Shown piece after piece: positions 1 to 64,000 of a stretch of DNA of 64,000 nt (the first letter of the stretch is position 1; every line of letters begins with the position of its first letter). Under the pieces are notes generated by a model. It made no database searches. It saw only the letters and a program-made list of their open reading frames with translations, and was not told the DNA's origin. The position numbers and the translations under genes are program-made. Source of the stretch: Morchella semilibera (lineage: Eukaryota > Ascomycota > Pezizomycetes > Pezizales > Morchellaceae); contig WBVU01000012.1 of the NCBI GenBank assembly GCA_009192285.1, positions 62,001 through 126,000 on the forward strand, read 5' to 3'.

Positions 1-483
1 CCCGGTCACACTTGTACCTCTTTCCAAATCAGGATATCCATCCCCCCAAACCGCAAATCATCACAAACGGCTTCTCTCGATCCCCCTCATGCAGGTACTC
101 CCTATCTCACGCCCTACCACCACCACCACTTGGACAGCGTATACCTGCCGTCGGCAACTCTCCCCTAGTGCCCGTGTCCTCTTTACCCCGAGCGTATCAA
201 TTCTCGGCTAGCAAAGAGACGAAATGAGCAAGATCTTGTCTCGTTTCGTCTCGTTTGACGCGGGTCTCGGGACAGCCAACCGGGATCAATGCTCTTATCA
301 AACAACGACCACACACGTACACGCGCACACACAAAATGTTGTTTCTGGTGCTGTGACGTTTCCTCCCTAGGATGGGTGCTCTTGTCAAAACGCCTGTGTG
401 GGGAGAGAGGGGGGGGGGGTGGAAAATTGTGATTTGTTCTAAGTTGGGTCCCCCGGGATATGAGAAGCGTGAACTGAGCTTGT

Positions 484-743
484 TGTCTTAGTGAAAATGA
501 GGTTTCTAAGACAGTCAAAACCCGTTTTTCTACCCCAATGGCGGGTTGCTGCACATGTGCACTACAATGCCCGTGCTAAATAAAAAAACAAAAAAAATGG
601 GTTTGGTCGCTTGTACACTAGCTGTCTAAGACGTTCTGAGGGAGAAGCTGTCTTATTGGAAAATGTCAGAAAACCAATTTTTCCCCCAACGGCGGTGTCA
701 ATGGATACGTGTAGTAGCGTTAACAGTGCCCGTGCACCGTCTC
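484..743 (+). repeat. Imperfect direct duplication, about 90 bp per copy
   Basis: Two segments, roughly 484-575 and 650-743, share the same order of landmarks: GTCTTA-T/G-GAAAATG, a run leading into CCCAA-GGCGG, then GTGCCCGTGC at the end, with substitutions and small gaps between them. This was aligned by eye. It could be an old local duplication or a fragment of a dispersed repeat; no terminal repeats or coding capacity are visible. Confidence 0.4.
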
Positions 744-1749
744 GGATTTCGGCTTTCCCTTAAAGTAGCTGTGCAGCGCCAAGGACCTTTGGGTTCTATA
801 ATTATATTTCTGTAGAGGTTTCTAGAGAATGTAACGTCAATTCAAGAGGCGAAATTAATACGTGCATGGAGCTAAACGAAGAGGTACAAAAACGGCCTTC
901 TGGATTTCTGCAGGTGGGAGATGGGCCCCTTATTCCTAGAAATCGATACTGAACGCTTTCAGTAGGGGATAAGAGTTTTTTGGTAAGGAGATGGAGGAGT
1001 CAAGAATGACTATCTAAATGCTGTTGGTACTACTACTCTATCAGCCATTTTTTCGACCCCTCCACGAAGGAACAATATTATTCAAGAGAAAGCCTCGTCA
1101 TTTGATTATTGAATTAATAGAACTAATGGGATGCTCCTCTCCGGTCTAGGTAGATAACTAAATAAACCCTCCCCCTTTCCCTTCTCCAGTAAAAGTCTGC
1201 AGCCACCGAGGGAAATCTAGACCAGTTTACGAATAGAGTAATGAGTGCTAATATCAGTACAGTAACAAGGCCATATCACATATATATATGCCCCCAATAC
1301 CTATCCTTCATTACCCCATGCGTGCATATGTATATGCAGAATAGATGTATATATATATAGACCATAAACTGTTGGGGTAACGTATGTACCGGGATTGCAT
1401 AATTTAAGATAATCACGAATTACGACAGCCAAGTTTATGGTCTGGAATGAACCATTCAGTCGCTCGCTCACTCGCTAGCTGGTTTGCGTGCGACTGTGTT
1501 CTATATGAGCGCCCTCTATGACCACAATCGCAATTCGCAGATCTGGAAATTGGGAATTTAAGCTTCCGAGGCGCAGTAAGAGGTAATGAGCCCCACAAAC
1601 AGTACCTCGCCCGCGGACCAATTCTAGGCTGCATCGGGGGTGGGATCTAGACTGGCGAAATTGGATGTTAATATAGGCGCGCAGGCATTTCACTCGGTAG
1701 ATGGCGCCGTGGTTGATCATTGTGTCCCATAACACGGTTATATACTGGA

Positions 1750-2641
1750 TACATGTACCTACATGTATATACCCAATAAGGTCAGCACGCTTGGCTGACA
1801 GGACATGGGGGGCCAACATAGATCACTACTAGGGACTGGGATTAATTTCTATATAGTTTTTTCTCCATCTCTTCTGGATCTCTACCTTAACAGGTGATAT
1901 TCGGGAAGGATCCAACACCAACAAACCCTATTACAACTTGATTCCCTTGTTCGCAATTTGAATCGATATGGCTACCTGGGTCGGATCAATCAATCTTAGT
2001 TCCCAGAGTTTGGTACGCGCCCGCATCATATTATCAGGTACCACGGGAATGAGTACCCACGGGAATGAACATACAATATACTCTATATGCTGTACTCTAC
2101 TGACATGTGCATATCATGGGTCACGCATCCTGGACATTATATATGTCCTAATTATTATGCGCACATATACTCTATATACACGACCCCCCCCCCTCCCTCT
2201 CCCTTTGGTGGTGATGATAATAATGGGAACATCCGTCTTTTATTCCTCAGATCGGTCGGGGGGATAGGAGGCTCCCCCTTGATCAAAATTAACCTAACCC
2301 TATCGAAACAACATATTACTGGTTGGCCACAAACACCAACTACATGTAGTACTACTAATCGGCGAAACATGTTTTCTTCTAGCTTCTCCGCTGTTATTTC
2401 TCGTGAAGCTGGGCAAGTACATAGATGTATTATCGGAAATGAGAGCGGTGAACAACCCATGGCCATGTTATTATAACATGAGGTGGTTGTAGTATCTACA
2501 TGTACGTGTAGTGAGTGGGCTGAGCCCCCTTGCATGTCTATAGCTACATGTAGCCAGTACGGAAAAGATTAACAGCTTTGATTTGTAGATGGTAGCTACA
2601 TGTACTTATGCAATTATGATTACTGTACTTAAATACATGTA
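1750..2641. repeat. Cluster of seven TACATGTA palindromes
   Basis: Exact TACATGTA octamers start at 1750, 1760, 2341, 2497, 2545, 2597 and 2634. Several are extended to CTACATGTAG or GCTACATGTAGC. This is the densest group of an octamer that recurs through the non-coding DNA of the whole window. Confidence 0.8.
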
Positions 2642-2644
2642 CCC

Positions 2645-2671
2645 AGGGAGGGGGGAGGGGGGAGGGGGGGG
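2645..2671 (+). repeat. G-rich purine tract (possible G-quadruplex)
   Basis: Successive G runs of four to nine bases are separated by single A residues. The spacing satisfies the usual G4 pattern of four G runs with loops of one base. It lies upstream of the gene at 3372; no function can be assigned. Confidence 0.5.
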
Positions 2672-3371
2672 ACTTTTTTCCTACAAATGTCACACTATCG
2701 TGAATAGTAGTCACGCAGCAGTATGAGAATTAGAATTAGAGTACATCGTGTCTCCTCATCCATGTGCATGTCTACCAATACTACCAATACCAGCTGCACT
2801 GCACTGCTCAACTCTTTTTCACTCGTCCACCATTTATTCCCCACCCCTGTCTGTGCAATGCAAATCTCCGTCCCGCGGCATTGTTTAACACAGGCTATTC
2901 CATACCAAGAAGTGAACCCTTGTCCCTGGCTGTTAATCCCCACCCCACGCACAGGTACCGGTTAACTCCCTTTTTTTTTTTTTTTTTTTCCTCTGCTCTG
3001 CTCTGCTCTGCTTACTTACATACTACATAGTTGTTCACTCGCTCTCGCTCCTCGGTAGGGCAGACAGACGGGTAGATTAGGCATTTTGACTTTAGTGCTT
3101 TAGTGCTTTGGTGTGTGTGTGGTGTGTGTGTTTGTGTCCCTACGCTCATCATCCATCTCATCCATCCATCCATTCATCCATCCCACGAAGTCCAAGCCCA
3201 CCTGCCCCCCCCCCCCGTGAGATCTTTGCTCTCTTAACACTCTCATCACCACCTCCACATACTCATTTACCTACCCACCCCAATACATCTACACATATTT
3301 CTCACTCATACACTCCTTTAACCAACCAAACAAGTCAGTCAGTCACTTTAGTAGGAATCCTCCGCAAAGCC

Positions 3372-5636
3372 ATGGATCCACAATCACCACAGTCTCTACA
3401 ATCACCACCTTCTTCAACTTCATCACCTTCATCACCTTCATCAACATCCTTACCATCATCATCATCAATACTATCATCACCATCCTCGCCATCTTCACCT
3501 TCTTTACCTTTCTTGCCCTCAACGCCACCTGCTACCTCTTTACCAACACCCCCTAACTCATCACCTATAAACCCGATCGTGAAACGTGATCTTCGACTGA
3601 TTCGAGGTGCAAAATCAAAGGTTTGTTTATTTTTATCCCTCAATCCCTTTTTCGTACCCCCTCAAAGCTAACAAACCTAGCGACCAGTAACTCAGCTTCT
3701 CGCCGCACCATGGAACTATCAACCTCCGCGCCTCCAAACGCAAATTCACACGCCCCAAGACCTTTATATTGCCGTCAATAGAGCTCGACACTATGATGGT
3801 CATGCTCCCTCACTCGCTCCAGCACCTGCAACTACAAATCCTACGTTTCTTCCATTCTCTGGTAATTTTGTCCTTGACGCATCATTCGCACTGCCATCTG
3901 ACAGGCAGCCACTCCTTGAGAAGGTCCGTCAGCTGCAGCAACGGCAGAAAGCAGAATGTGCAGAGTTGGCGAAGAAATTGATTGACTTGATCCAAAAGGT
4001 GGACGGATATGAGTATGTGAAACTTGGGAATGGATCGCAGTTGAGCGGGTTGAAAACGGTAGTGGGGTGGTATTTCCATTTCGTATGCTCGGCATCGAAA
4101 GAGTGTTGTCCAAGTAAGCCGAAAATATATTCTGGGGAGAAAACAAGGTTTTGGACGTGTTACTAACAAATTTGTTCAGAGAGTAATAGTATTAGCAACC
4201 GTGACTGTAAAGGGAGTATATATGTATCCATGTCGACAGAGAGGGTATATATATATTATACGCACCGGGACCTGCACGAGCCTGCTACGCCCCGTGGTTT
4301 TGAAATGGCATTCGAGAACTTACCGGCGGAGGTCAAAGTACAAGATGGTGGGGTGCTTGTTGCTATGCAGCAATTAGATGGGATTGAGAGGGAAGTAGAT
4401 GTGGAAAGTGAGTCGTCGGTAGGGTCGGATCAATCAGAGGAGACCCAACCGAGTCGCAGGGTGGGTCGCAGGAAAGGAAAAGAAAAGGCAGGGGCAGAGG
4501 CAGGGGCGGAAAAGGAATTGCTTGTTGATATGAAGCAGCTAGAGGGTGGCAGAGAGGAAAAGCAACTGAATCTGGACCAGCTAGAAGGTGGTGGGCGGGA
4601 AGGGCAGTTGAGTCTCGAGCAACTGGAAGGAGGTCGGTCGGAAGGTCAGCTTGATATTCAGCAGCTAGAGGAAAATGGGCCTGAAGGACAGTTAGATATA
4701 AATCAGCTAGACAATATATCACCAGAGCATCGGGCTATGAAAGAAACGGTAGATTCGGAATTGAAAGCAGCGGATTCTCCAGTAGGACCTACTCCTCTCC
4801 CAACGCCGTCACCTAGTCCCCCAAAGCTCCGTCGGAAACCTAGCCCAATATCAATCCCTCCGGTGTCCCCTCACCCTCAGGTGTCTCTCCAGCCACCAAC
4901 TACTCCACTTCCTCCTTTCACGCCAAACTCATTACCTAACATCCGCCCAACACCAGCTGCAACCCCTGGCTCTGTTAACCGCAACCATAGTAAGCTTAGC
5001 GCGCTCCGCGACATGGTTGATGCATGGCATCCGGACGATGATTCGGTGGAAAGTAACGAGAAGGTGAACCCATTCCTAAAAGTCACATTCCGGTTTATGG
5101 TGGAGTGGTTCCAGTCATCCATGGGACATCCGGAGGTGCAAAGAGAGATTTATCGAATCCTTGATATGGAGGGTGACGGAGAAGAAGGGGAGAGTCCGGG
5201 GGCCGGCGAGAGCGATGTGGAGGACACGGTAGTTGGAGATGATAACCGGTCGGTGAGAATCGATTATGATGATGATATGGGTCAGAAGGATATGGAGGAA
5301 GAGGAGGATATTGTGGTTGATGTATTACGGTATGTGTCTTTACCCACCTTATTAGTATTATATATACACAAGTATGGTTTATACTAATTTGTGACTCGCT
5401 TAAGTAGAACACCAACAAGGAAAACACCAACACCGGACAGCCCAACACGAAGATTGACCTTGGATCTCCCCAAGAAGGCACGGCGATCAGTCCGAGAACT
5501 GTTGAAGTTGGGATACGGGACCTCCACCAGGGTATTGAGCCCAATCGTTGAGTCCGCCAGCGAGAGGAGGAGAAGCAGCGATGGTTCGGGGAAGAAGGGA
5601 AAGATGAGCCGCAAAAGTGGAGAATCGGACAGGTGA
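3372..5636 (+). CDS. Hypothetical protein with Cys/His (FLYWCH/WRKY-GCM-like) domain and tandem QLEGG repeats
   Basis: Predicted exons are 3372-3620, 3681-4113, 4180-5329 and about 5408-5636, giving roughly 685 residues. Intron 1 has a GTTTGT donor and GCTAAC branch; intron 2 has GTAAGC with a TTACTAACA branch; intron 3 has GTATGT with ATACTAAT. Residues 5-75 are Ser/Pro-rich from imperfect TCA/CAC codon repeats. After splicing, a segment starting W-Y-F-H-F-V-C continues through two more Cys and ends Y-T-H-R-D-L-H, with a C..C..HxxxH spacing reminiscent of WRKY/GCM or FLYWCH zinc domains. It is followed by about four 14-17-residue repeats built on QLEGG and (E)GQL(D/S)(I/L), a Pro-rich linker and an acidic C-terminus. 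A nuclear DNA-binding role is inference only; I do not recognise the family with certainty. Confidence 0.7.
4516..4715 (+). repeat. In-frame tandem repeat encoding QLEGG-type units
   Basis: Within the third exon of the preceding gene, about four consecutive units encode variants of a 14-17-residue motif with the cores QLEGG and GQLDI or GQLSL. The DNA copies have diverged but stay in frame, so the repeat looks maintained at protein level. Confidence 0.75.
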
Positions 5637-7806
5637 GGAAGTACATGAACAAGTATTTGATTATAAATCGCTGGGTTTTGGGTTTCCTTTTTTTTATTTT
5701 TATTATATCTATTGGCGGAGTTTTTATCATTTTATATCCTTTTTCGTTTATCATTTTTTTTTTCGGGGACGAGGATTGGGATGTTCATGAAGCATGGTGA
5801 TGTATCATTGGGGTATGAGGTGTGATTTTGTAGACTAATTATACTACTTTTGGCTTTTTGGCTTTTTGTATTTTTTCTCTCTCTTTCTTTCTTTTACCCA
5901 TACCTTTTATCCTTTTTTTTTTTTTTTTTTTTTCTCTGCAAAAGTTGGTGTTCCTGTCTTTTTTTCCTTTTCCTTTCCTGTTCGTTATCGGTACTTTTAC
6001 GCGGTGGAAATAAAATGTATTTGTAGTTTGTGTTTTCTTTTTGGGGGAGGGGGAGGGGGAGGGGGAGGGGTGGCTAACCTACATACAATGTGTTCTGTAG
6101 TGTGGAGTGTTGGGGAGGCAGTCGTGGATTTTTATGCATTATTGGGACTTTCTGATTTACCTGTATCTAGAGTAACATGTAATGTTTGTGCGTCTTGCTT
6201 CTATGGGGGGCAATATAAGGATACATGTAGCCATGCAGAATATATATTTTACAACGGGCAGTGGGTGGTGGGGACCGTAAAGTGCGGATGTTGAGCACCT
6301 TCTCGTACATCAGACCAAAGGCTTGATGGGCCACTGATCAAGCTTTAGTTTGGGTGTAGGTTTCTTTTTGGGGGCCAGTATTTATAGAGAAGCGGGGTTG
6401 ACTGATTGACTGAGTGGTTTAATTAGTTCACCAGCCCGAACAGCCCGTGGAAATAACACAGATGGCAGTTAACTTGGCTACATATATACATGTAGGTCTC
6501 TCACACTATTCACGGATCTTGGCACTTCTATAACACCTGAGGTACAAACCACAACCCCCGTTTAGCAGGTCCAACACACACGAGGCCGGGGCTGGTTGGT
6601 GATACAGCGGTGGGGTAATGCATCGACTTGACTTGACTCGCCTGTTCCTGTTATTGGGGGGGGGGGGAGGTTGGGAGATGGAAACTGGGAAATGGAAACT
6701 GGGAATTAACGGGGACACGGACACTCGCCCAGATACTCGATCTATTATACCAAAGTTCCATTGCAAACCGCGGACATGTACCAGGAACGCTGAATATTGC
6801 AACACCCCAGCTGATAACGTGCATAGGTTGCAGGTTTCTTCTACAGCCCAATCCACCCGCCTGCGCGCGTGTATGCGCAGCCTCTCCTCTCTGCTGATTC
6901 TATTACTTCGCTTTTCTTTATAGGAGGGGGCAATAGGTCATGGTGCTTAGGCAATAACTTATAAACTGGCTTCCTTCCTACCTACCTACATTGAGGAAAG
7001 ATATATATATAAAACTGTTCCCTTGGACTCTATACGATGCAATAGTACCAACCCGTCAATATACATGTACACTCGAAGCAACACCATTTCTTATATCCTC
7101 AACCCGATGGCCATTTCTCCGTCTATATATAATGTTCGGAATGCCATTTTTGTACAACCCCGCCGGCACCGCTAATGGTTATTATAAGCACAACACACAG
7201 TCACTAGGTAGTATATAGGAGACTCTTGTTGGAGTGATGGGTAGCCTGGGTGGGGGTGGTTTGTCCTTTTTATATCGGACTATATCATACGGGGTGGGGT
7301 GCATGTGCACACAATAACGGATCAACAATTACTAACGAGACCTAAGCTAGGCATCAAACGCAACGAAAACCTAAAGTCCAAAACCGTCTCATCACTGAGC
7401 TGCAACAGTCATTGCAGAAAGGAAAGGGGGCGCAGTGCATGGTATATATATATACGGTACACGGCGGGATTTCAGTTTGCGGGTTGGGCCATGATCAGGG
7501 CTTGTTAACTACATGAAGTTATACTCATTCCTGGTGGTTCTGGGTCAACGGCACCGGTTTACCAGTAAACTACACATACATAGATGCACTACAGCTGGTT
7601 CCAAGCCTGCACTTGTTGAATGGAAGAATCCCCTGCACAGGTGGTGTTCTCATGGAACATATCATATCACTCGCCCACTCACTCACTCACTACTATCAAT
7701 GCCAACCACAACTTATATCCTGAGACCGGAGATCTAGCCAGCCAGGGCATCGAATTGCAAAACCCTCCCATCCCTATATGGTACCACTATAATTATGCAC
7801 CAAACA
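5637..7806. other. Intergenic region with G5A microsatellite
   Basis: T-rich 3' flank of the gene ending at 5636 (T runs at about 5690, 5752 and 5915-5932), then a GGGGGA microsatellite at 6041-6070, a G12 run near 6656 and three TACATGTA octamers (6222, 6487, 7062). Open frames here start or end in simple sequence and resemble no family. I see no gene. Confidence 0.6.
6041..6070 (+). repeat. (GGGGGA)n microsatellite, G4-capable
   Basis: Five consecutive G4-6 blocks are separated by single A residues. This is a classic G-quadruplex-capable purine microsatellite and lies in the intergenic space. Confidence 0.75.
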
Positions 7807-9105
7807 CTACACAGCGGCAAGCAGCTCCTTCGCCTTCCCATACGAGTCATCGTACCGTATCGTCACATAATCGTTGACCGTCACGGGCTCGTGCTTCTCG
7901 CCCTTCCCTTCACCCTCCTCCCCGCCCTCGTCAGCACACCCGGGCAAGCACCGGACCACGTAGTCTGGCTGTCCGGCGTGGAACACGGCGATCGAGTACC
8001 GCTCGCGCCCGGACTTGTTGATGACCTGGTGCAGGCCCGATGCGTAGCGGTCGTTGGTGGCACGGCGCATGCAGTCGCCGAGGTTGACGACGTAGGCGTT
8101 GGGGATTGGGGGTACCTTCGGAGAAGAAGAATTGTTAGTGAGAAGGGCGACGAGAGGGGCCTCAGAGGGGAGAGGGGGTATATACGTCGAGCCAGGACCC
8201 AGCGCTGTGATCAAAGACTTGTAGGCCACCGACATTGTCCTGTAGCAGCAGCGTAACGAACCCTATTATATACGTGACAGCCGCCTCACATCAGCACACA
8301 TCTCCAACAGACCACCCCACCAACCCACACGCACGCCCGCACTCACCGAAATCCGTATGTGCACCGATGCCCCTCTCCTCCGCGGCGGCCGTGTCCTGGC
8401 TCGGATACCGCAGCATCTTGACGGTGGCCAGCGGGTCGTTCTTGAAGTCGTCAAAGTAGTCCTCAGGCAGCCCCAGCGTCAGCGCAATGACGCTGAGCAC
8501 GTTGGCGGCAAGCGCCATCACCGTGCTGAAGTAGGTGTCGACGGTGGCGCGGAAGGCGGCGGGGTCCTCGACGCCCTGCGGGTACAGGTTCGGGCCGCAG
8601 GCGACGCGCTTGCCGACAACGTATGGGTGTGTCGGCGGGTAGTCCACGCCGAAGTCGACGCCCTCCTTGAAGTCTGGCCGGCTGGAGCGGGAGAAGGCTT
8701 GGCTGCGGAAAGGCTCGTAGCCGCGGTGGTAGGTGTTGAGGTCTGGAGAGTTGAGGGTTAGTATGTGGGTATATATACACATATCTGAAGTGGTAGAGGG
8801 GAGGGGGGACCTTTGTCGATCTTGAGCTTCTCCTCCATGGGCAGGGAAAAGAACTTTTGAGCTTGCTCAAACATGGCGGACTGGAGGGACGAGGGGACGG
8901 CGTGGTTGGCCAGCTGGAAGAAACCTTTGTCGAGGCAGGCGGCGCGGACCTGGGCGATCAGGGTCTGTAGGCCGGTGGGGTCGCGGGTGTAGAATGCTAT
9001 TGCATTTTGGACCGGTTAGTGGGTGCAGAGGGCGGGAGAGGGAGGGGCGGGGGGCTTACGAGAAAAGTCGATTACGGGGAGGGGGTTTGCTGCTGGTTCT
9101 GCCAT
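7807..9105 (-). CDS. hxnY: 2-oxoglutarate/Fe(II)-dependent oxygenase, HxnY-like
   Basis: Five exons on the minus strand: 9060-9105, 8811-8996, 8347-8742, 8186-8262 and 7807-8115, giving 337 residues, normal for the isopenicillin-N-synthase-like family. The N-terminal region (LPVIDFS, then GFFQLANHAVP) is the DIOX_N half. The Fe(II) triad is visible as H206-x-D208 (HTDFG), split across the exon 3/4 junction, and distal His264 (HQVINKSG), with Arg274 of RYS for the 2-oxoglutarate carboxylate. Intron 2 has an unusual GTCCCC donor, but phase and the TACTAAC branch fit and the joined protein matches the family. Such enzymes hydroxylate or desaturate small substrates. The assignment to HxnY of the nicotinate pathway comes from the neighbouring hxn-type genes, not from a diagnostic residue. 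A HGATAR-type site lies upstream near 9259. Confidence 0.8.
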
Positions 9106-11908
9106 TGCTTGTAGGTATGTGGATTGAGTTTAACGGATTAAGAATTAACAACAATAATAACAAGATGTGGATTGAGGTGCTCAGTCAGTGGAGAGGAGGG
9201 ACTTATAAGTCTCGTATCGAGAATGAGGGGAGGGAGGAGGGGGCCGAGTTAACGGGATAGATAATCGGCGGTGCCTCATCATGCGCTGATCAGCTCTTCG
9301 TCACTCCGATTGGACACCTCTGGAACAGACCAATCAGCTGTCTTGTACGTGAATTCATGATGTTTCCGAATACGACTACTATTGCGTGCCATACAAAAGT
9401 TAGCCTTGGCGAGTTCTTCTGTGTACTATGCAATAACAGCTGAGTCCGGAAACACTATGAAATTACGAGTATCTTCTTTGTTGCACAGAAGACCATGCAT
9501 AGATAGTGACATATTATATAGCATAGCCATTGTAGCATTATACCACACACCCGCATGGGGTTTCGGGGGTGCGGTAGGTTGTAGGTACTTGGGCGTGAGG
9601 GTAAGTGATTAGAACGACTCCTGGTTGGTAGAACCGCCGGGAGAAGCTTGATCTACTCAGAGGGTGAGCGGGAGTACATACACAAGTATCCACCCTCTAT
9701 GAGTACGAGTAGATCCCCCATAGTTGGCCTGGAGTGCCAAGTTGGCCCCACCCGGACCATGTGCCCCAAGAAACTTGAGAGGCCAAAAGTCCTCAATTTT
9801 ACTACTACCTGCTAAGAGTTATCTCTACAGTCAAATTTGTACCCAAATAGCATATAGAGCGGGTACTGGTAGATGCAATATTTTATATATATTTTTAAAT
9901 TTTCCCGGATTTTTTGATGAGGACCTTGGAAAAGTTCTAATGACTTTTTTCCCCATTCCAGATAGAAACTCTTGGCAGGTCTTATTGGCCCAGCCTGTCG
10001 CACTCACACATTCCCAACCAATTGTCGTCGAGTTCTGATCACTTTGGTACACACGCGAGTACTCTGGCCGATACTTAGATGCAGTCCGTTGAGTGATACT
10101 CTACATGTAGATACCTATCATATCAATCCATGATAGGTAATGATTGGTTTGATTGATTGATTGACTAGCTCAGTCAGACAAAAACCTCGCATCCACGTCA
10201 TCCGGATAGCATCGGATCGCATGTCTCACAACCTCTCGAATGGCCCGTCAATGTCATCATCGGTAAGTAGACAGTTGTGCTTACAGGTCACGTGGACCGT
10301 ACCTGATTGACTTTGACTCCCTTTGTTACCGAGTGAGAGGACATGATGGGTGTGTGTGGGGATCATGGATCATCACTCGGTGATGGTGTGGGAGTGATTA
10401 CTAATTGATTCGATACTTGTGGGAGCACGGTTGGTGGGTGGGGTGTGTGGGAGGCGTAGAGATTGGTCGAGAGACTCGTTTCTTTTTTGTTTGGGCTGAT
10501 TGTAGCAGAAGGGTATATAACTATAATAGGTGTCTTCAGAATGTACGGGGTCGTAAGGATGCATATGTGTGTCTAGAGGGCTGATAAGGAACAACGCAGA
10601 ACTGAAGAACAACGCGGTCATTGTTCTGCTCCCCCCAAACAAAGCTGACCCACTCACCCACACCTTCAGAACAGCCCGTGAACCCGTGCTGCATTGTTTC
10701 GACCATGGCCAGATCAACAACCCATAACACGACACCTCAATAGCCCGATAAATGTGTGTCCTATGCCCTTGCCCCGCATACAGGGGTAGATGCAATGTCT
10801 GGTGTCGGTGTATCAACAAATGATTTTACTTACAATTTTGTAAAACTGCTTGCAAAGTCGTATCCCCTTTTCCCAATTATATGTCCAGAGTTATCAAAAT
10901 GATAGTAATAGTGGTTATAGCATGAATTCAACTCCTGACGGTGGGTTTGTAGACAATCGTTTCCTCACAGGGTTAGGGTTGGGAAATGAGTATGCAAAGT
11001 CGTCCAATTTCCCTCACTACACTGACCCATTCACATGTCCCATATACCTGGCTGCTAGAGACATGAACCGTGTGTGTGGATCTACTCAATGCCTAATAAA
11101 GCTGAGGGAGGTCTTCTCGCGATCCCTTGATTCCCTCCCGTCCATCTATACCTTCTAGATCTAGCTAGAGGGACTACCGCTATATAACCCACCAGCGTGT
11201 CCCCTCTAGATCTCCCCCACATCGCATTATAGCAACTACATACATACGTAGCTAGTCCACAGCCACCAACACCACCTTCCAATATCCAGCAAAGGCTACC
11301 TCATCTCTGCCACTCCCGGAGCCCCGTGTGCACTGGACAACAGATGGGAGGCGCTGTTGTGGGAGGGGATGATCAGAGCATGTGGCCGGTGCAGGAGCGG
11401 GAGTGGTGAGTGTCGTCACGATTGGGAGTTTCTGGGGGCCATGTTTGGCGGGGAGTTATAGGTGTACAGTTATGCCGTGATATGCTTATATGGCATTCAG
11501 AGTCTGGTGCTTGTTTCTCATGTGCATCGCAAATGGATCAATGTGTTTCTCACGCACATACTAACCTGGATGGTGGTTGTAGTAGAGCCTGCATTGTCGA
11601 TCGATCCCCAGCACGAGTGATATTCCGTGAGCCCGCAGATAGTGGGCGCTATTAAATGCGTGGTTCTAGTGAGTGAGCATAAATACATGTTCTGGGGATT
11701 AATGATATATATGTGCTAGAAAGAGTACACACCCTCCACTCTCTTTGTTCTCAGGCACCTCTCTCCTTTCCTATGGATATATAGTTGGGCTGGCTGGGCT
11801 TTACTGATCTACTACGTACGGAATACTTTACACTCACCATATCTACAGCTTCAACATATAGTACGCTGCCTCTCGAATATATATATATATATATATATAC
11901 TTATCCCA
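9106..11908. other. Intergenic region
   Basis: Upstream flank of the 2OG oxygenase and downstream flank of the amidase. It contains one TACATGTA (10102), the GATTGATTGATTGA microsatellite near 10145-10165 and an (AT)n run at 11877-11900. A 102-codon open frame at 10850-11158 lacks a clear start context, introns or family resemblance. No gene is supported. Confidence 0.55.
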
Positions 11909-13906
11909 TTACTTACCACTCGCCATTGCCTCCTCCAGCACCTTCATCCCCGCCAGAACCTTCTCCTCCTGCAATCTCCTCCCCACGACCTGCAGCCCAA
12001 CCGGGTGCCCCCTCATCTCCACCGGATCATCTACCGCCGCCAGTCAGTCAGTACACATTTCCATTCACCAACAGACAGAAGAGGAATCCGGAGGGGAGCA
12101 CTCACACAACTCCCAATTATCAGTATCCATGGCCCCCTTACCGGCATACTCCCGCCTCTCGTCCGTCTCGCATACCCACCCCGCTGGCAGCACTCCCGCC
12201 GGGTAGTCAATGACATTCCACACCTTCGTGTACCCGACCCACCGCGTCCGCTCGTGGCGCACAGCCACATGCGGCACCACCGGCGTCACCAGGAGGTCCA
12301 CGGGCCGCCCGCTCCGCGTCAGCCCCGAGGAGGCCGTCCACCGGTCGAGGTACGCCTTCTGGACGGCCCACTTGCGCCGGTTGAGCTGCCAGTACTCAAA
12401 CACGGAGATGGCGGACCCGCGGGCAATTAGCCGGGAGACGTGCGGGATTGGGGGCTCGCCGCTGGCGGCAAGCGCAGAACGGAGGTCGGTGCCACCATCG
12501 GCGGTGTAGAATTTGTCCTACATGTAGTGTCGGTCAGCCAGCTGTAAGATTCACAGTGACGGCGGCGGCGGCGGCGGGCGGTATCTATACTATACCATGA
12601 TTTCTATCGCCTCCTCGTGCCCCTCGGGCGACCACTCGATGACTTCGTGGCCGGCTTTCCGGAGCGCGGCCACGGCCTCGGCGAGGACCCGCTCGATGGG
12701 CGGGTGCACTCGCACGATGCCGTCGTCGCGGAGGACGCCAAAGACGAGGTTCCGCCGGTGCAGCGTGTCCTGGTAGAGGTCCTCGCGCCAGGGGAGCGGG
12801 GCCACCTTCGGGTCTAGGTGCCACGGCTCCGCGTCGAGGATTGCTTTCGTGATAAGCATGAGGGAGGAGAGGGACCGCGCCATGGGCCCGATCACGGACG
12901 GGTTGTGCTCTTGCCCGTCGGTGCTGACGAGGACGCCCTCGTAGGGGAGTCGGGTGGTCTACCGCAGCCAGCCAGAGTTAGATTTATAGCAATATATCTA
13001 GAGGCTGGAGGGAGGCGGGTGCTCACGCTCGGCTTCAGCCCATACGTCCCCATCAGGGCGCTCGGGATCCTGATACTCCCACCGATATCAGTCCCCCACC
13101 CGACTAGCCCCCCCGCCATAGCCAGGTTGACGCCCTCGCCGCCGGAGCTCCCGCCGGGGGTGAATGCGCGGTCGCGCGGGTTCGTGGTGAGGCCGAAGAT
13201 GTTATTGTTGGTCTCGCACCACATGATGCTCTGCGGGAGGTTCGTCTTTGCGAATATGATTGCGCCGAGCGACGTGAGCAGCTGCACCAGCGCCGAGGCG
13301 GGTGCGAGGGCGCGTTGCCAATGTACGAGACGTACCCGAGCGTGCTGTCGGCGCCGGGGACGTGGAATTGGTCTTTGAGCGTTATGGGCAGGCCGTGCAG
13401 GGGGCCGCGGTGTGCGGCGGGCAGGGCATCGAGTGTGGAGGCGCGGGAGAGGGCGGCGGCGAAGAGGGGCTCGGTGAGCGTGTTGGTCTGCTGGAAGGTT
13501 AGTATTGTATATATTGCAGGCGGGTGCTACTCACGAGCTGATGGATGATAGTGGCTCTTGACAGCAGGAGTAATCATATCAGTATTCATACTCTAGCATA
13601 TATAGTCCTCACTATCCACCAAATAGTTATGGCATACCGCTTGATATACGCCGTCAGCACCTCCGTGCACGTCCAATCCCCGCTCCTGAGCCTCTCCAGC
13701 ACAATGGCGGCATCACCCTCCTCCGTTATCGCCCGCTCACGCCCCGTCAGCACGCCAGAACCGGCCTTGTCGTTGAAAAAGTCCTGTACGCACCGCTGCT
13801 CGGGGGGCGGGAGTCGCTCGGGCGGGAGGAGGTAGGGCGCGAGCTCTTGGTGCTGGGAGGAGAGCTTTGCGGCGACGAGGGCTTGCCAGGGGATTGCGGT
13901 GGTCAT
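11909..13906 (-). CDS. hxnN: Amidase (acetamidase-type amidase signature family), HxnN-like; apparent 1-nt frameshift
   Basis: Exons on the minus strand: 13638-13906, 13535-13556 (22 nt), 13027-13490, 12596-12958, 12142-12517 and 11909-12030, about 539 residues as in fungal acetamidases. The Ser-Ser-Lys triad of amidase-signature enzymes is present: Lys136 in ITLKDQF, the GGSSGGE loop and DIGGSIR. The C-terminal GHPVGLQVVGRRLQEE block is typical. Inside exon 3 the frame that encodes LGYVSYIGN does not continue into the frame that encodes ASALVQLLTSLGAIIF; one base appears to be missing between about 13295 and 13331, in CG-rich sequence. A GTCTCG..GTGCAG intron of 50 nt would restore frame but would delete the conserved YVSYIG region. 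In the hxn pathway the amidase releases ammonia from the linear amide after ring opening. It is divergent from the FAD monooxygenase at 14510. Confidence 0.8.
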
Positions 13907-14509
13907 TGGGGGGGTTAATTGGTATAGGGAGGGGAGTATGTATTGTATTGTATGTACTGTAGCTAGATATATAACTATACTCACCACCTCCACCTCCACC
14001 TCCACCCCGCAGGAACGCAATTAATTGTAACCCACTCCGGGGTCAGTCAGTAATCTACAGTAGGTATGTACATGCTGTACTCGTGCACTAGATACTAGAT
14101 ACTCTTATCATGGGGAACGTGGATGGTGTGGTGGGGTGGGGGAAGAAGCTTGTCTTATGTGCGTGGGGGGTAAATGATCGACATGCCAGAAAAGGACTGG
14201 TGGAAATGATTGATCCGCAGCTAAGCGGGGGGAGGGTGGAACACGACCAGTGAGAGGTCCCTGCCTGCCTGCCTGCATACAGCATACATACAGCATAGCC
14301 GGTGCATAAATTGGAGTAGAGCACTCATGTATGTTGTATTCTACCTGTGGGATCATGCGGGTTGTAAATTAAACTGTCAGGTATTTACTTAATGTTACTT
14401 GTCCCCTGGAGTACAAACCACGTATAAGTTGTGATCTAATATCTTCAACTATAGTTAATACATCTCTATCCTATCTACTCTACCCTACTCTACATAGACA
14501 GTGCCTGCA
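13907..14509. promoter_or_regulatory. Divergent promoter region of amidase and FAD monooxygenase genes, with a GATA site
   Basis: The 603 bp between the two start codons must serve both divergent genes. It contains a consensus TGATAAG (minus strand, 14104-14110) next to two more GATA cores (about 14092-14101). This is the HGATAR type bound by AreA-class nitrogen regulators. Site function is inference. No TATA box stands out. Confidence 0.5.
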
Positions 14510-16617
<2,108 letters not shown>

Positions 16618-17771
16618 GGTTAGGGTTCTTTTGGGGGGGGGACTCGGGGGTGTATTTTTTTTTATATTTTTTTATTTTTATTTAACAGCGCCAGGTGAGC
16701 TGAGGGTCAGCCCAGATCAGCTGCATACAGTAGGGTGTAGAGTGCCTGAAGAATTACAGAGCTGAAGCATCGACCAATAAGATGTGCAGGGCCTTTAAAT
16801 CTTCTTTCTAAAATCATCGATTTCCCGTTTTTTTGTTTTTGTTTTTTTGCTTTATATTTTTTTGCTTTTTCTCCCGCAGGTGGTTTTTCATTTTTATTTT
16901 TGTGGGGTAAGAACTATTACTATATACATACATACTACATCGACCTACTATGTTGTATGTATGTACCTACTGATCGACTGCTATGTATGTGGTACCGGCG
17001 CTTTGTTCATTTCAGCGCACGTCGGGGGGCCGGGGGATCGATCGGTGACAAACCGGCCGGTAGATAAGTATTACTTATTTTATTCCGTCTAGTATGTATC
17101 TACTCCAGATGAGATGGATGCACGCAATCGTGATCGTGGCCGTTTTGTTAGATGGTTAATTGGCCGATCTAATTAACGGACGTACGTGCAGAGGGGGAAT
17201 CTCTATGTACTCAGAGCAGAGCTGGCGGTACCCCGGATTACATGTAATTAGTAGGAGATGCGGACCGCGGAGGTCATGTAGGGGTAGAAAAGGGGATGAG
17301 GTCCAGCATAAGAAAGAGAGAGAGAGAGGGAGAGAGGGAGATGGGGAGATGGAGGGAGGTAGTGGGAGCGAAGGGATTACTGTAAGCCGCGCCGCCCAGT
17401 GGGGAAAGTAGCAGAAATAGCTCTAAAGCGAGTATAAAAAAAAAGAAGAAGAAGAGAGTCTTTAGTTAAGCAGAAAAAAAAATAGTTAAAGCTTAAAAAG
17501 AAGTAAAGAAAAAAGAAAGAAAAAAAAGAAAAACGCTCCGCGCCAAAAGCAAAAAAACCCAGCCCAACCCAGATCCAGCCCAGCCCAGCCCAGCCCAACC
17601 TAACCCAACCAGCCCGCAAAGACAAAGGAAGAAAGAAAGTAAGCGAAAAAAGCAATACCCCATAAGAAGAAAAGAAACGAGAAAGAAAAAAAGGTTGGCT
17701 GAAAAAAAAAACCTCTCCTCTTTGACCAGAGCAGAGCAGGGTAGTAGACCGACAGCTTGACCAGGGCTACT
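16618..17771. other. Intergenic region
   Basis: T-rich 3' flank (16660-16690), one TACATGTA (17239), a GA-rich microsatellite (17311-17360), and a long A/GA-rich tract followed by repeated CCCAG units (about 17440-17610). No gene is recognised. Confidence 0.55.
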
Positions 17772-18122
17772 CTAAACCATCCTACTCCTCGAGTCCAGCT
17801 CCCAGGCAGCAACACCAGCCCTCTTCTCTCCCCGGATTCTCCCACTTCCTTGCCACCTCGGCACTGCAACCAACACGAAGCCCGCATCGTCTTCATCCTC
17901 GTCCTCGCCGTCGTCGTAGGAGTCCTCGGCGCTGTCGTAGTCGTAGGAGTCCCCGTAGAGGCGCTTCTCGATGTAGCGGCGCTGTTTGCGCGGCGTTACG
18001 TAGGATTTGAGCTTGCGCATGAGGCGCTTGGGGGCTGTGAGCTCGGGGTGTGGCTTGCGCGGGGATTGTTGACGACGAGGGCTCCCGAGAGAGGAGGTGG
18101 TGCTGGGGGCTAGGAAGGTCAT
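17772..18122 (-). CDS. Small charged hypothetical protein
   Basis: A single exon encodes 116 residues from the ATG at 18122. The N-terminal half is basic and Ser/Pro-rich, with an LMRKLKSYVTPRKQRRYIEKR-like patch; the middle is strongly acidic (SYDYDSAEDSYDDGEDEDEDD), and the end is basic again. No domain is recognised. Third positions are GC-biased as in neighbouring real genes, which is the main support. An upstream in-frame extension to 18203 exists but has poor codon use. It lies between the hxnV-like and hxnR-like genes with no evident link to them. Confidence 0.4.
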   Translation of the reverse strand: MTFLAPSTTSSLGSPRRQQSPRKPHPELTAPKRLMRKLKSYVTPRKQRRYIEKRLYGDSYDYDSAEDSYDDGEDEDEDDAGFVLVAVPRWQGSGRIRGEKRAGVAAWELDSRSRMV

Positions 18123-19569
18123 TATTCTCGTGAGGAGCGGAGGAGGTATCGTGAGGTGTGATATATTGATTGTATTATTAGAAAACGAGAGAGATATCCT
18201 CAAGGTGTGGTTTGATTATAGTGTTGTGGCTGGGGGGGGGGGGGGTTGAGGTTGAGGCTGATGTTGAAACGTTTGAAACTATATGTTAAAGATTGAAGTT
18301 GAAGTTGAATGTGGAAGAAATTGAAAAGAAGAGCTAGAGTCCAGGTGGATCAATCTTTGAATGTAAGTCGACGTCTAGCAGCTTGGTCTTCTTTTAAGGC
18401 TGGTAGTTCTGTGTTCTTCAGGCGCCCAGATATAACGTGGTGGACCTTATAATTACATATGTTCTGTGAGGCGCAATAGAATTTATAAACCGAGCAGCGC
18501 CTTAGCCTTCCTCCTTCCCGCTCTCGCGTAGAACCGGTAACCCGTACAGAAAAGTATAATTGCGCAAGATCTCCAGATTCCCAGAACGCAACCCAGCCCA
18601 ACCAGTGGGGGGTACGTTAGAAGAGACCGTTAATGGGGATTGCTTGGAATGAGGCGAGAGTTATACGTTTTCTTTTTTGTATGGTATGTGCGCGCAGGGC
18701 GATGTACCACTGCCGATTCCGATTCCCGCAGCCGATTAAGGGCTTGGTTTTTTTTTTTTTTTTAAACCTTCCCGCGCCGTGTTTTTTTTTATTTTTTGCG
18801 AACTTGTGGAGGCACATTTGTTCATTGTGGGGTGTTTATATGGGGAGGGAAGTAAAACTACTACATACTAGGCAATAATTGGAAGAAGGCTGATATTAGG
18901 TAGAGCGATAATGATGATATATAATATATGCAGTCGGTGATCGACGGTGTGTAGTAACTATTCAGGTATGAACGCAAATTCTATTATGATCAGCTTCAGA
19001 TCTTTGTGTAGCCTTACACAATTACAGGCATTGTGACAGGCGAGTGATAACCTGTGATTGGCACTACGTGGGGCTGTTTCAGCGGCTGAGATAGAGAATT
19101 GATTCTCCGATGGGCTATGGGGGAGAAGAAAGGGGGGGGGGGGGCGGTGGGGAGGGGGGAAGAGTGAAGAGTGGTTCGGGGAAGTGTTGTTGGCGCCATA
19201 GATCATGGGTGCATCGCGGGGTGCGGATAGGCAGGTACGGCGGGTTCTATATTTGTGAGGATAAATAAATGCCAATAATAACAACAAAAAATAATAATGA
19301 TAATAATAATAATAATCATGGGAGTACTTGGGTACATATCTGTAATAAATGTAATAACTATACCAGTTCTGGAAAGAGAGGAATGTTTCTCATGGCACCC
19401 AATGAGAACGTGCCTTGGCGAATTGTGCTTTTAGGGTAAGGGAGGAAAGGTGGTGGGTGGTGGGAAGAAGAGTGTGGAGTGGTGGTGGTGGTGCAGGGAT
19501 AGGGATTGATATGGTTCTGGATATTCCCTGGGTGTAATAAATTATAAACATTCCTTGTGTGACATATTG

Positions 19570-19620
19570 AACACACACACACACTCTCTCTCTCACTCAC
19601 ACACACACACACACACACAC
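19570..19620 (+). repeat. (CA)n/(CT)n microsatellite
   Basis: Alternating CA dinucleotides interrupted by a CTCTCTCT block. Simple-sequence DNA with no gene nearby. Confidence 0.85.
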
Positions 19621-22008
19621 AATCTCACACACATCGTTCAATGGCAATGAGTTTGATCTCATTCTCGTCATTACTGGACGTTGACGTCAAAGGGGCGATA
19701 ATTGGTATTGGATAACTTTGCCTGAATGTGATTGGTTGCTACTGTTAATCTGATATGTGACAGCACTGGCGGGGGAACGGGGAGAAAAGAAAAGAAAAGA
19801 AAAGAAAAAAATGAAAAATGAAATAGGGTTTCTTTAAGCTGCCAGGAACCACAAAGATGGCGAAGGAGTTCTGGTAACGTACGTCATCAGCATCCGCTTT
19901 CTACTCTGGGTATCATCCATCTCTCTCCACTTTGCCGCCCGAGTCACTTCATATTTCTTTGCCATCGCGTGTTATCCGACCAGGACTCTATTATCACCAA
20001 CGTGGCTACTCCAGTCGAGTAGGACAAGCCTCTGTCTGTCTGTCTGGATATGTCCACTTGTGGGAAGGGGAAGAGCGAATGGGGGGATGAGGGGCATGGG
20101 GGATGGAGGATGGGATGGGTGTGGGGTTTATACAATATCTAGCACCTCTACTATGGAATTCTAATCGCGGAATATAATCACCGGAAGTATGAACACGCAG
20201 CCTAATACATATTTAAGTTACCAGTGCTAACATGAGCAGCTATCATGCAGCCTCCCGGCTATATATAGCAATGGGGTTCGCCATCAAACTCGCCATAAAA
20301 TTCGAATCTTTATGGACTTTGCGCAATATCACCTCCTATGGGATATTGAAAAGTGCTGGAGCGAGCTGATGCTTTGGGTATAACTCGAGAAGGCGAGAAA
20401 TTTGGATATACTTGCCAAATCTTTCAAGTTCAGGACGAGTATGCAATCAGGGGTGGTGGCAAGTGCCGTCAATATTGCTTGTATATTTTTCATCACAAAC
20501 TTGAAAGGTTTGGAAAGCAGAAGTCGGGTACTCCTCCTTTATATCGATCTTTTGGGTATGTGTTTTTTTTTTTTTTTCCCAACCTCCACACTAATTGGTT
20601 ATCTAATAGAAGTAAAGGAAAATGGTCGGCGCACATCAGAATGATACCCGTGCGAATGTGCCTCGGCCCATCGGCCGGCCGTACTTCCTGACAGGACACG
20701 CGTCAGGTAGGAAATACCTAAAATGACTGATGGGGGTAATGGAACTTTCTGATTTGTTCCCTTCGGAAATCCTCTGCGGCGAACCCCTGCAATCAGCTCG
20801 CATTTCTTGCCTTGTATATTCTTGGGGCACATTAGGGCTTCTTGAATGGCCCCCCCCCCACCCCAAGTGGTCAGGCGGAACATTTCTCCATCAATATTAT
20901 TCATGGGCACCTTTCTCCTGTCATGCTACTACTGTGCGCGTAGACTGACTATAACCATGAAACCCCCTCCCCACTGTCTAGGGCACCGGTTACAACTAAC
21001 CCGATGTCAAATGCACAATGAGGTTATGAGATTATCCCGCATTCGCTATTACAACAATCATAGTGTCATTCTTGCTTTGAAATTTGTCGCCGTGTTGGCT
21101 ATGTCTCGAAAAACAGCCCCACAAGACGGCGCACAGTCGTTGAGCATTGTGGAGCTGCCCCTTGTCTGTTAGGCCTTCCATGCTACATATGCGTTCCGGA
21201 CAGGGTAGAGTAGCAGCTCTTGACGCATCAATTTCGTGGCTTGCCGTATAAAATAGAGTTATATAGACCGGTAAAGGGATATCTCTTTGAGGATTCGTCA
21301 GTCGCCCCCAGTAACGATGATTCACTGAGGTTCAAGGACCATAGATAGACCAGGATCGAGTATGAATAATTGTTACTAATGTCGTACTGACTAATGAAAC
21401 TGAACAGTTCATTATATGGAGAAAGGGGGGGGGGGAGTGGGGGTCAAACAAATGATAGGAACTGATAATTGTGATAGTGCAAGTATATTCCTCCTAAAGT
21501 TACACATACTTGTCCTGCTTCTTACTGACACATCAGCTCATCCCTACCAGTTTTAGCAGATTTACTCAAGCCTTGTCGATTCATATCCTCAGTCAATACG
21601 ACACCGATCTGCACTCGGAATTTCCATTATCCCTACCCGGGCGTATCCTGTAGACGCTCCAGTCGCTTGTCCGCGGTAACACTGGAAATTTGTATACATG
21701 TACGCATGTCGACAATCGAGTGATGTTTCGTGACTAGACTAACCGGACTCACCGAAGTTCGGCATATGTTAGTTAACCTTGTGATTTAGAGTAGAGCCAG
21801 TTAACCGGCATAACACATGGGGGATCGACACACCGTCTGTTGAAAAATACACCAAGCCCAAAACCTGGGGAATTACGTTAGGCAGGAGAGGTTAAAATGA
21901 TGTTCTTATCAAGAGACAGCAAGCAACAACCCGGAGTGAAGCGCCAATCTTCACCGCCAAGATGAACTAAAACTTACACTAGTTAAGCTGCGCGCAGACT
22001 CCGACGCA

Positions 22009-22046
22009 AAAAAAAAAAAAAAGAAAAGAAAAAAAAAAAAAAAAAA
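22009..22046 (+). repeat. A-rich low-complexity tract
   Basis: Nearly pure A with scattered G. It could be an old poly(A) tail of a retroposed sequence or simple replication slippage; no coding LINE remnant is visible upstream. Confidence 0.7.
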
Positions 22047-25000
22047 GAAAAAGGAAAGAAACCTGGGGAAGCACGGCCAGAAAAACATATTCAACCTTCT
22101 CATTCGCAGGCATTCTTTTTTCATAAGGAGCTAGCTTAATGTTACACCGTCGGTCCTGACCGAAAAGGAAGGATATCCTAATCTTTGTGATTAAAGCCCT
22201 TCTCGGTTTTCTAGCGTGTTATTACATAAAGCCATCTCGCGGTACGGGTTCCAATTACAGCGTTCGCCGGCCGTGGATCCGGGTATGGAGTATAAGGTGA
22301 AACGATATGCCGAAAACTCTCAAGTATCTTCTAGGGGAAAGAAGGGAAGAGTCGCCCCGAAGCTGACCGGAAGTATAGTTTCTCCGGCCGTCCGGAGGTT
22401 GTTTTGAATTGGGGTTAAGCCCGCCTTGTGAAAGTGCCTGCAACGCACTGATGTGATACTGTCAACCCTAGTGAATCATTAGTCGTACGATTCGTCGGAT
22501 TCGATACGCGGCATCCGTTATGGCTAATCCTCACCGGGATCCGGGGGGGTATTTCAAGCTCTTTACCACGTTTTCTGGTCTAAGCTAGGTGGTAGGCGAC
22601 TCTCGGCCCTAGGTAATTCAATCCACCCGGGGTGGTGGGTTCTGTGGAGATAAAGTTCGGCCCTCAAATGGATGTCTGCAGGTGAACTGAGCGTGGGATT
22701 AACGTCCGCGCCCCCCTTGGATAGCCGGTTTCGTTTTGATGAGGTTTTATATCAAACCAAGCCAAAATTCTATATGAATTCTTACTGGCCAAGGTATATA
22801 AGTTATATATTCGTATATATCGAGGATTAGGAGGACGAGGATGAACCGGATGATAACCCAAGAGTAATTTGGCCCCCAATAGGACGAATTCCTGGGGTTT
22901 CCGGTCACAGACTACAGGGATGAGAATCGAGGAGCTGGCGGGTCTCTGGCCGAGATTTGAACTGTATGGCCTGAGGACCGTCCTCTCGGACAGAATTAGC
23001 TCGGGCGTGTTTAGGATATCCAATACACACAACTCCCAAGTTCCTAGCTAGCTAGAGACGATCTCCGGCACCCTATCATTAAGCGGAATTTTAGTAGATT
23101 CCTTAATGCAAAGTTTAGGTAGATCATAAAATAGTAATGATTTGTGATTGGAGGGGACATGGGAAGGTATTTTACTATTTGAGGTATTTTTCCTTGGCAC
23201 GTGAGTTTCGTTTTTTTTTTTTCCCTTCTTTTTTTCTCCTTCGATACTCGACCGTCGGAGAATATTCGAGGGGTGCTGCGTGCAATATAAACACCTATTA
23301 AGTACAAACATGTACTCCTTCCCTTCCCATGATCCGCCCTCCCCCCCCCCTTTTTTTTTCTTTCCCTCTCAATAATTAACCAAAGGGGCGTCGACTCAGA
23401 AGGAAGCTCTTTGATAGTACCTATAAAATGTTGGCCGGGTTTCTTCCCGATCCATATGAGCTAAGCGATTTAGGAAAGAAACGTTTCTGCTTAATATGTA
23501 TCCACATATCGCTCTTGTTCAGGGCTTACCCAGTCACTAAACCATGGTTAAACAAATCAAGGTGCATACGCACCGAACGACGACCCAATACTCTGGTAAT
23601 ACATCTGTCTACGTTATGTGTCGCACCGTTAGAGAGGAGGGAAGGGGGGGGGGAGGGAGGGAGGGGATGTGTGGGAAGAAGCCACTTACATGTGGGACGG
23701 GGGGGTTGATTGGTTGTGACCCTACTTAGGACTTGATGACAGGTACCTTTTTTTTTTTGTAGATCATAGCTATTACAGTCCCCTCAAGGTACGTTCTCCT
23801 TAGAGAAGTTAAACATGGTGCTTTCAAAAAAGGATATGATAATATAATGTAGGCTCTACTTTATACATGATACTTTACACTTCTCTGGGGGAAAGGGGGG
23901 GAGGGGGAGTAATTCGTAGCGCTCATATATGTATCTCCTCGACATGTAGCCACGCGAGCCCCACATTTTTGCATTTACCAATGGCTACCTGTTTCGGTTA
24001 CATAACTGTAACGGCCCTGTTGACCGTCCCTTTCTTTTTTTATTTTTCTCTGGTAGGTAAGTGCTGTTAAGTTGTCTGTTCTCTCATACCACTTCCACCA
24101 CCACCACTTCCATCTCCACCACCACAACATCCCCAGAGTTTTCTAGTCCAAACTTGAAATCGTGCGCAGAGCAAAGATGTGACTATATACAAGGAACCTT
24201 GTCAAAAAAAAAAGCTATATACCCTACACTTCTACTGGCTGCCACAATTTTTCCCTTATCGCTAGCTGGGCTAGGGCAGGGCCGTGAGAGCCGTCTCCAA
24301 TAGCACTATCACATCCGTCAGCAACATAGCACCAACAGAGCTCTGAACGATCACAAGGCTGTCGAGGAAACTCGGAAATACACGTGGAAAAGAGGATTGG
24401 CATGGGTGAGAGGCGGGGGAAGAGGAGGAGGGGGGGGAGCTCTAATCTAGAGTATCGTCCTGATCTCTGATACCCCCACCCCCCCCCCCTACCCTTCTAG
24501 CTACTGTAGTAGAGTAGCTTCTCGTTCTTTTTACCCCCTTCATCCATATCTTATCCTTCATACTACACTCGCTCCGTGAAATATACTCCACCGAACGTTT
24601 ACCTTTACCCTGACAATGGCATGCATGTAGGTATTATGTACATTTTATGTAGGTGAGGTGCATGTAGGTTATGTGATTAACCACCAGTGCAGTGCCAGCC
24701 AGCGCCAGCGCCAGCACCCACGCCTTATAGCAAGCCCCATAATTCCAGCATCTATTTATCGGAGGCTGCTGCTGGTGGCGGTGGTGGTAATGGTGGGTGG
24801 TACTGGGTGCATGAACGCCTCCTTCGAATCCATTTTCTCGGTCTGGCCCTGGGCGACCAGTCTCGTATATTATCCAACAGTATCCCCGTAAATTTGAATA
24901 TTTTCAATCTATCTTCCATCCCATCTGTACACCTGTTCTCCAATCTCCCGACGGTTTGGTTCAGCCAACGACTGTGTCTTGGTGGTACGTCTACTACAAG

Positions 25001-25530
25001 GGAAGGAAGAAGCAAGAAAGCAAGACAGCAGTCCGAGTAAAGTAATCAATCAATCGAGGAGGGAATCGAATCGGGGGCAGAGAAGGACCTGTCTGTCACT
25101 TGTACTTTACATGCACACTATCTTCTCGATTCTCAAAGAGATAGATATACATGTAGATATTATCTGACAGCTCCCTTGTCCTCTTTTCTCTGTTCTTTCC
25201 TCTCCCTCTCTCCTCTTTTCATCACATTCACACATTCAAATCCACCACCACCACCCCCCCCCCTCCCTCCACCCATCCTTCTCCCCCCCCCCCATCTCCG
25301 TCCCCATCTATTATCCATCCTTCCATTCTTCTATCCATCCTTCTATCTCTACTCTAGAACAGAAATAGGAACATTCCATATTACGAATAGCCTACAACCT
25401 TTTTTTCCTCTTCTACTTCCCCCCCCCCCCACACACATATACACCCCTGCCAAGAGGGTGTAAACAATACCCATTTCTCTATCTACATACACATACACAC
25501 AGCTACAACGTATACGAAAAGGAGGAGAAA

Positions 25531-27335
25531 ATGCAGTCGATATTTAAGCAGAGACCCCCGCGGAAGTTCTTCTGCGACTTTCAGGATTGTGGGAAATCAT
25601 TCACGAGGGCAGAACATCTCCAAAGACATGAGCTAAATCACCGTGACTCACCAAACACCTGCGCTAGATGCTCCGCACACTTTGCCCGGCCAGATCTATT
25701 GGGTGAGTTTTATTTTGTTTTTTTCTTTCAGTGTTTTTCCCACCAAACCCAACCCCCTTAAGTGTCAGTGTAGTATCTCTTATATTAAATAGAATCACAT
25801 CTTCTACTTACTAATTTTGGACCTTGATCGGTGAAACAGAAAGGCATATGGAACGGCACGCGCAGAAAGACAAGGAAGCAGGCGGTGAAGGACTCGGGAT
25901 TCTGGTCACGAGGAAACGGTGCTGGCGTGATGAGAACGGGAATATCACGACGAAACGGCCGGCATCAAGTATGGCCGCCGTGGGCAAGGCTCTTGAAGCT
26001 CAGCGGCAGAGGAGGGGCGATAGCAGCGAGGATAATGGGTCGAGTGACCCGAGGTCACCGGCGTACGCTGGATCATCGATGTTGAGCCGGGGGCGGGGGG
26101 AAGCCAGCGCTACCCACGAGGAGAAGAAGGTTGTTGATAATGCAGGATACCGGGAGTTCCAATATGAACAGCAGTTGGAGATACAGGACCGAAGCTTGCA
26201 AGGAGGTAATTTCATCGTGTCTCCGGTAGCCCAACAACAACAGTCAACCCTTTACTTGGACCCCAATCCACCGGAGATTACTACTACAGCTGTTGAGACT
26301 CTTAGCCCGTATCAAGAGGACTACAAACCACTCTATAATACACCAGAATTACATTTCAGTTCTGGTTTTAATTGGATATATGGCCATGGAGAAATGGAAC
26401 CACCAGGAGATACCCAAGAAAACATTGATATGGCCTTAAATCGGGATATGAGTACTGGCCATATTAGCACGCCTCTTTCACTAGGGCCGGACTACATGGA
26501 AAGCCCGATATTGCTAACACCCAACGACCAATATCTTAGTTTTCCGGCCCAGCCACCGCAGCCACCGCAGCCGCCACCACAACAGCAGCAGTTTATCAAA
26601 ACGGAGTTTCCCCAAGGAAACATGCTTTTTCAACCACATTTCTGTATTTCCAATGGCCCTTCAGTTGCTATCAGATCAGCGGTTGTTAGTGGTTATACGG
26701 ATGATTCACCTCCTGCCTTGACACACCGAAGAAGTGCACAGGCTGCGGAAAACTGTCATCCACACCAACAAAGGCATGTTAGGACACATAAATTCAATTC
26801 CCCAAAACCCTTCAAATAATTCAGGATCTCACTGCATCCAGACTATTCATATCTCCGAAAGTCCGGCCCCGTCACGGCACCCATACACACCCGCAACGAT
26901 CAGGGAGGACACACGAGAACAGATCCTCGAATTCATAATACGAGTAACGACACGACCCACCACTGGAAAGTCACCGTTCAGCTGGGAGGGCCCCTTGCTC
27001 TCTCTCCCCCCACCCCAGACATATCTAGATCTATTTTTTACTCGGTTTCACTCCTCGCATCCATCACACTCACCACTCGACCGGCAGCCGTTTGATCCAA
27101 ATTCTGTCGATATTTTGTTATTGTTGGGTATGTCGATGCTTGGTGGAGCTTATATAGAGAAAGAGGCACATTACATGACTATACTAGTTTATAACTTGCT
27201 AAAACGTATCTTGACAAGTGTAAGTTCTCCCCAATTATGCTACTGGAGTTCTTTCCATTTGAAAACGGGCTCGAAGAACTAACCCAGGAGGAAAGTTTCA
27301 TGCTACACCTCATGAGCCATATTGGGTACATATAG
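25531..27335 (+). CDS. hxnR: C2H2 zinc-finger transcription factor with partial fungal-specific TF domain, HxnR-like
   Basis: Likely exons are 25531-25702, 25840-26777, 26842-27219 and 27288-27335, about 511 residues. Two adjacent C2H2 fingers span residues 14-65 (first: FFCDFQDCGKSFTRAEHLQRH; second ends DLLERHMERH across intron 1). After a long Gln/Pro/Ser-rich region the fungal_trans middle homology domain begins near QTYLDLFFTRFHSSHP and continues to AHYMTILVYNLLKRIL. Intron 1 (GTGAGT) and intron 3 (GTAAGT, CTAACCCAG end) are strong; intron 2 (GTTAGG donor) is weak and only frame demands it. The domain stops about one third of the way in, and T-rich 3'-flank sequence begins by about 27450, so the protein is much shorter than known HxnR-type factors. 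Without intron 3 an alternative frame reads IMLLEFFPFENG, resembling the next part of the domain. Expected role: pathway activator of the hxn genes. Confidence 0.65.
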
Positions 27336-29337
27336 TTTGGTTTCTTAGAATGTTTAGAGAGGCAAAGGCTGGATCGATTGAACCAGTGTGATCCGGAGCA
27401 AAGATTTCGTGGAATGTTAATTAATGTATAGATCATTTGTTTGTTCATTCGTGATTTCTTTTTTTTTTCTTCGTTCGTTTTTTCATAGGAGTGAGAGCGG
27501 CTGCATGTCGGTCATGATCCACCAAATGAAAAGGTGCCGAGAAGAGAACTGACCGGCCGTTGAAACAGCTCGAAATGAGGAAGTAATAACCAGCCGGGGT
27601 CACGCCTCCTGGAACATCTAATAGAACACTGTCTTGAGGTTGGACCATTGAGCAGAGAGGAAAAAGAAAACACATCATGCAACGATGGTTCATCGGGGCA
27701 AGAACATCGATCCTTTAGCAGCCGCTCATGTAGGAGAGCACCGCGTATCGTATTCTAACACAGACAATCTGCAGAGACACCCACACATCATTATTTGTTT
27801 TCTTTTGTACAACATAACCTGCCTACCTCCTACCTACCTAAATACCTAAATACCTCTATTCACCTTTTTCTCTATTTTATTTTACTTACCTTGCCCCTTC
27901 AACACTTATTCTCTCAATGTTTTCTACTGCACGTTAGTCCTTTCCCCCCCCCCCCTTCTTTTTTTCTTTTTTCTTTCTTTGATCTGCCGTGTTGTCATTG
28001 TCGTTGACTCCCACCACGAAGCTCTCAGCAACGTGGAAGGAAATTCACCGACGGTATGACGCATTACCGAAGATATGGCTGGGCCGCGGGAAGTCATTGC
28101 AGTTCTCTGAGAAGCTGCCTTTCTGCTCCTTTTTTTTTTTTTTTTTTTTTTTTTCTTCTTCCTCTAGGGCCTAACGGCTTATTCAGATTTCGCCTAACCA
28201 CCCACCCACCTAGAGTATCCGTTCATCCATCCTACTGGAACATGCATAACACGGAACCATACACATACCTGAAAGTAATAAATCAAATCCCCCCCCTCCC
28301 CACATATAGGCTAGCTCAGAAGGTGATCTAATAAGCTTTTCTCCACTACCAGGTAAAGAAGAAAGGCCAAACCCATCTCGTCAGCAATTCTTCTTCACCC
28401 TAGTAAACTACAACCTAGTCTATCAGCTAATATTTCCAATGAAAAGGGAAAAAAAGAAAAAGAAAAATGAAAATCATGCACTTTGGCGGCTACCACTACC
28501 GCAGCTTACGACGCTTAGAAAAGGACAGCCCACTCCCAAATAAAAGCCTCCCCCTCACCCCCACCACCCCCCCCCCCCCAAGCCAGCCAGCCAGCCATCA
28601 TGCCTGCCTGCGCTGCCGTATTCATTCTATTTATGCACCTTTTGCTTTCTCACCGACCGACCCGGTTTCTTGGAGGTGGGCCCCGTCTGTCTCGATTCCA
28701 TTCTTTTTTTCCTAATTTTTTTTAACGTTGCCGATTATGTGGCCCCTCTCGGCCGATTTCGATTCTCGCTCGGCCTTCGGGGGTGGAGAGGAAGCGGGCC
28801 GTTATAGCCGCTGCGGGGGACCGGGCTGGAATCCCGCTTGGACGATGATCAGTCCGTCCGATCTGTGGCTTGGCTGGGCTACCGTCCACTATGCATGATG
28901 ATAGAGTTGATTTTTCTTATTTTCTTTTTTTTTTCTTTTTTTTTTTCGATTGTTTTTTTGATTGCCTATGCTTTGGGTGTTTGTGCGATGTATGTGTACG
29001 GTATGGATGTATGTATCCTGGTTGGTGGGTTTGTGACGTGGTAGAGAGATTTGGAAGTGAGGCATTTTGAAGGATAGAATGATGGAGTGACATTCCCTCC
29101 CAACTATAGTCCATATTTGACTAGTGCAGTTTTTAATTGCGGGGGAACCTGGTTAAGAGAGAGATAGTAGTGATGATTTTACATGTGGCATTTAGTTTTT
29201 TTAGCAGGGGAGTCCCACGGGTCTTGAACTATGGTACGGGGTCCGCAACGCTCGGGGAGTGTTTCTTGCTCAATTGTTTAGTAATCGGTGAAAAGCCCAA
29301 ATGTAATATATCGAACGACGAAATCTATGCTTACTGT

Positions 29338-29374
29338 GGTTGTTGTTGTTGTTGTTGTTGTTGTTATTGTTGTT
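29338..29374 (+). repeat. (GTT)n microsatellite
   Basis: About eleven GTT units with one ATT interruption. Simple-sequence repeat; a TACATGTA octamer follows 8 bp later. Confidence 0.85.
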
Positions 29375-29482
29375 AATAGGGTACATGTAGTAGTTGATCA
29401 TGCATGCTACTGGCACGGAGCGCACTTCTTTTCCACGCACGAGTGATATCGTATGACCGACCTTTCGGCTAGAGCTGGAAGG

Positions 29483-29512
<30 letters not shown>
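29483..29512 (+). repeat. Poly(A) run of about 30
   Basis: Uninterrupted A30 tract in intergenic DNA. No target-site duplication or coding remnant was seen that would make it a retroposon tail. Confidence 0.85.
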
Positions 29513-29514
<2 letters not shown>

Positions 29515-29677
29515 AAGGCTTGGCTGCCGTTACCCGTTGTGAATAGAATTGCAACCTGACCTATAATATGCAACAACCTTGAGATATACCAATATCTTTT
29601 TTTAATTGTGGAAACGAGCTGTTCGTGAACGTGACACGGGGAAGGGGGCAAGGTTACCTTAGACAGTACCACCGTAT

Positions 29678-29863
29678 CGATAAGCCTCATCATGGCAGGG
29701 GTCAAGTGGACTATCCCCGTTTCGGTCTTGAGACGTTACGGTTGATTGATCCCCAGAATGATAGACATCATCGCAGAGAGGGGATCGATAAGGGAAGGAA
29801 GGAATGGTGACGCTGGGTACTATGGTGATTGGTAGAGTTGAAATAATTTCCTTTCACTTATCT
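29678..29863. promoter_or_regulatory. Three GATA-factor-type sites upstream of the molybdenum hydroxylase
   Basis: CGATAAG occurs at 29678-29684 and 29786-29792 (plus strand) and AGATAAG at 29857-29863 (minus strand), 230-420 bp before the start codon at 30097. They fit the HGATAR consensus of fungal nitrogen regulators (AreA class). Nitrogen control of hxn genes is known in Aspergillus; its presence here is inferred. Confidence 0.5.
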
Positions 29864-30096
29864 TAATTGGAGGGGTGCCCCGAGAGCATACATGTAAGAA
29901 GTAGGTTGGCAGGCTTGGAGGTACTAGCTAGGTGGCTTTTCGAGACGAGAGCTGAACTATGCATGTGTGCTGTAAGGTCTCAAAAACCGGGCATTATTCG
30001 GATTCCTACTCCTTCTTTACTGAGCTTCTCCTCCTTTGCTCAATCAGTCCTCCCGATCAACTCTTACAACAATCATCACGATACCTATAACTCACC

Positions 30097-33000
30097 ATGT
30101 CTTCAGCAGGAGGATCACTACTACTAGTACTACCCGTGCCTCCCTCCCCTTCTAATGCAGCCTCAGTTCCATCTCAAAACACAGCCACCCCCGTATCTCC
30201 TTCCGCAGCTCTAACTCCATTGATCCAACGCACATTTACTACCTCCACTCTCATCTTCTGGCTTAATGGCACTAAACTCACTCTCAACAATGTCGACCCC
30301 GAAGCCACGCTTCTCGACTTTATCCGTTCTCAACGGGGACTCAAAGGCACCAAGCTCGGCTGCGGCGAAGGTGGCTGCGGTGCTTGCACTATTGTTGTCC
30401 AGCAGCGCAGTAGCACTACTGGGAGGATTGAACATCTGAGCGTCAATGCGTGTCTTGCACCGGTTATTAGCGGTATGTAACACTAGCCTCTTTGTCTTGC
30501 CTCCTATTGGCTGACTGTTGAATAGTGGAGGGGAAACACGTGATCACGATCGAAGCTCTCGGAAACGCAGCAAATCCGCACCCGCTGCAGGAGCGGATTG
30601 CGAAACTGCACGGGTCGCAGTGTGGCTTCTGCACTCCGGGAATTGTGATGTCGTTGTATGCACTGCTGCGTAATGCGTACGATTCCGAGACCAGAACGTA
30701 TAGGTTGAGCGAGGAAATGGTAGAGCTAGAAGGCGCGCTGGATGGTAATTTGTGTAGGTGCACAGGGTATAAGCCGATATTAGACGCGGCGAAGAGTTTT
30801 GTGAGGGAGGATCTTGGGGGTGTTGTGGCCGAGAGCCCGAGGAGAGAGGTAAATGAGGGTGCTGTAGCTGGTCTGGGCGGGAATTGGACGGCCGCTGAGG
30901 CGACGGGATCGTGCGGGCGGCCAGGTGGCTGCTGCAGAGATAAACTGACGTCACCATCTTCTACCTCCTCAAGTGATGTTGATTCGGCTTCTACGGATCT
31001 TACGGAGGAATTAAGCGGGATACCAGTATCAGGATCGACATACGGCGCCCCCCTAAAGACTTCCAAATCCGAGGGCCGATGTCAGCTCTCTTCGGGGGCC
31101 TCAAAGTGTGCCACAGAGGCCGAGGTACTATCAGGACCGAAAGAGGGAAAATATTCCTTCCCACAGTTCAAATTCAAAACATATGAGCCACACTCAGAGA
31201 TCATTTGCCCCCCTGGCCTACATAAGCATGTAAAACAGCCTATCTGCTTCGGCAACTCAAGAAAAATTTGGTTCCGGCCAACAACCCTTGCCCAGCTGCT
31301 CGAGATCAAGGATGCTTTTCCATCAGCGAAGATAGTAGCTGGATCATCAGAGGTGCAGGTTGAGATTCGTTTCAAGCATCTGCAGTACGCTGTTGTCGTG
31401 TATGTTGGTGATATCGAAGAGCTTAAGTCATTCACCGTCGACGAGGAAGCAGGCACAGTAATCATTGGTGGCAATACCTCCCTGACGGTTGTAGAGCAGG
31501 GGTGTTTGGAATGGTACCGAAAGCTTGGTAAGAGAGGCATGGTTTTAGAAGCGGTTAGAAAGCAACTGAGGTATTTTGCTGGTCGACAGGTCAGTCAGTC
31601 ATTTATCCCATGTCTGCATTATGTACTCTAGATAGGTGCGGCATGCTTATGATTAGTATTTAGATACGCAATACTGCAACCCCAGCGGGGAATATCGCTA
31701 CCGCATCCCCCATATCAGACCTCAACCCGGTACTGGTTGCCTCAGGGACAATCCTTACCGCCCAGTCTCTCTCCAAGGGATCATTCGAGATCCCGATGAC
31801 AGACTTCTTTATTGGCTACCGCGAGACTGCCCTGCCAGCAGACGCGGTTATCACGCAGCTTACTATTCCACTGAGCCCGGTTAATAGCCGCGTTGTTGTA
31901 AAGGCCTACAAGCAATCCAAGAGAAAGGATGATGATATTGCAATTGTTACTGCAGGCATGAGGGCTAGTCTTGATGAGGATGGACTAGTCAAGGATGTCT
32001 CGTTAGCTTATGGCGGGTAGGAGACTAGCCCTAACCCTTCATTGAGCGAGTGCTGATTGATGATGGCAATACAGTATGGCACCAATGACGGTAACGGCGC
32101 GAAATACAGAAGAGGTTTTGAGGGGTAAGAGGTGGTTTGATAAAGGTGTTTTGGAGTTAGTGATGAGCGCCATGGAGAAAGATTTCAATTTATCGTTCAC
32201 AGTTCCAGGGGGAATGCCGACTTACAGAAAAACACTCGCCTTCTCATTCTTTTTCCGATTCTGGCATGAGGTTGCTGCTGAGATAGGCCTTAAAAATGAA
32301 AATGAGCAGGTTGATGACGAGCTCATTAGTGAGATTCATAGAGAGGTTTCGACAGGGTCTCGGGATAATGAAAATCCATATGAACAACGCGTTGTCGGCA
32401 AGCAGATACCACATCTCTCGGGATTGAAACAGGCGACAGGGGAAGCAGAGTACATCGATGATATCCCAAAATATGATGGGGAGTGCTATGGTGGATTAGT
32501 TTTATCATCTCGAGCCCACGCGAAGCTCATAAAGTGATAAAACCCTTTCCTCTTAATGACAAGGGGTTTGAAAGCGCTAACATTAGACAGGGTTGATTTT
32601 ACCCCGGCTCTGGAACTCCCTGGTGTTCTTGGATATGTCGACCATCACGATATCCCGGAAGACTGCTCCTATTGGGGCTCCGTGGTGAAGGATGAGCGCT
32701 TCTTTGCCAAGGATGTTGTAGAATGTCATGGACAACCAATCGGAATGATATATGCAGAGACGGCGGCGATTGCTCAGGAAGCTGCGAAAGTGGTCCACAT
32801 TGAGTATGAAGATTTGCCCATGGTTCTCACAATATCCGAGGCGATTGAGGCAAACTCATTCTATCCTTACGACCATCAGCTCAAGCGTGGTGGCCCAACT
32901 ATTGAGGCTTTCAAGGATTGTGACTTTGTCTATGAGGGTACGACAATGATAGGCGGACAGGAACACTTCTACCTCGAGACAAACGCAGCGCTTGTTATCC

Positions 33001-34813
33001 CCCGACCTGAGGATGGTGAGATGGAGGTTTGGTCAAGTACACAAAACATCATGGAGACACAAGAGTTTGTATCCCAAGTGACAGGGGTCCCGAGCTCTAG
33101 AATCGTAGCAAAGGTGAAAAGGATGGGTGGTGCTTTTGGTGGTAAAGAGAGCAGATCCGTTCAATTGGCTTGCATTCTAGCTGTTGCGGCGAAGAAGTCA
33201 GGAAGGCCTATGAGATGTATGTTGAATCGTGATGAGGATATGTTAGTTATCCCTAGACCGCTCCATTATTATTCTCTAGCTGATTTCCCAGGATGATTAC
33301 TGGCCAGAGAAACCCCTTCCAAGCCCATTGGAAAATCGGTGTCTCTAAAGAAGGCATGCTTCAAGTTCTCGATGCAGATGTCTATAACAATGCCGGATAT
33401 TCTCGGGATTTGAGTGGCGCCGTTATGGACCGTGCCCTCACTCACATTGATAACAGCTACTGGATTCCGAATGTTCATGTCCGGGGACATGTCTGCAAGA
33501 CGAATACCCACAGCAATACCGCATTCCGCGGATTTGGCGCCCCTCAAGGACAGTTCATCGCCGAGTGTATGATGTCCGAAGTGGCAGATGCTATGGGGAT
33601 TTCTGTAGACAATTTCCGGCAAAAGAATCTCTATAAAGAGGGCCAACGCACGCCATTTCTTCAGGTAATTGAGGACTGGCATGTGCCGCTCCTCCTTGAG
33701 CAATTGCGAAAAGAGGCCGACTACGACCGTCGTGTCAAAGAAGTCGAGGAATTTAATAAGACTCATAAGTGGAAAAAGCGAGGAATCTGCTTAATACCCA
33801 CCAAATTTGGCTTGTCTTTCGCCACCGCCGTTCACCTAAATCAGGCTGGAGCTCTTGTTCATATTTACCACGACGGCTCTGTCCTGCTTGCTCATGGCGG
33901 CACCGAGATGGGACAAGGACTTTATACAAAGATGTGCCAGATAGCCGCTCAGGAGCTAAACGTTCCTATGGACTCGATATTTACCAGCGAGACAGCTTCC
34001 AACACTGTGGCAAACACTTCACCGACTGCTGCTTCCTCTGGTAGTGACCTCAACGGCATGGCAGTTCAAGATGCTTGTAGGCAGCTCAACAAGCGTCTGG
34101 CACCATACCGAGAAAAATATGGCCAAGATGCGCCCATGAAGCAGCTTGCCCACGCCGCGTACATTGATCGCACAAACCTTTCCGCCAACGGCTTCTACAA
34201 AATGCCTACCGTTGGCTTTACGTGGGGAAACTATGTAGACCCCCTCCCAATGTACTTCTATTTCACACAGGGCGCCGCAATATCCGAGGTGGAGCTTGAT
34301 GTTTTGACAGGAGACCATACTGTGCGCCGTGCGGATATCAAGATGGATGTTGGCCGCTCAATCAACCCAGCCATCGATTACGGGCAAATCGAGGGGGCAT
34401 TCGTGCAAGGACAGGGACTGTTCACTCTTGAAGAGTCTCTGTGGAGTTCCCGCAGCGGCGAGTTGCTAACCCGTGGCCCGGGAACTTACAAAATCCCCGG
34501 ATTTTCGGATATACCACAAGTGTTCAATGTGAGCATATTGAAAGGTGTGCAATGGGCCGCGCTGAGGTCAGTACAGTCGTCAAAGGGGATTGGCGAGCCG
34601 CCGTTGTTTTTAGGAGCCACCGTGTTGTTTGCATTGAGAGAGGCGGTAAAGGCGGCAAGAGCGGAGATAGCAGTAGAGAAGGGAGTTTTAGCGTTGGGGT
34701 CACCGGCTACTGCGGAAGAGTTAAGGGTGGCCGTAGGAGATCGGATTGTGGAATGGGCGAGGGTAAAGAAAGGCAAGGGAGAAAAGGGGTTTTTCTCAGA
34801 AGCGCAGGCTTAA
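30097..34813 (+). CDS. hxnS: Molybdenum hydroxylase of the xanthine dehydrogenase family, probable nicotinate hydroxylase HxnS
   Basis: Exons 30097-30472, 30526-31589, 31664-32016, 32075-32533, 32591-33241 and 33292-34813 give 1474 residues; every junction phase agrees. Order: Ser/Pro-rich N-terminal extension (about 50 residues), [2Fe-2S] domain I (Cys89, 94, 97, 119), [2Fe-2S] domain II (CGFC, CRC), a Ser-rich linker, FAD domain (VAGSSEVQVEIRFK, GRQ then AGNIATASPISDLNP) and the Moco domain. Catalytic-site residues of XDH are kept: Gln in GGQEHFYLE, Glu in FGGKESRS, Arg in FRGFGAPQG and the base Glu in GIGEPPLFLG. It oxidises an N-heterocycle with water as oxygen donor and NAD+ as acceptor. 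Sequence alone cannot separate purine dehydrogenase (HxA) from nicotinate hydroxylase (HxnS); the adjoining catabolic genes favour HxnS, making 6-hydroxynicotinate. It is longer than typical family members because of the extension and linker. Confidence 0.85.
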
Positions 34814-36307
34814 GAGTGAAATTTTGAGATTGGGCTTCTTTACCCATCCAATGCGTCCTCTTTTTTTTCTGTTAGTCAAATACTAAAAAAATATGACAAG
34901 GGCCTTACTCTAAGTATATATAACCTTTATCTCTAGACCTTTATCTCTCCTATATAGTTAGGGCTTCTCGAGAACACAAAACAGCTTAGTTGGAGTGTCT
35001 AGTTGAAAGAATTTTAGTCATAAAATATCACTCGAATTGAGATGTGTTGCTAAGGCTTATGATGCTTACTTTTATGTAACCCCCATAGACATTGCCACCA
35101 AAGTTATGACGTTAAAGAGGGCTGCATATTCGGTATTCGACCCCAAGTTGTCATGGTAGAAACTATGCCCACCGCGCTAAGGTCCTGACATCTCTCGATG
35201 GTTTTACTTTGGATAGCTGGTGATTTTAGCTCTACATAGATTATTATCAGCCAATCTCATCGAGCTTGTAATGCCAAGTTCATAGTACGGGTCGAGAATG
35301 TAGCTTCTATGTACTGGGCTACTCACACGCTTTGGAGATATCAATGGAAGCTTATATCTTGGTGTTTGTTGCAATATGTAGTCTAATTAAAAGGGGTGCA
35401 TGTATGTTTCCTGGCTTGTGCCTTGTTTCAATCGGTAGGTACATGTAGTTGCTATTGATTGATTGATTGATTGATGAGCGTGATGGATAGTCGCATGTAC
35501 GTAGGCGCTGATTTAACGGATAGAATAGGGTGGAGTATAGTCGATAGTATTGTATGAGTATAGAGTATATGTATATATATACGAGTATACATAAGGTGGG
35601 GAAAGACCGGGGAGATAAGATGGGGAGTTTGTAGCATTAGGGAGGTTAGGGTTAGGTGGCGAAGACATTGGGACATTGGACAACAGAATGTCTTAGTATT
35701 TCTTTCTGGCGCCGGACAATCCCTGTACTTCTGATCTATGAACGTACTCTACCACGCGCACGTTGATTCACTTTGATATACCATTAGCTTATAATTGGCT
35801 TCAAACGATCCAGACCATGCAACAAACGTACGATAATATCATGCATATTTCTACAGGCGATATTACCGACTCAAAAAAAAATGAGGATTAATTCTACTCC
35901 CCAGGAATTCTACAGCTACTTTGCAATCTGGACGGCGAGGCGACAACACCCAGTCTATATATTTAGCCCATAAGTGGCAAATGGGTGGCGACCTTTTTCT
36001 GTACAGTTCAACAAAGGGTTCTGTGCGTTACATGTACGTATACAGGAGAAATTTTTGCAATAGTATTTGCTATTGTCGTATACCCAGGATTAGTTGTATG
36101 TGCTTAAGCTTCCACTCTCTTTCAACTAACATAGAATAGACACGAGTGTACTAAAAGCTACATCCTGTATAATAAAACCCAATGGCCAGCTAAGTCCTAT
36201 ACCTACTACTCTACACCAATCCTTCATCATATTACACCATCAAGAAATCCGGACCACCCCACATTTCAAATCCTCAAGCTCTCAAACTTTCAAAGAAAAA
36301 TTAAACG
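34814..36307. other. Intergenic region
   Basis: 3' flank of the molybdenum hydroxylase with a T8 run, a GATTGATT microsatellite (35457-35476), TACATGTA at 35450 and 36029, and no convincing coding sequence. Confidence 0.6.
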
Positions 36308-36811
36308 ATGAAATTTCCAGTCATAAAGTTGAAGCCCACAACAATCCGGTTGATTTATATCACAAGCTTCACTATGGTTGTCGTTTTATTCATCATCCTC
36401 TCCAGTTACCTCATTCGCAGAAAGTTCTACGACCCTTACACAGGCCCTGCCTGGATCATAAATTGCAAACCTAATGATAGCAGCCCCCTCTTATCCGACG
36501 CCGAAGCTGCTATCTCTGAGTTAATGACCGGGTCCGTCGAGAACTGCAGATCCGAAAACCTTACCACCATTATACACTGCCACAAAACAGCATGTATCTC
36601 ACGTAATGAGCATCCTGGGTTAGAGAATGGGTGTAGTTTCTATGCCAACTGGGCGAAGAAGATCCTTGACAGGCGGGAGTGCTGGACATCTGATGATCAT
36701 GAACTGAGAGTAGAGGGGAGGGTAATGGCAGGCGGTGAGGGCGATCTAAGGGTGGATGTACGCGTTATTAGCAGGGCTTCTGCGAGCTCGATTCTGAATA
36801 CCTTGTCCTAA
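36308..36811 (+). CDS. Small Cys-rich protein with N-terminal membrane anchor (paralogue of 52688-53187)
   Basis: A single exon encodes 167 residues. Residues about 13-34 form a strong hydrophobic segment followed by RRKF, so it is more likely a signal anchor than a cleaved signal. The outer region runs YTG...INC...SSPLLSDAEAA..., then CHKTACIS, GC, WAKKILDRREC and a hydrophilic end, with six Cys. The same order of motifs occurs in the protein at 52688-53187 (YTG, C, SPLIEDARAAA, CHGTACIS, WARQVVEKPEC), so the two are clearly related. This resembles families of small secreted fungal proteins of unknown function. Anchored versus secreted forms may differ in location. Confidence 0.75.
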   Translation: MKFPVIKLKPTTIRLIYITSFTMVVVLFIILSSYLIRRKFYDPYTGPAWIINCKPNDSSPLLSDAEAAISELMTGSVENCRSENLTTIIHCHKTACISRNEHPGLENGCSFYANWAKKILDRRECWTSDDHELRVEGRVMAGGEGDLRVDVRVISRASASSILNTLS

Positions 36812-38837
36812 TAAAGGGTTAAGATTACATGCCTATCATCTCTTTTCTTGGATAGATCTAGTTTTTCTTTCATTCATGAGGTGTGCTTCTGTGTATGCGG
36901 TAGAGCCGGAAGCGCTGGGCCCGCGGCCCGGGCGTTAGTATATACAAGGTACTGATAATCCATAATAACATCGAGCTAGAATGCCAGCTTAATACATTTA
37001 TTTTTTTTCTTTTTATTTGACTCCTGTGAAACACGGGGTATACATATTTCCCTACTATTTTCGTTTAAACGCGCCATATCTCAGTTCAAGTTGTTGAATC
37101 TCGACTAAGCGCGGGAAGAAATGTAGAGGCTGGATTAGGGGTTCCTATTAATACTGTCGTTTTATACCGGTCCAGAGAAACTGCATATAGATTTATGATT
37201 CCAGTTTGGTAAAAGCAACCCGCCGTAGCAGGCACACCAATCCCCTGGGCATTGACCCACCATCCGAGTGATACGCTGTGATCAGTAATTCTCTCTGAGG
37301 GAATATCAAAATCCAAAACCTTATTATCAGCATCATGATGACTGAACCTAAATAAATTGATTAGTATTCCACATATCACCTATATATATGACCAATTAGA
37401 GCCTTCTCCGGTCAGTTCGCCTGGTCTGGTTAGTAAGATGATCTATCACACTCCTCCCAGGATCCAAAAATACAACCAAACAGAATACTTTCATAACACG
37501 CAAAAGTCCAAGTTTTGGTTACTTTCTCGCCACTCTATTTTAAACTCTTTAACCTTTCTCACCGAAAAATTCGATCTCTGACTACCTCCCCCCGACCACT
37601 CATTGTTTATATGTCCTCCACACCTCGCACTGTGGTTCCGCCTTGATATACATACGAGGTATCTGAAAGACTTGGCAGAGAGTGTATATACCGGTGTGTG
37701 TACCGTACGTGTTCGGAAAGACCCTGACTGGCGGCCGCTCCGAGTGTTCCGGGCTTTTCTCCTCTCTGTATCCGAGTGACTGTTGCTTGAACCGTCTTCG
37801 ACCTCGTATCGCAATGTAAGGTCCAGTGTCGTGTGTAGAACCGTTGATCGGGCCGTATGTAGAATTGGTGGGAACAGACCGGCACCTACGCCGGCAATTA
37901 CATGTTGGACAAAGTCTTTCTAGTTTGGGCCATGTACCTACCAAGTCCTTAGCATTAGCTGTTGTGGGTCGCACAACTGATTAGTCAGGTATATATTATT
38001 GACAGATAAAGCCTGAAGAACAAATCAGAGCCTATAACCCGGAATCAGGCTTCAGTTTGTTGACAGATCAATTGTGTTACGGTGGTGTTGGACTAGCAGG
38101 CGTACATCACGATACACGGGCCGAGATCCCCCTTCACAACCTCAGCCTTCTTCTGCCTGTCTCAAAAGACAACATCTCCCTTTAATCTTCCGCAACAACA
38201 ACTTCACCCCAACCCTCAACATCCCCTGCCACTGTGTGTACGGTAGAGCCCTTTGTGGTTGATCTTGGTTCAGGTGGAAGCTGATGGCCGATAAAAGCAG
38301 ACGCGTATAATGATATTGCTTTTGTCACCGAGACGTATTTTCAGCTCTGGGCGCGCCACATCGATCACTTTATCTGTCGTTTCAGGAGGTGGTATGTACT
38401 ACTACTCCCACCGCCTGGGGAGCATGAAATCTTCTACTTGGCCCATAGCCTTTCTGAAGACAACCTGCGAAGAATATATAGCCCTGGTATCACTAATCAG
38501 GACATCAAGGCCTTTAAGACTGGTTGGGAGGCGTCCTAAACGGAGACCGATAGCTTAAATAATACTAGCTCTTGGGCGGAGATGTGTTTACGATCGAAGA
38601 CTAAAGGTGGCGACGCCTACAGCATCAAGTGGAGCGGAGAGAATAAAACTATAAACAGACTAGAATACACAATATTGGCCAAGTGGTTCCCTCAGAGACA
38701 CCCGCCCATCAGCCTGGCAACAACTATCAAGAGTCATCTACACAAGCATTAGAGACGCAAAGATGTCACAATACAGACCTTATCGTTGTACTCTCACGCG
38801 GCACCTCTGCCTTTGGCTTTGGCCAGCATTTATCAAC
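36812..38837. other. Intergenic region with possible uncharacterised exon
   Basis: On the minus strand, 37086-37349 reads as an open frame ending TTFLPALSRDSTT-like, preceded by a good splice acceptor (TACTAAT branch, TTTAG). A candidate first exon with ATG near 37601 could join it (GTGAGA donor). The product is unrecognised, and further frames up to 37974 are ambiguous, so I do not call a gene. The remainder is featureless. Confidence 0.3.
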
Positions 38838-40383
38838 CTACAGAACCAACCCGTCAGCAAATGATATACACCCCGCCTTAGCACGAGGGGCTGGAAAGAT
38901 CACCTCTCTTTCACATTGCCACCCCAACAACCACGGTCCCATATCGGGGTCCCTCCAAGCGAGCGCCTCCCCGGGCTCCGTCGGGGACATCTTCATCTTC
39001 CGATCTCTCTCTCGCTGCTCCTCCCCATCATGAAGGTGATACAGTTCCTGCTGAACATTTCCTCTCTCGACCACTCTGGCTGTGCGTTCCCTTCTACATG
39101 CTTCGTACACGGCTAATGCCATGAATACATCCTCGCGGGACTTGATACGGCCCAGACACTCACCAAGCACCGCCGCGTCTTCAAGGGCCATACCCGCACC
39201 TGAGGCCAAGTACGGAAGTGTTGCATGCGCAGAGTCGCCGAGGAGAACAAAAGTCCCGCTGGGGTGGTACCAGCGCGCTGGAGAGTGTCTGATCAAGAGC
39301 TTCCACTTATGCACTTGTGTGCAAAGGGAGAGCAGCTTGGGAATTCTAGCCAGAGTTAATAACCTGAATGATGGATGAGAAATAGAAGAATTGGTGTTAT
39401 ATACCGGGGTCCCAGTCTTTAAAGAGGGCTCGCATTTCTTCGACGTTACCCTCGACGGTTGTAGCGCCGCCGTCAGGGATGTCATCGGGTACTAGGAGTA
39501 CCATGTTAAACAGTTTACCACCCTTGAGCACATAATTTACTATCCCACGATCGTCAGCAATGTCCCCATTCCTATCGCGCTCTAAAATATAAAACCGGCA
39601 TCCCGATCATTTACCCCCACCCTGTTTTCGTTGATAATAAGATACCAACCAGCAAACTTACCAGCATGGCAATCCGGCCCTAGCCAATAGTTGACCTGCG
39701 GATTTTCTACAAAGCCCCTCAGCTCCGGGTCCTTCTTCATCTCCTCTGTGCTTAACAACACTCTATAAGCAAGATCCCCTGTTCTCACTGGCGGATCCTC
39801 TCCGCCTACCAAAACCTCCCTCATCCTGCTCGCGACACCATCGGCCCCCACAACTAGATCAGCAAACATCCTCCTACCGTCTTCCAAAATCGCCGTGCTT
39901 CCCTCTGCACCAATATCAACATCCATAACCCGCGCCTGACATATCACCTTCGCACCCAGCTCTGCTGCACGCTCTAATAAACACTTGTGCAGCCCGGCTC
40001 TATGGAAGTCCCAGAACGGCGTGCCGTACCGCTTTGCGGCGGCGTGGAAGTCCATAGATGATATGTGATTCCCCTTCCAACCGAGCATGTTGACCTGTTT
40101 TGGCATGGTTGCATGCTCCATTAATGAGGACTCGAGGCCCCACGAGATAAGTAGGCGGGAGGCATTGGGGAGGATCTGGATACCCGCGCCAATCTCGCCA
40201 ATAGTTGTGGCGCGCTCGAGTACAGTTACGTTGTGACCAGCTATACAGAGCGTGATGGCGGCGGCGAGGCCGCCAAGGCCCGCGCCGACCACAATTATCT
40301 ATAAAGAGGTTAGTAGGCGTGTAGAGAAGTAGAGAGAAGGATGGATGTACGTTGAGAGTAATGGGAGATTTGCTGTGTGACAT
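38838..40383 (-). CDS. hxnX: FAD-dependent monooxygenase, salicylate/6-hydroxynicotinate hydroxylase type, HxnX-like
   Basis: Exons on the minus strand: 40351-40383, 39662-40298, 39405-39539 and 38838 to about 39345. The FAD fingerprint VVGAGLGGLAA starts near residue 14; the DG motif is LVVGADGVASRMRE; the GD motif is FVLLGDSAHATLPYLASGAGMALEDA. Intron 2 (GTAAGT donor, CTGAC branch) joins GPDCHA to VNYVLKGGKLFNMVLL, as expected for the family. The last junction is off by one base. Exon 3 ends WDP in phase 1, whereas both usable acceptors need phase 2. One extra C in the CCCC run at 39406-39409 would give WDPRIPKLLSLC, matching the family. HxnX decarboxylatively hydroxylates 6-hydroxynicotinate to 2,5-dihydroxypyridine; that substrate is inferred from the neighbours. 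Confidence 0.8.
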
Positions 40384-41966
40384 TGAGGTGAGGATTTATT
40401 CTTTGTTATACTGTTGATACTCAATATACTTTCTTGACAGGCGCGACAATGGTACTTTTTACCTTGGGAGATTCAAGAGGTACTTGGAATCAGGTAGACA
40501 GAGGGGGGGGGGGGGCAAGTATTAAACCTGAAAATCTCAAGAGAGAACCTTAATCCGGGCTGGCGACTTCGGCCATTACCACAAGAAGAAGAGCAATCAG
40601 TTTCCTTAAGTAGAAATTGCGGTTCCCATCGTCATGGGTACATGTATGTACTCTACTTTATCATTGAAGACATCACATACTCTAAGGCAGTCGAGATGGC
40701 TATCGGCGGGTAAGAACGGGGGAAAGGGGGGGGGGGGGGCAAGAGCTGCAGGTCTCTCGAGCTGTCAATCGGAGATACAAGATTCGAGACACCTAAATTT
40801 GCTTGTTGCAAGATCTCCATTGGCCGTTGCACTTTCCTCCCGGCAGCAACAACCTCAAATTTCACCAGGCCAGTCGATAGTAGCTATTTACGTAGGTATG
40901 TACAGGCGGAGATTAAGAAACACATGTACCTATCGGTGCGTCGTGTTACTACATACAAGTACATGTACTTACATGTACTCTAGGTTACGCAGCATGGGCG
41001 GGGCATATCTAGCAGTGATAAGCTATTCAGGGTAGAGGCGCACCAGTGATACCGTCTGATCAGCGCTATTCAGCGCTAAAGCCCACACACAACCATCATC
41101 CAGCCCAAGCCAGAACACTCTCGGGTTATCTGAGTTCCTGGCCTGCACGTCGCGGGTCGTCTGGTTCTCGGCTCAGTCGGGTCACACATGGTTGCGGATG
41201 ACTCTCGGGTTGTCGGACCCACGGCTGCCGTGTGGAGACATAACCCGGGCCGGTAGATCCCTGGGCCAGGTGTCCCCTTGATGCGGCTCATCAACCTTGA
41301 GGTGCAGGGGCAGCTATGTGCTCGGTCCTGGACTGCAAAGGTATGAGGCCGGTACCGGGGCAAGAACGGCTGCCCAGTGTCGGGCTATTGCGCGGAACAG
41401 CTCCGATGACCAGGATTGACGGTGTTTTTAGACATGTGCTTGTTTTCATATCTTCCTCCAACATCGAGCGAGGTATGGAAGGGATAGTGCTGTACCTATA
41501 TACCGGTAGTCCATGGATCCCTCTTTTTTTTTTTTTTTTTGCACACTGGTCTAAGTGCCCAGCTGGTTCTCTGCAGTGCAGGGTTAGGTGGTACTAATAC
41601 ATAGCTATACATCGCTCTCAAAAAACCGAATGTCTTTTAAATAACCTAGGGCGATAAAGTAGATACATGTAGATAGGTTCCTATTCGCTACTATAGACGC
41701 TTCTAAGATGCGAAGGAAAGTATGCTAAGAATAAACCGAAATTCAATTCTGGGCGTAAAGAAGTCCGGGTAAGCATACGTCCAAGTTCCTTACATAATAA
41801 CCGCCAAGAGCGCCAAGCCTTATTACACATAATGGCCGCCTAGTCCCAGTTTGGCAGTCACAATTAGACGGATATTTTGTATAGCGGCCTGTTTAAAATA
41901 GCATCACCTCAGGATTTGATATTTTTCAACTAACTACATGTATTTAAGTAGCTCTACGAAATGCCA
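40384..41966. other. Intergenic region
   Basis: Contains G13-type runs at about 40502 and 40727, six TACATGTA copies (40639, 40960, 40970, 41664, 41935 and near-matches), a TTTATCA (GATA core on minus) at 40657 upstream of the FAD monooxygenase, and a T run near 41523. No gene is recognised. Confidence 0.55.
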
Positions 41967-43145
41967 TCAAGGCTTCACTTCAAGCTCTGCTGTTATCTTT
42001 GGAGCCGGGGGCTCAATGTCCTCCTTTTTCTTCGTCATCATCTCACCAGCGGGGCTGGGAAGCATTGCACCCGCTGGATACGGGTTCTTGCTCTTGAAGT
42101 CGTCACAGATCTGCTCCATCGTAACCCACTCCACGCCTTCATGCTTGTTTATATGCTCAATTATCCTTTTACCCCACGCCAGTTAGCCATCTCTCGAGAC
42201 TCTATAGTACCTAGTGGAGTAATGGAAATTCATACCTTTCGTGCATCAATAGTACATGCGGCCGCCCCGACACATCTGGGTGTATCGTCATCGGGAAAAT
42301 AAACTCATCGTACTCCCTGTAGAAGTAGTCGAAGTGGTCTCTCCAGATGTCCTCCACATCCCTGGGGTTAACCCAACCCCCGCCATTGCCGCTCCCCTTG
42401 ATGAACATCATTGGCGGCAGATCATCAATGTACCAGCTCCCGGGTATCTCCACGAGCCCGGTCTCCACGCCCTTGCTCAACGGTTTCATCCAGTGCTCCG
42501 CGGGCTTGGTGTAGTCGATCTTGGTCCACGAGTCCCCCTTGCGTAGGTAGTACGCCTGACAGTCGTGGTGCAACATTGAGTGGTCGTACTCGATCCCGTA
42601 CTTGAGGAGCAGCTCGGTGCCCTCCTCGGAACACTCCCACCAGGGGACGACATTTCCGCGCGGTGGCTTGCCGCAGAACTCTGTGATGAGGCGGAACGAC
42701 TTGTCGAGGACGTCGCGCTGCTGCTCCCAGGTCATGTCGACCGGGTTTTCATGAGAGTAGCCGTGGAGGCCTCTGTTTGTTTTGTTATGTGAGCTCAATC
42801 GTAACTAAGGATGCGGGATGAGGGTGCAGTGTACATTTCGTGACCAGCATCCCTGATCATGGCACATTCCTCGGGAAACGTCTCGAGCGAGTGCCCGGGA
42901 ATGAACCACGTTGTTTTCATGTTGTATTTCTCAAATAGCTTGAGGAGACGGCGGACACCGATTGTGCCAGCCCAGAGGCCACGCGAGATGTCGCTGGAGG
43001 AGTCTTCACCGCCGTAGGAGCCGAGCCAGCCGGCAACGGCGTCAATGTCAATGCCATAGGTGCAGAGGACTCCTGGATTTGGCGTTCTGGTTAGTACCTA
43101 TTGAAGAGGGGGGAAGGGAGGAAGAGAAGTACGTTTTTTGCCCAT
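41967..43145 (-). CDS. hxnM: Polysaccharide-deacetylase-fold hydrolase (HpPgdA/PuuE-like), probable cyclic imidase HxnM
   Basis: Exons on the minus strand: 43133-43145 (only 13 nt), 42835-43072, 42236-42772 and 41967-42165, giving 328 residues with consistent phases. The CE4/NodB-type fold is seen from [20 protein letters not shown] (metal-binding Asp), [15 protein letters not shown] and the metal motif HGYSH, to [12 protein letters not shown] and the C-terminal catalytic region around [19 protein letters not shown]. This subgroup is not a classical chitin deacetylase: it lacks a signal peptide and resembles HpPgdA/PuuE hydrolases that act on small amides and ureides. HxnM of Aspergillus, as I recall it, belongs to this fold and opens a cyclic imide; that assignment rests on the surrounding hxn-type genes. 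Confidence 0.82.
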
Positions 43146-43375
43146 TGTGGATCAGTGGAGTGTAGCGGGGAGAGAGTAGTGTGTGGAGGGGACTGAGTTT
43201 AGTGAATGATTGTAGGGGCCATGATCACAGTATTTATAGATTCAGAAAGAGTATATAACTACAGCTTCAGCTATCCATTCCTGCACAGATACGGGATGTG
43301 AGACTGAGACTGAAGGCGAGTTGAGTTTCCCCGCCATAGAGTAGAGTATGTGCCGGGATATGATTGTTGATATCA

Positions 43376-43395
43376 CTTATCGGCCTATCGATAAG
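43376..43395. promoter_or_regulatory. Inverted pair of GATA-type sites
   Basis: CTTATCG (43376-43382) faces CGATAAG (43389-43395), forming a 20-bp inverted arrangement about 230 bp upstream of the hxnM-like start. A further TGATAAG lies at 43770-43776, about 430 bp upstream of the hxnW-like start. Paired HGATAR sites are typical AreA targets; binding is inferred. Confidence 0.5.
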
Positions 43396-43524
43396 AAGTA
43401 TCACCCCCGCTGCACGAACAAGACTTCTAGGCTTGCCCCAGTGGGGAATTCCGCTCGCAAATTTGTACATACTCTACGAGGACTGTGTCAGTTGGTGTAT
43501 TCTGGCGTTCATGGCTGCCTTTTT

Positions 43525-43559
43525 TCTTCTTCTTCTTCTTCTTCTTCTTCTTCTTCTTC
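43525..43559 (+). repeat. (TTC)n microsatellite
   Basis: About eleven uninterrupted TTC units preceded by T5, in the hxnM/hxnW intergenic region. Confidence 0.9.
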
Positions 43560-44203
43560 CTCTCAATTGGCGGTGTAGAGTAAGTATTCGCGTCGTTCGA
43601 TGTCTCGTGCTCGAGTGAGACTTAATTGAGGCGCCACCATGTATGTACCTTTTTGAAATTCACCTATGGTATACGTATATACGATATATATATACATGTA
43701 TATATCTACTGTGGTGAAAACTGCATTCCGCAGGGGCCCCGTCTAGAGCCCACTCTAGATCTCATCAATTGATAAGAGTCGTTTAGAAGTGGGTATTACT
43801 GGTTATGTTGTAGACATTCCCGACTGCCTTGGGCTGGGGCACAATTTCATCTAATAGTGGCCCTACCGTCTCGTTTTATTCTTTCTACCCTATGTATTGT
43901 ACTGGAGAAGCCAATGAGCCAATTAACTGCTCTGATGTATGTACAATTAGGTTGGACTTACTTGACAGGGCCCTCATGTAACGCAATTATACTCTAAGCA
44001 GTGATGGGCAGCAATCACCGCCGTTACACCCATCTTGGAATAACATGCATGAAGCTGCATGAACGTAGAGTAGGACCAGAAGGTGGGGAAGGTATCATAA
44101 CGGGAATATATAGCGACCTACCCAAGTAATACGGCAGCTCAGTATCAAAATCCCCAGCTGTATTTCTCTCATTGGATTAGGTATATTATCCAAACCCATC
44201 ACA

Positions 44204-45125
44204 ATGACCTCCAGCGTAAGTATAATCTGTCCACAATCCTCGAAACCCCCCGTCTCACCACGCCCTAGTTCTCCCTCAAAGGCCGCACCGCACTCATCAC
44301 CGGGGGAGCCCGCGGCTGTGGGCTCTCCTTCGCCGAGGGCCTCGCCGAGGCCGGCGCCGACATCGCAATCTTCGACATCATCCCCCCCTCACCAGCCTTC
44401 CACGAGATTGCCGCCACGCACAACGTCCGCACCGCACACTACCACGTCGATGTCTCCTCGCCCACCTCGCTGCAAGCGGGGTTCGACCAGTTCGTAAAGG
44501 AATTTGAGGGGCGCCTCGACATCTGCGTGCCAACGGCGGGCATCAACAAAAACGTCAGCTTCTTGGAAACGAGCTACGAGGAGCACCAGAAGCTCCTGGG
44601 GGTAAATGTGCTGGGCGTGTACCACACTGCGCAATTGGCGGCGGGGCAAATGGTGAAGAATGGGACGAAGGTGGGGTCGATTATTGTCGTGGCGAGCATT
44701 GCGAGCTATATGGCGATCCGCTCGCAAAAGTCGAGTGCGTACTGCGGGACAAAAGGGGCGGTGAGGGCAATGGTGCCGGCAATTGCGGCGGAGCTGGTGG
44801 AATATGTTTGTTCCCCCCCCCTTCCTCCCCCTTTTTTTCTCTTTTACTACAGATATATGGTTTAGTTTGGAGGTTTGGATGTTGACGTGAAGTGGTGGTG
44901 GTGGTGAAGGGGATCAGAGTGAATAGTATATCACCAGGGTACGTACGAACGGAGATGACCGCACCATTCCCGCATCTGCTGGAGAGCTGGAAGGGAGAGA
45001 TTATGAATGGAAGAGTGGCCGAGCCAGAGGATATCAGGGGAGCGTGCGTGTTTTTGGCTAGCGATGCGAGTAAGTATATGACCGGACAGGACCTGTGTAT
45101 TGATGGTGGGGTTACAAAGTGGTAG
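44204..45125 (+). CDS. hxnW: Short-chain dehydrogenase/reductase, HxnW-like
   Basis: Exons 44204-44215 (12 nt), 44269-44805 and 44910-45125 encode 254 residues, the usual length of classical SDRs. The cofactor motif TGGARGCG begins near residue 14 and the Asp of IAIFD suggests NAD(H) use. Further motifs are the NAG-equivalent TAGIN, the catalytic Ser of VVASIAS, and YCGTK (Tyr-x3-Lys). The C-terminal GIRVNSISPGYVRTEM and CIDGG blocks are typical. Introns have GTAAGT and GTTTGT donors. In the hxn pathway HxnW is a ketoreductase acting on a ring-derived intermediate; this role is contextual. Sugar or polyol SDRs look similar, so the substrate is uncertain. Confidence 0.85.
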
Positions 45126-46005
45126 TTTGATCAGTAGGAGCTAGCTATGGCTTTGCATGGCTCGGAATTAATTTGAGGGTTTTGGCAGTCCAGAAGTCGG
45201 ATGCTCCTCCGTGATTTAATTATGATCATGTGTGGTGAGAATTGGTGATCCAAAGCCTTAAGATATCCATTTTGAGTGACCTCGAATTAGAATCCCATGC
45301 TGTAACCTCCCATGAGATATTCGGAAGACTGCTGCATGATCCATGTATAGTTAACTACGAATATACATGCAGCTGAGGGTGTGCCTTCGATGTTCTCGAT
45401 ACTGGTAGCGTTGTTCATAGAAAGAGAAGGAGAGGGGGTAGGCAGGCGTACTTTCTACCTTATACAGAAACCAAAACGTACATATAAGCGGCCCAGTTAA
45501 ACACCACCGAGTGCTTCTTAACAATGCATATACATGTAGCCAGGAACCGTCAATGCATTCCAGCAATAGCCCACCGGTTACTATAATACAGATACCAAGT
45601 CGTTAGCTGGCAAATTCTGTTGGCAAATTCTGCATGGCCCAAGTAAATTTAGAGATGTTTGAGACTCTTGCTAATTGGTACGGAGTCTTATGCATGTCAC
45701 CAATCCAACTCATTGTGCGCGCGGGGGGGGGGGGGGGGTTTCTTTAATGCGGGAGTGAGGATCTTGCGGGCCCGGGAATTTGGTGCATTCCTCCCTTCGT
45801 CACCAGCTTAGCTACTGCTAAAAGAAAATCTTTATCAAAAGGAATAGTTTGAACTCAATGGCTAGGTCATAAACATAATCATTACACAGAATCATAAATA
45901 AATACAGGATATATCCGGCTAACCAACAAAGTACAATACAAAAGAAAAGGGAAAGGACCAACAAACGAACACTAAATTATAAACAACCCCAGCCAACCAT
46001 TAAAA
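45126..46005. other. Intergenic region
   Basis: Convergent 3' flanks. It contains TACATGTA at 45531 and a G14 run near 45724-45738. No gene. Confidence 0.65.
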
Positions 46006-48209
46006 CTACCTCCTCCTACCCGTACTCCCACTCCTACTTCTCCTCCTCCGTCTCCTCGCCTCCGAAATCTTTCTCCTCTCCCTTTCATCCTCACTATCCT
46101 CCCCCGCAACTGTCGTTGGACTCGTAACCCTAATCTCCGGGTTCATCCCCGCCTGATAAGGGTCCCCGCGCTCCTCGTCGGGATACAGTGGCTTTCCCAC
46201 CTTTGGCGGTTTTGGCGGCGGGGAGAACAACGGGGGCTCTACTGGGTGTGGAGGGCGCGGAGGGTACTGCACGATCTGTTCGATAGGTGAGAACGGCCGC
46301 TGCGACGGATGAATCATCTCCTGCTGCTGCGGATCCGCCCAGTCCGCCTGTGCACCCTGAATTTCGGCACTGAGTTCTGCAATACCAGCAACATCCTCCA
46401 GTTCCTTGTCAGGTAGCGGCGGCGGCGAGTTGAAAGAGGACGAGGATGATAATGAGAATGTCGGACGCATGGGTGTTAATGCAGTGTCGGGGTTATTCAT
46501 CTTTTCAATCATCACCATCTTACCAGCGCACTCACGCACTAGCTTCGCAGTCTCCCGCATGCCCAGATACCGCCGCGTGTTGGTAGACACGTCCGCAAGC
46601 CGATTCCACTCGTTCATTGCGAAATCGCCCACGCCAACCTCAACATTAAAGCGGTAATAGTCCTCGCGGGGAACACCCATCTTGGCAAGCCCTGGACGGC
46701 CGCCGTCTTCGGGGTCGATCAGCGCGCGGTGGACACGCTCGCAGTCGTCAAGCTTAGACATCAGCCTGCGCCGCGCTTCGGTAAAATCCTCAAAGGGTGT
46801 CGCGATGATGCCCTCCCACCATGGTTGCCGCTCGCCCGTGCTGTGAGCGTGGCTGTGGTTGTGGCGGGAGTGTGATGCGGATGGGGGTGGACTGTCGGGA
46901 CGTTTCCCTGTGCCGACAGAGACAAAGACAGAGATCTCGTCGTCGGGATACTCGTGCAAGTGAGCTTCCTCAAGAACTTGCTGCGCGGGGTTATATCGTC
47001 CACTGCCTTCATCCAGGAAGGTGTTCTGACCAACAGTGATTGGTTTGAAGGCACTGAGGGTCGCGGAGGTGGCACGGCCAGCTTGCCAGATGGTGCAGTT
47101 GTAGCTAGGAACAGATTCACCACGAGAAGGATATGTGCGCAGAAGTGCCGGCGGGTTTGAGCTATTGGGTGGCGTGCCTTTGTATACTGCTGTTACAAAC
47201 GTCTTGCATGCGCCTGGTCGAGTGTCAAGGAGTGGTGCCTCGGCATTTCCTTCTCCGCGAGGTCGCCGTGATGGGTTGCTTGGTGAGCCACGACGTCCAC
47301 GGGATGGTTCTTCGGAATCTGTCGAGGCGTGGCGTCGTCCGCGCCAAGAGTTTGTACGCTTCTTGAGGTGTGGTGGGGGCGGGCTCGGCGGGGGCGGCGA
47401 GTGCGGAATGATTTTATCATAGTCAAAGCGTGTGCTCTCTCGGACACAGTGCTTTATAGCGTCTTCTAGTCGTGAGGCCTTGAATAGCGTTTTACCGTAT
47501 GGGACCCCCATGACAGTCTTGTCGGTGATGAAGACGTAGCGAGTTAGCTCGACATAGTATTCCTTACATGACTCAATATCCATGCGCATGCGCCCGAGCA
47601 TGAGCGCAATCAGACCGCCAGTCCCCGTCCCTCCGATGAGGTCGAAGTAATCGCAAGGTCGAGGAAGTTCCGATGGTGATTTTGGACCCTTTCCATTGTG
47701 TGTCTGCACGTAGATTTGGTGCATTAGTTCTCCCAGGATGACAAGAATAGAATATCCCCTGATACCGCCGCCATCTAATCATTTCCAATTCACCCGTCAT
47801 CAGTAAAGGCACATTCCAATCATATTCCATCTCTATTTTCGTCCAGGTCTATTATCGCCACCAATCGGAAGGAAAGCCCACCTAACGACAATATGCGCAA
47901 TTTCCTTTTGGTTTTCGGAGGGGTAACTAGCTTCGCTGGCTTGGCTCCTTTCTCTTTACGTTTCTCCTTCTTCCTGAGTTTCTCTCCACCATGAGAGCTG
48001 GCTGGTTTGTCATCGAGGCTTAAGCGCCCAATATCCGAATCCCCCTCCAGCTCAGAGAATCCGTGATGAGTTTCCTTTGTGATGTTGTATCCTGCCTCGA
48101 GCTCCTTGGGTGGTAGCGGGGGAGGTGGGGGATGCGATGGTCGTTTATCGATGTAGTATGCAGCTACGGATGGGTTATATTGATGCCCTTCGTGATATGT
48201 GGTACTCAT
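46006..48209 (-). CDS. Patatin-like phospholipase-family protein lacking the nucleophile Ser
   Basis: Two exons on the minus strand, 47882-48209 and 46006-47774, encode 698 residues. The oxyanion loop DGGGIRG (residues 110-116) spans the splice junction, which confirms it. The position of the patatin GxSxG nucleophile elbow is G158-T-G160-T-G162 (codon GGG), so Ser is replaced by Gly; the second catalytic element is FLDEGSG, with Asp kept. Residues 1-105 are Pro/Lys-rich. Long Pro/Ser/Arg-rich inserts follow the catalytic region, and the C-terminus is an Arg/Ser tail (RRRRRRSRSGS), suggesting nuclear or RNA-linked localisation or simple low complexity. Fungal patatin relatives with GTGTG exist in my recollection, so this may be a non-hydrolytic subfamily rather than damage. 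Confidence 0.85.
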
Positions 48210-51200
48210 TGCGAGGTTTGGCGGGTAGAGAAGGATACAGGTAGAAGGAAGAAGAAGAAGGGGAAGGGGGGGGGATGGGGGTGATATCTATCCTACGATG
48301 CTCTGGGTATGTAGAATGAGTACATGATAGAAAATCCCTGGGGTTGAACAGTCAGGTCGATGCAGGTGCTGGGTCGTGAGACATTCAAAACCAGCAAAGC
48401 CGCCCACCACCACCCAGCTGTAATGGATGTAACACAAGCGTGACGACGTTTACCATTTTTCTATCGGTTTATGGTGGCTGTGTCAATCTCGGCGTTCGTC
48501 ATTGGTTGCCACATGTGGCTAACCTACATATCTACGTTAAACGAGCCTCTCAGTGCTCTCACCCCAGAGTCTGCCCTACCGGGGCTGAGTAAAAAAAAAA
48601 AAGAGCTAGTACTAGATAGTAGCTTCTTCTTCTCTACTGCTATACTGGCTACATCTTCTTCTTCTCAGCTGGCTTCTGCACTTGCTCACATACCTACACG
48701 ATATCTCTGAATCCATGCCACCAATTAATCAATCCCCCAACCCAACCCCAATCCCCTCCCTGGTAACCACTTCGTCATTGCTCTCTGCAGCTGTCTCCAG
48801 CAGTCTCTGATCCTTCCCCTGTTTAGAAACAATAAAGCAGGTACCGAGGCACGTTTCTCTGGCCTCGTTCCCTGCTGGATGAATCAGACGGATCCTTGGT
48901 GCCGCCACCAATGCAATGCAGCAGGGGCATGGCAGATAGAGTTGGAGAGATCGTCCATCACCTGGTACTGGCTTGGCACTGACGGGGAGTTCTTCGTTCA
49001 AGCTTTCCCGCTCATGGGCTGTCACTCGTGGGTGATGTAAGCACAACTTACAGGATCACTAGGCCGAAATGTGCACTTTGTAATTACCTCCTGCCTACAG
49101 CCCTATCATGAAGGAGGTGGTCAGCTAGACGTCGGTATTTCGTGCCTGCAGGTTGGGAGAGGGGGGGGGGGGGGTGAGCGAGGCTGACAAGAAGCGAATA
49201 AAACGTGGTGGGAGGTATATCTCCTGGTCTGGAAGGTTAGGTGAGAACTATGCACGGCGCTAGTAAGTTACCACATAACGGGGCTGACCAGACTTTACTT
49301 TAGATAAGGCCATTCTCACTACATGTATGCATGCCAGCGCTTCACGATATCTTGCGGCTGAGTAATAATAGGCTTGGGAGTAAAGGTTGGTATTGAGAGC
49401 CCCTGCGTGATTTTTGCCCCACGATGTTGACTTGGGATAGTGTTAGAGGGCAAGATGGCCTCAATCACAGTCTCTCGATTTTTCCTTTTGGTTGGTGTCA
49501 TCACGTGCACATGCACATTATGCGCCGCACCAATGCCTCTCCCGATGCCAAGATATAGCCAACTATCCCTTAGACGGTCAGCCCAAATTGAAATATAAAA
49601 CTAACCGTATCTGGGCATTTGTGCTGTGTTGAACACACTGAATGTTTATTCTAGCACTTGGTAACCCAGTAAACCCAGGGAGATTCACAGCCTCAATGCT
49701 AGGATAAACACGAGCGTTCAACATAGAATAGATATCGGGTACGTTTGGTTTTATATTTCAATTTGGACTGACCGTCTAGGGGATACAGCCCTCACGACAT
49801 GAGTGGAACCAATCAGGATTTCTAGAACTTTAAGGTTCTACTGCGTGCCAAGAATAACTACAATATCGGAGGAGGATGGGAGGCCAGCATCCCCAGTTGC
49901 CAGCAGTTATAATATGCTTAACGAATACGGCTTATCCCACCATCACTTTAAACCGAACACGAGAAAAATCTCCCCGATACCCGGAGGGCCATTGCGCAAC
50001 TCAAATACGTATCCCGTTACGACTAGAAAAACGGATAGCATTATAAACTCTTATCTAAATATATATACGATACGGAGCGCCCTTATGCCGAGTTACCGTG
50101 CGAGGGCTGCACGTGACATGAAGGACGCGCGTATGCCCCGAGTGAGGGGCTGTGATTCAGCTGGGCAATCTACAGTTCAGTGGCGCAACGATGTTTAGCA
50201 TTTTGTGGGGAAATAGGTGTTAGTTGGGATGGAGTAGGTAGGCTTCAAAGGTGAGTTCTGACAAGGCAGAAAATGGTAGCCTGTTATGGCATGGACTACG
50301 TGGATAATAAGCTAGGCGGACGCAACGATTCGTACGTACGTGTTGGTTTAGGTTTGCTGTGGAATCCATGTTTAACAAAAATAGGCACATCCGAGCGTAT
50401 TTGAAGCCCGTTAATATGGAGTGTGCGGGGTATACGCAGACGTTAGGTTAGTGCAAGGGGCGGCGGGGAGAGCGGCCCCAGGAATATCAGGGCCGATCCT
50501 GCTTAGCATAGCCCAGGATTGCATAGCCCAGGATAGCACAGACCACCGGGAATTTCTTAAATCAACACCCTCGTGTGAGTTAATTCCGGAAAGCCGGTGG
50601 TGACATATGCACCTGCAGCGAGTCAGTTTATCATGAACCAGCCTCAACGGCTACAAGGCCGAGATGTTTGGCGGTACTGGAAAGGCACACATATATGGCT
50701 AGCTAGAATTTGGAGTCCGGCAGTCAGGCGTAACTGGGAGCTCCAGTTTCGAAGGTCGCGGCGGTTCGACCGCATTAAGCTGGTACGTGCAGGCCCCGGC
50801 CGAGGTGCCCCACCCGACCTATCAACAGTTCACTCCCCTAGCAGCAAGCCCTAAAAAGGGACACTAGGGGAACAATACTCTCAAGAGCTCATACAAACGG
50901 TGCTTTTTTTGAAGTATTCACTAGCCAACCTACATACACAGAAGTATTCAACTGAGTGACTTAACAAGGCAATCATTGGTTGTCACTCGGTTTGGTTTGA
51001 TCGCTGGGTGGACTTTGTGGGTCGGCGGCGGGTTGCGGGTTTGGGGGCGCATACATGACATGACGCAAATGTAGAGAAAAAATGAGATATAATTCCATCC
51101 CTACTAAATTAACTTGCAGTGCAGTTTAGAGGGAGTGGAACCTATATTTTATTAAAAAAAGAAAAAGAAAAAAGATCTCTCTAAACTCTATCCCTACGAT

Positions 51201-52687
51201 ACTCCTAGCAAAGCTCGGTCACCGTGGGGGCGGAATCATGGTGGTTAGATATTGAATAGCTTAGGCTTGATTGGGTATAGTATGACGAGTGATCTACGGT
51301 GATTGCCTGGGGGGTTTGGCCGGGAAGAGTTACGGCATGAACAAGGTGATATATTGCTTTAGGTATAAGACCAAAGAATTTGGGTGCTTTTGGGTATCTT
51401 CTAGCGGTGTTGGTTAAAATTTGTATGATTGGGGTGGGATGTGGTGGGATGTGGTGTGATAGAGGTGAAGTTGATGGATAGTGGGGTAATGGGGAGGGGG
51501 TATTATAGAAAGGGCTTGTAGTGTCTGCCGCACAGGGTATACAGAGTTGGAAGGTACGCGCTTAGGGATAGTGGAGCCATATAATCGAGGATATAGCTGA
51601 GTAAGTCTTGACCCACCTGGACCTGATCGGCGATAGTATACATGGCGAGTGATATTATGTGATCACATAGTCAGCCCAAGGGCAAAATGTGAAGTCCGGC
51701 AAGCAGTAGGCGGGTAGTCCGCGTGAGTCCTTTGTCCAAGAGAAAGCGAATGTTGTCTTCTGGGATGTAGAGTGGCTTTTCTTTCCCTGTAGAGGGTACA
51801 GCCAGTGTATGGGAGAGCACTATCATGAACGTCACGTCATCACACTTTATTGACAAGGGGTATCAGCATCTTAAATCCCGCATAGAAGTAAACTTCATAC
51901 ACCTTAAATACTGTTATGGACTTTATAGCAATCAAGTCTGAGGTCATTACTCTAGCTACACCTACAGACAACCAAAGACAAACCTCAAAACGGAGCTAAC
52001 AAGACAACACAAGTTAGAACAACATGGATTTCGGAGTTTTGCTGACTAAGGGAATATATATCAGTTCCGTATTATGAGAGAAGTCTACTGGCAAGTGTGG
52101 GGTCATGTCCTGGGGTGTTTATATCAGATGTGTTGTATTGTACCGTACCTACAAGTAGCTAGTAGTTATCCATCGTATATGATAGCTGCGATACCAGGCA
52201 GTTAGAGGTATCTAAGCATGAGTAAAGAGAAGACCTAGCGATCAAGCGCATACATATTGCTCGAACAGGGTTCTAAGAAAAAAGAGTCCTAATCCGCAAG
52301 AAGGCGAATATGTCTTTTTCCTTCCGTTTTCAGATGTTTCTTTATCCTCTCTTCGTTTTCTTCTTTCATTATTACTTTATTCGGATAAAAGATCTTGTTT
52401 ATTTTTCTTTGTTGATTTATTTTTCACGTCTATAAAATAGAGGCTGTGTCCATAGTGGATAATCATAGAAAAATCATCCTTTTTAGGAAGTGTCTCTACC
52501 TATTTAGTATTGCCCATTTCCTAATCTAGCACATATTAGGGTAAATAAAAACTCAACAGGACTTTATTAACTAAATGTAGTTTTTAAACAATATCGATAA
52601 CAAAATCCTCGCTAAAAAAAAAACAGGAAACAATATCAAGTATATACATGTATCTAGAGGTCAACCACAGGACACCTGCCGGTAATG
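48210..52687. other. 4.5-kb intergenic region
   Basis: Begins with the 5' leader of the patatin-like gene and includes G runs (48266, 49159-49172), TACATGTA at 49320 and 52645, and AT-rich DNA around 52250-52640. A 131-codon frame at 49803-50198 has atypical composition and no family resemblance. Several short frames around 50400-50850 look random. No gene is called. Confidence 0.55.
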
Positions 52688-53187
52688 TTAAACTGGCCTT
52701 GTATACACATTCACCTCCGTCCAATTGAGGATGCCCTGCTCTCTGACCCTCATGTTCCCCCCAACATGCAACATATCCGTAGTCCAGCACTCGGGCTTCT
52801 CAACAACCTGCCTTGCCCAGTCCGCGAGCTGCGTGCACGAGTACCGATCCACAGTCTTTTGGTGGTATTCAAATGATGACGCGCAGCGCGAGATACAGGC
52901 GGTTCCATGGCAGCGGAGAGTGGTGCACCGGTTGGTACTCTTGCAGGTCTCCTGCGGCTGTGTGAGGAGCCAGTTTGCGGCAGCACGAGCGTCTTCAATG
53001 AGTGGACTGGCATTGCTGGCCTCGCACCTAACTCTGGGCATCTGTCTTGGGCGAGGTTGGGGTTGGTGTGAGCGGCGGCGTCTACGCCGGTGTAGGCGGG
53101 GGTGTCGACAGCCCGAGCGGTAACAAAGGCGGCGAGTGTAATTAGGAGAAGCATAAAGGTAAAGTAGGGGCTAGAATAGTTCGTCAT
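52688..53187 (-). CDS. Small secreted Cys-rich protein (paralogue of 36308-36811)
   Basis: Exons 53086-53187 and 52688-53041 flank a 44-nt GTAGAC..ACAG intron, giving 151 residues. Residues 1-26 form a cleavable signal peptide (hydrophobic FMLLLITLAAFVTARA). The mature part contains YTG, RC, SPLIEDARAAANWLL, CHGTACIS, and WARQVVEKPECW, with eight Cys. The intron is confirmed by alignment with the single-exon paralogue at 36308, where YTG is followed a few residues later by the first Cys and SPL. A secreted effector-like or cell-wall-associated role is possible, but no function is known. Confidence 0.78.
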
Positions 53188-53659
53188 GATGGGTTGGTGG
53201 TTGTTTTTTGTGGTTGTTTTTTTAGTTCCTGTGGTGGCGGCGTTCTTTTGTGTTGGTTGTAGTTAGATTGCAAGAGGTGGCTTATTATGTGTTTTGAAAG
53301 TAACAAGGCCCATTAAATCATTTAATGGGGTGCACAAGATACTCTTTGGAAGTTTCGTTCGTAACTATGGGTTGAAAGTATATTCTATAGCCCCAAACCC
53401 GAGGTCAGGGCGCAAAGGTGTAGAAATGCAGGAAACGATTTGTCACGTATAAAATGTTTTGTATACATGTACTAGCTATGGGCGTGGAAATAATAGTACG
53501 AATCGCCAAGACATCTCACCGAGTGATATATTATGATACAGTTGCCGCACACTGTGCACATGAACTGAAGATTTAACTCGCAAATTCAAACTTTATTCTC
53601 GCACACCAGACTCACACAAATATAACTAAACTAAACTAAACTAAAATCACCAATTACTT
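53188..53659. other. Intergenic region
   Basis: Leader of the small secreted protein and 3' flank of the amylase. TACATGTA at 53464; AACTAAACTAAACT repeat near 53625-53642. No gene. Confidence 0.65.
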
Positions 53660-56321
53660 TTAACAAGTGCCCAATGCCGCGGCAGTTGTGCTTCCCAATC
53701 CAACCCAAGCCCTCATAGCGTTAATGATCGCAATATCTCTGTGCACTCTGGTGTACTTTCCAGCGGTAAGAGTGTACGAGCATGCGTTCGCCACATAGGC
53801 GGTATCCTTCGGCACACCTAGACATCCAGAGGTGCTCTGCGAACCGGTGTATAGAGAGCAATCAGAGAGACCGTCAGGGAATCCGGCTGCGCCGTTGTCC
53901 ATGAACATGTACGAGGAGAGGACAAGCTTGATCTGCCAGTCTGCATCTGTACGGGAGAAGAGCTGGACTTCGAAAGCGCGGTGCTTGGCAGCATCCTTGT
54001 CCTTAATGAGGACGGAACCCTTGTCTTGCATATCACGGGATGAGGAACCCTATTTAAGCCATGCGTTAGTATCTCTACTCAATACGTGATCTGGGGGGGG
54101 GGGGGTTCTTACAGCATTCTGCTGGTCGTGATCATCGTTCTGGATAGCGAATCTGGAGGCGGGGATGATCCATGATCCACAGATGGGCATCTCCTTGGGA
54201 TAATCCGAACTCCAAATCTTGACCTTTGCAACATCCGCGTCACTGAAGCCCACAGCCTTGAGCTTGGTGTCAAAATTTGTGTACCACGACCACTCTCCAC
54301 CGTCACAAGCCAAAAGTGATGCTTCTCCTCCGAGGATGACCTCCAACCAAGTGATCCAGTCAGCGGGCATACTGCCTCCCATCTTTGCTCTAACACGAGC
54401 GAGGATAGCAGCAGTGGAAGCAGGACCAATGTGCTTGGCAGCATCCATACGGAAACCGGAGAAACCAATTGAGAGCAGGTCAACGAGGTAGGTTGCAATA
54501 CGGTCCTGGACATACGGCTTCTCAGTGTTCAAGTCGGTGAGACCAACAAGCCACCCCTTGGTGATAATATTGCCGTCAGTCCAGGAGCTAAGGGAGCGCT
54601 CGCAGTGGAAGTCGGTGGGACCGTAAGGAACAGAGGGGAACTCAAAGGTAGGGCGAGTGTTGGTAAAGGGGTTGATGAGGAAAGTGTTTCTAGTAAGGTC
54701 AGTAAAAATCTTCGTATAGTAGTCCGGGAGGGGAATCTAACCCAGAAGTGTAGTATGGGGATCCGTCAGTGGCGTTGTGACCACTGTACAAGCTGCAGTC
54801 ACTAACTCTGTGGTTCTGGATATCTGCACGTTGTTAGTCTACTGAAACTAGAAGAATAACAGAAACAACCGCTCTTACCAGTTCCCTGACCAACCATGTG
54901 GTTCGCCACAGCATCGGCGTATACTCTGACACCCGCGGTTCTGCATGCCTGAATCATGGCTCTCAGCTCAGCCCTAGTTCCCATTCTAGAGTGCAATCTG
55001 TAAGAAACAGGCTGGTAAACGAAGTACCATGGCCTAAACTGATTATCCGTCTCATAGTAGTTGCTTCCCCAGACGTGTTCAGTTGGTGGCCAGATCTTCA
55101 CACCCATATATCCGGCTTTTCCAAGGAATGAGCACTCTTGCGCAATATCATTATATGGCCATCCAAACAGCTCCACAATACCGCCCTTCTGTCCACTGTT
55201 GAAGGTGCTCAGCGCAGCGGTCAGTGCTGCATTCTGCCAGATGAAGTTCAAAGGCTCAAGCACGAGCTGCTTGCCACTGGCGGAGGTGACGGTGATTGCG
55301 AGGGTAGATGTAAGAGATGAGGAGACTTGGAATGTGTTGCTTGACTGTGAGTTACCACCAAAGTTGTAGGTCAGAGTCTCCCCTGTCCTGCTCGCAGCAT
55401 TGACAACGACGACAGCAGCAGTACGCCCAGAGTTGTACTGGATATCGGCATATCCGACTAAATCCCTATAGTCTTGGAATGTTGAAACATATGCTGCATC
55501 GCCCTCGGGGGGAGTCTGCCAGCGGCGGTTTTCTGAAGAGTCGGTAATAGTGTAAACACCGTCACCAGAGCAGCTGTCAAGGCCGTTGAAATTTCCACAG
55601 CCAGAGGGTGAAGTCGCAGCAGCTTCACTGGGGATAGAAGTTGGGATGATGGCAGGGGGTTGGGATGCAGAGACGGCACCGGTGCCAGGAGCAACCGTAG
55701 TTGTGGCGGAGGTTCCGACGGTAGTAGATGAGCTAGTTACGGTTGGAGCTGTTGTGGTTGTGGTCGAGACAGCTGCAGTTGTAGAGCTCGAGCTCGAGCT
55801 AGTTGCAGAGGCGGTACTGATGGTATAGTTGATCGAATTACCAGGGTCGTAGTAGCTATCAACTTATTATTAGGGTTGTACTGATATATCCATGTGGGGG
55901 TAATAATAGACTCACGTGCTACCGCTAACTTCATATTTGATATAGAACTGGGTGGCGCCAGTTGCGGTCCCTGAAAAGGTCCATGTTTCATAACCACTAG
56001 TGGTGGTACTGGCTGCAGAGTAAGAAGCGAGAATCACCTGGCTAGAAGTCCAAGAACTGCCAACGGCATAGACAACGCTAACGACTTTCGTATATGCGAT
56101 ATTTTGAATCTAGTTTTAAAATCAGCACTTGGCATCCCTATTTTGGAGATACGGAATCAACACACGTTAATAGATCCAGCAAGAACACCATTCGTGTAGG
56201 TATAGTTGATGAGCGAAACCTGGGTAGCTCTCTTCTCAAGCAAAGGTTTTCCTTCGATCAACAGGGAGAAAAGCGCAAGAATGTAGAGGAACAAAGAGTT
56301 CCTGAAAGCTTGACCGAGCAT
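53660..56321 (-). CDS. Secreted alpha-amylase (GH13) with N-terminal CBM21 starch-binding domain
   Basis: Exons on the minus strand: 56166-56321, 55916-56109, 54879-55855, 54742-54823, 54113-54689 and 53660-54049, giving 791 residues; all phases agree. A signal peptide (residues 1-24) is followed by a Lys-Arg processing site (30-31). Residues about 33-120 closely resemble the CBM21 starch-binding domain of Rhizopus glucoamylase (NIAYTKVVSVVYAVGSSW, FYIKYEVSGSTYYD, NY). A Ser/Thr-rich linker leads to the GH13 barrel with region I DAVANHM, region II GFRMDAAKH (nucleophile Asp), region III WLEV (acid/base Glu) and region IV NDDHDQQN. It hydrolyses alpha-1,4 glucans of starch or glycogen outside the cell. 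The barrel resembles the fungal GH13_32-like group rather than the Taka-amylase type; this subfamily call is tentative. It has no link to the nicotinate genes. Confidence 0.9.
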
Positions 56322-56941
56322 ATTGAGTTCGAGGTCCTGATACGTTATTGAAGTTGGGATGCTCGTTGGGAATAGAGAGCACTGTTCATCTGGAAATCCA
56401 TCCTATTATATAAAAAATTTCAACAATCAGAAATTTTCCTCTGAAGTTAATCATACCCCGCAAGCAATAGTTGCTCACAGACATTTCCCCACATGCACAT
56501 CTCGCGCAGGTACTGAATATGCTCATCCCCCATCCCTGGTCCCGGCCGGCCGCTTGCTACGCGATGTTGGTACATACTGTAATATAAAGTTGAAGGTTAT
56601 TCCGGCGCAGGGGTAAAAATAAAAAATCTCAAGAGAGCCGGAGAAAAGTAGTACTCACGAGTAACGTTGTGCACCGAGGTTTCAAAGGAAGGGGACACTA
56701 TTATTCCTGGGCCGTTTGCTTACCCCATTTAGCCGTAATAAGCTTGGCCTGTGATCATGAATAATCCCTGCATTTACTGCACTCTAGTACCTTTATTGTC
56801 ATTTTGGTACCTGCTGCGGTTAAGTTAACAAGGCTCTACTCTATAGTATGTATAGAAAACCTGGTGAACAAGTACTCTTGGCTGCGGTAGTACACACAGG
56901 GTCCATGATAATTCGGAAGGGCAATATGCAATCCCACGTGC

Positions 56942-56969
56942 TGTGTTGTTGTTGTTGTTGTTGTTGTTG
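56942..56969 (+). repeat. (TGT)n microsatellite
   Basis: About nine TGT/TTG units in intergenic DNA. Confidence 0.85.
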
Positions 56970-58671
56970 GTGGGGCTCACTGCATCAGCTCCATCACGCT
57001 GTCACGTTCAAGCGTTACGTTACAGGTCATAAACGCGGGGGGGGTTGGGGAAAGAAAAGCAAAGCGCGACGTCTGGGGCAACCTGGGGTACAGGAGGGGG
57101 AATAACGTTAAGATCTGAACCAGGCTCGGGCCAATCCCGGAGGCTTGGACCGCTACTCCGTAAAAACGACCCCACTACCCCTGTATAAAATATATTAAAT
57201 TTATATTGCGAGGGTGAAGTGAAGAGTCTTTGGGTAACAGAATTTGTACCTGTAATTCGGAGCAGGTACGGCGCGACGGAGAAAGGGCGGAATTATTTGG
57301 TTTGCCTGACCGGGGTTTGAATGCGGAGAAGAAGAAGCTTGTGTCGCGTGTCACCCTACAGAAGAAAGTGATGAGATATTCAATATCCGTGTATTCTTCG
57401 GAACTAACTCGAGTAGGAGAATTACAAGGATGGTGTTTAGACGTAGTAGCGACTCTACTGATTTTATCCAGCCGGTACTGCGCCTTTCCGAGGAATACAA
57501 AACTTGATTGCCAAGAATTATTACGCCTGATTTCGTGGACCGAGGTTACACGCAGAAGCAATATATATATATAATAGCTAGTCTGACCACAACTACATGT
57601 AGCTAGAACTAAGACTACAGCTGAAGTATCTGAAAGTCCGGCCGGCCTAGTCTTCGCTAGCTAGGTACATGTAGGTCTCTGAAAGCAATAGCTGGTCATT
57701 CGGAATAGAGTGGCGTTATAAAGTGGGGAACCCCTATTAATTGCGCAATTGTATATATTGCTTCCATTTGGCTACTACGCTACATGTAGTTAAGGATCGA
57801 TCTAAGCCCGGTATCCGATTGTAGACGTTGACATTGGGCGCACGATTAAAGCCAATAAGATTATTAATCATGAGGGTTCTTGCTAGTTATAGAGTGATAC
57901 AGACTGATTTCTTAACGTGAAATAGATCTAAAGAGCTTTCATTTTTTTTCTCTCTCAACCTGTTGAAATCTGACTGCAGTTGATCAAACAACGTAGTACT
58001 GCCTGTGCTTCAACCGCAGGAGACATATATCTAATCGAATATGAGCTTTTAATTTAGCATCGTTACTAAACGTGAATATTAAGGTATGATCTGCACAGAT
58101 GCATGCAAAAATCGGTACATATAGGGTGACGCCGTATTAACTAATCAGTACGTACAGCCACTTTCCAAAAGTGTTCGTAATTCATATATAAGATGGTCAG
58201 TGCTCAATGCATGTGGCTTACAGAGTTGAATCAAAGAACTCAAATGTATCTATAGAATTATAGAAACTTAATAACAGAGAATAAATAAAAACACTACAAA
58301 CACCTAATATTGATTCTGGCCACCATTCAGTACTGATGGCTTGAGATTTTAAACATTTCAATGCACAATATATTTGATAACTGACTTGAGCCGGACATGT
58401 CACATTAAATCAGAATCACAAACACTTTTGATGAGTGGCTGTACATGTAGTTCTCTAGACCAGTGCCCGGCCGGGCTTCTTCAATCCAGAGGACGGCCGG
58501 ACGTAAGGCGGACCAACCATTAGCTCGGTGTCACCCGGGAAAACAACTCCATCCACATGATATGGTACTAGTCTCGTGCCCATCCCCTATTTTGGTGTGG
58601 TTAGTATATCTGTATTTATTAGTCCACACCAGTAGGGTCTGGAGCATTATCTTCCGGCATTTTTCGGAAAA

Positions 58672-58820
58672 GGTCCGAAATATGATGCCGGAGTGCGAAA
58701 TGAGTCTGAAATATGATACCGGAGTCGAAATGTGATACCGGAGTGCGAAATGAGCCCGAAATATGATATAAAAGTCCGGATTGTGATATAAAAGTGCGAA
58801 TTGTGATATCGGGGTCAGAA
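58672..58820 (+). repeat. Degenerate 20-bp minisatellite with 11-bp half units
   Basis: About six to seven units of consensus GTCCGAAATATGATACCGGA (later units carry TATAAAA in place of ACCGGA), interspersed with two identical 11-bp half units GTGCGAAATGA. The order suggests a higher-order repeat. Confidence 0.8.
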
Positions 58821-59532
58821 TAAACCTTAATTCTCCGGCCAGAGACTAAAAAAACTTTATTTTTTGTATGTAAAAAAGCTCCGGCAGCCCTAGTATTCCC
58901 GAAAAAAGGACTGGTACAAACTTTTTGGGTAAGCACACCAGACCCTTCCGGTATTGAACAATAAATAATAATAAATATCGATGGGGTCTGGGGACGAGAC
59001 TAATATGGTACCAGATTCGGATATATATATACTCTAAATGATCGGAAGTTACTTTGAGATGAGACCCGGTATGAGGTATTAAGACTAGGATTAGCTTAAC
59101 TGGCCACATATGGCATGCGTCTGCATCTGCAAAGGCGGTTCCTGCAGGAAAACATATGGTTGCGTGTATGTGAGGTGCATGTGGTGTTACTCTTCACATC
59201 CCAACTACATGTAGGTACACGACATTGGTCTCCATGCGAAGGCTTCAGTAGACGGAATGCATGATCGAAGGATAAATTATAAACTAGCAGATAAAGCATA
59301 CGCACGTCCCAAGCCGCAGGAACGGTACATGTAGATCAGGGTTTCATTAATTGCTTGGCTGCGGGGTTTCTCTTGATATATATGGGCTCCCTAATTAGAC
59401 ACATTGATTATAATTCAATCACGCTATATTTAGACAACCCACAAGAGATAAGGTGCTTCTCAAAGATCTTCATAAGATGTTTGTAATATATTGAGCGACT
59501 TCAAAGCCTGACGAACTCTACCACCACAATTA

Positions 59533-59827
59533 ATGCATCATTTGATGCATTTACTAATATAAAATTAAAGGACCCGTGAATGCATCGAAGGATGCATTAA
59601 ATGCAACGAAGGATATTAATGCATCACAGCAACGAATTTACTGATGACACCAACAAATTTACTGAATACCAACTTATAGCATGGCGTAGCAGATTAGCTT
59701 TTCAGTAATCTAGTATAATGGTTCAAATTCAATTCCCGACAGTATTCAGGAAATTTTCCATGTCCTGATTAGTCTGATGCATTGGCTAGGATTTTGATGC
59801 ATTTCCGTCGACGCATTTTCGATGCAT
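59533..59827. repeat. Cluster of eight ATGCAT palindromes
   Basis: ATGCAT occurs at 59533, 59545, 59580, 59592, 59619, 59777, 59797 and 59822, mostly as GATGCAT(T). The copies are dispersed rather than tandem, and the surrounding bases differ. Confidence 0.75.
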
Positions 59828-60651
59828 ATGCTGATTCATTACGTGGGGTGGTAGAGGAATCTTACGTCTTCAGGGTGGTGTGCTAAAAATCGATCCTCTA
59901 AATCTTTTAATACCTCATGTGACAGTTAGCTGTTTTGAGGGTTATTGGTCTCGAGAGAATTGCAATGCGATTTTTGAAGACAGTACACCCGTGGTGGGGT
60001 ACGATATTTACATTAACCAAAGAATGCCAATCTCCTGGATGGCCACTCCTAGGACAGGTTTTGTCTTGTTTTTGTCATTCTAGTCGAGATGTAATCTTGA
60101 GACTATCATGCCGTCACGTCACAAGGGGCCAGAAACACCGAGTCGGGAGACTTTTACCAGACCCTAACCCTGATCTGGGAGTTTGTAATATCAAAAGGTA
60201 TGTCTCGAGATATGTAATTTGTCTCGCGTCCATCACTAGCCACTATCCAAAACGGGGAGAGAAAGGAAGAGAATCCAGTACCTGATGTGTACAAAAATTA
60301 AGACGTATATGGTTGTAAGAAGCGGGAAAGGCTTGTAAAATAACACAAAGTATCACAGTGTTTACTCACAATGAGAATTGACTATTTCATATATTTGAAG
60401 GCGGAGCCTACAGATTCCCTTCACTCTGCAGCTGTCTTACATGGGTTCACTTCTTGAATCGGGTCCTTGATCACCCGGATTTCTACCGGACTTTTTTTGC
60501 TGGTGTATCAACGCCCTGGGCTCTATAAAGGTTTCCTATTTCGCTCACTAAAATTACAAACCTCATGAGTCATACATGTAGTTCATAATCCAAAGTTTAA
60601 AGCGCAGCTGCCTAGCGCTGGCGGGGCGACCCTTCTCATCACTCCCTACAC

Positions 60652-61162
60652 CTACCAATCTACCACCCACTCCCCCTCTTCCAACGCGCCTCCGTCAACC
60701 CACTCCTCCTTCATCTCCACATATGCCGTCTTTCCCCCACCTCCTACACTTTTCACCCGCCCTATAGCCTCACCAACCGTCACCACCTCCCTAGAGAATG
60801 TAACCTCACATCTCCGCTCTCCCGTCCACTCACCCAGATACGCAGCCTTCCCCACGAGACTTGCCGCGTCTCTTGAGACGCCTTCGACAGCAGGGAAGAG
60901 GGACGATGTGAACGTGTGAGTATCAGCGTAGCCGAGCCATATAGATGGCGATGACTCCAAGTCGAGGAGGACGAATATCTGGAGTGGGGCGATGCGGAGA
61001 GGTTGGGCGGTGTCGGCCAGATCGTCGCAGGATACTAGCAGTGTAACGTTTAGCATTCTGAGAGTATATGGGAAAATGAGGAGCTGTACTAATTGTGAGA
61101 GGTTTTGCGAGTTTCCAGACGCAGGTTTCTGAGGCGAGTTCGGGGGGAGGTGGCGGCGGCAT
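60652..61162 (-). CDS. Hypothetical protein, 151 residues
   Basis: Exons 61090-61162 and 60652-61034 join in phase through a 55-nt GTACAG..CTAG intron with a GCTAAAC branch, giving 151 residues starting MPPPPPPELASETCVW. The C-terminal 130 residues have good codon bias and an acidic end (EEWVDGGALEEGEWVVDW). No signal peptide, membrane segment or known domain is seen. It lies tail-to-head with the MFS transporter upstream (about 220 bp away, same strand). The ATG choice rests on the intron phase; a longer unspliced frame to 61299 has poorer coding character. Confidence 0.55.
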
Positions 61163-61380
61163 TGTGAGGTATATATAATTTGTATCGTCAAGGCACCTAT
61201 AGATATCTTCGGCTTGATTGAGCCTCTCGCCGCCAAGGCATTGATTGATAATGGTATGTAGATAGTGCTTTCTTGGCAATTCAGACGAAAAAGGTTCATA
61301 TGACATCACTCGCTCATATAATTATCGTCGCCATATCATTACCACAACCCCTTTTAGGTCCCATAAAAGTAACAGATAAT

Positions 61381-63440
61381 CTAAATGGCAGATCCGCCAT
61401 GTGTCTCGAACTGCAAGCAGCACGCCAAAACACCACAAAGCAACCATAACCCCGCACTCACATATATTGGCACAGTTGTGAACCCTGTATTCGCCGAGAT
61501 AATCCTGCCATAAACCAGTAGTATGAGTAAAGCTATCCTATACTCAATAATTAATCAAAACTAGGGTAAACCTACGGCGCGAACACCCCCATAATTCTCA
61601 CCAAGCACGACGCGATGCCATTACCAGTTCCTCGATGCGGTGCGGGTAATGATTCGGCAGTGTATGTGTACAGTATGCTTGTTTAACTTAGCGCGTTTCA
61701 TCCCCTTTAATTTTCACGCCGAACTAGTGAGACTCACGCATAACTAAAATTTCCCATTATGGAGACTACGCATTGGAACCCAAGATCGGCAGCCTCACTA
61801 GCGGCCATCGTATATAGGTATAAAAACACCCCGGAGACTGTAAAGGCCAGTGCAAGTGCCCATCTTCGGCCTAGACGAGTCTCAATAATGTAGCCGGCAA
61901 GGAAGGGACCTGTGAGGCCAACTATGGAGACAATAAAGTAGTTTTGGTAGACTTGGTTTGGGGTGTTGGTGCTCTGCATGGAAAGTTAGATGCTAATTAA
62001 AGATAGTTGGGCGTTATCGGGTGATATACAGTGAATCGAGCAGCGAGATAGCTCGGTAGAAAACTAAAATATAATGGCTAGCATTGGCATTTGTCAGTAA
62101 CCTTACACACGCCTCAAGAGGGAGGACCGGAGTTCATACAAAACTGATTCCAACGGCAGCCCAAATAGTCCACAAAACACTACAATGAATCGCCATCTTC
62201 CTTGTCGAGAGAAGTGCCCTTATATGTTTACCCCTATAGTCCTTTACCGACTCTATCACTACGCTTAGAACGCTCTTATTCCGACTCCTTGTATTCACTG
62301 AACCGATTACCCCCATACGTCTATCCACAGCCTCAAGATCCGCAATTGTTAAAGGTGATATCTTCCCATTCTTTCGCGCAACATAGTCTACTGACGCTAT
62401 TGCACCTGCATCATCGCCAATGGCGATTAAATATCTTGGTGACTCTGGGATGCCGAAAACAAAAATACGGACAACCGCAAACAGAAGCGTGAGCCCGCCC
62501 AACGTGATAAACATATACCGCCTATAAGGCATAAAGGCCCATCAGAAACCCATAAAGCACTGATCAGTCTGCAAAAGTTCACACATACCAGCCCATATTG
62601 TTCTCCCATCTACATCCACCCTCCTCACCCCCCGCACACGAGAAGCGAAGAAGGAGCCCCCATCCCACAACTGCAGCAATAATCTGCCCAACACACCACA
62701 TGGCCGATAAGATTGTGAGCAGCCACTGCCGCGTCGGCGGCACAAACTCAAGGAAGATGAGCAAGTCCACAGGAACACCGCCTCCTGCGCCAATTCCGGT
62801 GAGCGCCCAGAGCGCACAACATGCTGCGAAATTCGGAGATGCGGCTGCTGCACAGCAAAAGATCCCGGATATGAATAGGGTTATGTTGAAGGCCGGGCTA
62901 GAGTTTTTAGAAAAGTAAGGGGACACCTAAAGGGGGGATTTGGCTTACCGTCGCCCGATTATATCGCAGTTGACACCCCAAATTGTCGCACCGATGGTGA
63001 GCCCGACGTAGAAGCTGTGAGCAGGCCATGTCAGATCTTACTTATAATAAGAATCATTTGAGGTAGGGAGCCATACGCTACAACGAGATAGCTAACTCGG
63101 GCCGGATTGAACTCAAGTGCTATGGGTGTCAATGATAGTGATAACCCCTGAATTAACATATTATCTGTAGCCCATCTAAAACACCATAGTTAGTAAGCCT
63201 AGTAAAACCTCTAGCTCTCCCCCAGCCGAGAAACACCTACCCAAACCCAGTAACGAGTAACAACTGCCATTGATACCGACCCATACCCATCTCCGAGAAC
63301 GCTTTGCTGACCAGTTCGGATTTTAGACGATAAACATCGCTTACAGTACTGTCGCCTTCAGATAGCGCCGCTATAACAGGCCCTTGGGATGAGCGGGAGC
63401 TGCTCACGTCGGTGGACGTTTGCGCGGGTTTTTCTGACAT
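61381..63440 (-). CDS. MFS transporter, sugar/organic-anion (NiaP-like) type
   Basis: Nine exons on the minus strand: 63241-63440, 63077-63175, 62949-63014, 62589-62897, 62140-62521, 62030-62077, 61738-61973, 61576-61677 and 61381-61504, giving 521 residues with all phases consistent. Twelve membrane segments are expected. Family signatures: GMGRYQWQLLLVTGFGWATDNM at the start, the loop 2-3 motif NCDIIGRR, ESPRYL at the end of the first half, ETRLGRR after TM8 and the C-terminal FETHGGSAI. This is the SV2/sugar-porter-like group that includes the bacterial nicotinate transporter NiaP, and an HxnZ/HxnP-like role is possible. It lies 16 kb from the hxnW-like gene with unrelated genes between, so membership in the cluster is uncertain. 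The substrate could equally be another organic acid. Confidence 0.82.
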
Positions 63441-64000
63441 GGTCGAGTAAGAGAAACCTTTGGTAGTGCTTATATTATAATTAGCCGGGATACTTCTTAC
63501 GAAGTTTGTCTTGAGGAGTAAAGAGCAAGATAATATACAGTTCAAAGTGCATTTTCTATCTCCCAGGTACGGCGGCACCTCAGAAACGGGGTATTGTTCC
63601 GGAGTGAGACGGCATGCAAAGGGTTATCAGCCATCCGTCTGTGGTTTCAGATCGGGCTTGTGTTACTTCTTTCGAATAGGGCAGGCAGATGTGATAGGAT
63701 CTGCGGAAATCAACCCAGGATATGTATCGAATCAAGAGGGGTTCACGATCTCGATACATACAGCTTTAATGTTCAAACGGGTTTGACAACTGATAGTATC
63801 GATATTTTAATCCATCTATTTTCAATCTAGAACTTTTAATCAGCTCTGCGAAGCCAACTAGAAGGATGTGGATATATACACGTACACTGTAATACACAAC
63901 CCTCAAGCTGGATAAGACTTGACTACATAGATCTATAGATGGATATGCATATATAGGTATATATACAATAGACTGTCGTAGGCAATTAATCGATCATCAT
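63441..64000. other. Upstream flank of the MFS transporter
   Basis: 5' flank of the transporter gene and window end. A 91-codon frame at 63511-63786 lacks coding character. AT-rich ending; nothing else is seen. Confidence 0.55.

Follow-up and report, generated by a model that had tools for sequence, protein, structure and literature searches.

The question raised by this stretch of morel DNA (64,000 nt, hereafter the window) is whether a single locus holds the hxn genes of nicotinate catabolism, and in what state. Eight of them (hxnY, N, V, R, S, X, M and W) lie within 7807-45125, from the stop codon of hxnY at 7807 to that of hxnW at 45125 (Table 1). The earlier note had called eight genes of hxn-type families in 37 kb, and all were found at that place and in those families, with the exception of the fungal_trans domain of the regulator. 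Complete open models with GT-AG introns were obtained for hxnS, V, W, M and Y, including hxnY, whose second intron has GTCCCC as an atypical donor (if a 38-base GTGTAT intron is taken instead, the frame is open as well), and hxnX, hxnN and hxnR are recognisable, each with one single-nucleotide frame break in this assembly. The exon models of N, X, M, W and the MFS gene were built by hand in place of the automatic ones. We consider it very probable that these genes form a morel's hxn cluster, inherited within the Pezizomycotina, with a short HxnR and interrupted X, N and R genes.

Table 1. Features of the morel hxn locus, in window coordinates
Feature	Position	Strand	Description	Support or remark
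hxnY	7807..9105	-	2OG-Fe(II) dioxygenase, 5 exons, 337 aa, open	DIOX_N, 2OG-FeII_Oxy; thymine dioxygenase among PDB relatives
hxnN	11909..13906	-	amidase, ~542 aa if read across	frame break ~13280-13320
hxnN/hxnV common promoter region	13907..14509	.		6 GHGGGG (putative HxnR sites), 2 HGATAR (AreA sites)
hxnV	14510..16617	+	phenol-hydroxylase-type FAD monooxygenase, 5 exons, 605 aa, open	2dkh (3-hydroxybenzoate hydroxylase) among PDB relatives
hxnR	25531..27282	+	two C2H2 fingers and Fungal_trans remnant	break just past 26780; remnant frame ends HLKTGSKN
hxnS	30097..34813	+	nicotinate hydroxylase, XDH family, 6 exons, 1474 aa, open	diagnostics of PMC5746545
hxnX	38766..40383	-	6-hydroxynicotinate monooxygenase, 5 exons	frame break at exon 3/exon 4 junction (39405/39345)
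hxnM	41967..43145	-	cyclic-imide hydrolase, polysaccharide-deacetylase fold, 4 exons, 328 aa, open	PDB 3qbu, 452 bits
hxnM/hxnW common promoter region	43146..44203	.		6 GHGGGG, 4 HGATAR
hxnW	44204..45125	+	SDR ketoreductase, 3 exons, 254 aa, open	Pfam
MFS gene (candidate hxnZ)	61381..63440	-	MFS transporter (MFS_1 and Sugar_tr), 9 exons, 521 aa, open	16 kb from hxnW

Using the residues that distinguish HxnS from HxA (PMC5746545, section 2.2), the window protein reads FATAVH (the published diagnostic is FATAL-H), an Ala being inserted behind the active-site Phe and Phe1013 being replaced by His, where its paralogue on contig C6 reads FTAIF. At the MOCO pair it has ASSGSD (Ser-Gly) against ASASSD, at His954 GQRTPF (Pro) against GQTTHY, and at Phe417 RVVVKAYKQ (an aliphatic residue) against EFIRAYKQ, these three sites being paired with the published positions by eye. 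The FATA or FSTA form is present in 119 of the 120 HxnS homologues listed, the exception being an insect XDH. Two XDH-family genes were found in the genome, the other being HxA-type; by its diagnostic residues the hydroxylase of the window is HxnS and not HxA, as the earlier note had it. The salicylate-hydroxylase-type enzyme is 86% identical to an M. importuna protein and 61% identical to a protein annotated as 6-hydroxynicotinate 3-monooxygenase. Its substrate-site His and Tyr, which are four apart and bind 6-hydroxynicotinate, appear as CHAVNY once the intron is removed, and both columns are invariant in the seven aligned proteins. In A. nanangensis, A. felis and Hypoxylon texense the homologues of HxnS and HxnX have locus tags next to each other, which ties this enzyme to hxn clusters. 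Its reading frame is incomplete, the spliced model having stops beyond the break at the exon 3/4 junction; a reading in which an exon is skipped was rejected because it loses a segment present in all six aligned homologues. In a check for a C-terminal peroxisomal signal (PTS-1) on predicted ends, the last exon would end SVL, and the M. importuna model ends AVS.

For the remaining enzymes, V, W, N, M and Y, the assignment goes by position in the locus and by protein family: by Pfam for all five, by PDB relatives for V, N, M and Y, and by genome search for V, N and M. In hxnN an Amidase match lies on either side of the break, and a query read across it aligns through in PDB amidases. The assignment of the locus to hxn stands. 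Both divergent couples published for other Pezizomycotina are kept, hxnN-hxnV (603 bp from start to start) and hxnM-hxnW (1058 bp). Several of these families have many fungal members, so a chance neighbourhood of unrelated paralogues could be imagined, but we regard it as extremely improbable given the HxnS diagnostics, the relatives of HxnX, the two conserved couples and the low identity of other genomic copies. Genome searches gave one copy of HxnM and, with a Morchella-like query, one of HxnR, and the other matches to X (26-69% identical), N (32-48%) and V (36-42%) are only partial, in agreement with the initial view that these families would hardly meet by chance.

The description of the cluster as near-complete stands in part. 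Its eight genes are a subset of the 11 known hxn genes; hxnT was not found, no hxnP was seen within the window, hxnZ has a candidate only, three genes are frame-broken and the regulator is truncated. The candidate is the MFS transporter that had been noticed at 61 kb, which is open as re-modelled. As anticipated, hxnT is absent near the cluster, and none of the three PF00724 genes found genome-wide (five candidates scored) is an OYE1-type candidate: two compared with PDB were not OYE1-like and the third was read by eye, in a search that an intron-rich gene could escape. The gaps had been described as large and repeat-rich. The one tested, 19400-24900, is not repeat-rich at the sensitivity used, because only 16 stretches match elsewhere in the genome, each of at most ~74 bases. 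Turning to promoter motifs, 23 GHGGGG were observed, a number reached in none of 300 shuffles, but we do not count this as evidence because the rate is just 1.3-fold that of the remaining non-coding DNA of the window. HGATAR occurs 33 times in 6221 bp of promoter, at twice the rate of the remaining non-coding window, which is only suggestive of AreA control.

That the frames of X, N and R are broken weakens the proposal of a functional cluster. Each of these genes is interrupted by one nucleotide, so the strain may be unable to carry out the whole pathway. Either decay or assembly error could be the cause, and the two are not separable here. We give an even chance to the view that all three breaks are assembly errors in a cluster that is intact and functional in the strain: every break is of a single nucleotide, falling in X and N within or next to short runs of C, and the M. 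importuna HxnX (P0163, the representative of a 14-member cluster) reads straight through. The published M. crassipes assembly combined long reads with Illumina mate pairs (PMC7014384). Against error, S, V, W, M, Y, the MFS gene and HxA (by tblastn blocks) are without any such break, although the genes inspected were not a random choice and give no error rate, and the erosion of HxnR exceeds what a sequencing slip explains. Only a little less probable, in our view, is that the cluster is decaying in this lineage, with true frameshifts arising in X, N and R once selection for the pathway had ended. This would fit the breakage of three genes in eight and the fast evolution of the second half of the regulator, but not the open 4.4 kb frame of HxnS, 92% identical to M. 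conica, nor the open frames of V, W, M and Y and the nearly invariant HxnR fingers.

The regulator, described earlier as two C2H2 fingers plus fungal_trans, retains the fingers, the first above the Pfam cut-off and the second below it yet aligned, but its Fungal_trans domain (PF04082) is a remnant of about the first quarter, too diverged for a Pfam call at E 0.01. Compared with M. snyderi, 110 of the first 112 residues are identical, against 121 of 224 in the middle and 61 of 136 in the C-terminal part. The homologues P0121, P0123 and P0124 all match in a single frame as far as 26780 and then change to another, which starts at 26785, 26812 and 26803, respectively; an intron joining hxnR over 26685-26841 was dropped for this reason, although the HxnR protein search and the Pfam scan used the model that still contained it. 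The short form appears to be common to other Morchella and Tuber sequences, where four Morchella or Morchella-like and five annotated Tuber proteins end within or before Fungal_trans. PF04082 covers positions 1-57 or 1-58 of 262 in four of the five from Tuber, the other, of T. magnatum, having 1-106; in seven metagenome proteins it covers 1-58, 1-59 or 2-58, and in another metagenome protein, P0143, it reaches position 131. The Tuber proteins (T. magnatum, borchii, melanosporum, brumale and aestivum; 587-611 aa) have the C2H2 block and the start of Fungal_trans and end in about the same region as the morel protein; in contrast to it, their domain start is still recognised by Pfam, and the tails are unlike in sequence. 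Four Leotiomycete-named proteins (P0138-P0141, 337-438 aa) share the finger block and GGEGLGxLxTRKRxWRDxNGN with the morel and wholly lack PF04082, so that either the short form is not specific to Pezizales or they are another family.

Could the short HxnR be an artefact, the domain resuming past an intron and both annotations and single-exon metagenome calls ending too early? A GTAAGT stands at window ~27220, where the Morchella sequence stops resembling full-length HxnR, the M. snyderi model splices there into another frame, its tail matching window 27270-27353, and most metagenome proteins begin just past the first intron, which is what single-exon calls would give. Moreover, the search was confined to proteins of ~255-812 residues, set at 0.55-1.75 times a query of 464 residues, and scored 8000 candidates; a full-length HxnR from any other member of the Pezizales could therefore not have appeared. 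We nevertheless find an artefact unlikely: five tail queries gave a best E of 0.039 in 27200-30096, the M. snyderi tail excepted, the intact A. avenaceus HxnR has no match on contig C11 past its residue 405, and five separately named Tuber proteins stop in or near the same region. No credible remainder of the domain was found in the 2.9 kb downstream, nor a second HxnR copy in the genome; C23:1397933-1399506 and C1:894584-895921, considered as the missing half, are only 26-32% identical and by eye separate C2H2-type factors. Our tentative reading, which we hold as possible rather than probable, is that HxnR of morels and truffles is a short regulator with constrained fingers that has lost most of Fungal_trans, including the second patch (565-639), where mutations make A. 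nidulans HxnR constitutive, in a lineage-wide change of switching beside an apparent loss of hxnT. If so, the short HxnR could switch on the hxn genes when no inducer is present, or be a DNA-occupying repressor or a partner-dependent factor, and the apparently lost hxnT would be one of the inducer-making enzymes.

By homology to the pathway worked out in A. nidulans, which sets both substrates and order, HxnS would convert nicotinate to 6-hydroxynicotinate and HxnX would yield 2,5-dihydroxypyridine, to which HxnV would add a third hydroxyl. Some other ene-reductase would replace HxnT, HxnW would oxidise the saturated ring, HxnM would open it and HxnN would free the nitrogen. HxnR may still bind DNA via its intact fingers, having lost most of its presumed sensing and regulatory half, and the cluster would be vertically inherited and under shared control.

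In A. nidulans the same families are split over three loci (clusters 1/VI, 2/VI and 3/I; PMC5746545, PMC8478523 and PMC9304392), the earlier note having spoken of several, with HxnT present and an HxnR of 865 aa whose Fungal_trans spans 394-668 (~270 residues); the morel S and X are supported as orthologues. The compact, hxnT-less arrangement that had been expected to inform the evolution of the cluster is present here, but compactness itself is not new, because single-locus compact clusters with all 11 genes are already published for Cyphellophora europaea and Hymenoscyphus repandus (PMC8478523). The C. europaea genes lie on one contig, with hxnT, hxnP and hxnZ in the cluster, whereas in the morel locus no hxnT or hxnP was seen, the gaps reach ~9 kb, the regulator is truncated and three genes have broken frames. 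Loss of hxnT is already published for some Aspergillus, and the clusters of section Aspergillus (PMC8478523) are without hxnT like that of the morel.

A compact hxn cluster that keeps the two conserved divergent couples is now placed in Morchella, a member of the Pezizomycetes, which were called 'basal' in the 2017 paper and had few public genomes according to the 2021 paper. This supports the view that the arrangement arose early. What makes the locus worth following up is that an HxnR of the Pezizales is missing most of the regulatory half. The full domain in the 800 aa protein of A. avenaceus, the domain start in the ~600 aa proteins of Tuber and the diverged remnant in Morchella form a natural series, which could show which part of HxnR senses the inducer, a question approached so far through point mutations in A. 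nidulans.

An earlier note had claimed that eight hxn genes lie together in one locus. This was borne out, and the protein families, the residues of HxnS, the relatives of HxnX and the gene couples identify an authentic cluster. The genome that we searched comprises 56,756,124 bases in 23 contigs, of which C11 carries the window. For hxnS, hxnV, hxnW, hxnM and hxnY the frames were complete and the introns GT-AG, with one odd donor in hxnY. HpPgdA (3qbu) was the top PDB relative of HxnM, and NicC (5eow), 3-hydroxybenzoate hydroxylase (2dkh) and thymine dioxygenase (5c3p, with 5c3q) were among the relatives, though not the top match, of HxnX, HxnV and HxnY, respectively; these are the structural homologues named for the four proteins in PMC9304392. 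Furthermore, hxnN-hxnV and hxnM-hxnW are divergent neighbours in the morel; they are two of the couples that section 2.3 of PMC8478523 describes as conserved across classes. The other two couples described in that section, hxnS-hxnT and hxnP-hxnY, are absent from the morel locus, since neither hxnT nor hxnP was seen there.

Gene models of the morel hxn locus and the neighbouring candidate transporter
Gene	Position	Strand	Model
hxnY	7807-9105	-	gene model, complete frame
hxnN	11909-13906	-	gene model with frame break
hxnV	14510-16617	+	gene model, complete frame
hxnR	25531-27282	+	gene model with frame break
hxnS	30097-34813	+	gene model, complete frame
hxnX	38766-40383	-	gene model with frame break
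hxnM	41967-43145	-	gene model, complete frame
hxnW	44204-45125	+	gene model, complete frame
MFS gene, candidate hxnZ	61381-63440		re-modelled, open frame

The XDH-family protein of the window is HxnS and not HxA, as had been proposed: the residues that separate the two types in section 2.2 of PMC5746545 distinguish it from the one other XDH-family gene found in the genome, on contig C6. With positions matched by eye, the diagnostic places read FATAVH, Ser-Gly, Pro and an aliphatic residue in the window protein, and FTAIF, Ala-Ser, His and Phe in the C6 gene. Among the matches listed (best 120 of 2582), the closest named protein is that of M. conica (92% identity), and FATA occurs in 118, two of them without the His, and FSTA in one; the remaining match is an insect XDH. 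HxnX is closest to a named M. importuna protein (86% identity); its relatives among the matches listed were 56-84% identical in the search, and one, from A. lentulus, is annotated as 6-hydroxynicotinate 3-monooxygenase. Homologues of HxnS and HxnX carry closely numbered locus tags in A. nanangensis (FE257_000165 / 000162), A. felis (CNMCM5623_007453 / 007451) and Hypoxylon texense (Hte_001396 / 001394), and lie on equal-sized contigs in Tuber indicum (543,316) and Tricharina praecox (2,497,050). From names and lengths only, this suggests that hxnS and hxnX are linked in other Pezizales too. The final exon of hxnX (38766-38837) would end in SVL, and the model from M. importuna has AVS as its last residues; aligned Aspergillus and Tuber relatives end in ARL, SRL or AKL. 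Judged from these termini, the peroxisomal signal of Morchella HxnX may be altered.

As the note had reported, no hxnT was found. The flanks of the window (8 kb before, 10 kb after) showed by eye no further hxn gene among frames of at least 100 codons, and a PF00724 profile search found three genes elsewhere in the genome. The nearest PDB entries are YqjM-like NADH-dependent flavin oxidoreductases for the gene on C23, and FMN-binding protein 7fev, then NADPH dehydrogenases, for that on C4; neither is OYE1-like, and the third, on C19, resembles by eye the C23 gene. There is thus no HxnT candidate genome-wide, within the limits of this exon-by-exon search. The MFS gene has one main paralogue (31-48% identical), and genome searches returned no close second copy of HxnM, HxnR, HxnX, HxnN or HxnV. 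The single hxnM found in this genome contrasts with PMC8478523, according to which all Dikarya investigated have HxnM paralogues that presumably have nothing to do with nicotinate.

Seven promoter regions (6221 bp, that of the MFS gene included) contain 33 HGATAR motifs, a density of 5.3 per kb vs 2.6 per kb in the other non-coding sequence of the window (35,556 bp), and 5 of 300 shuffles reached this count of 33; GHGGGG occurs 23 times (3.7 vs 2.9 per kb). As support for hxn regulation, these motifs would be weak at most. Two small proteins, at 36305-36811 (+), within the cluster between hxnS and hxnX, and at 52688-53170 (-), have a common CHxTACIS motif and are 35% identical over 114 residues; neither the former nor another frame overlapping the latter had a Pfam match. 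A patatin-like phospholipase gene (46006-47778) adjoins the cluster. An alpha-amylase-like gene with a long Ser/Thr-rich stretch lies at 53660-55863 (Pfam match in one exon barely under the cut-off), and a second amylase- or glucosidase-like frame, seen by eye, starts 8.3 kb past the window.

Three of the models are broken. In hxnX, exon 3 leaves 1 base where exon 4 needs 2, and the spliced model meets stops past the junction, whereas M. importuna HxnX reads uninterrupted through DWDP-RIPKLL. In hxnN, a conserved stretch is split between YVSYIGN in one frame and ASALVQLLTS in another. In hxnR, three Morchella or Morchella-like proteins match one frame up to 26780 and resume in another from 26785, 26803 or 26812. 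The HxA gene on C6 gave consecutive tblastn blocks, which, as blocks and not a full model, have no obvious break. The frame breaks could be mutations, or they could be assembly slips, which are plausible because short C runs adjoin two of the three.

The regulator HxnR is short. Its protein search returned 42 proteins and admitted only those of about 255-812 residues, a bias towards short forms that left longer ones, such as A. nidulans HxnR (865), outside; nevertheless, the named Tuber and Morchella short proteins are real entries. Among the proteins named by organism, ranks 1-24 are all fungal and the lower ranks are animal zinc-finger proteins. Pfam was run on the window protein and on 24 of these 42. 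No match to PF04082 (Fungal_trans) was obtained at E 0.01 for window HxnR, M. snyderi HxnR (P0121) or entries P0122 and P0123, and P0124 has a sub-threshold match (positions 5-58, 16.4 bits vs a cut-off of 23). Of the five Tuber proteins, four match the domain over 1-57 or 1-58 of its 262 positions and that of T. magnatum over 1-106. Seven metagenome proteins match it over 1-58, 1-59 or 2-58, P0143 over 1-131 and A. avenaceus HxnR over 1-261; P0142 and P0144 terminate ahead of the domain or at its beginning. As a caveat, most metagenome proteins look like single-exon calls. The Leotiomycete-named P0138-P0141 (337-438 residues) have an HxnR-like finger block and no PF04082 match, and cut both ways: they are either short relatives outside Pezizales or another family with the same finger block.

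Window HxnR, P0123 and P0124 have a common HLKTGSKN terminus, and P0121 reaches 686 residues through a longer N-terminus. A GTAAGT located where HxnR similarity stops is a further caveat. Downstream (27200-30096), five tail queries gave nothing better than E 0.039 except the M. snyderi tail (E 1.8e-4), directly at the remnant end. Elsewhere in the genome, an HxnR-related factor (C23:1394500-1401500) has its C-terminal half present, at 27% identity over 474-799 with the HxnR of A. avenaceus, and has a NYAWLF motif resembling NYNWLF of HxnR. The main texts of PMC8478523 and PMC5746545 name neither Morchella nor Tuber, and clusters from Pezizomycetes or a short HxnR could be in their supplements. 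In the open literature we found no paper on a Morchella nicotinate gene cluster or on truncated HxnR with nicotinic acid, and nothing on hxn and nicotinate in Pezizomycetes beyond these two known papers.

In conclusion, the morel locus is an authentic hxn cluster of a kind already known, and the short regulator is the part that a specialist may not expect. Window and M. snyderi HxnR are identical at 110/112 positions over residues 1-112, at 121/224 in the middle and at 61/136 in the C-terminal part, a contrast that argues for selection on DNA binding, with the remainder of the protein relaxed or retuned.
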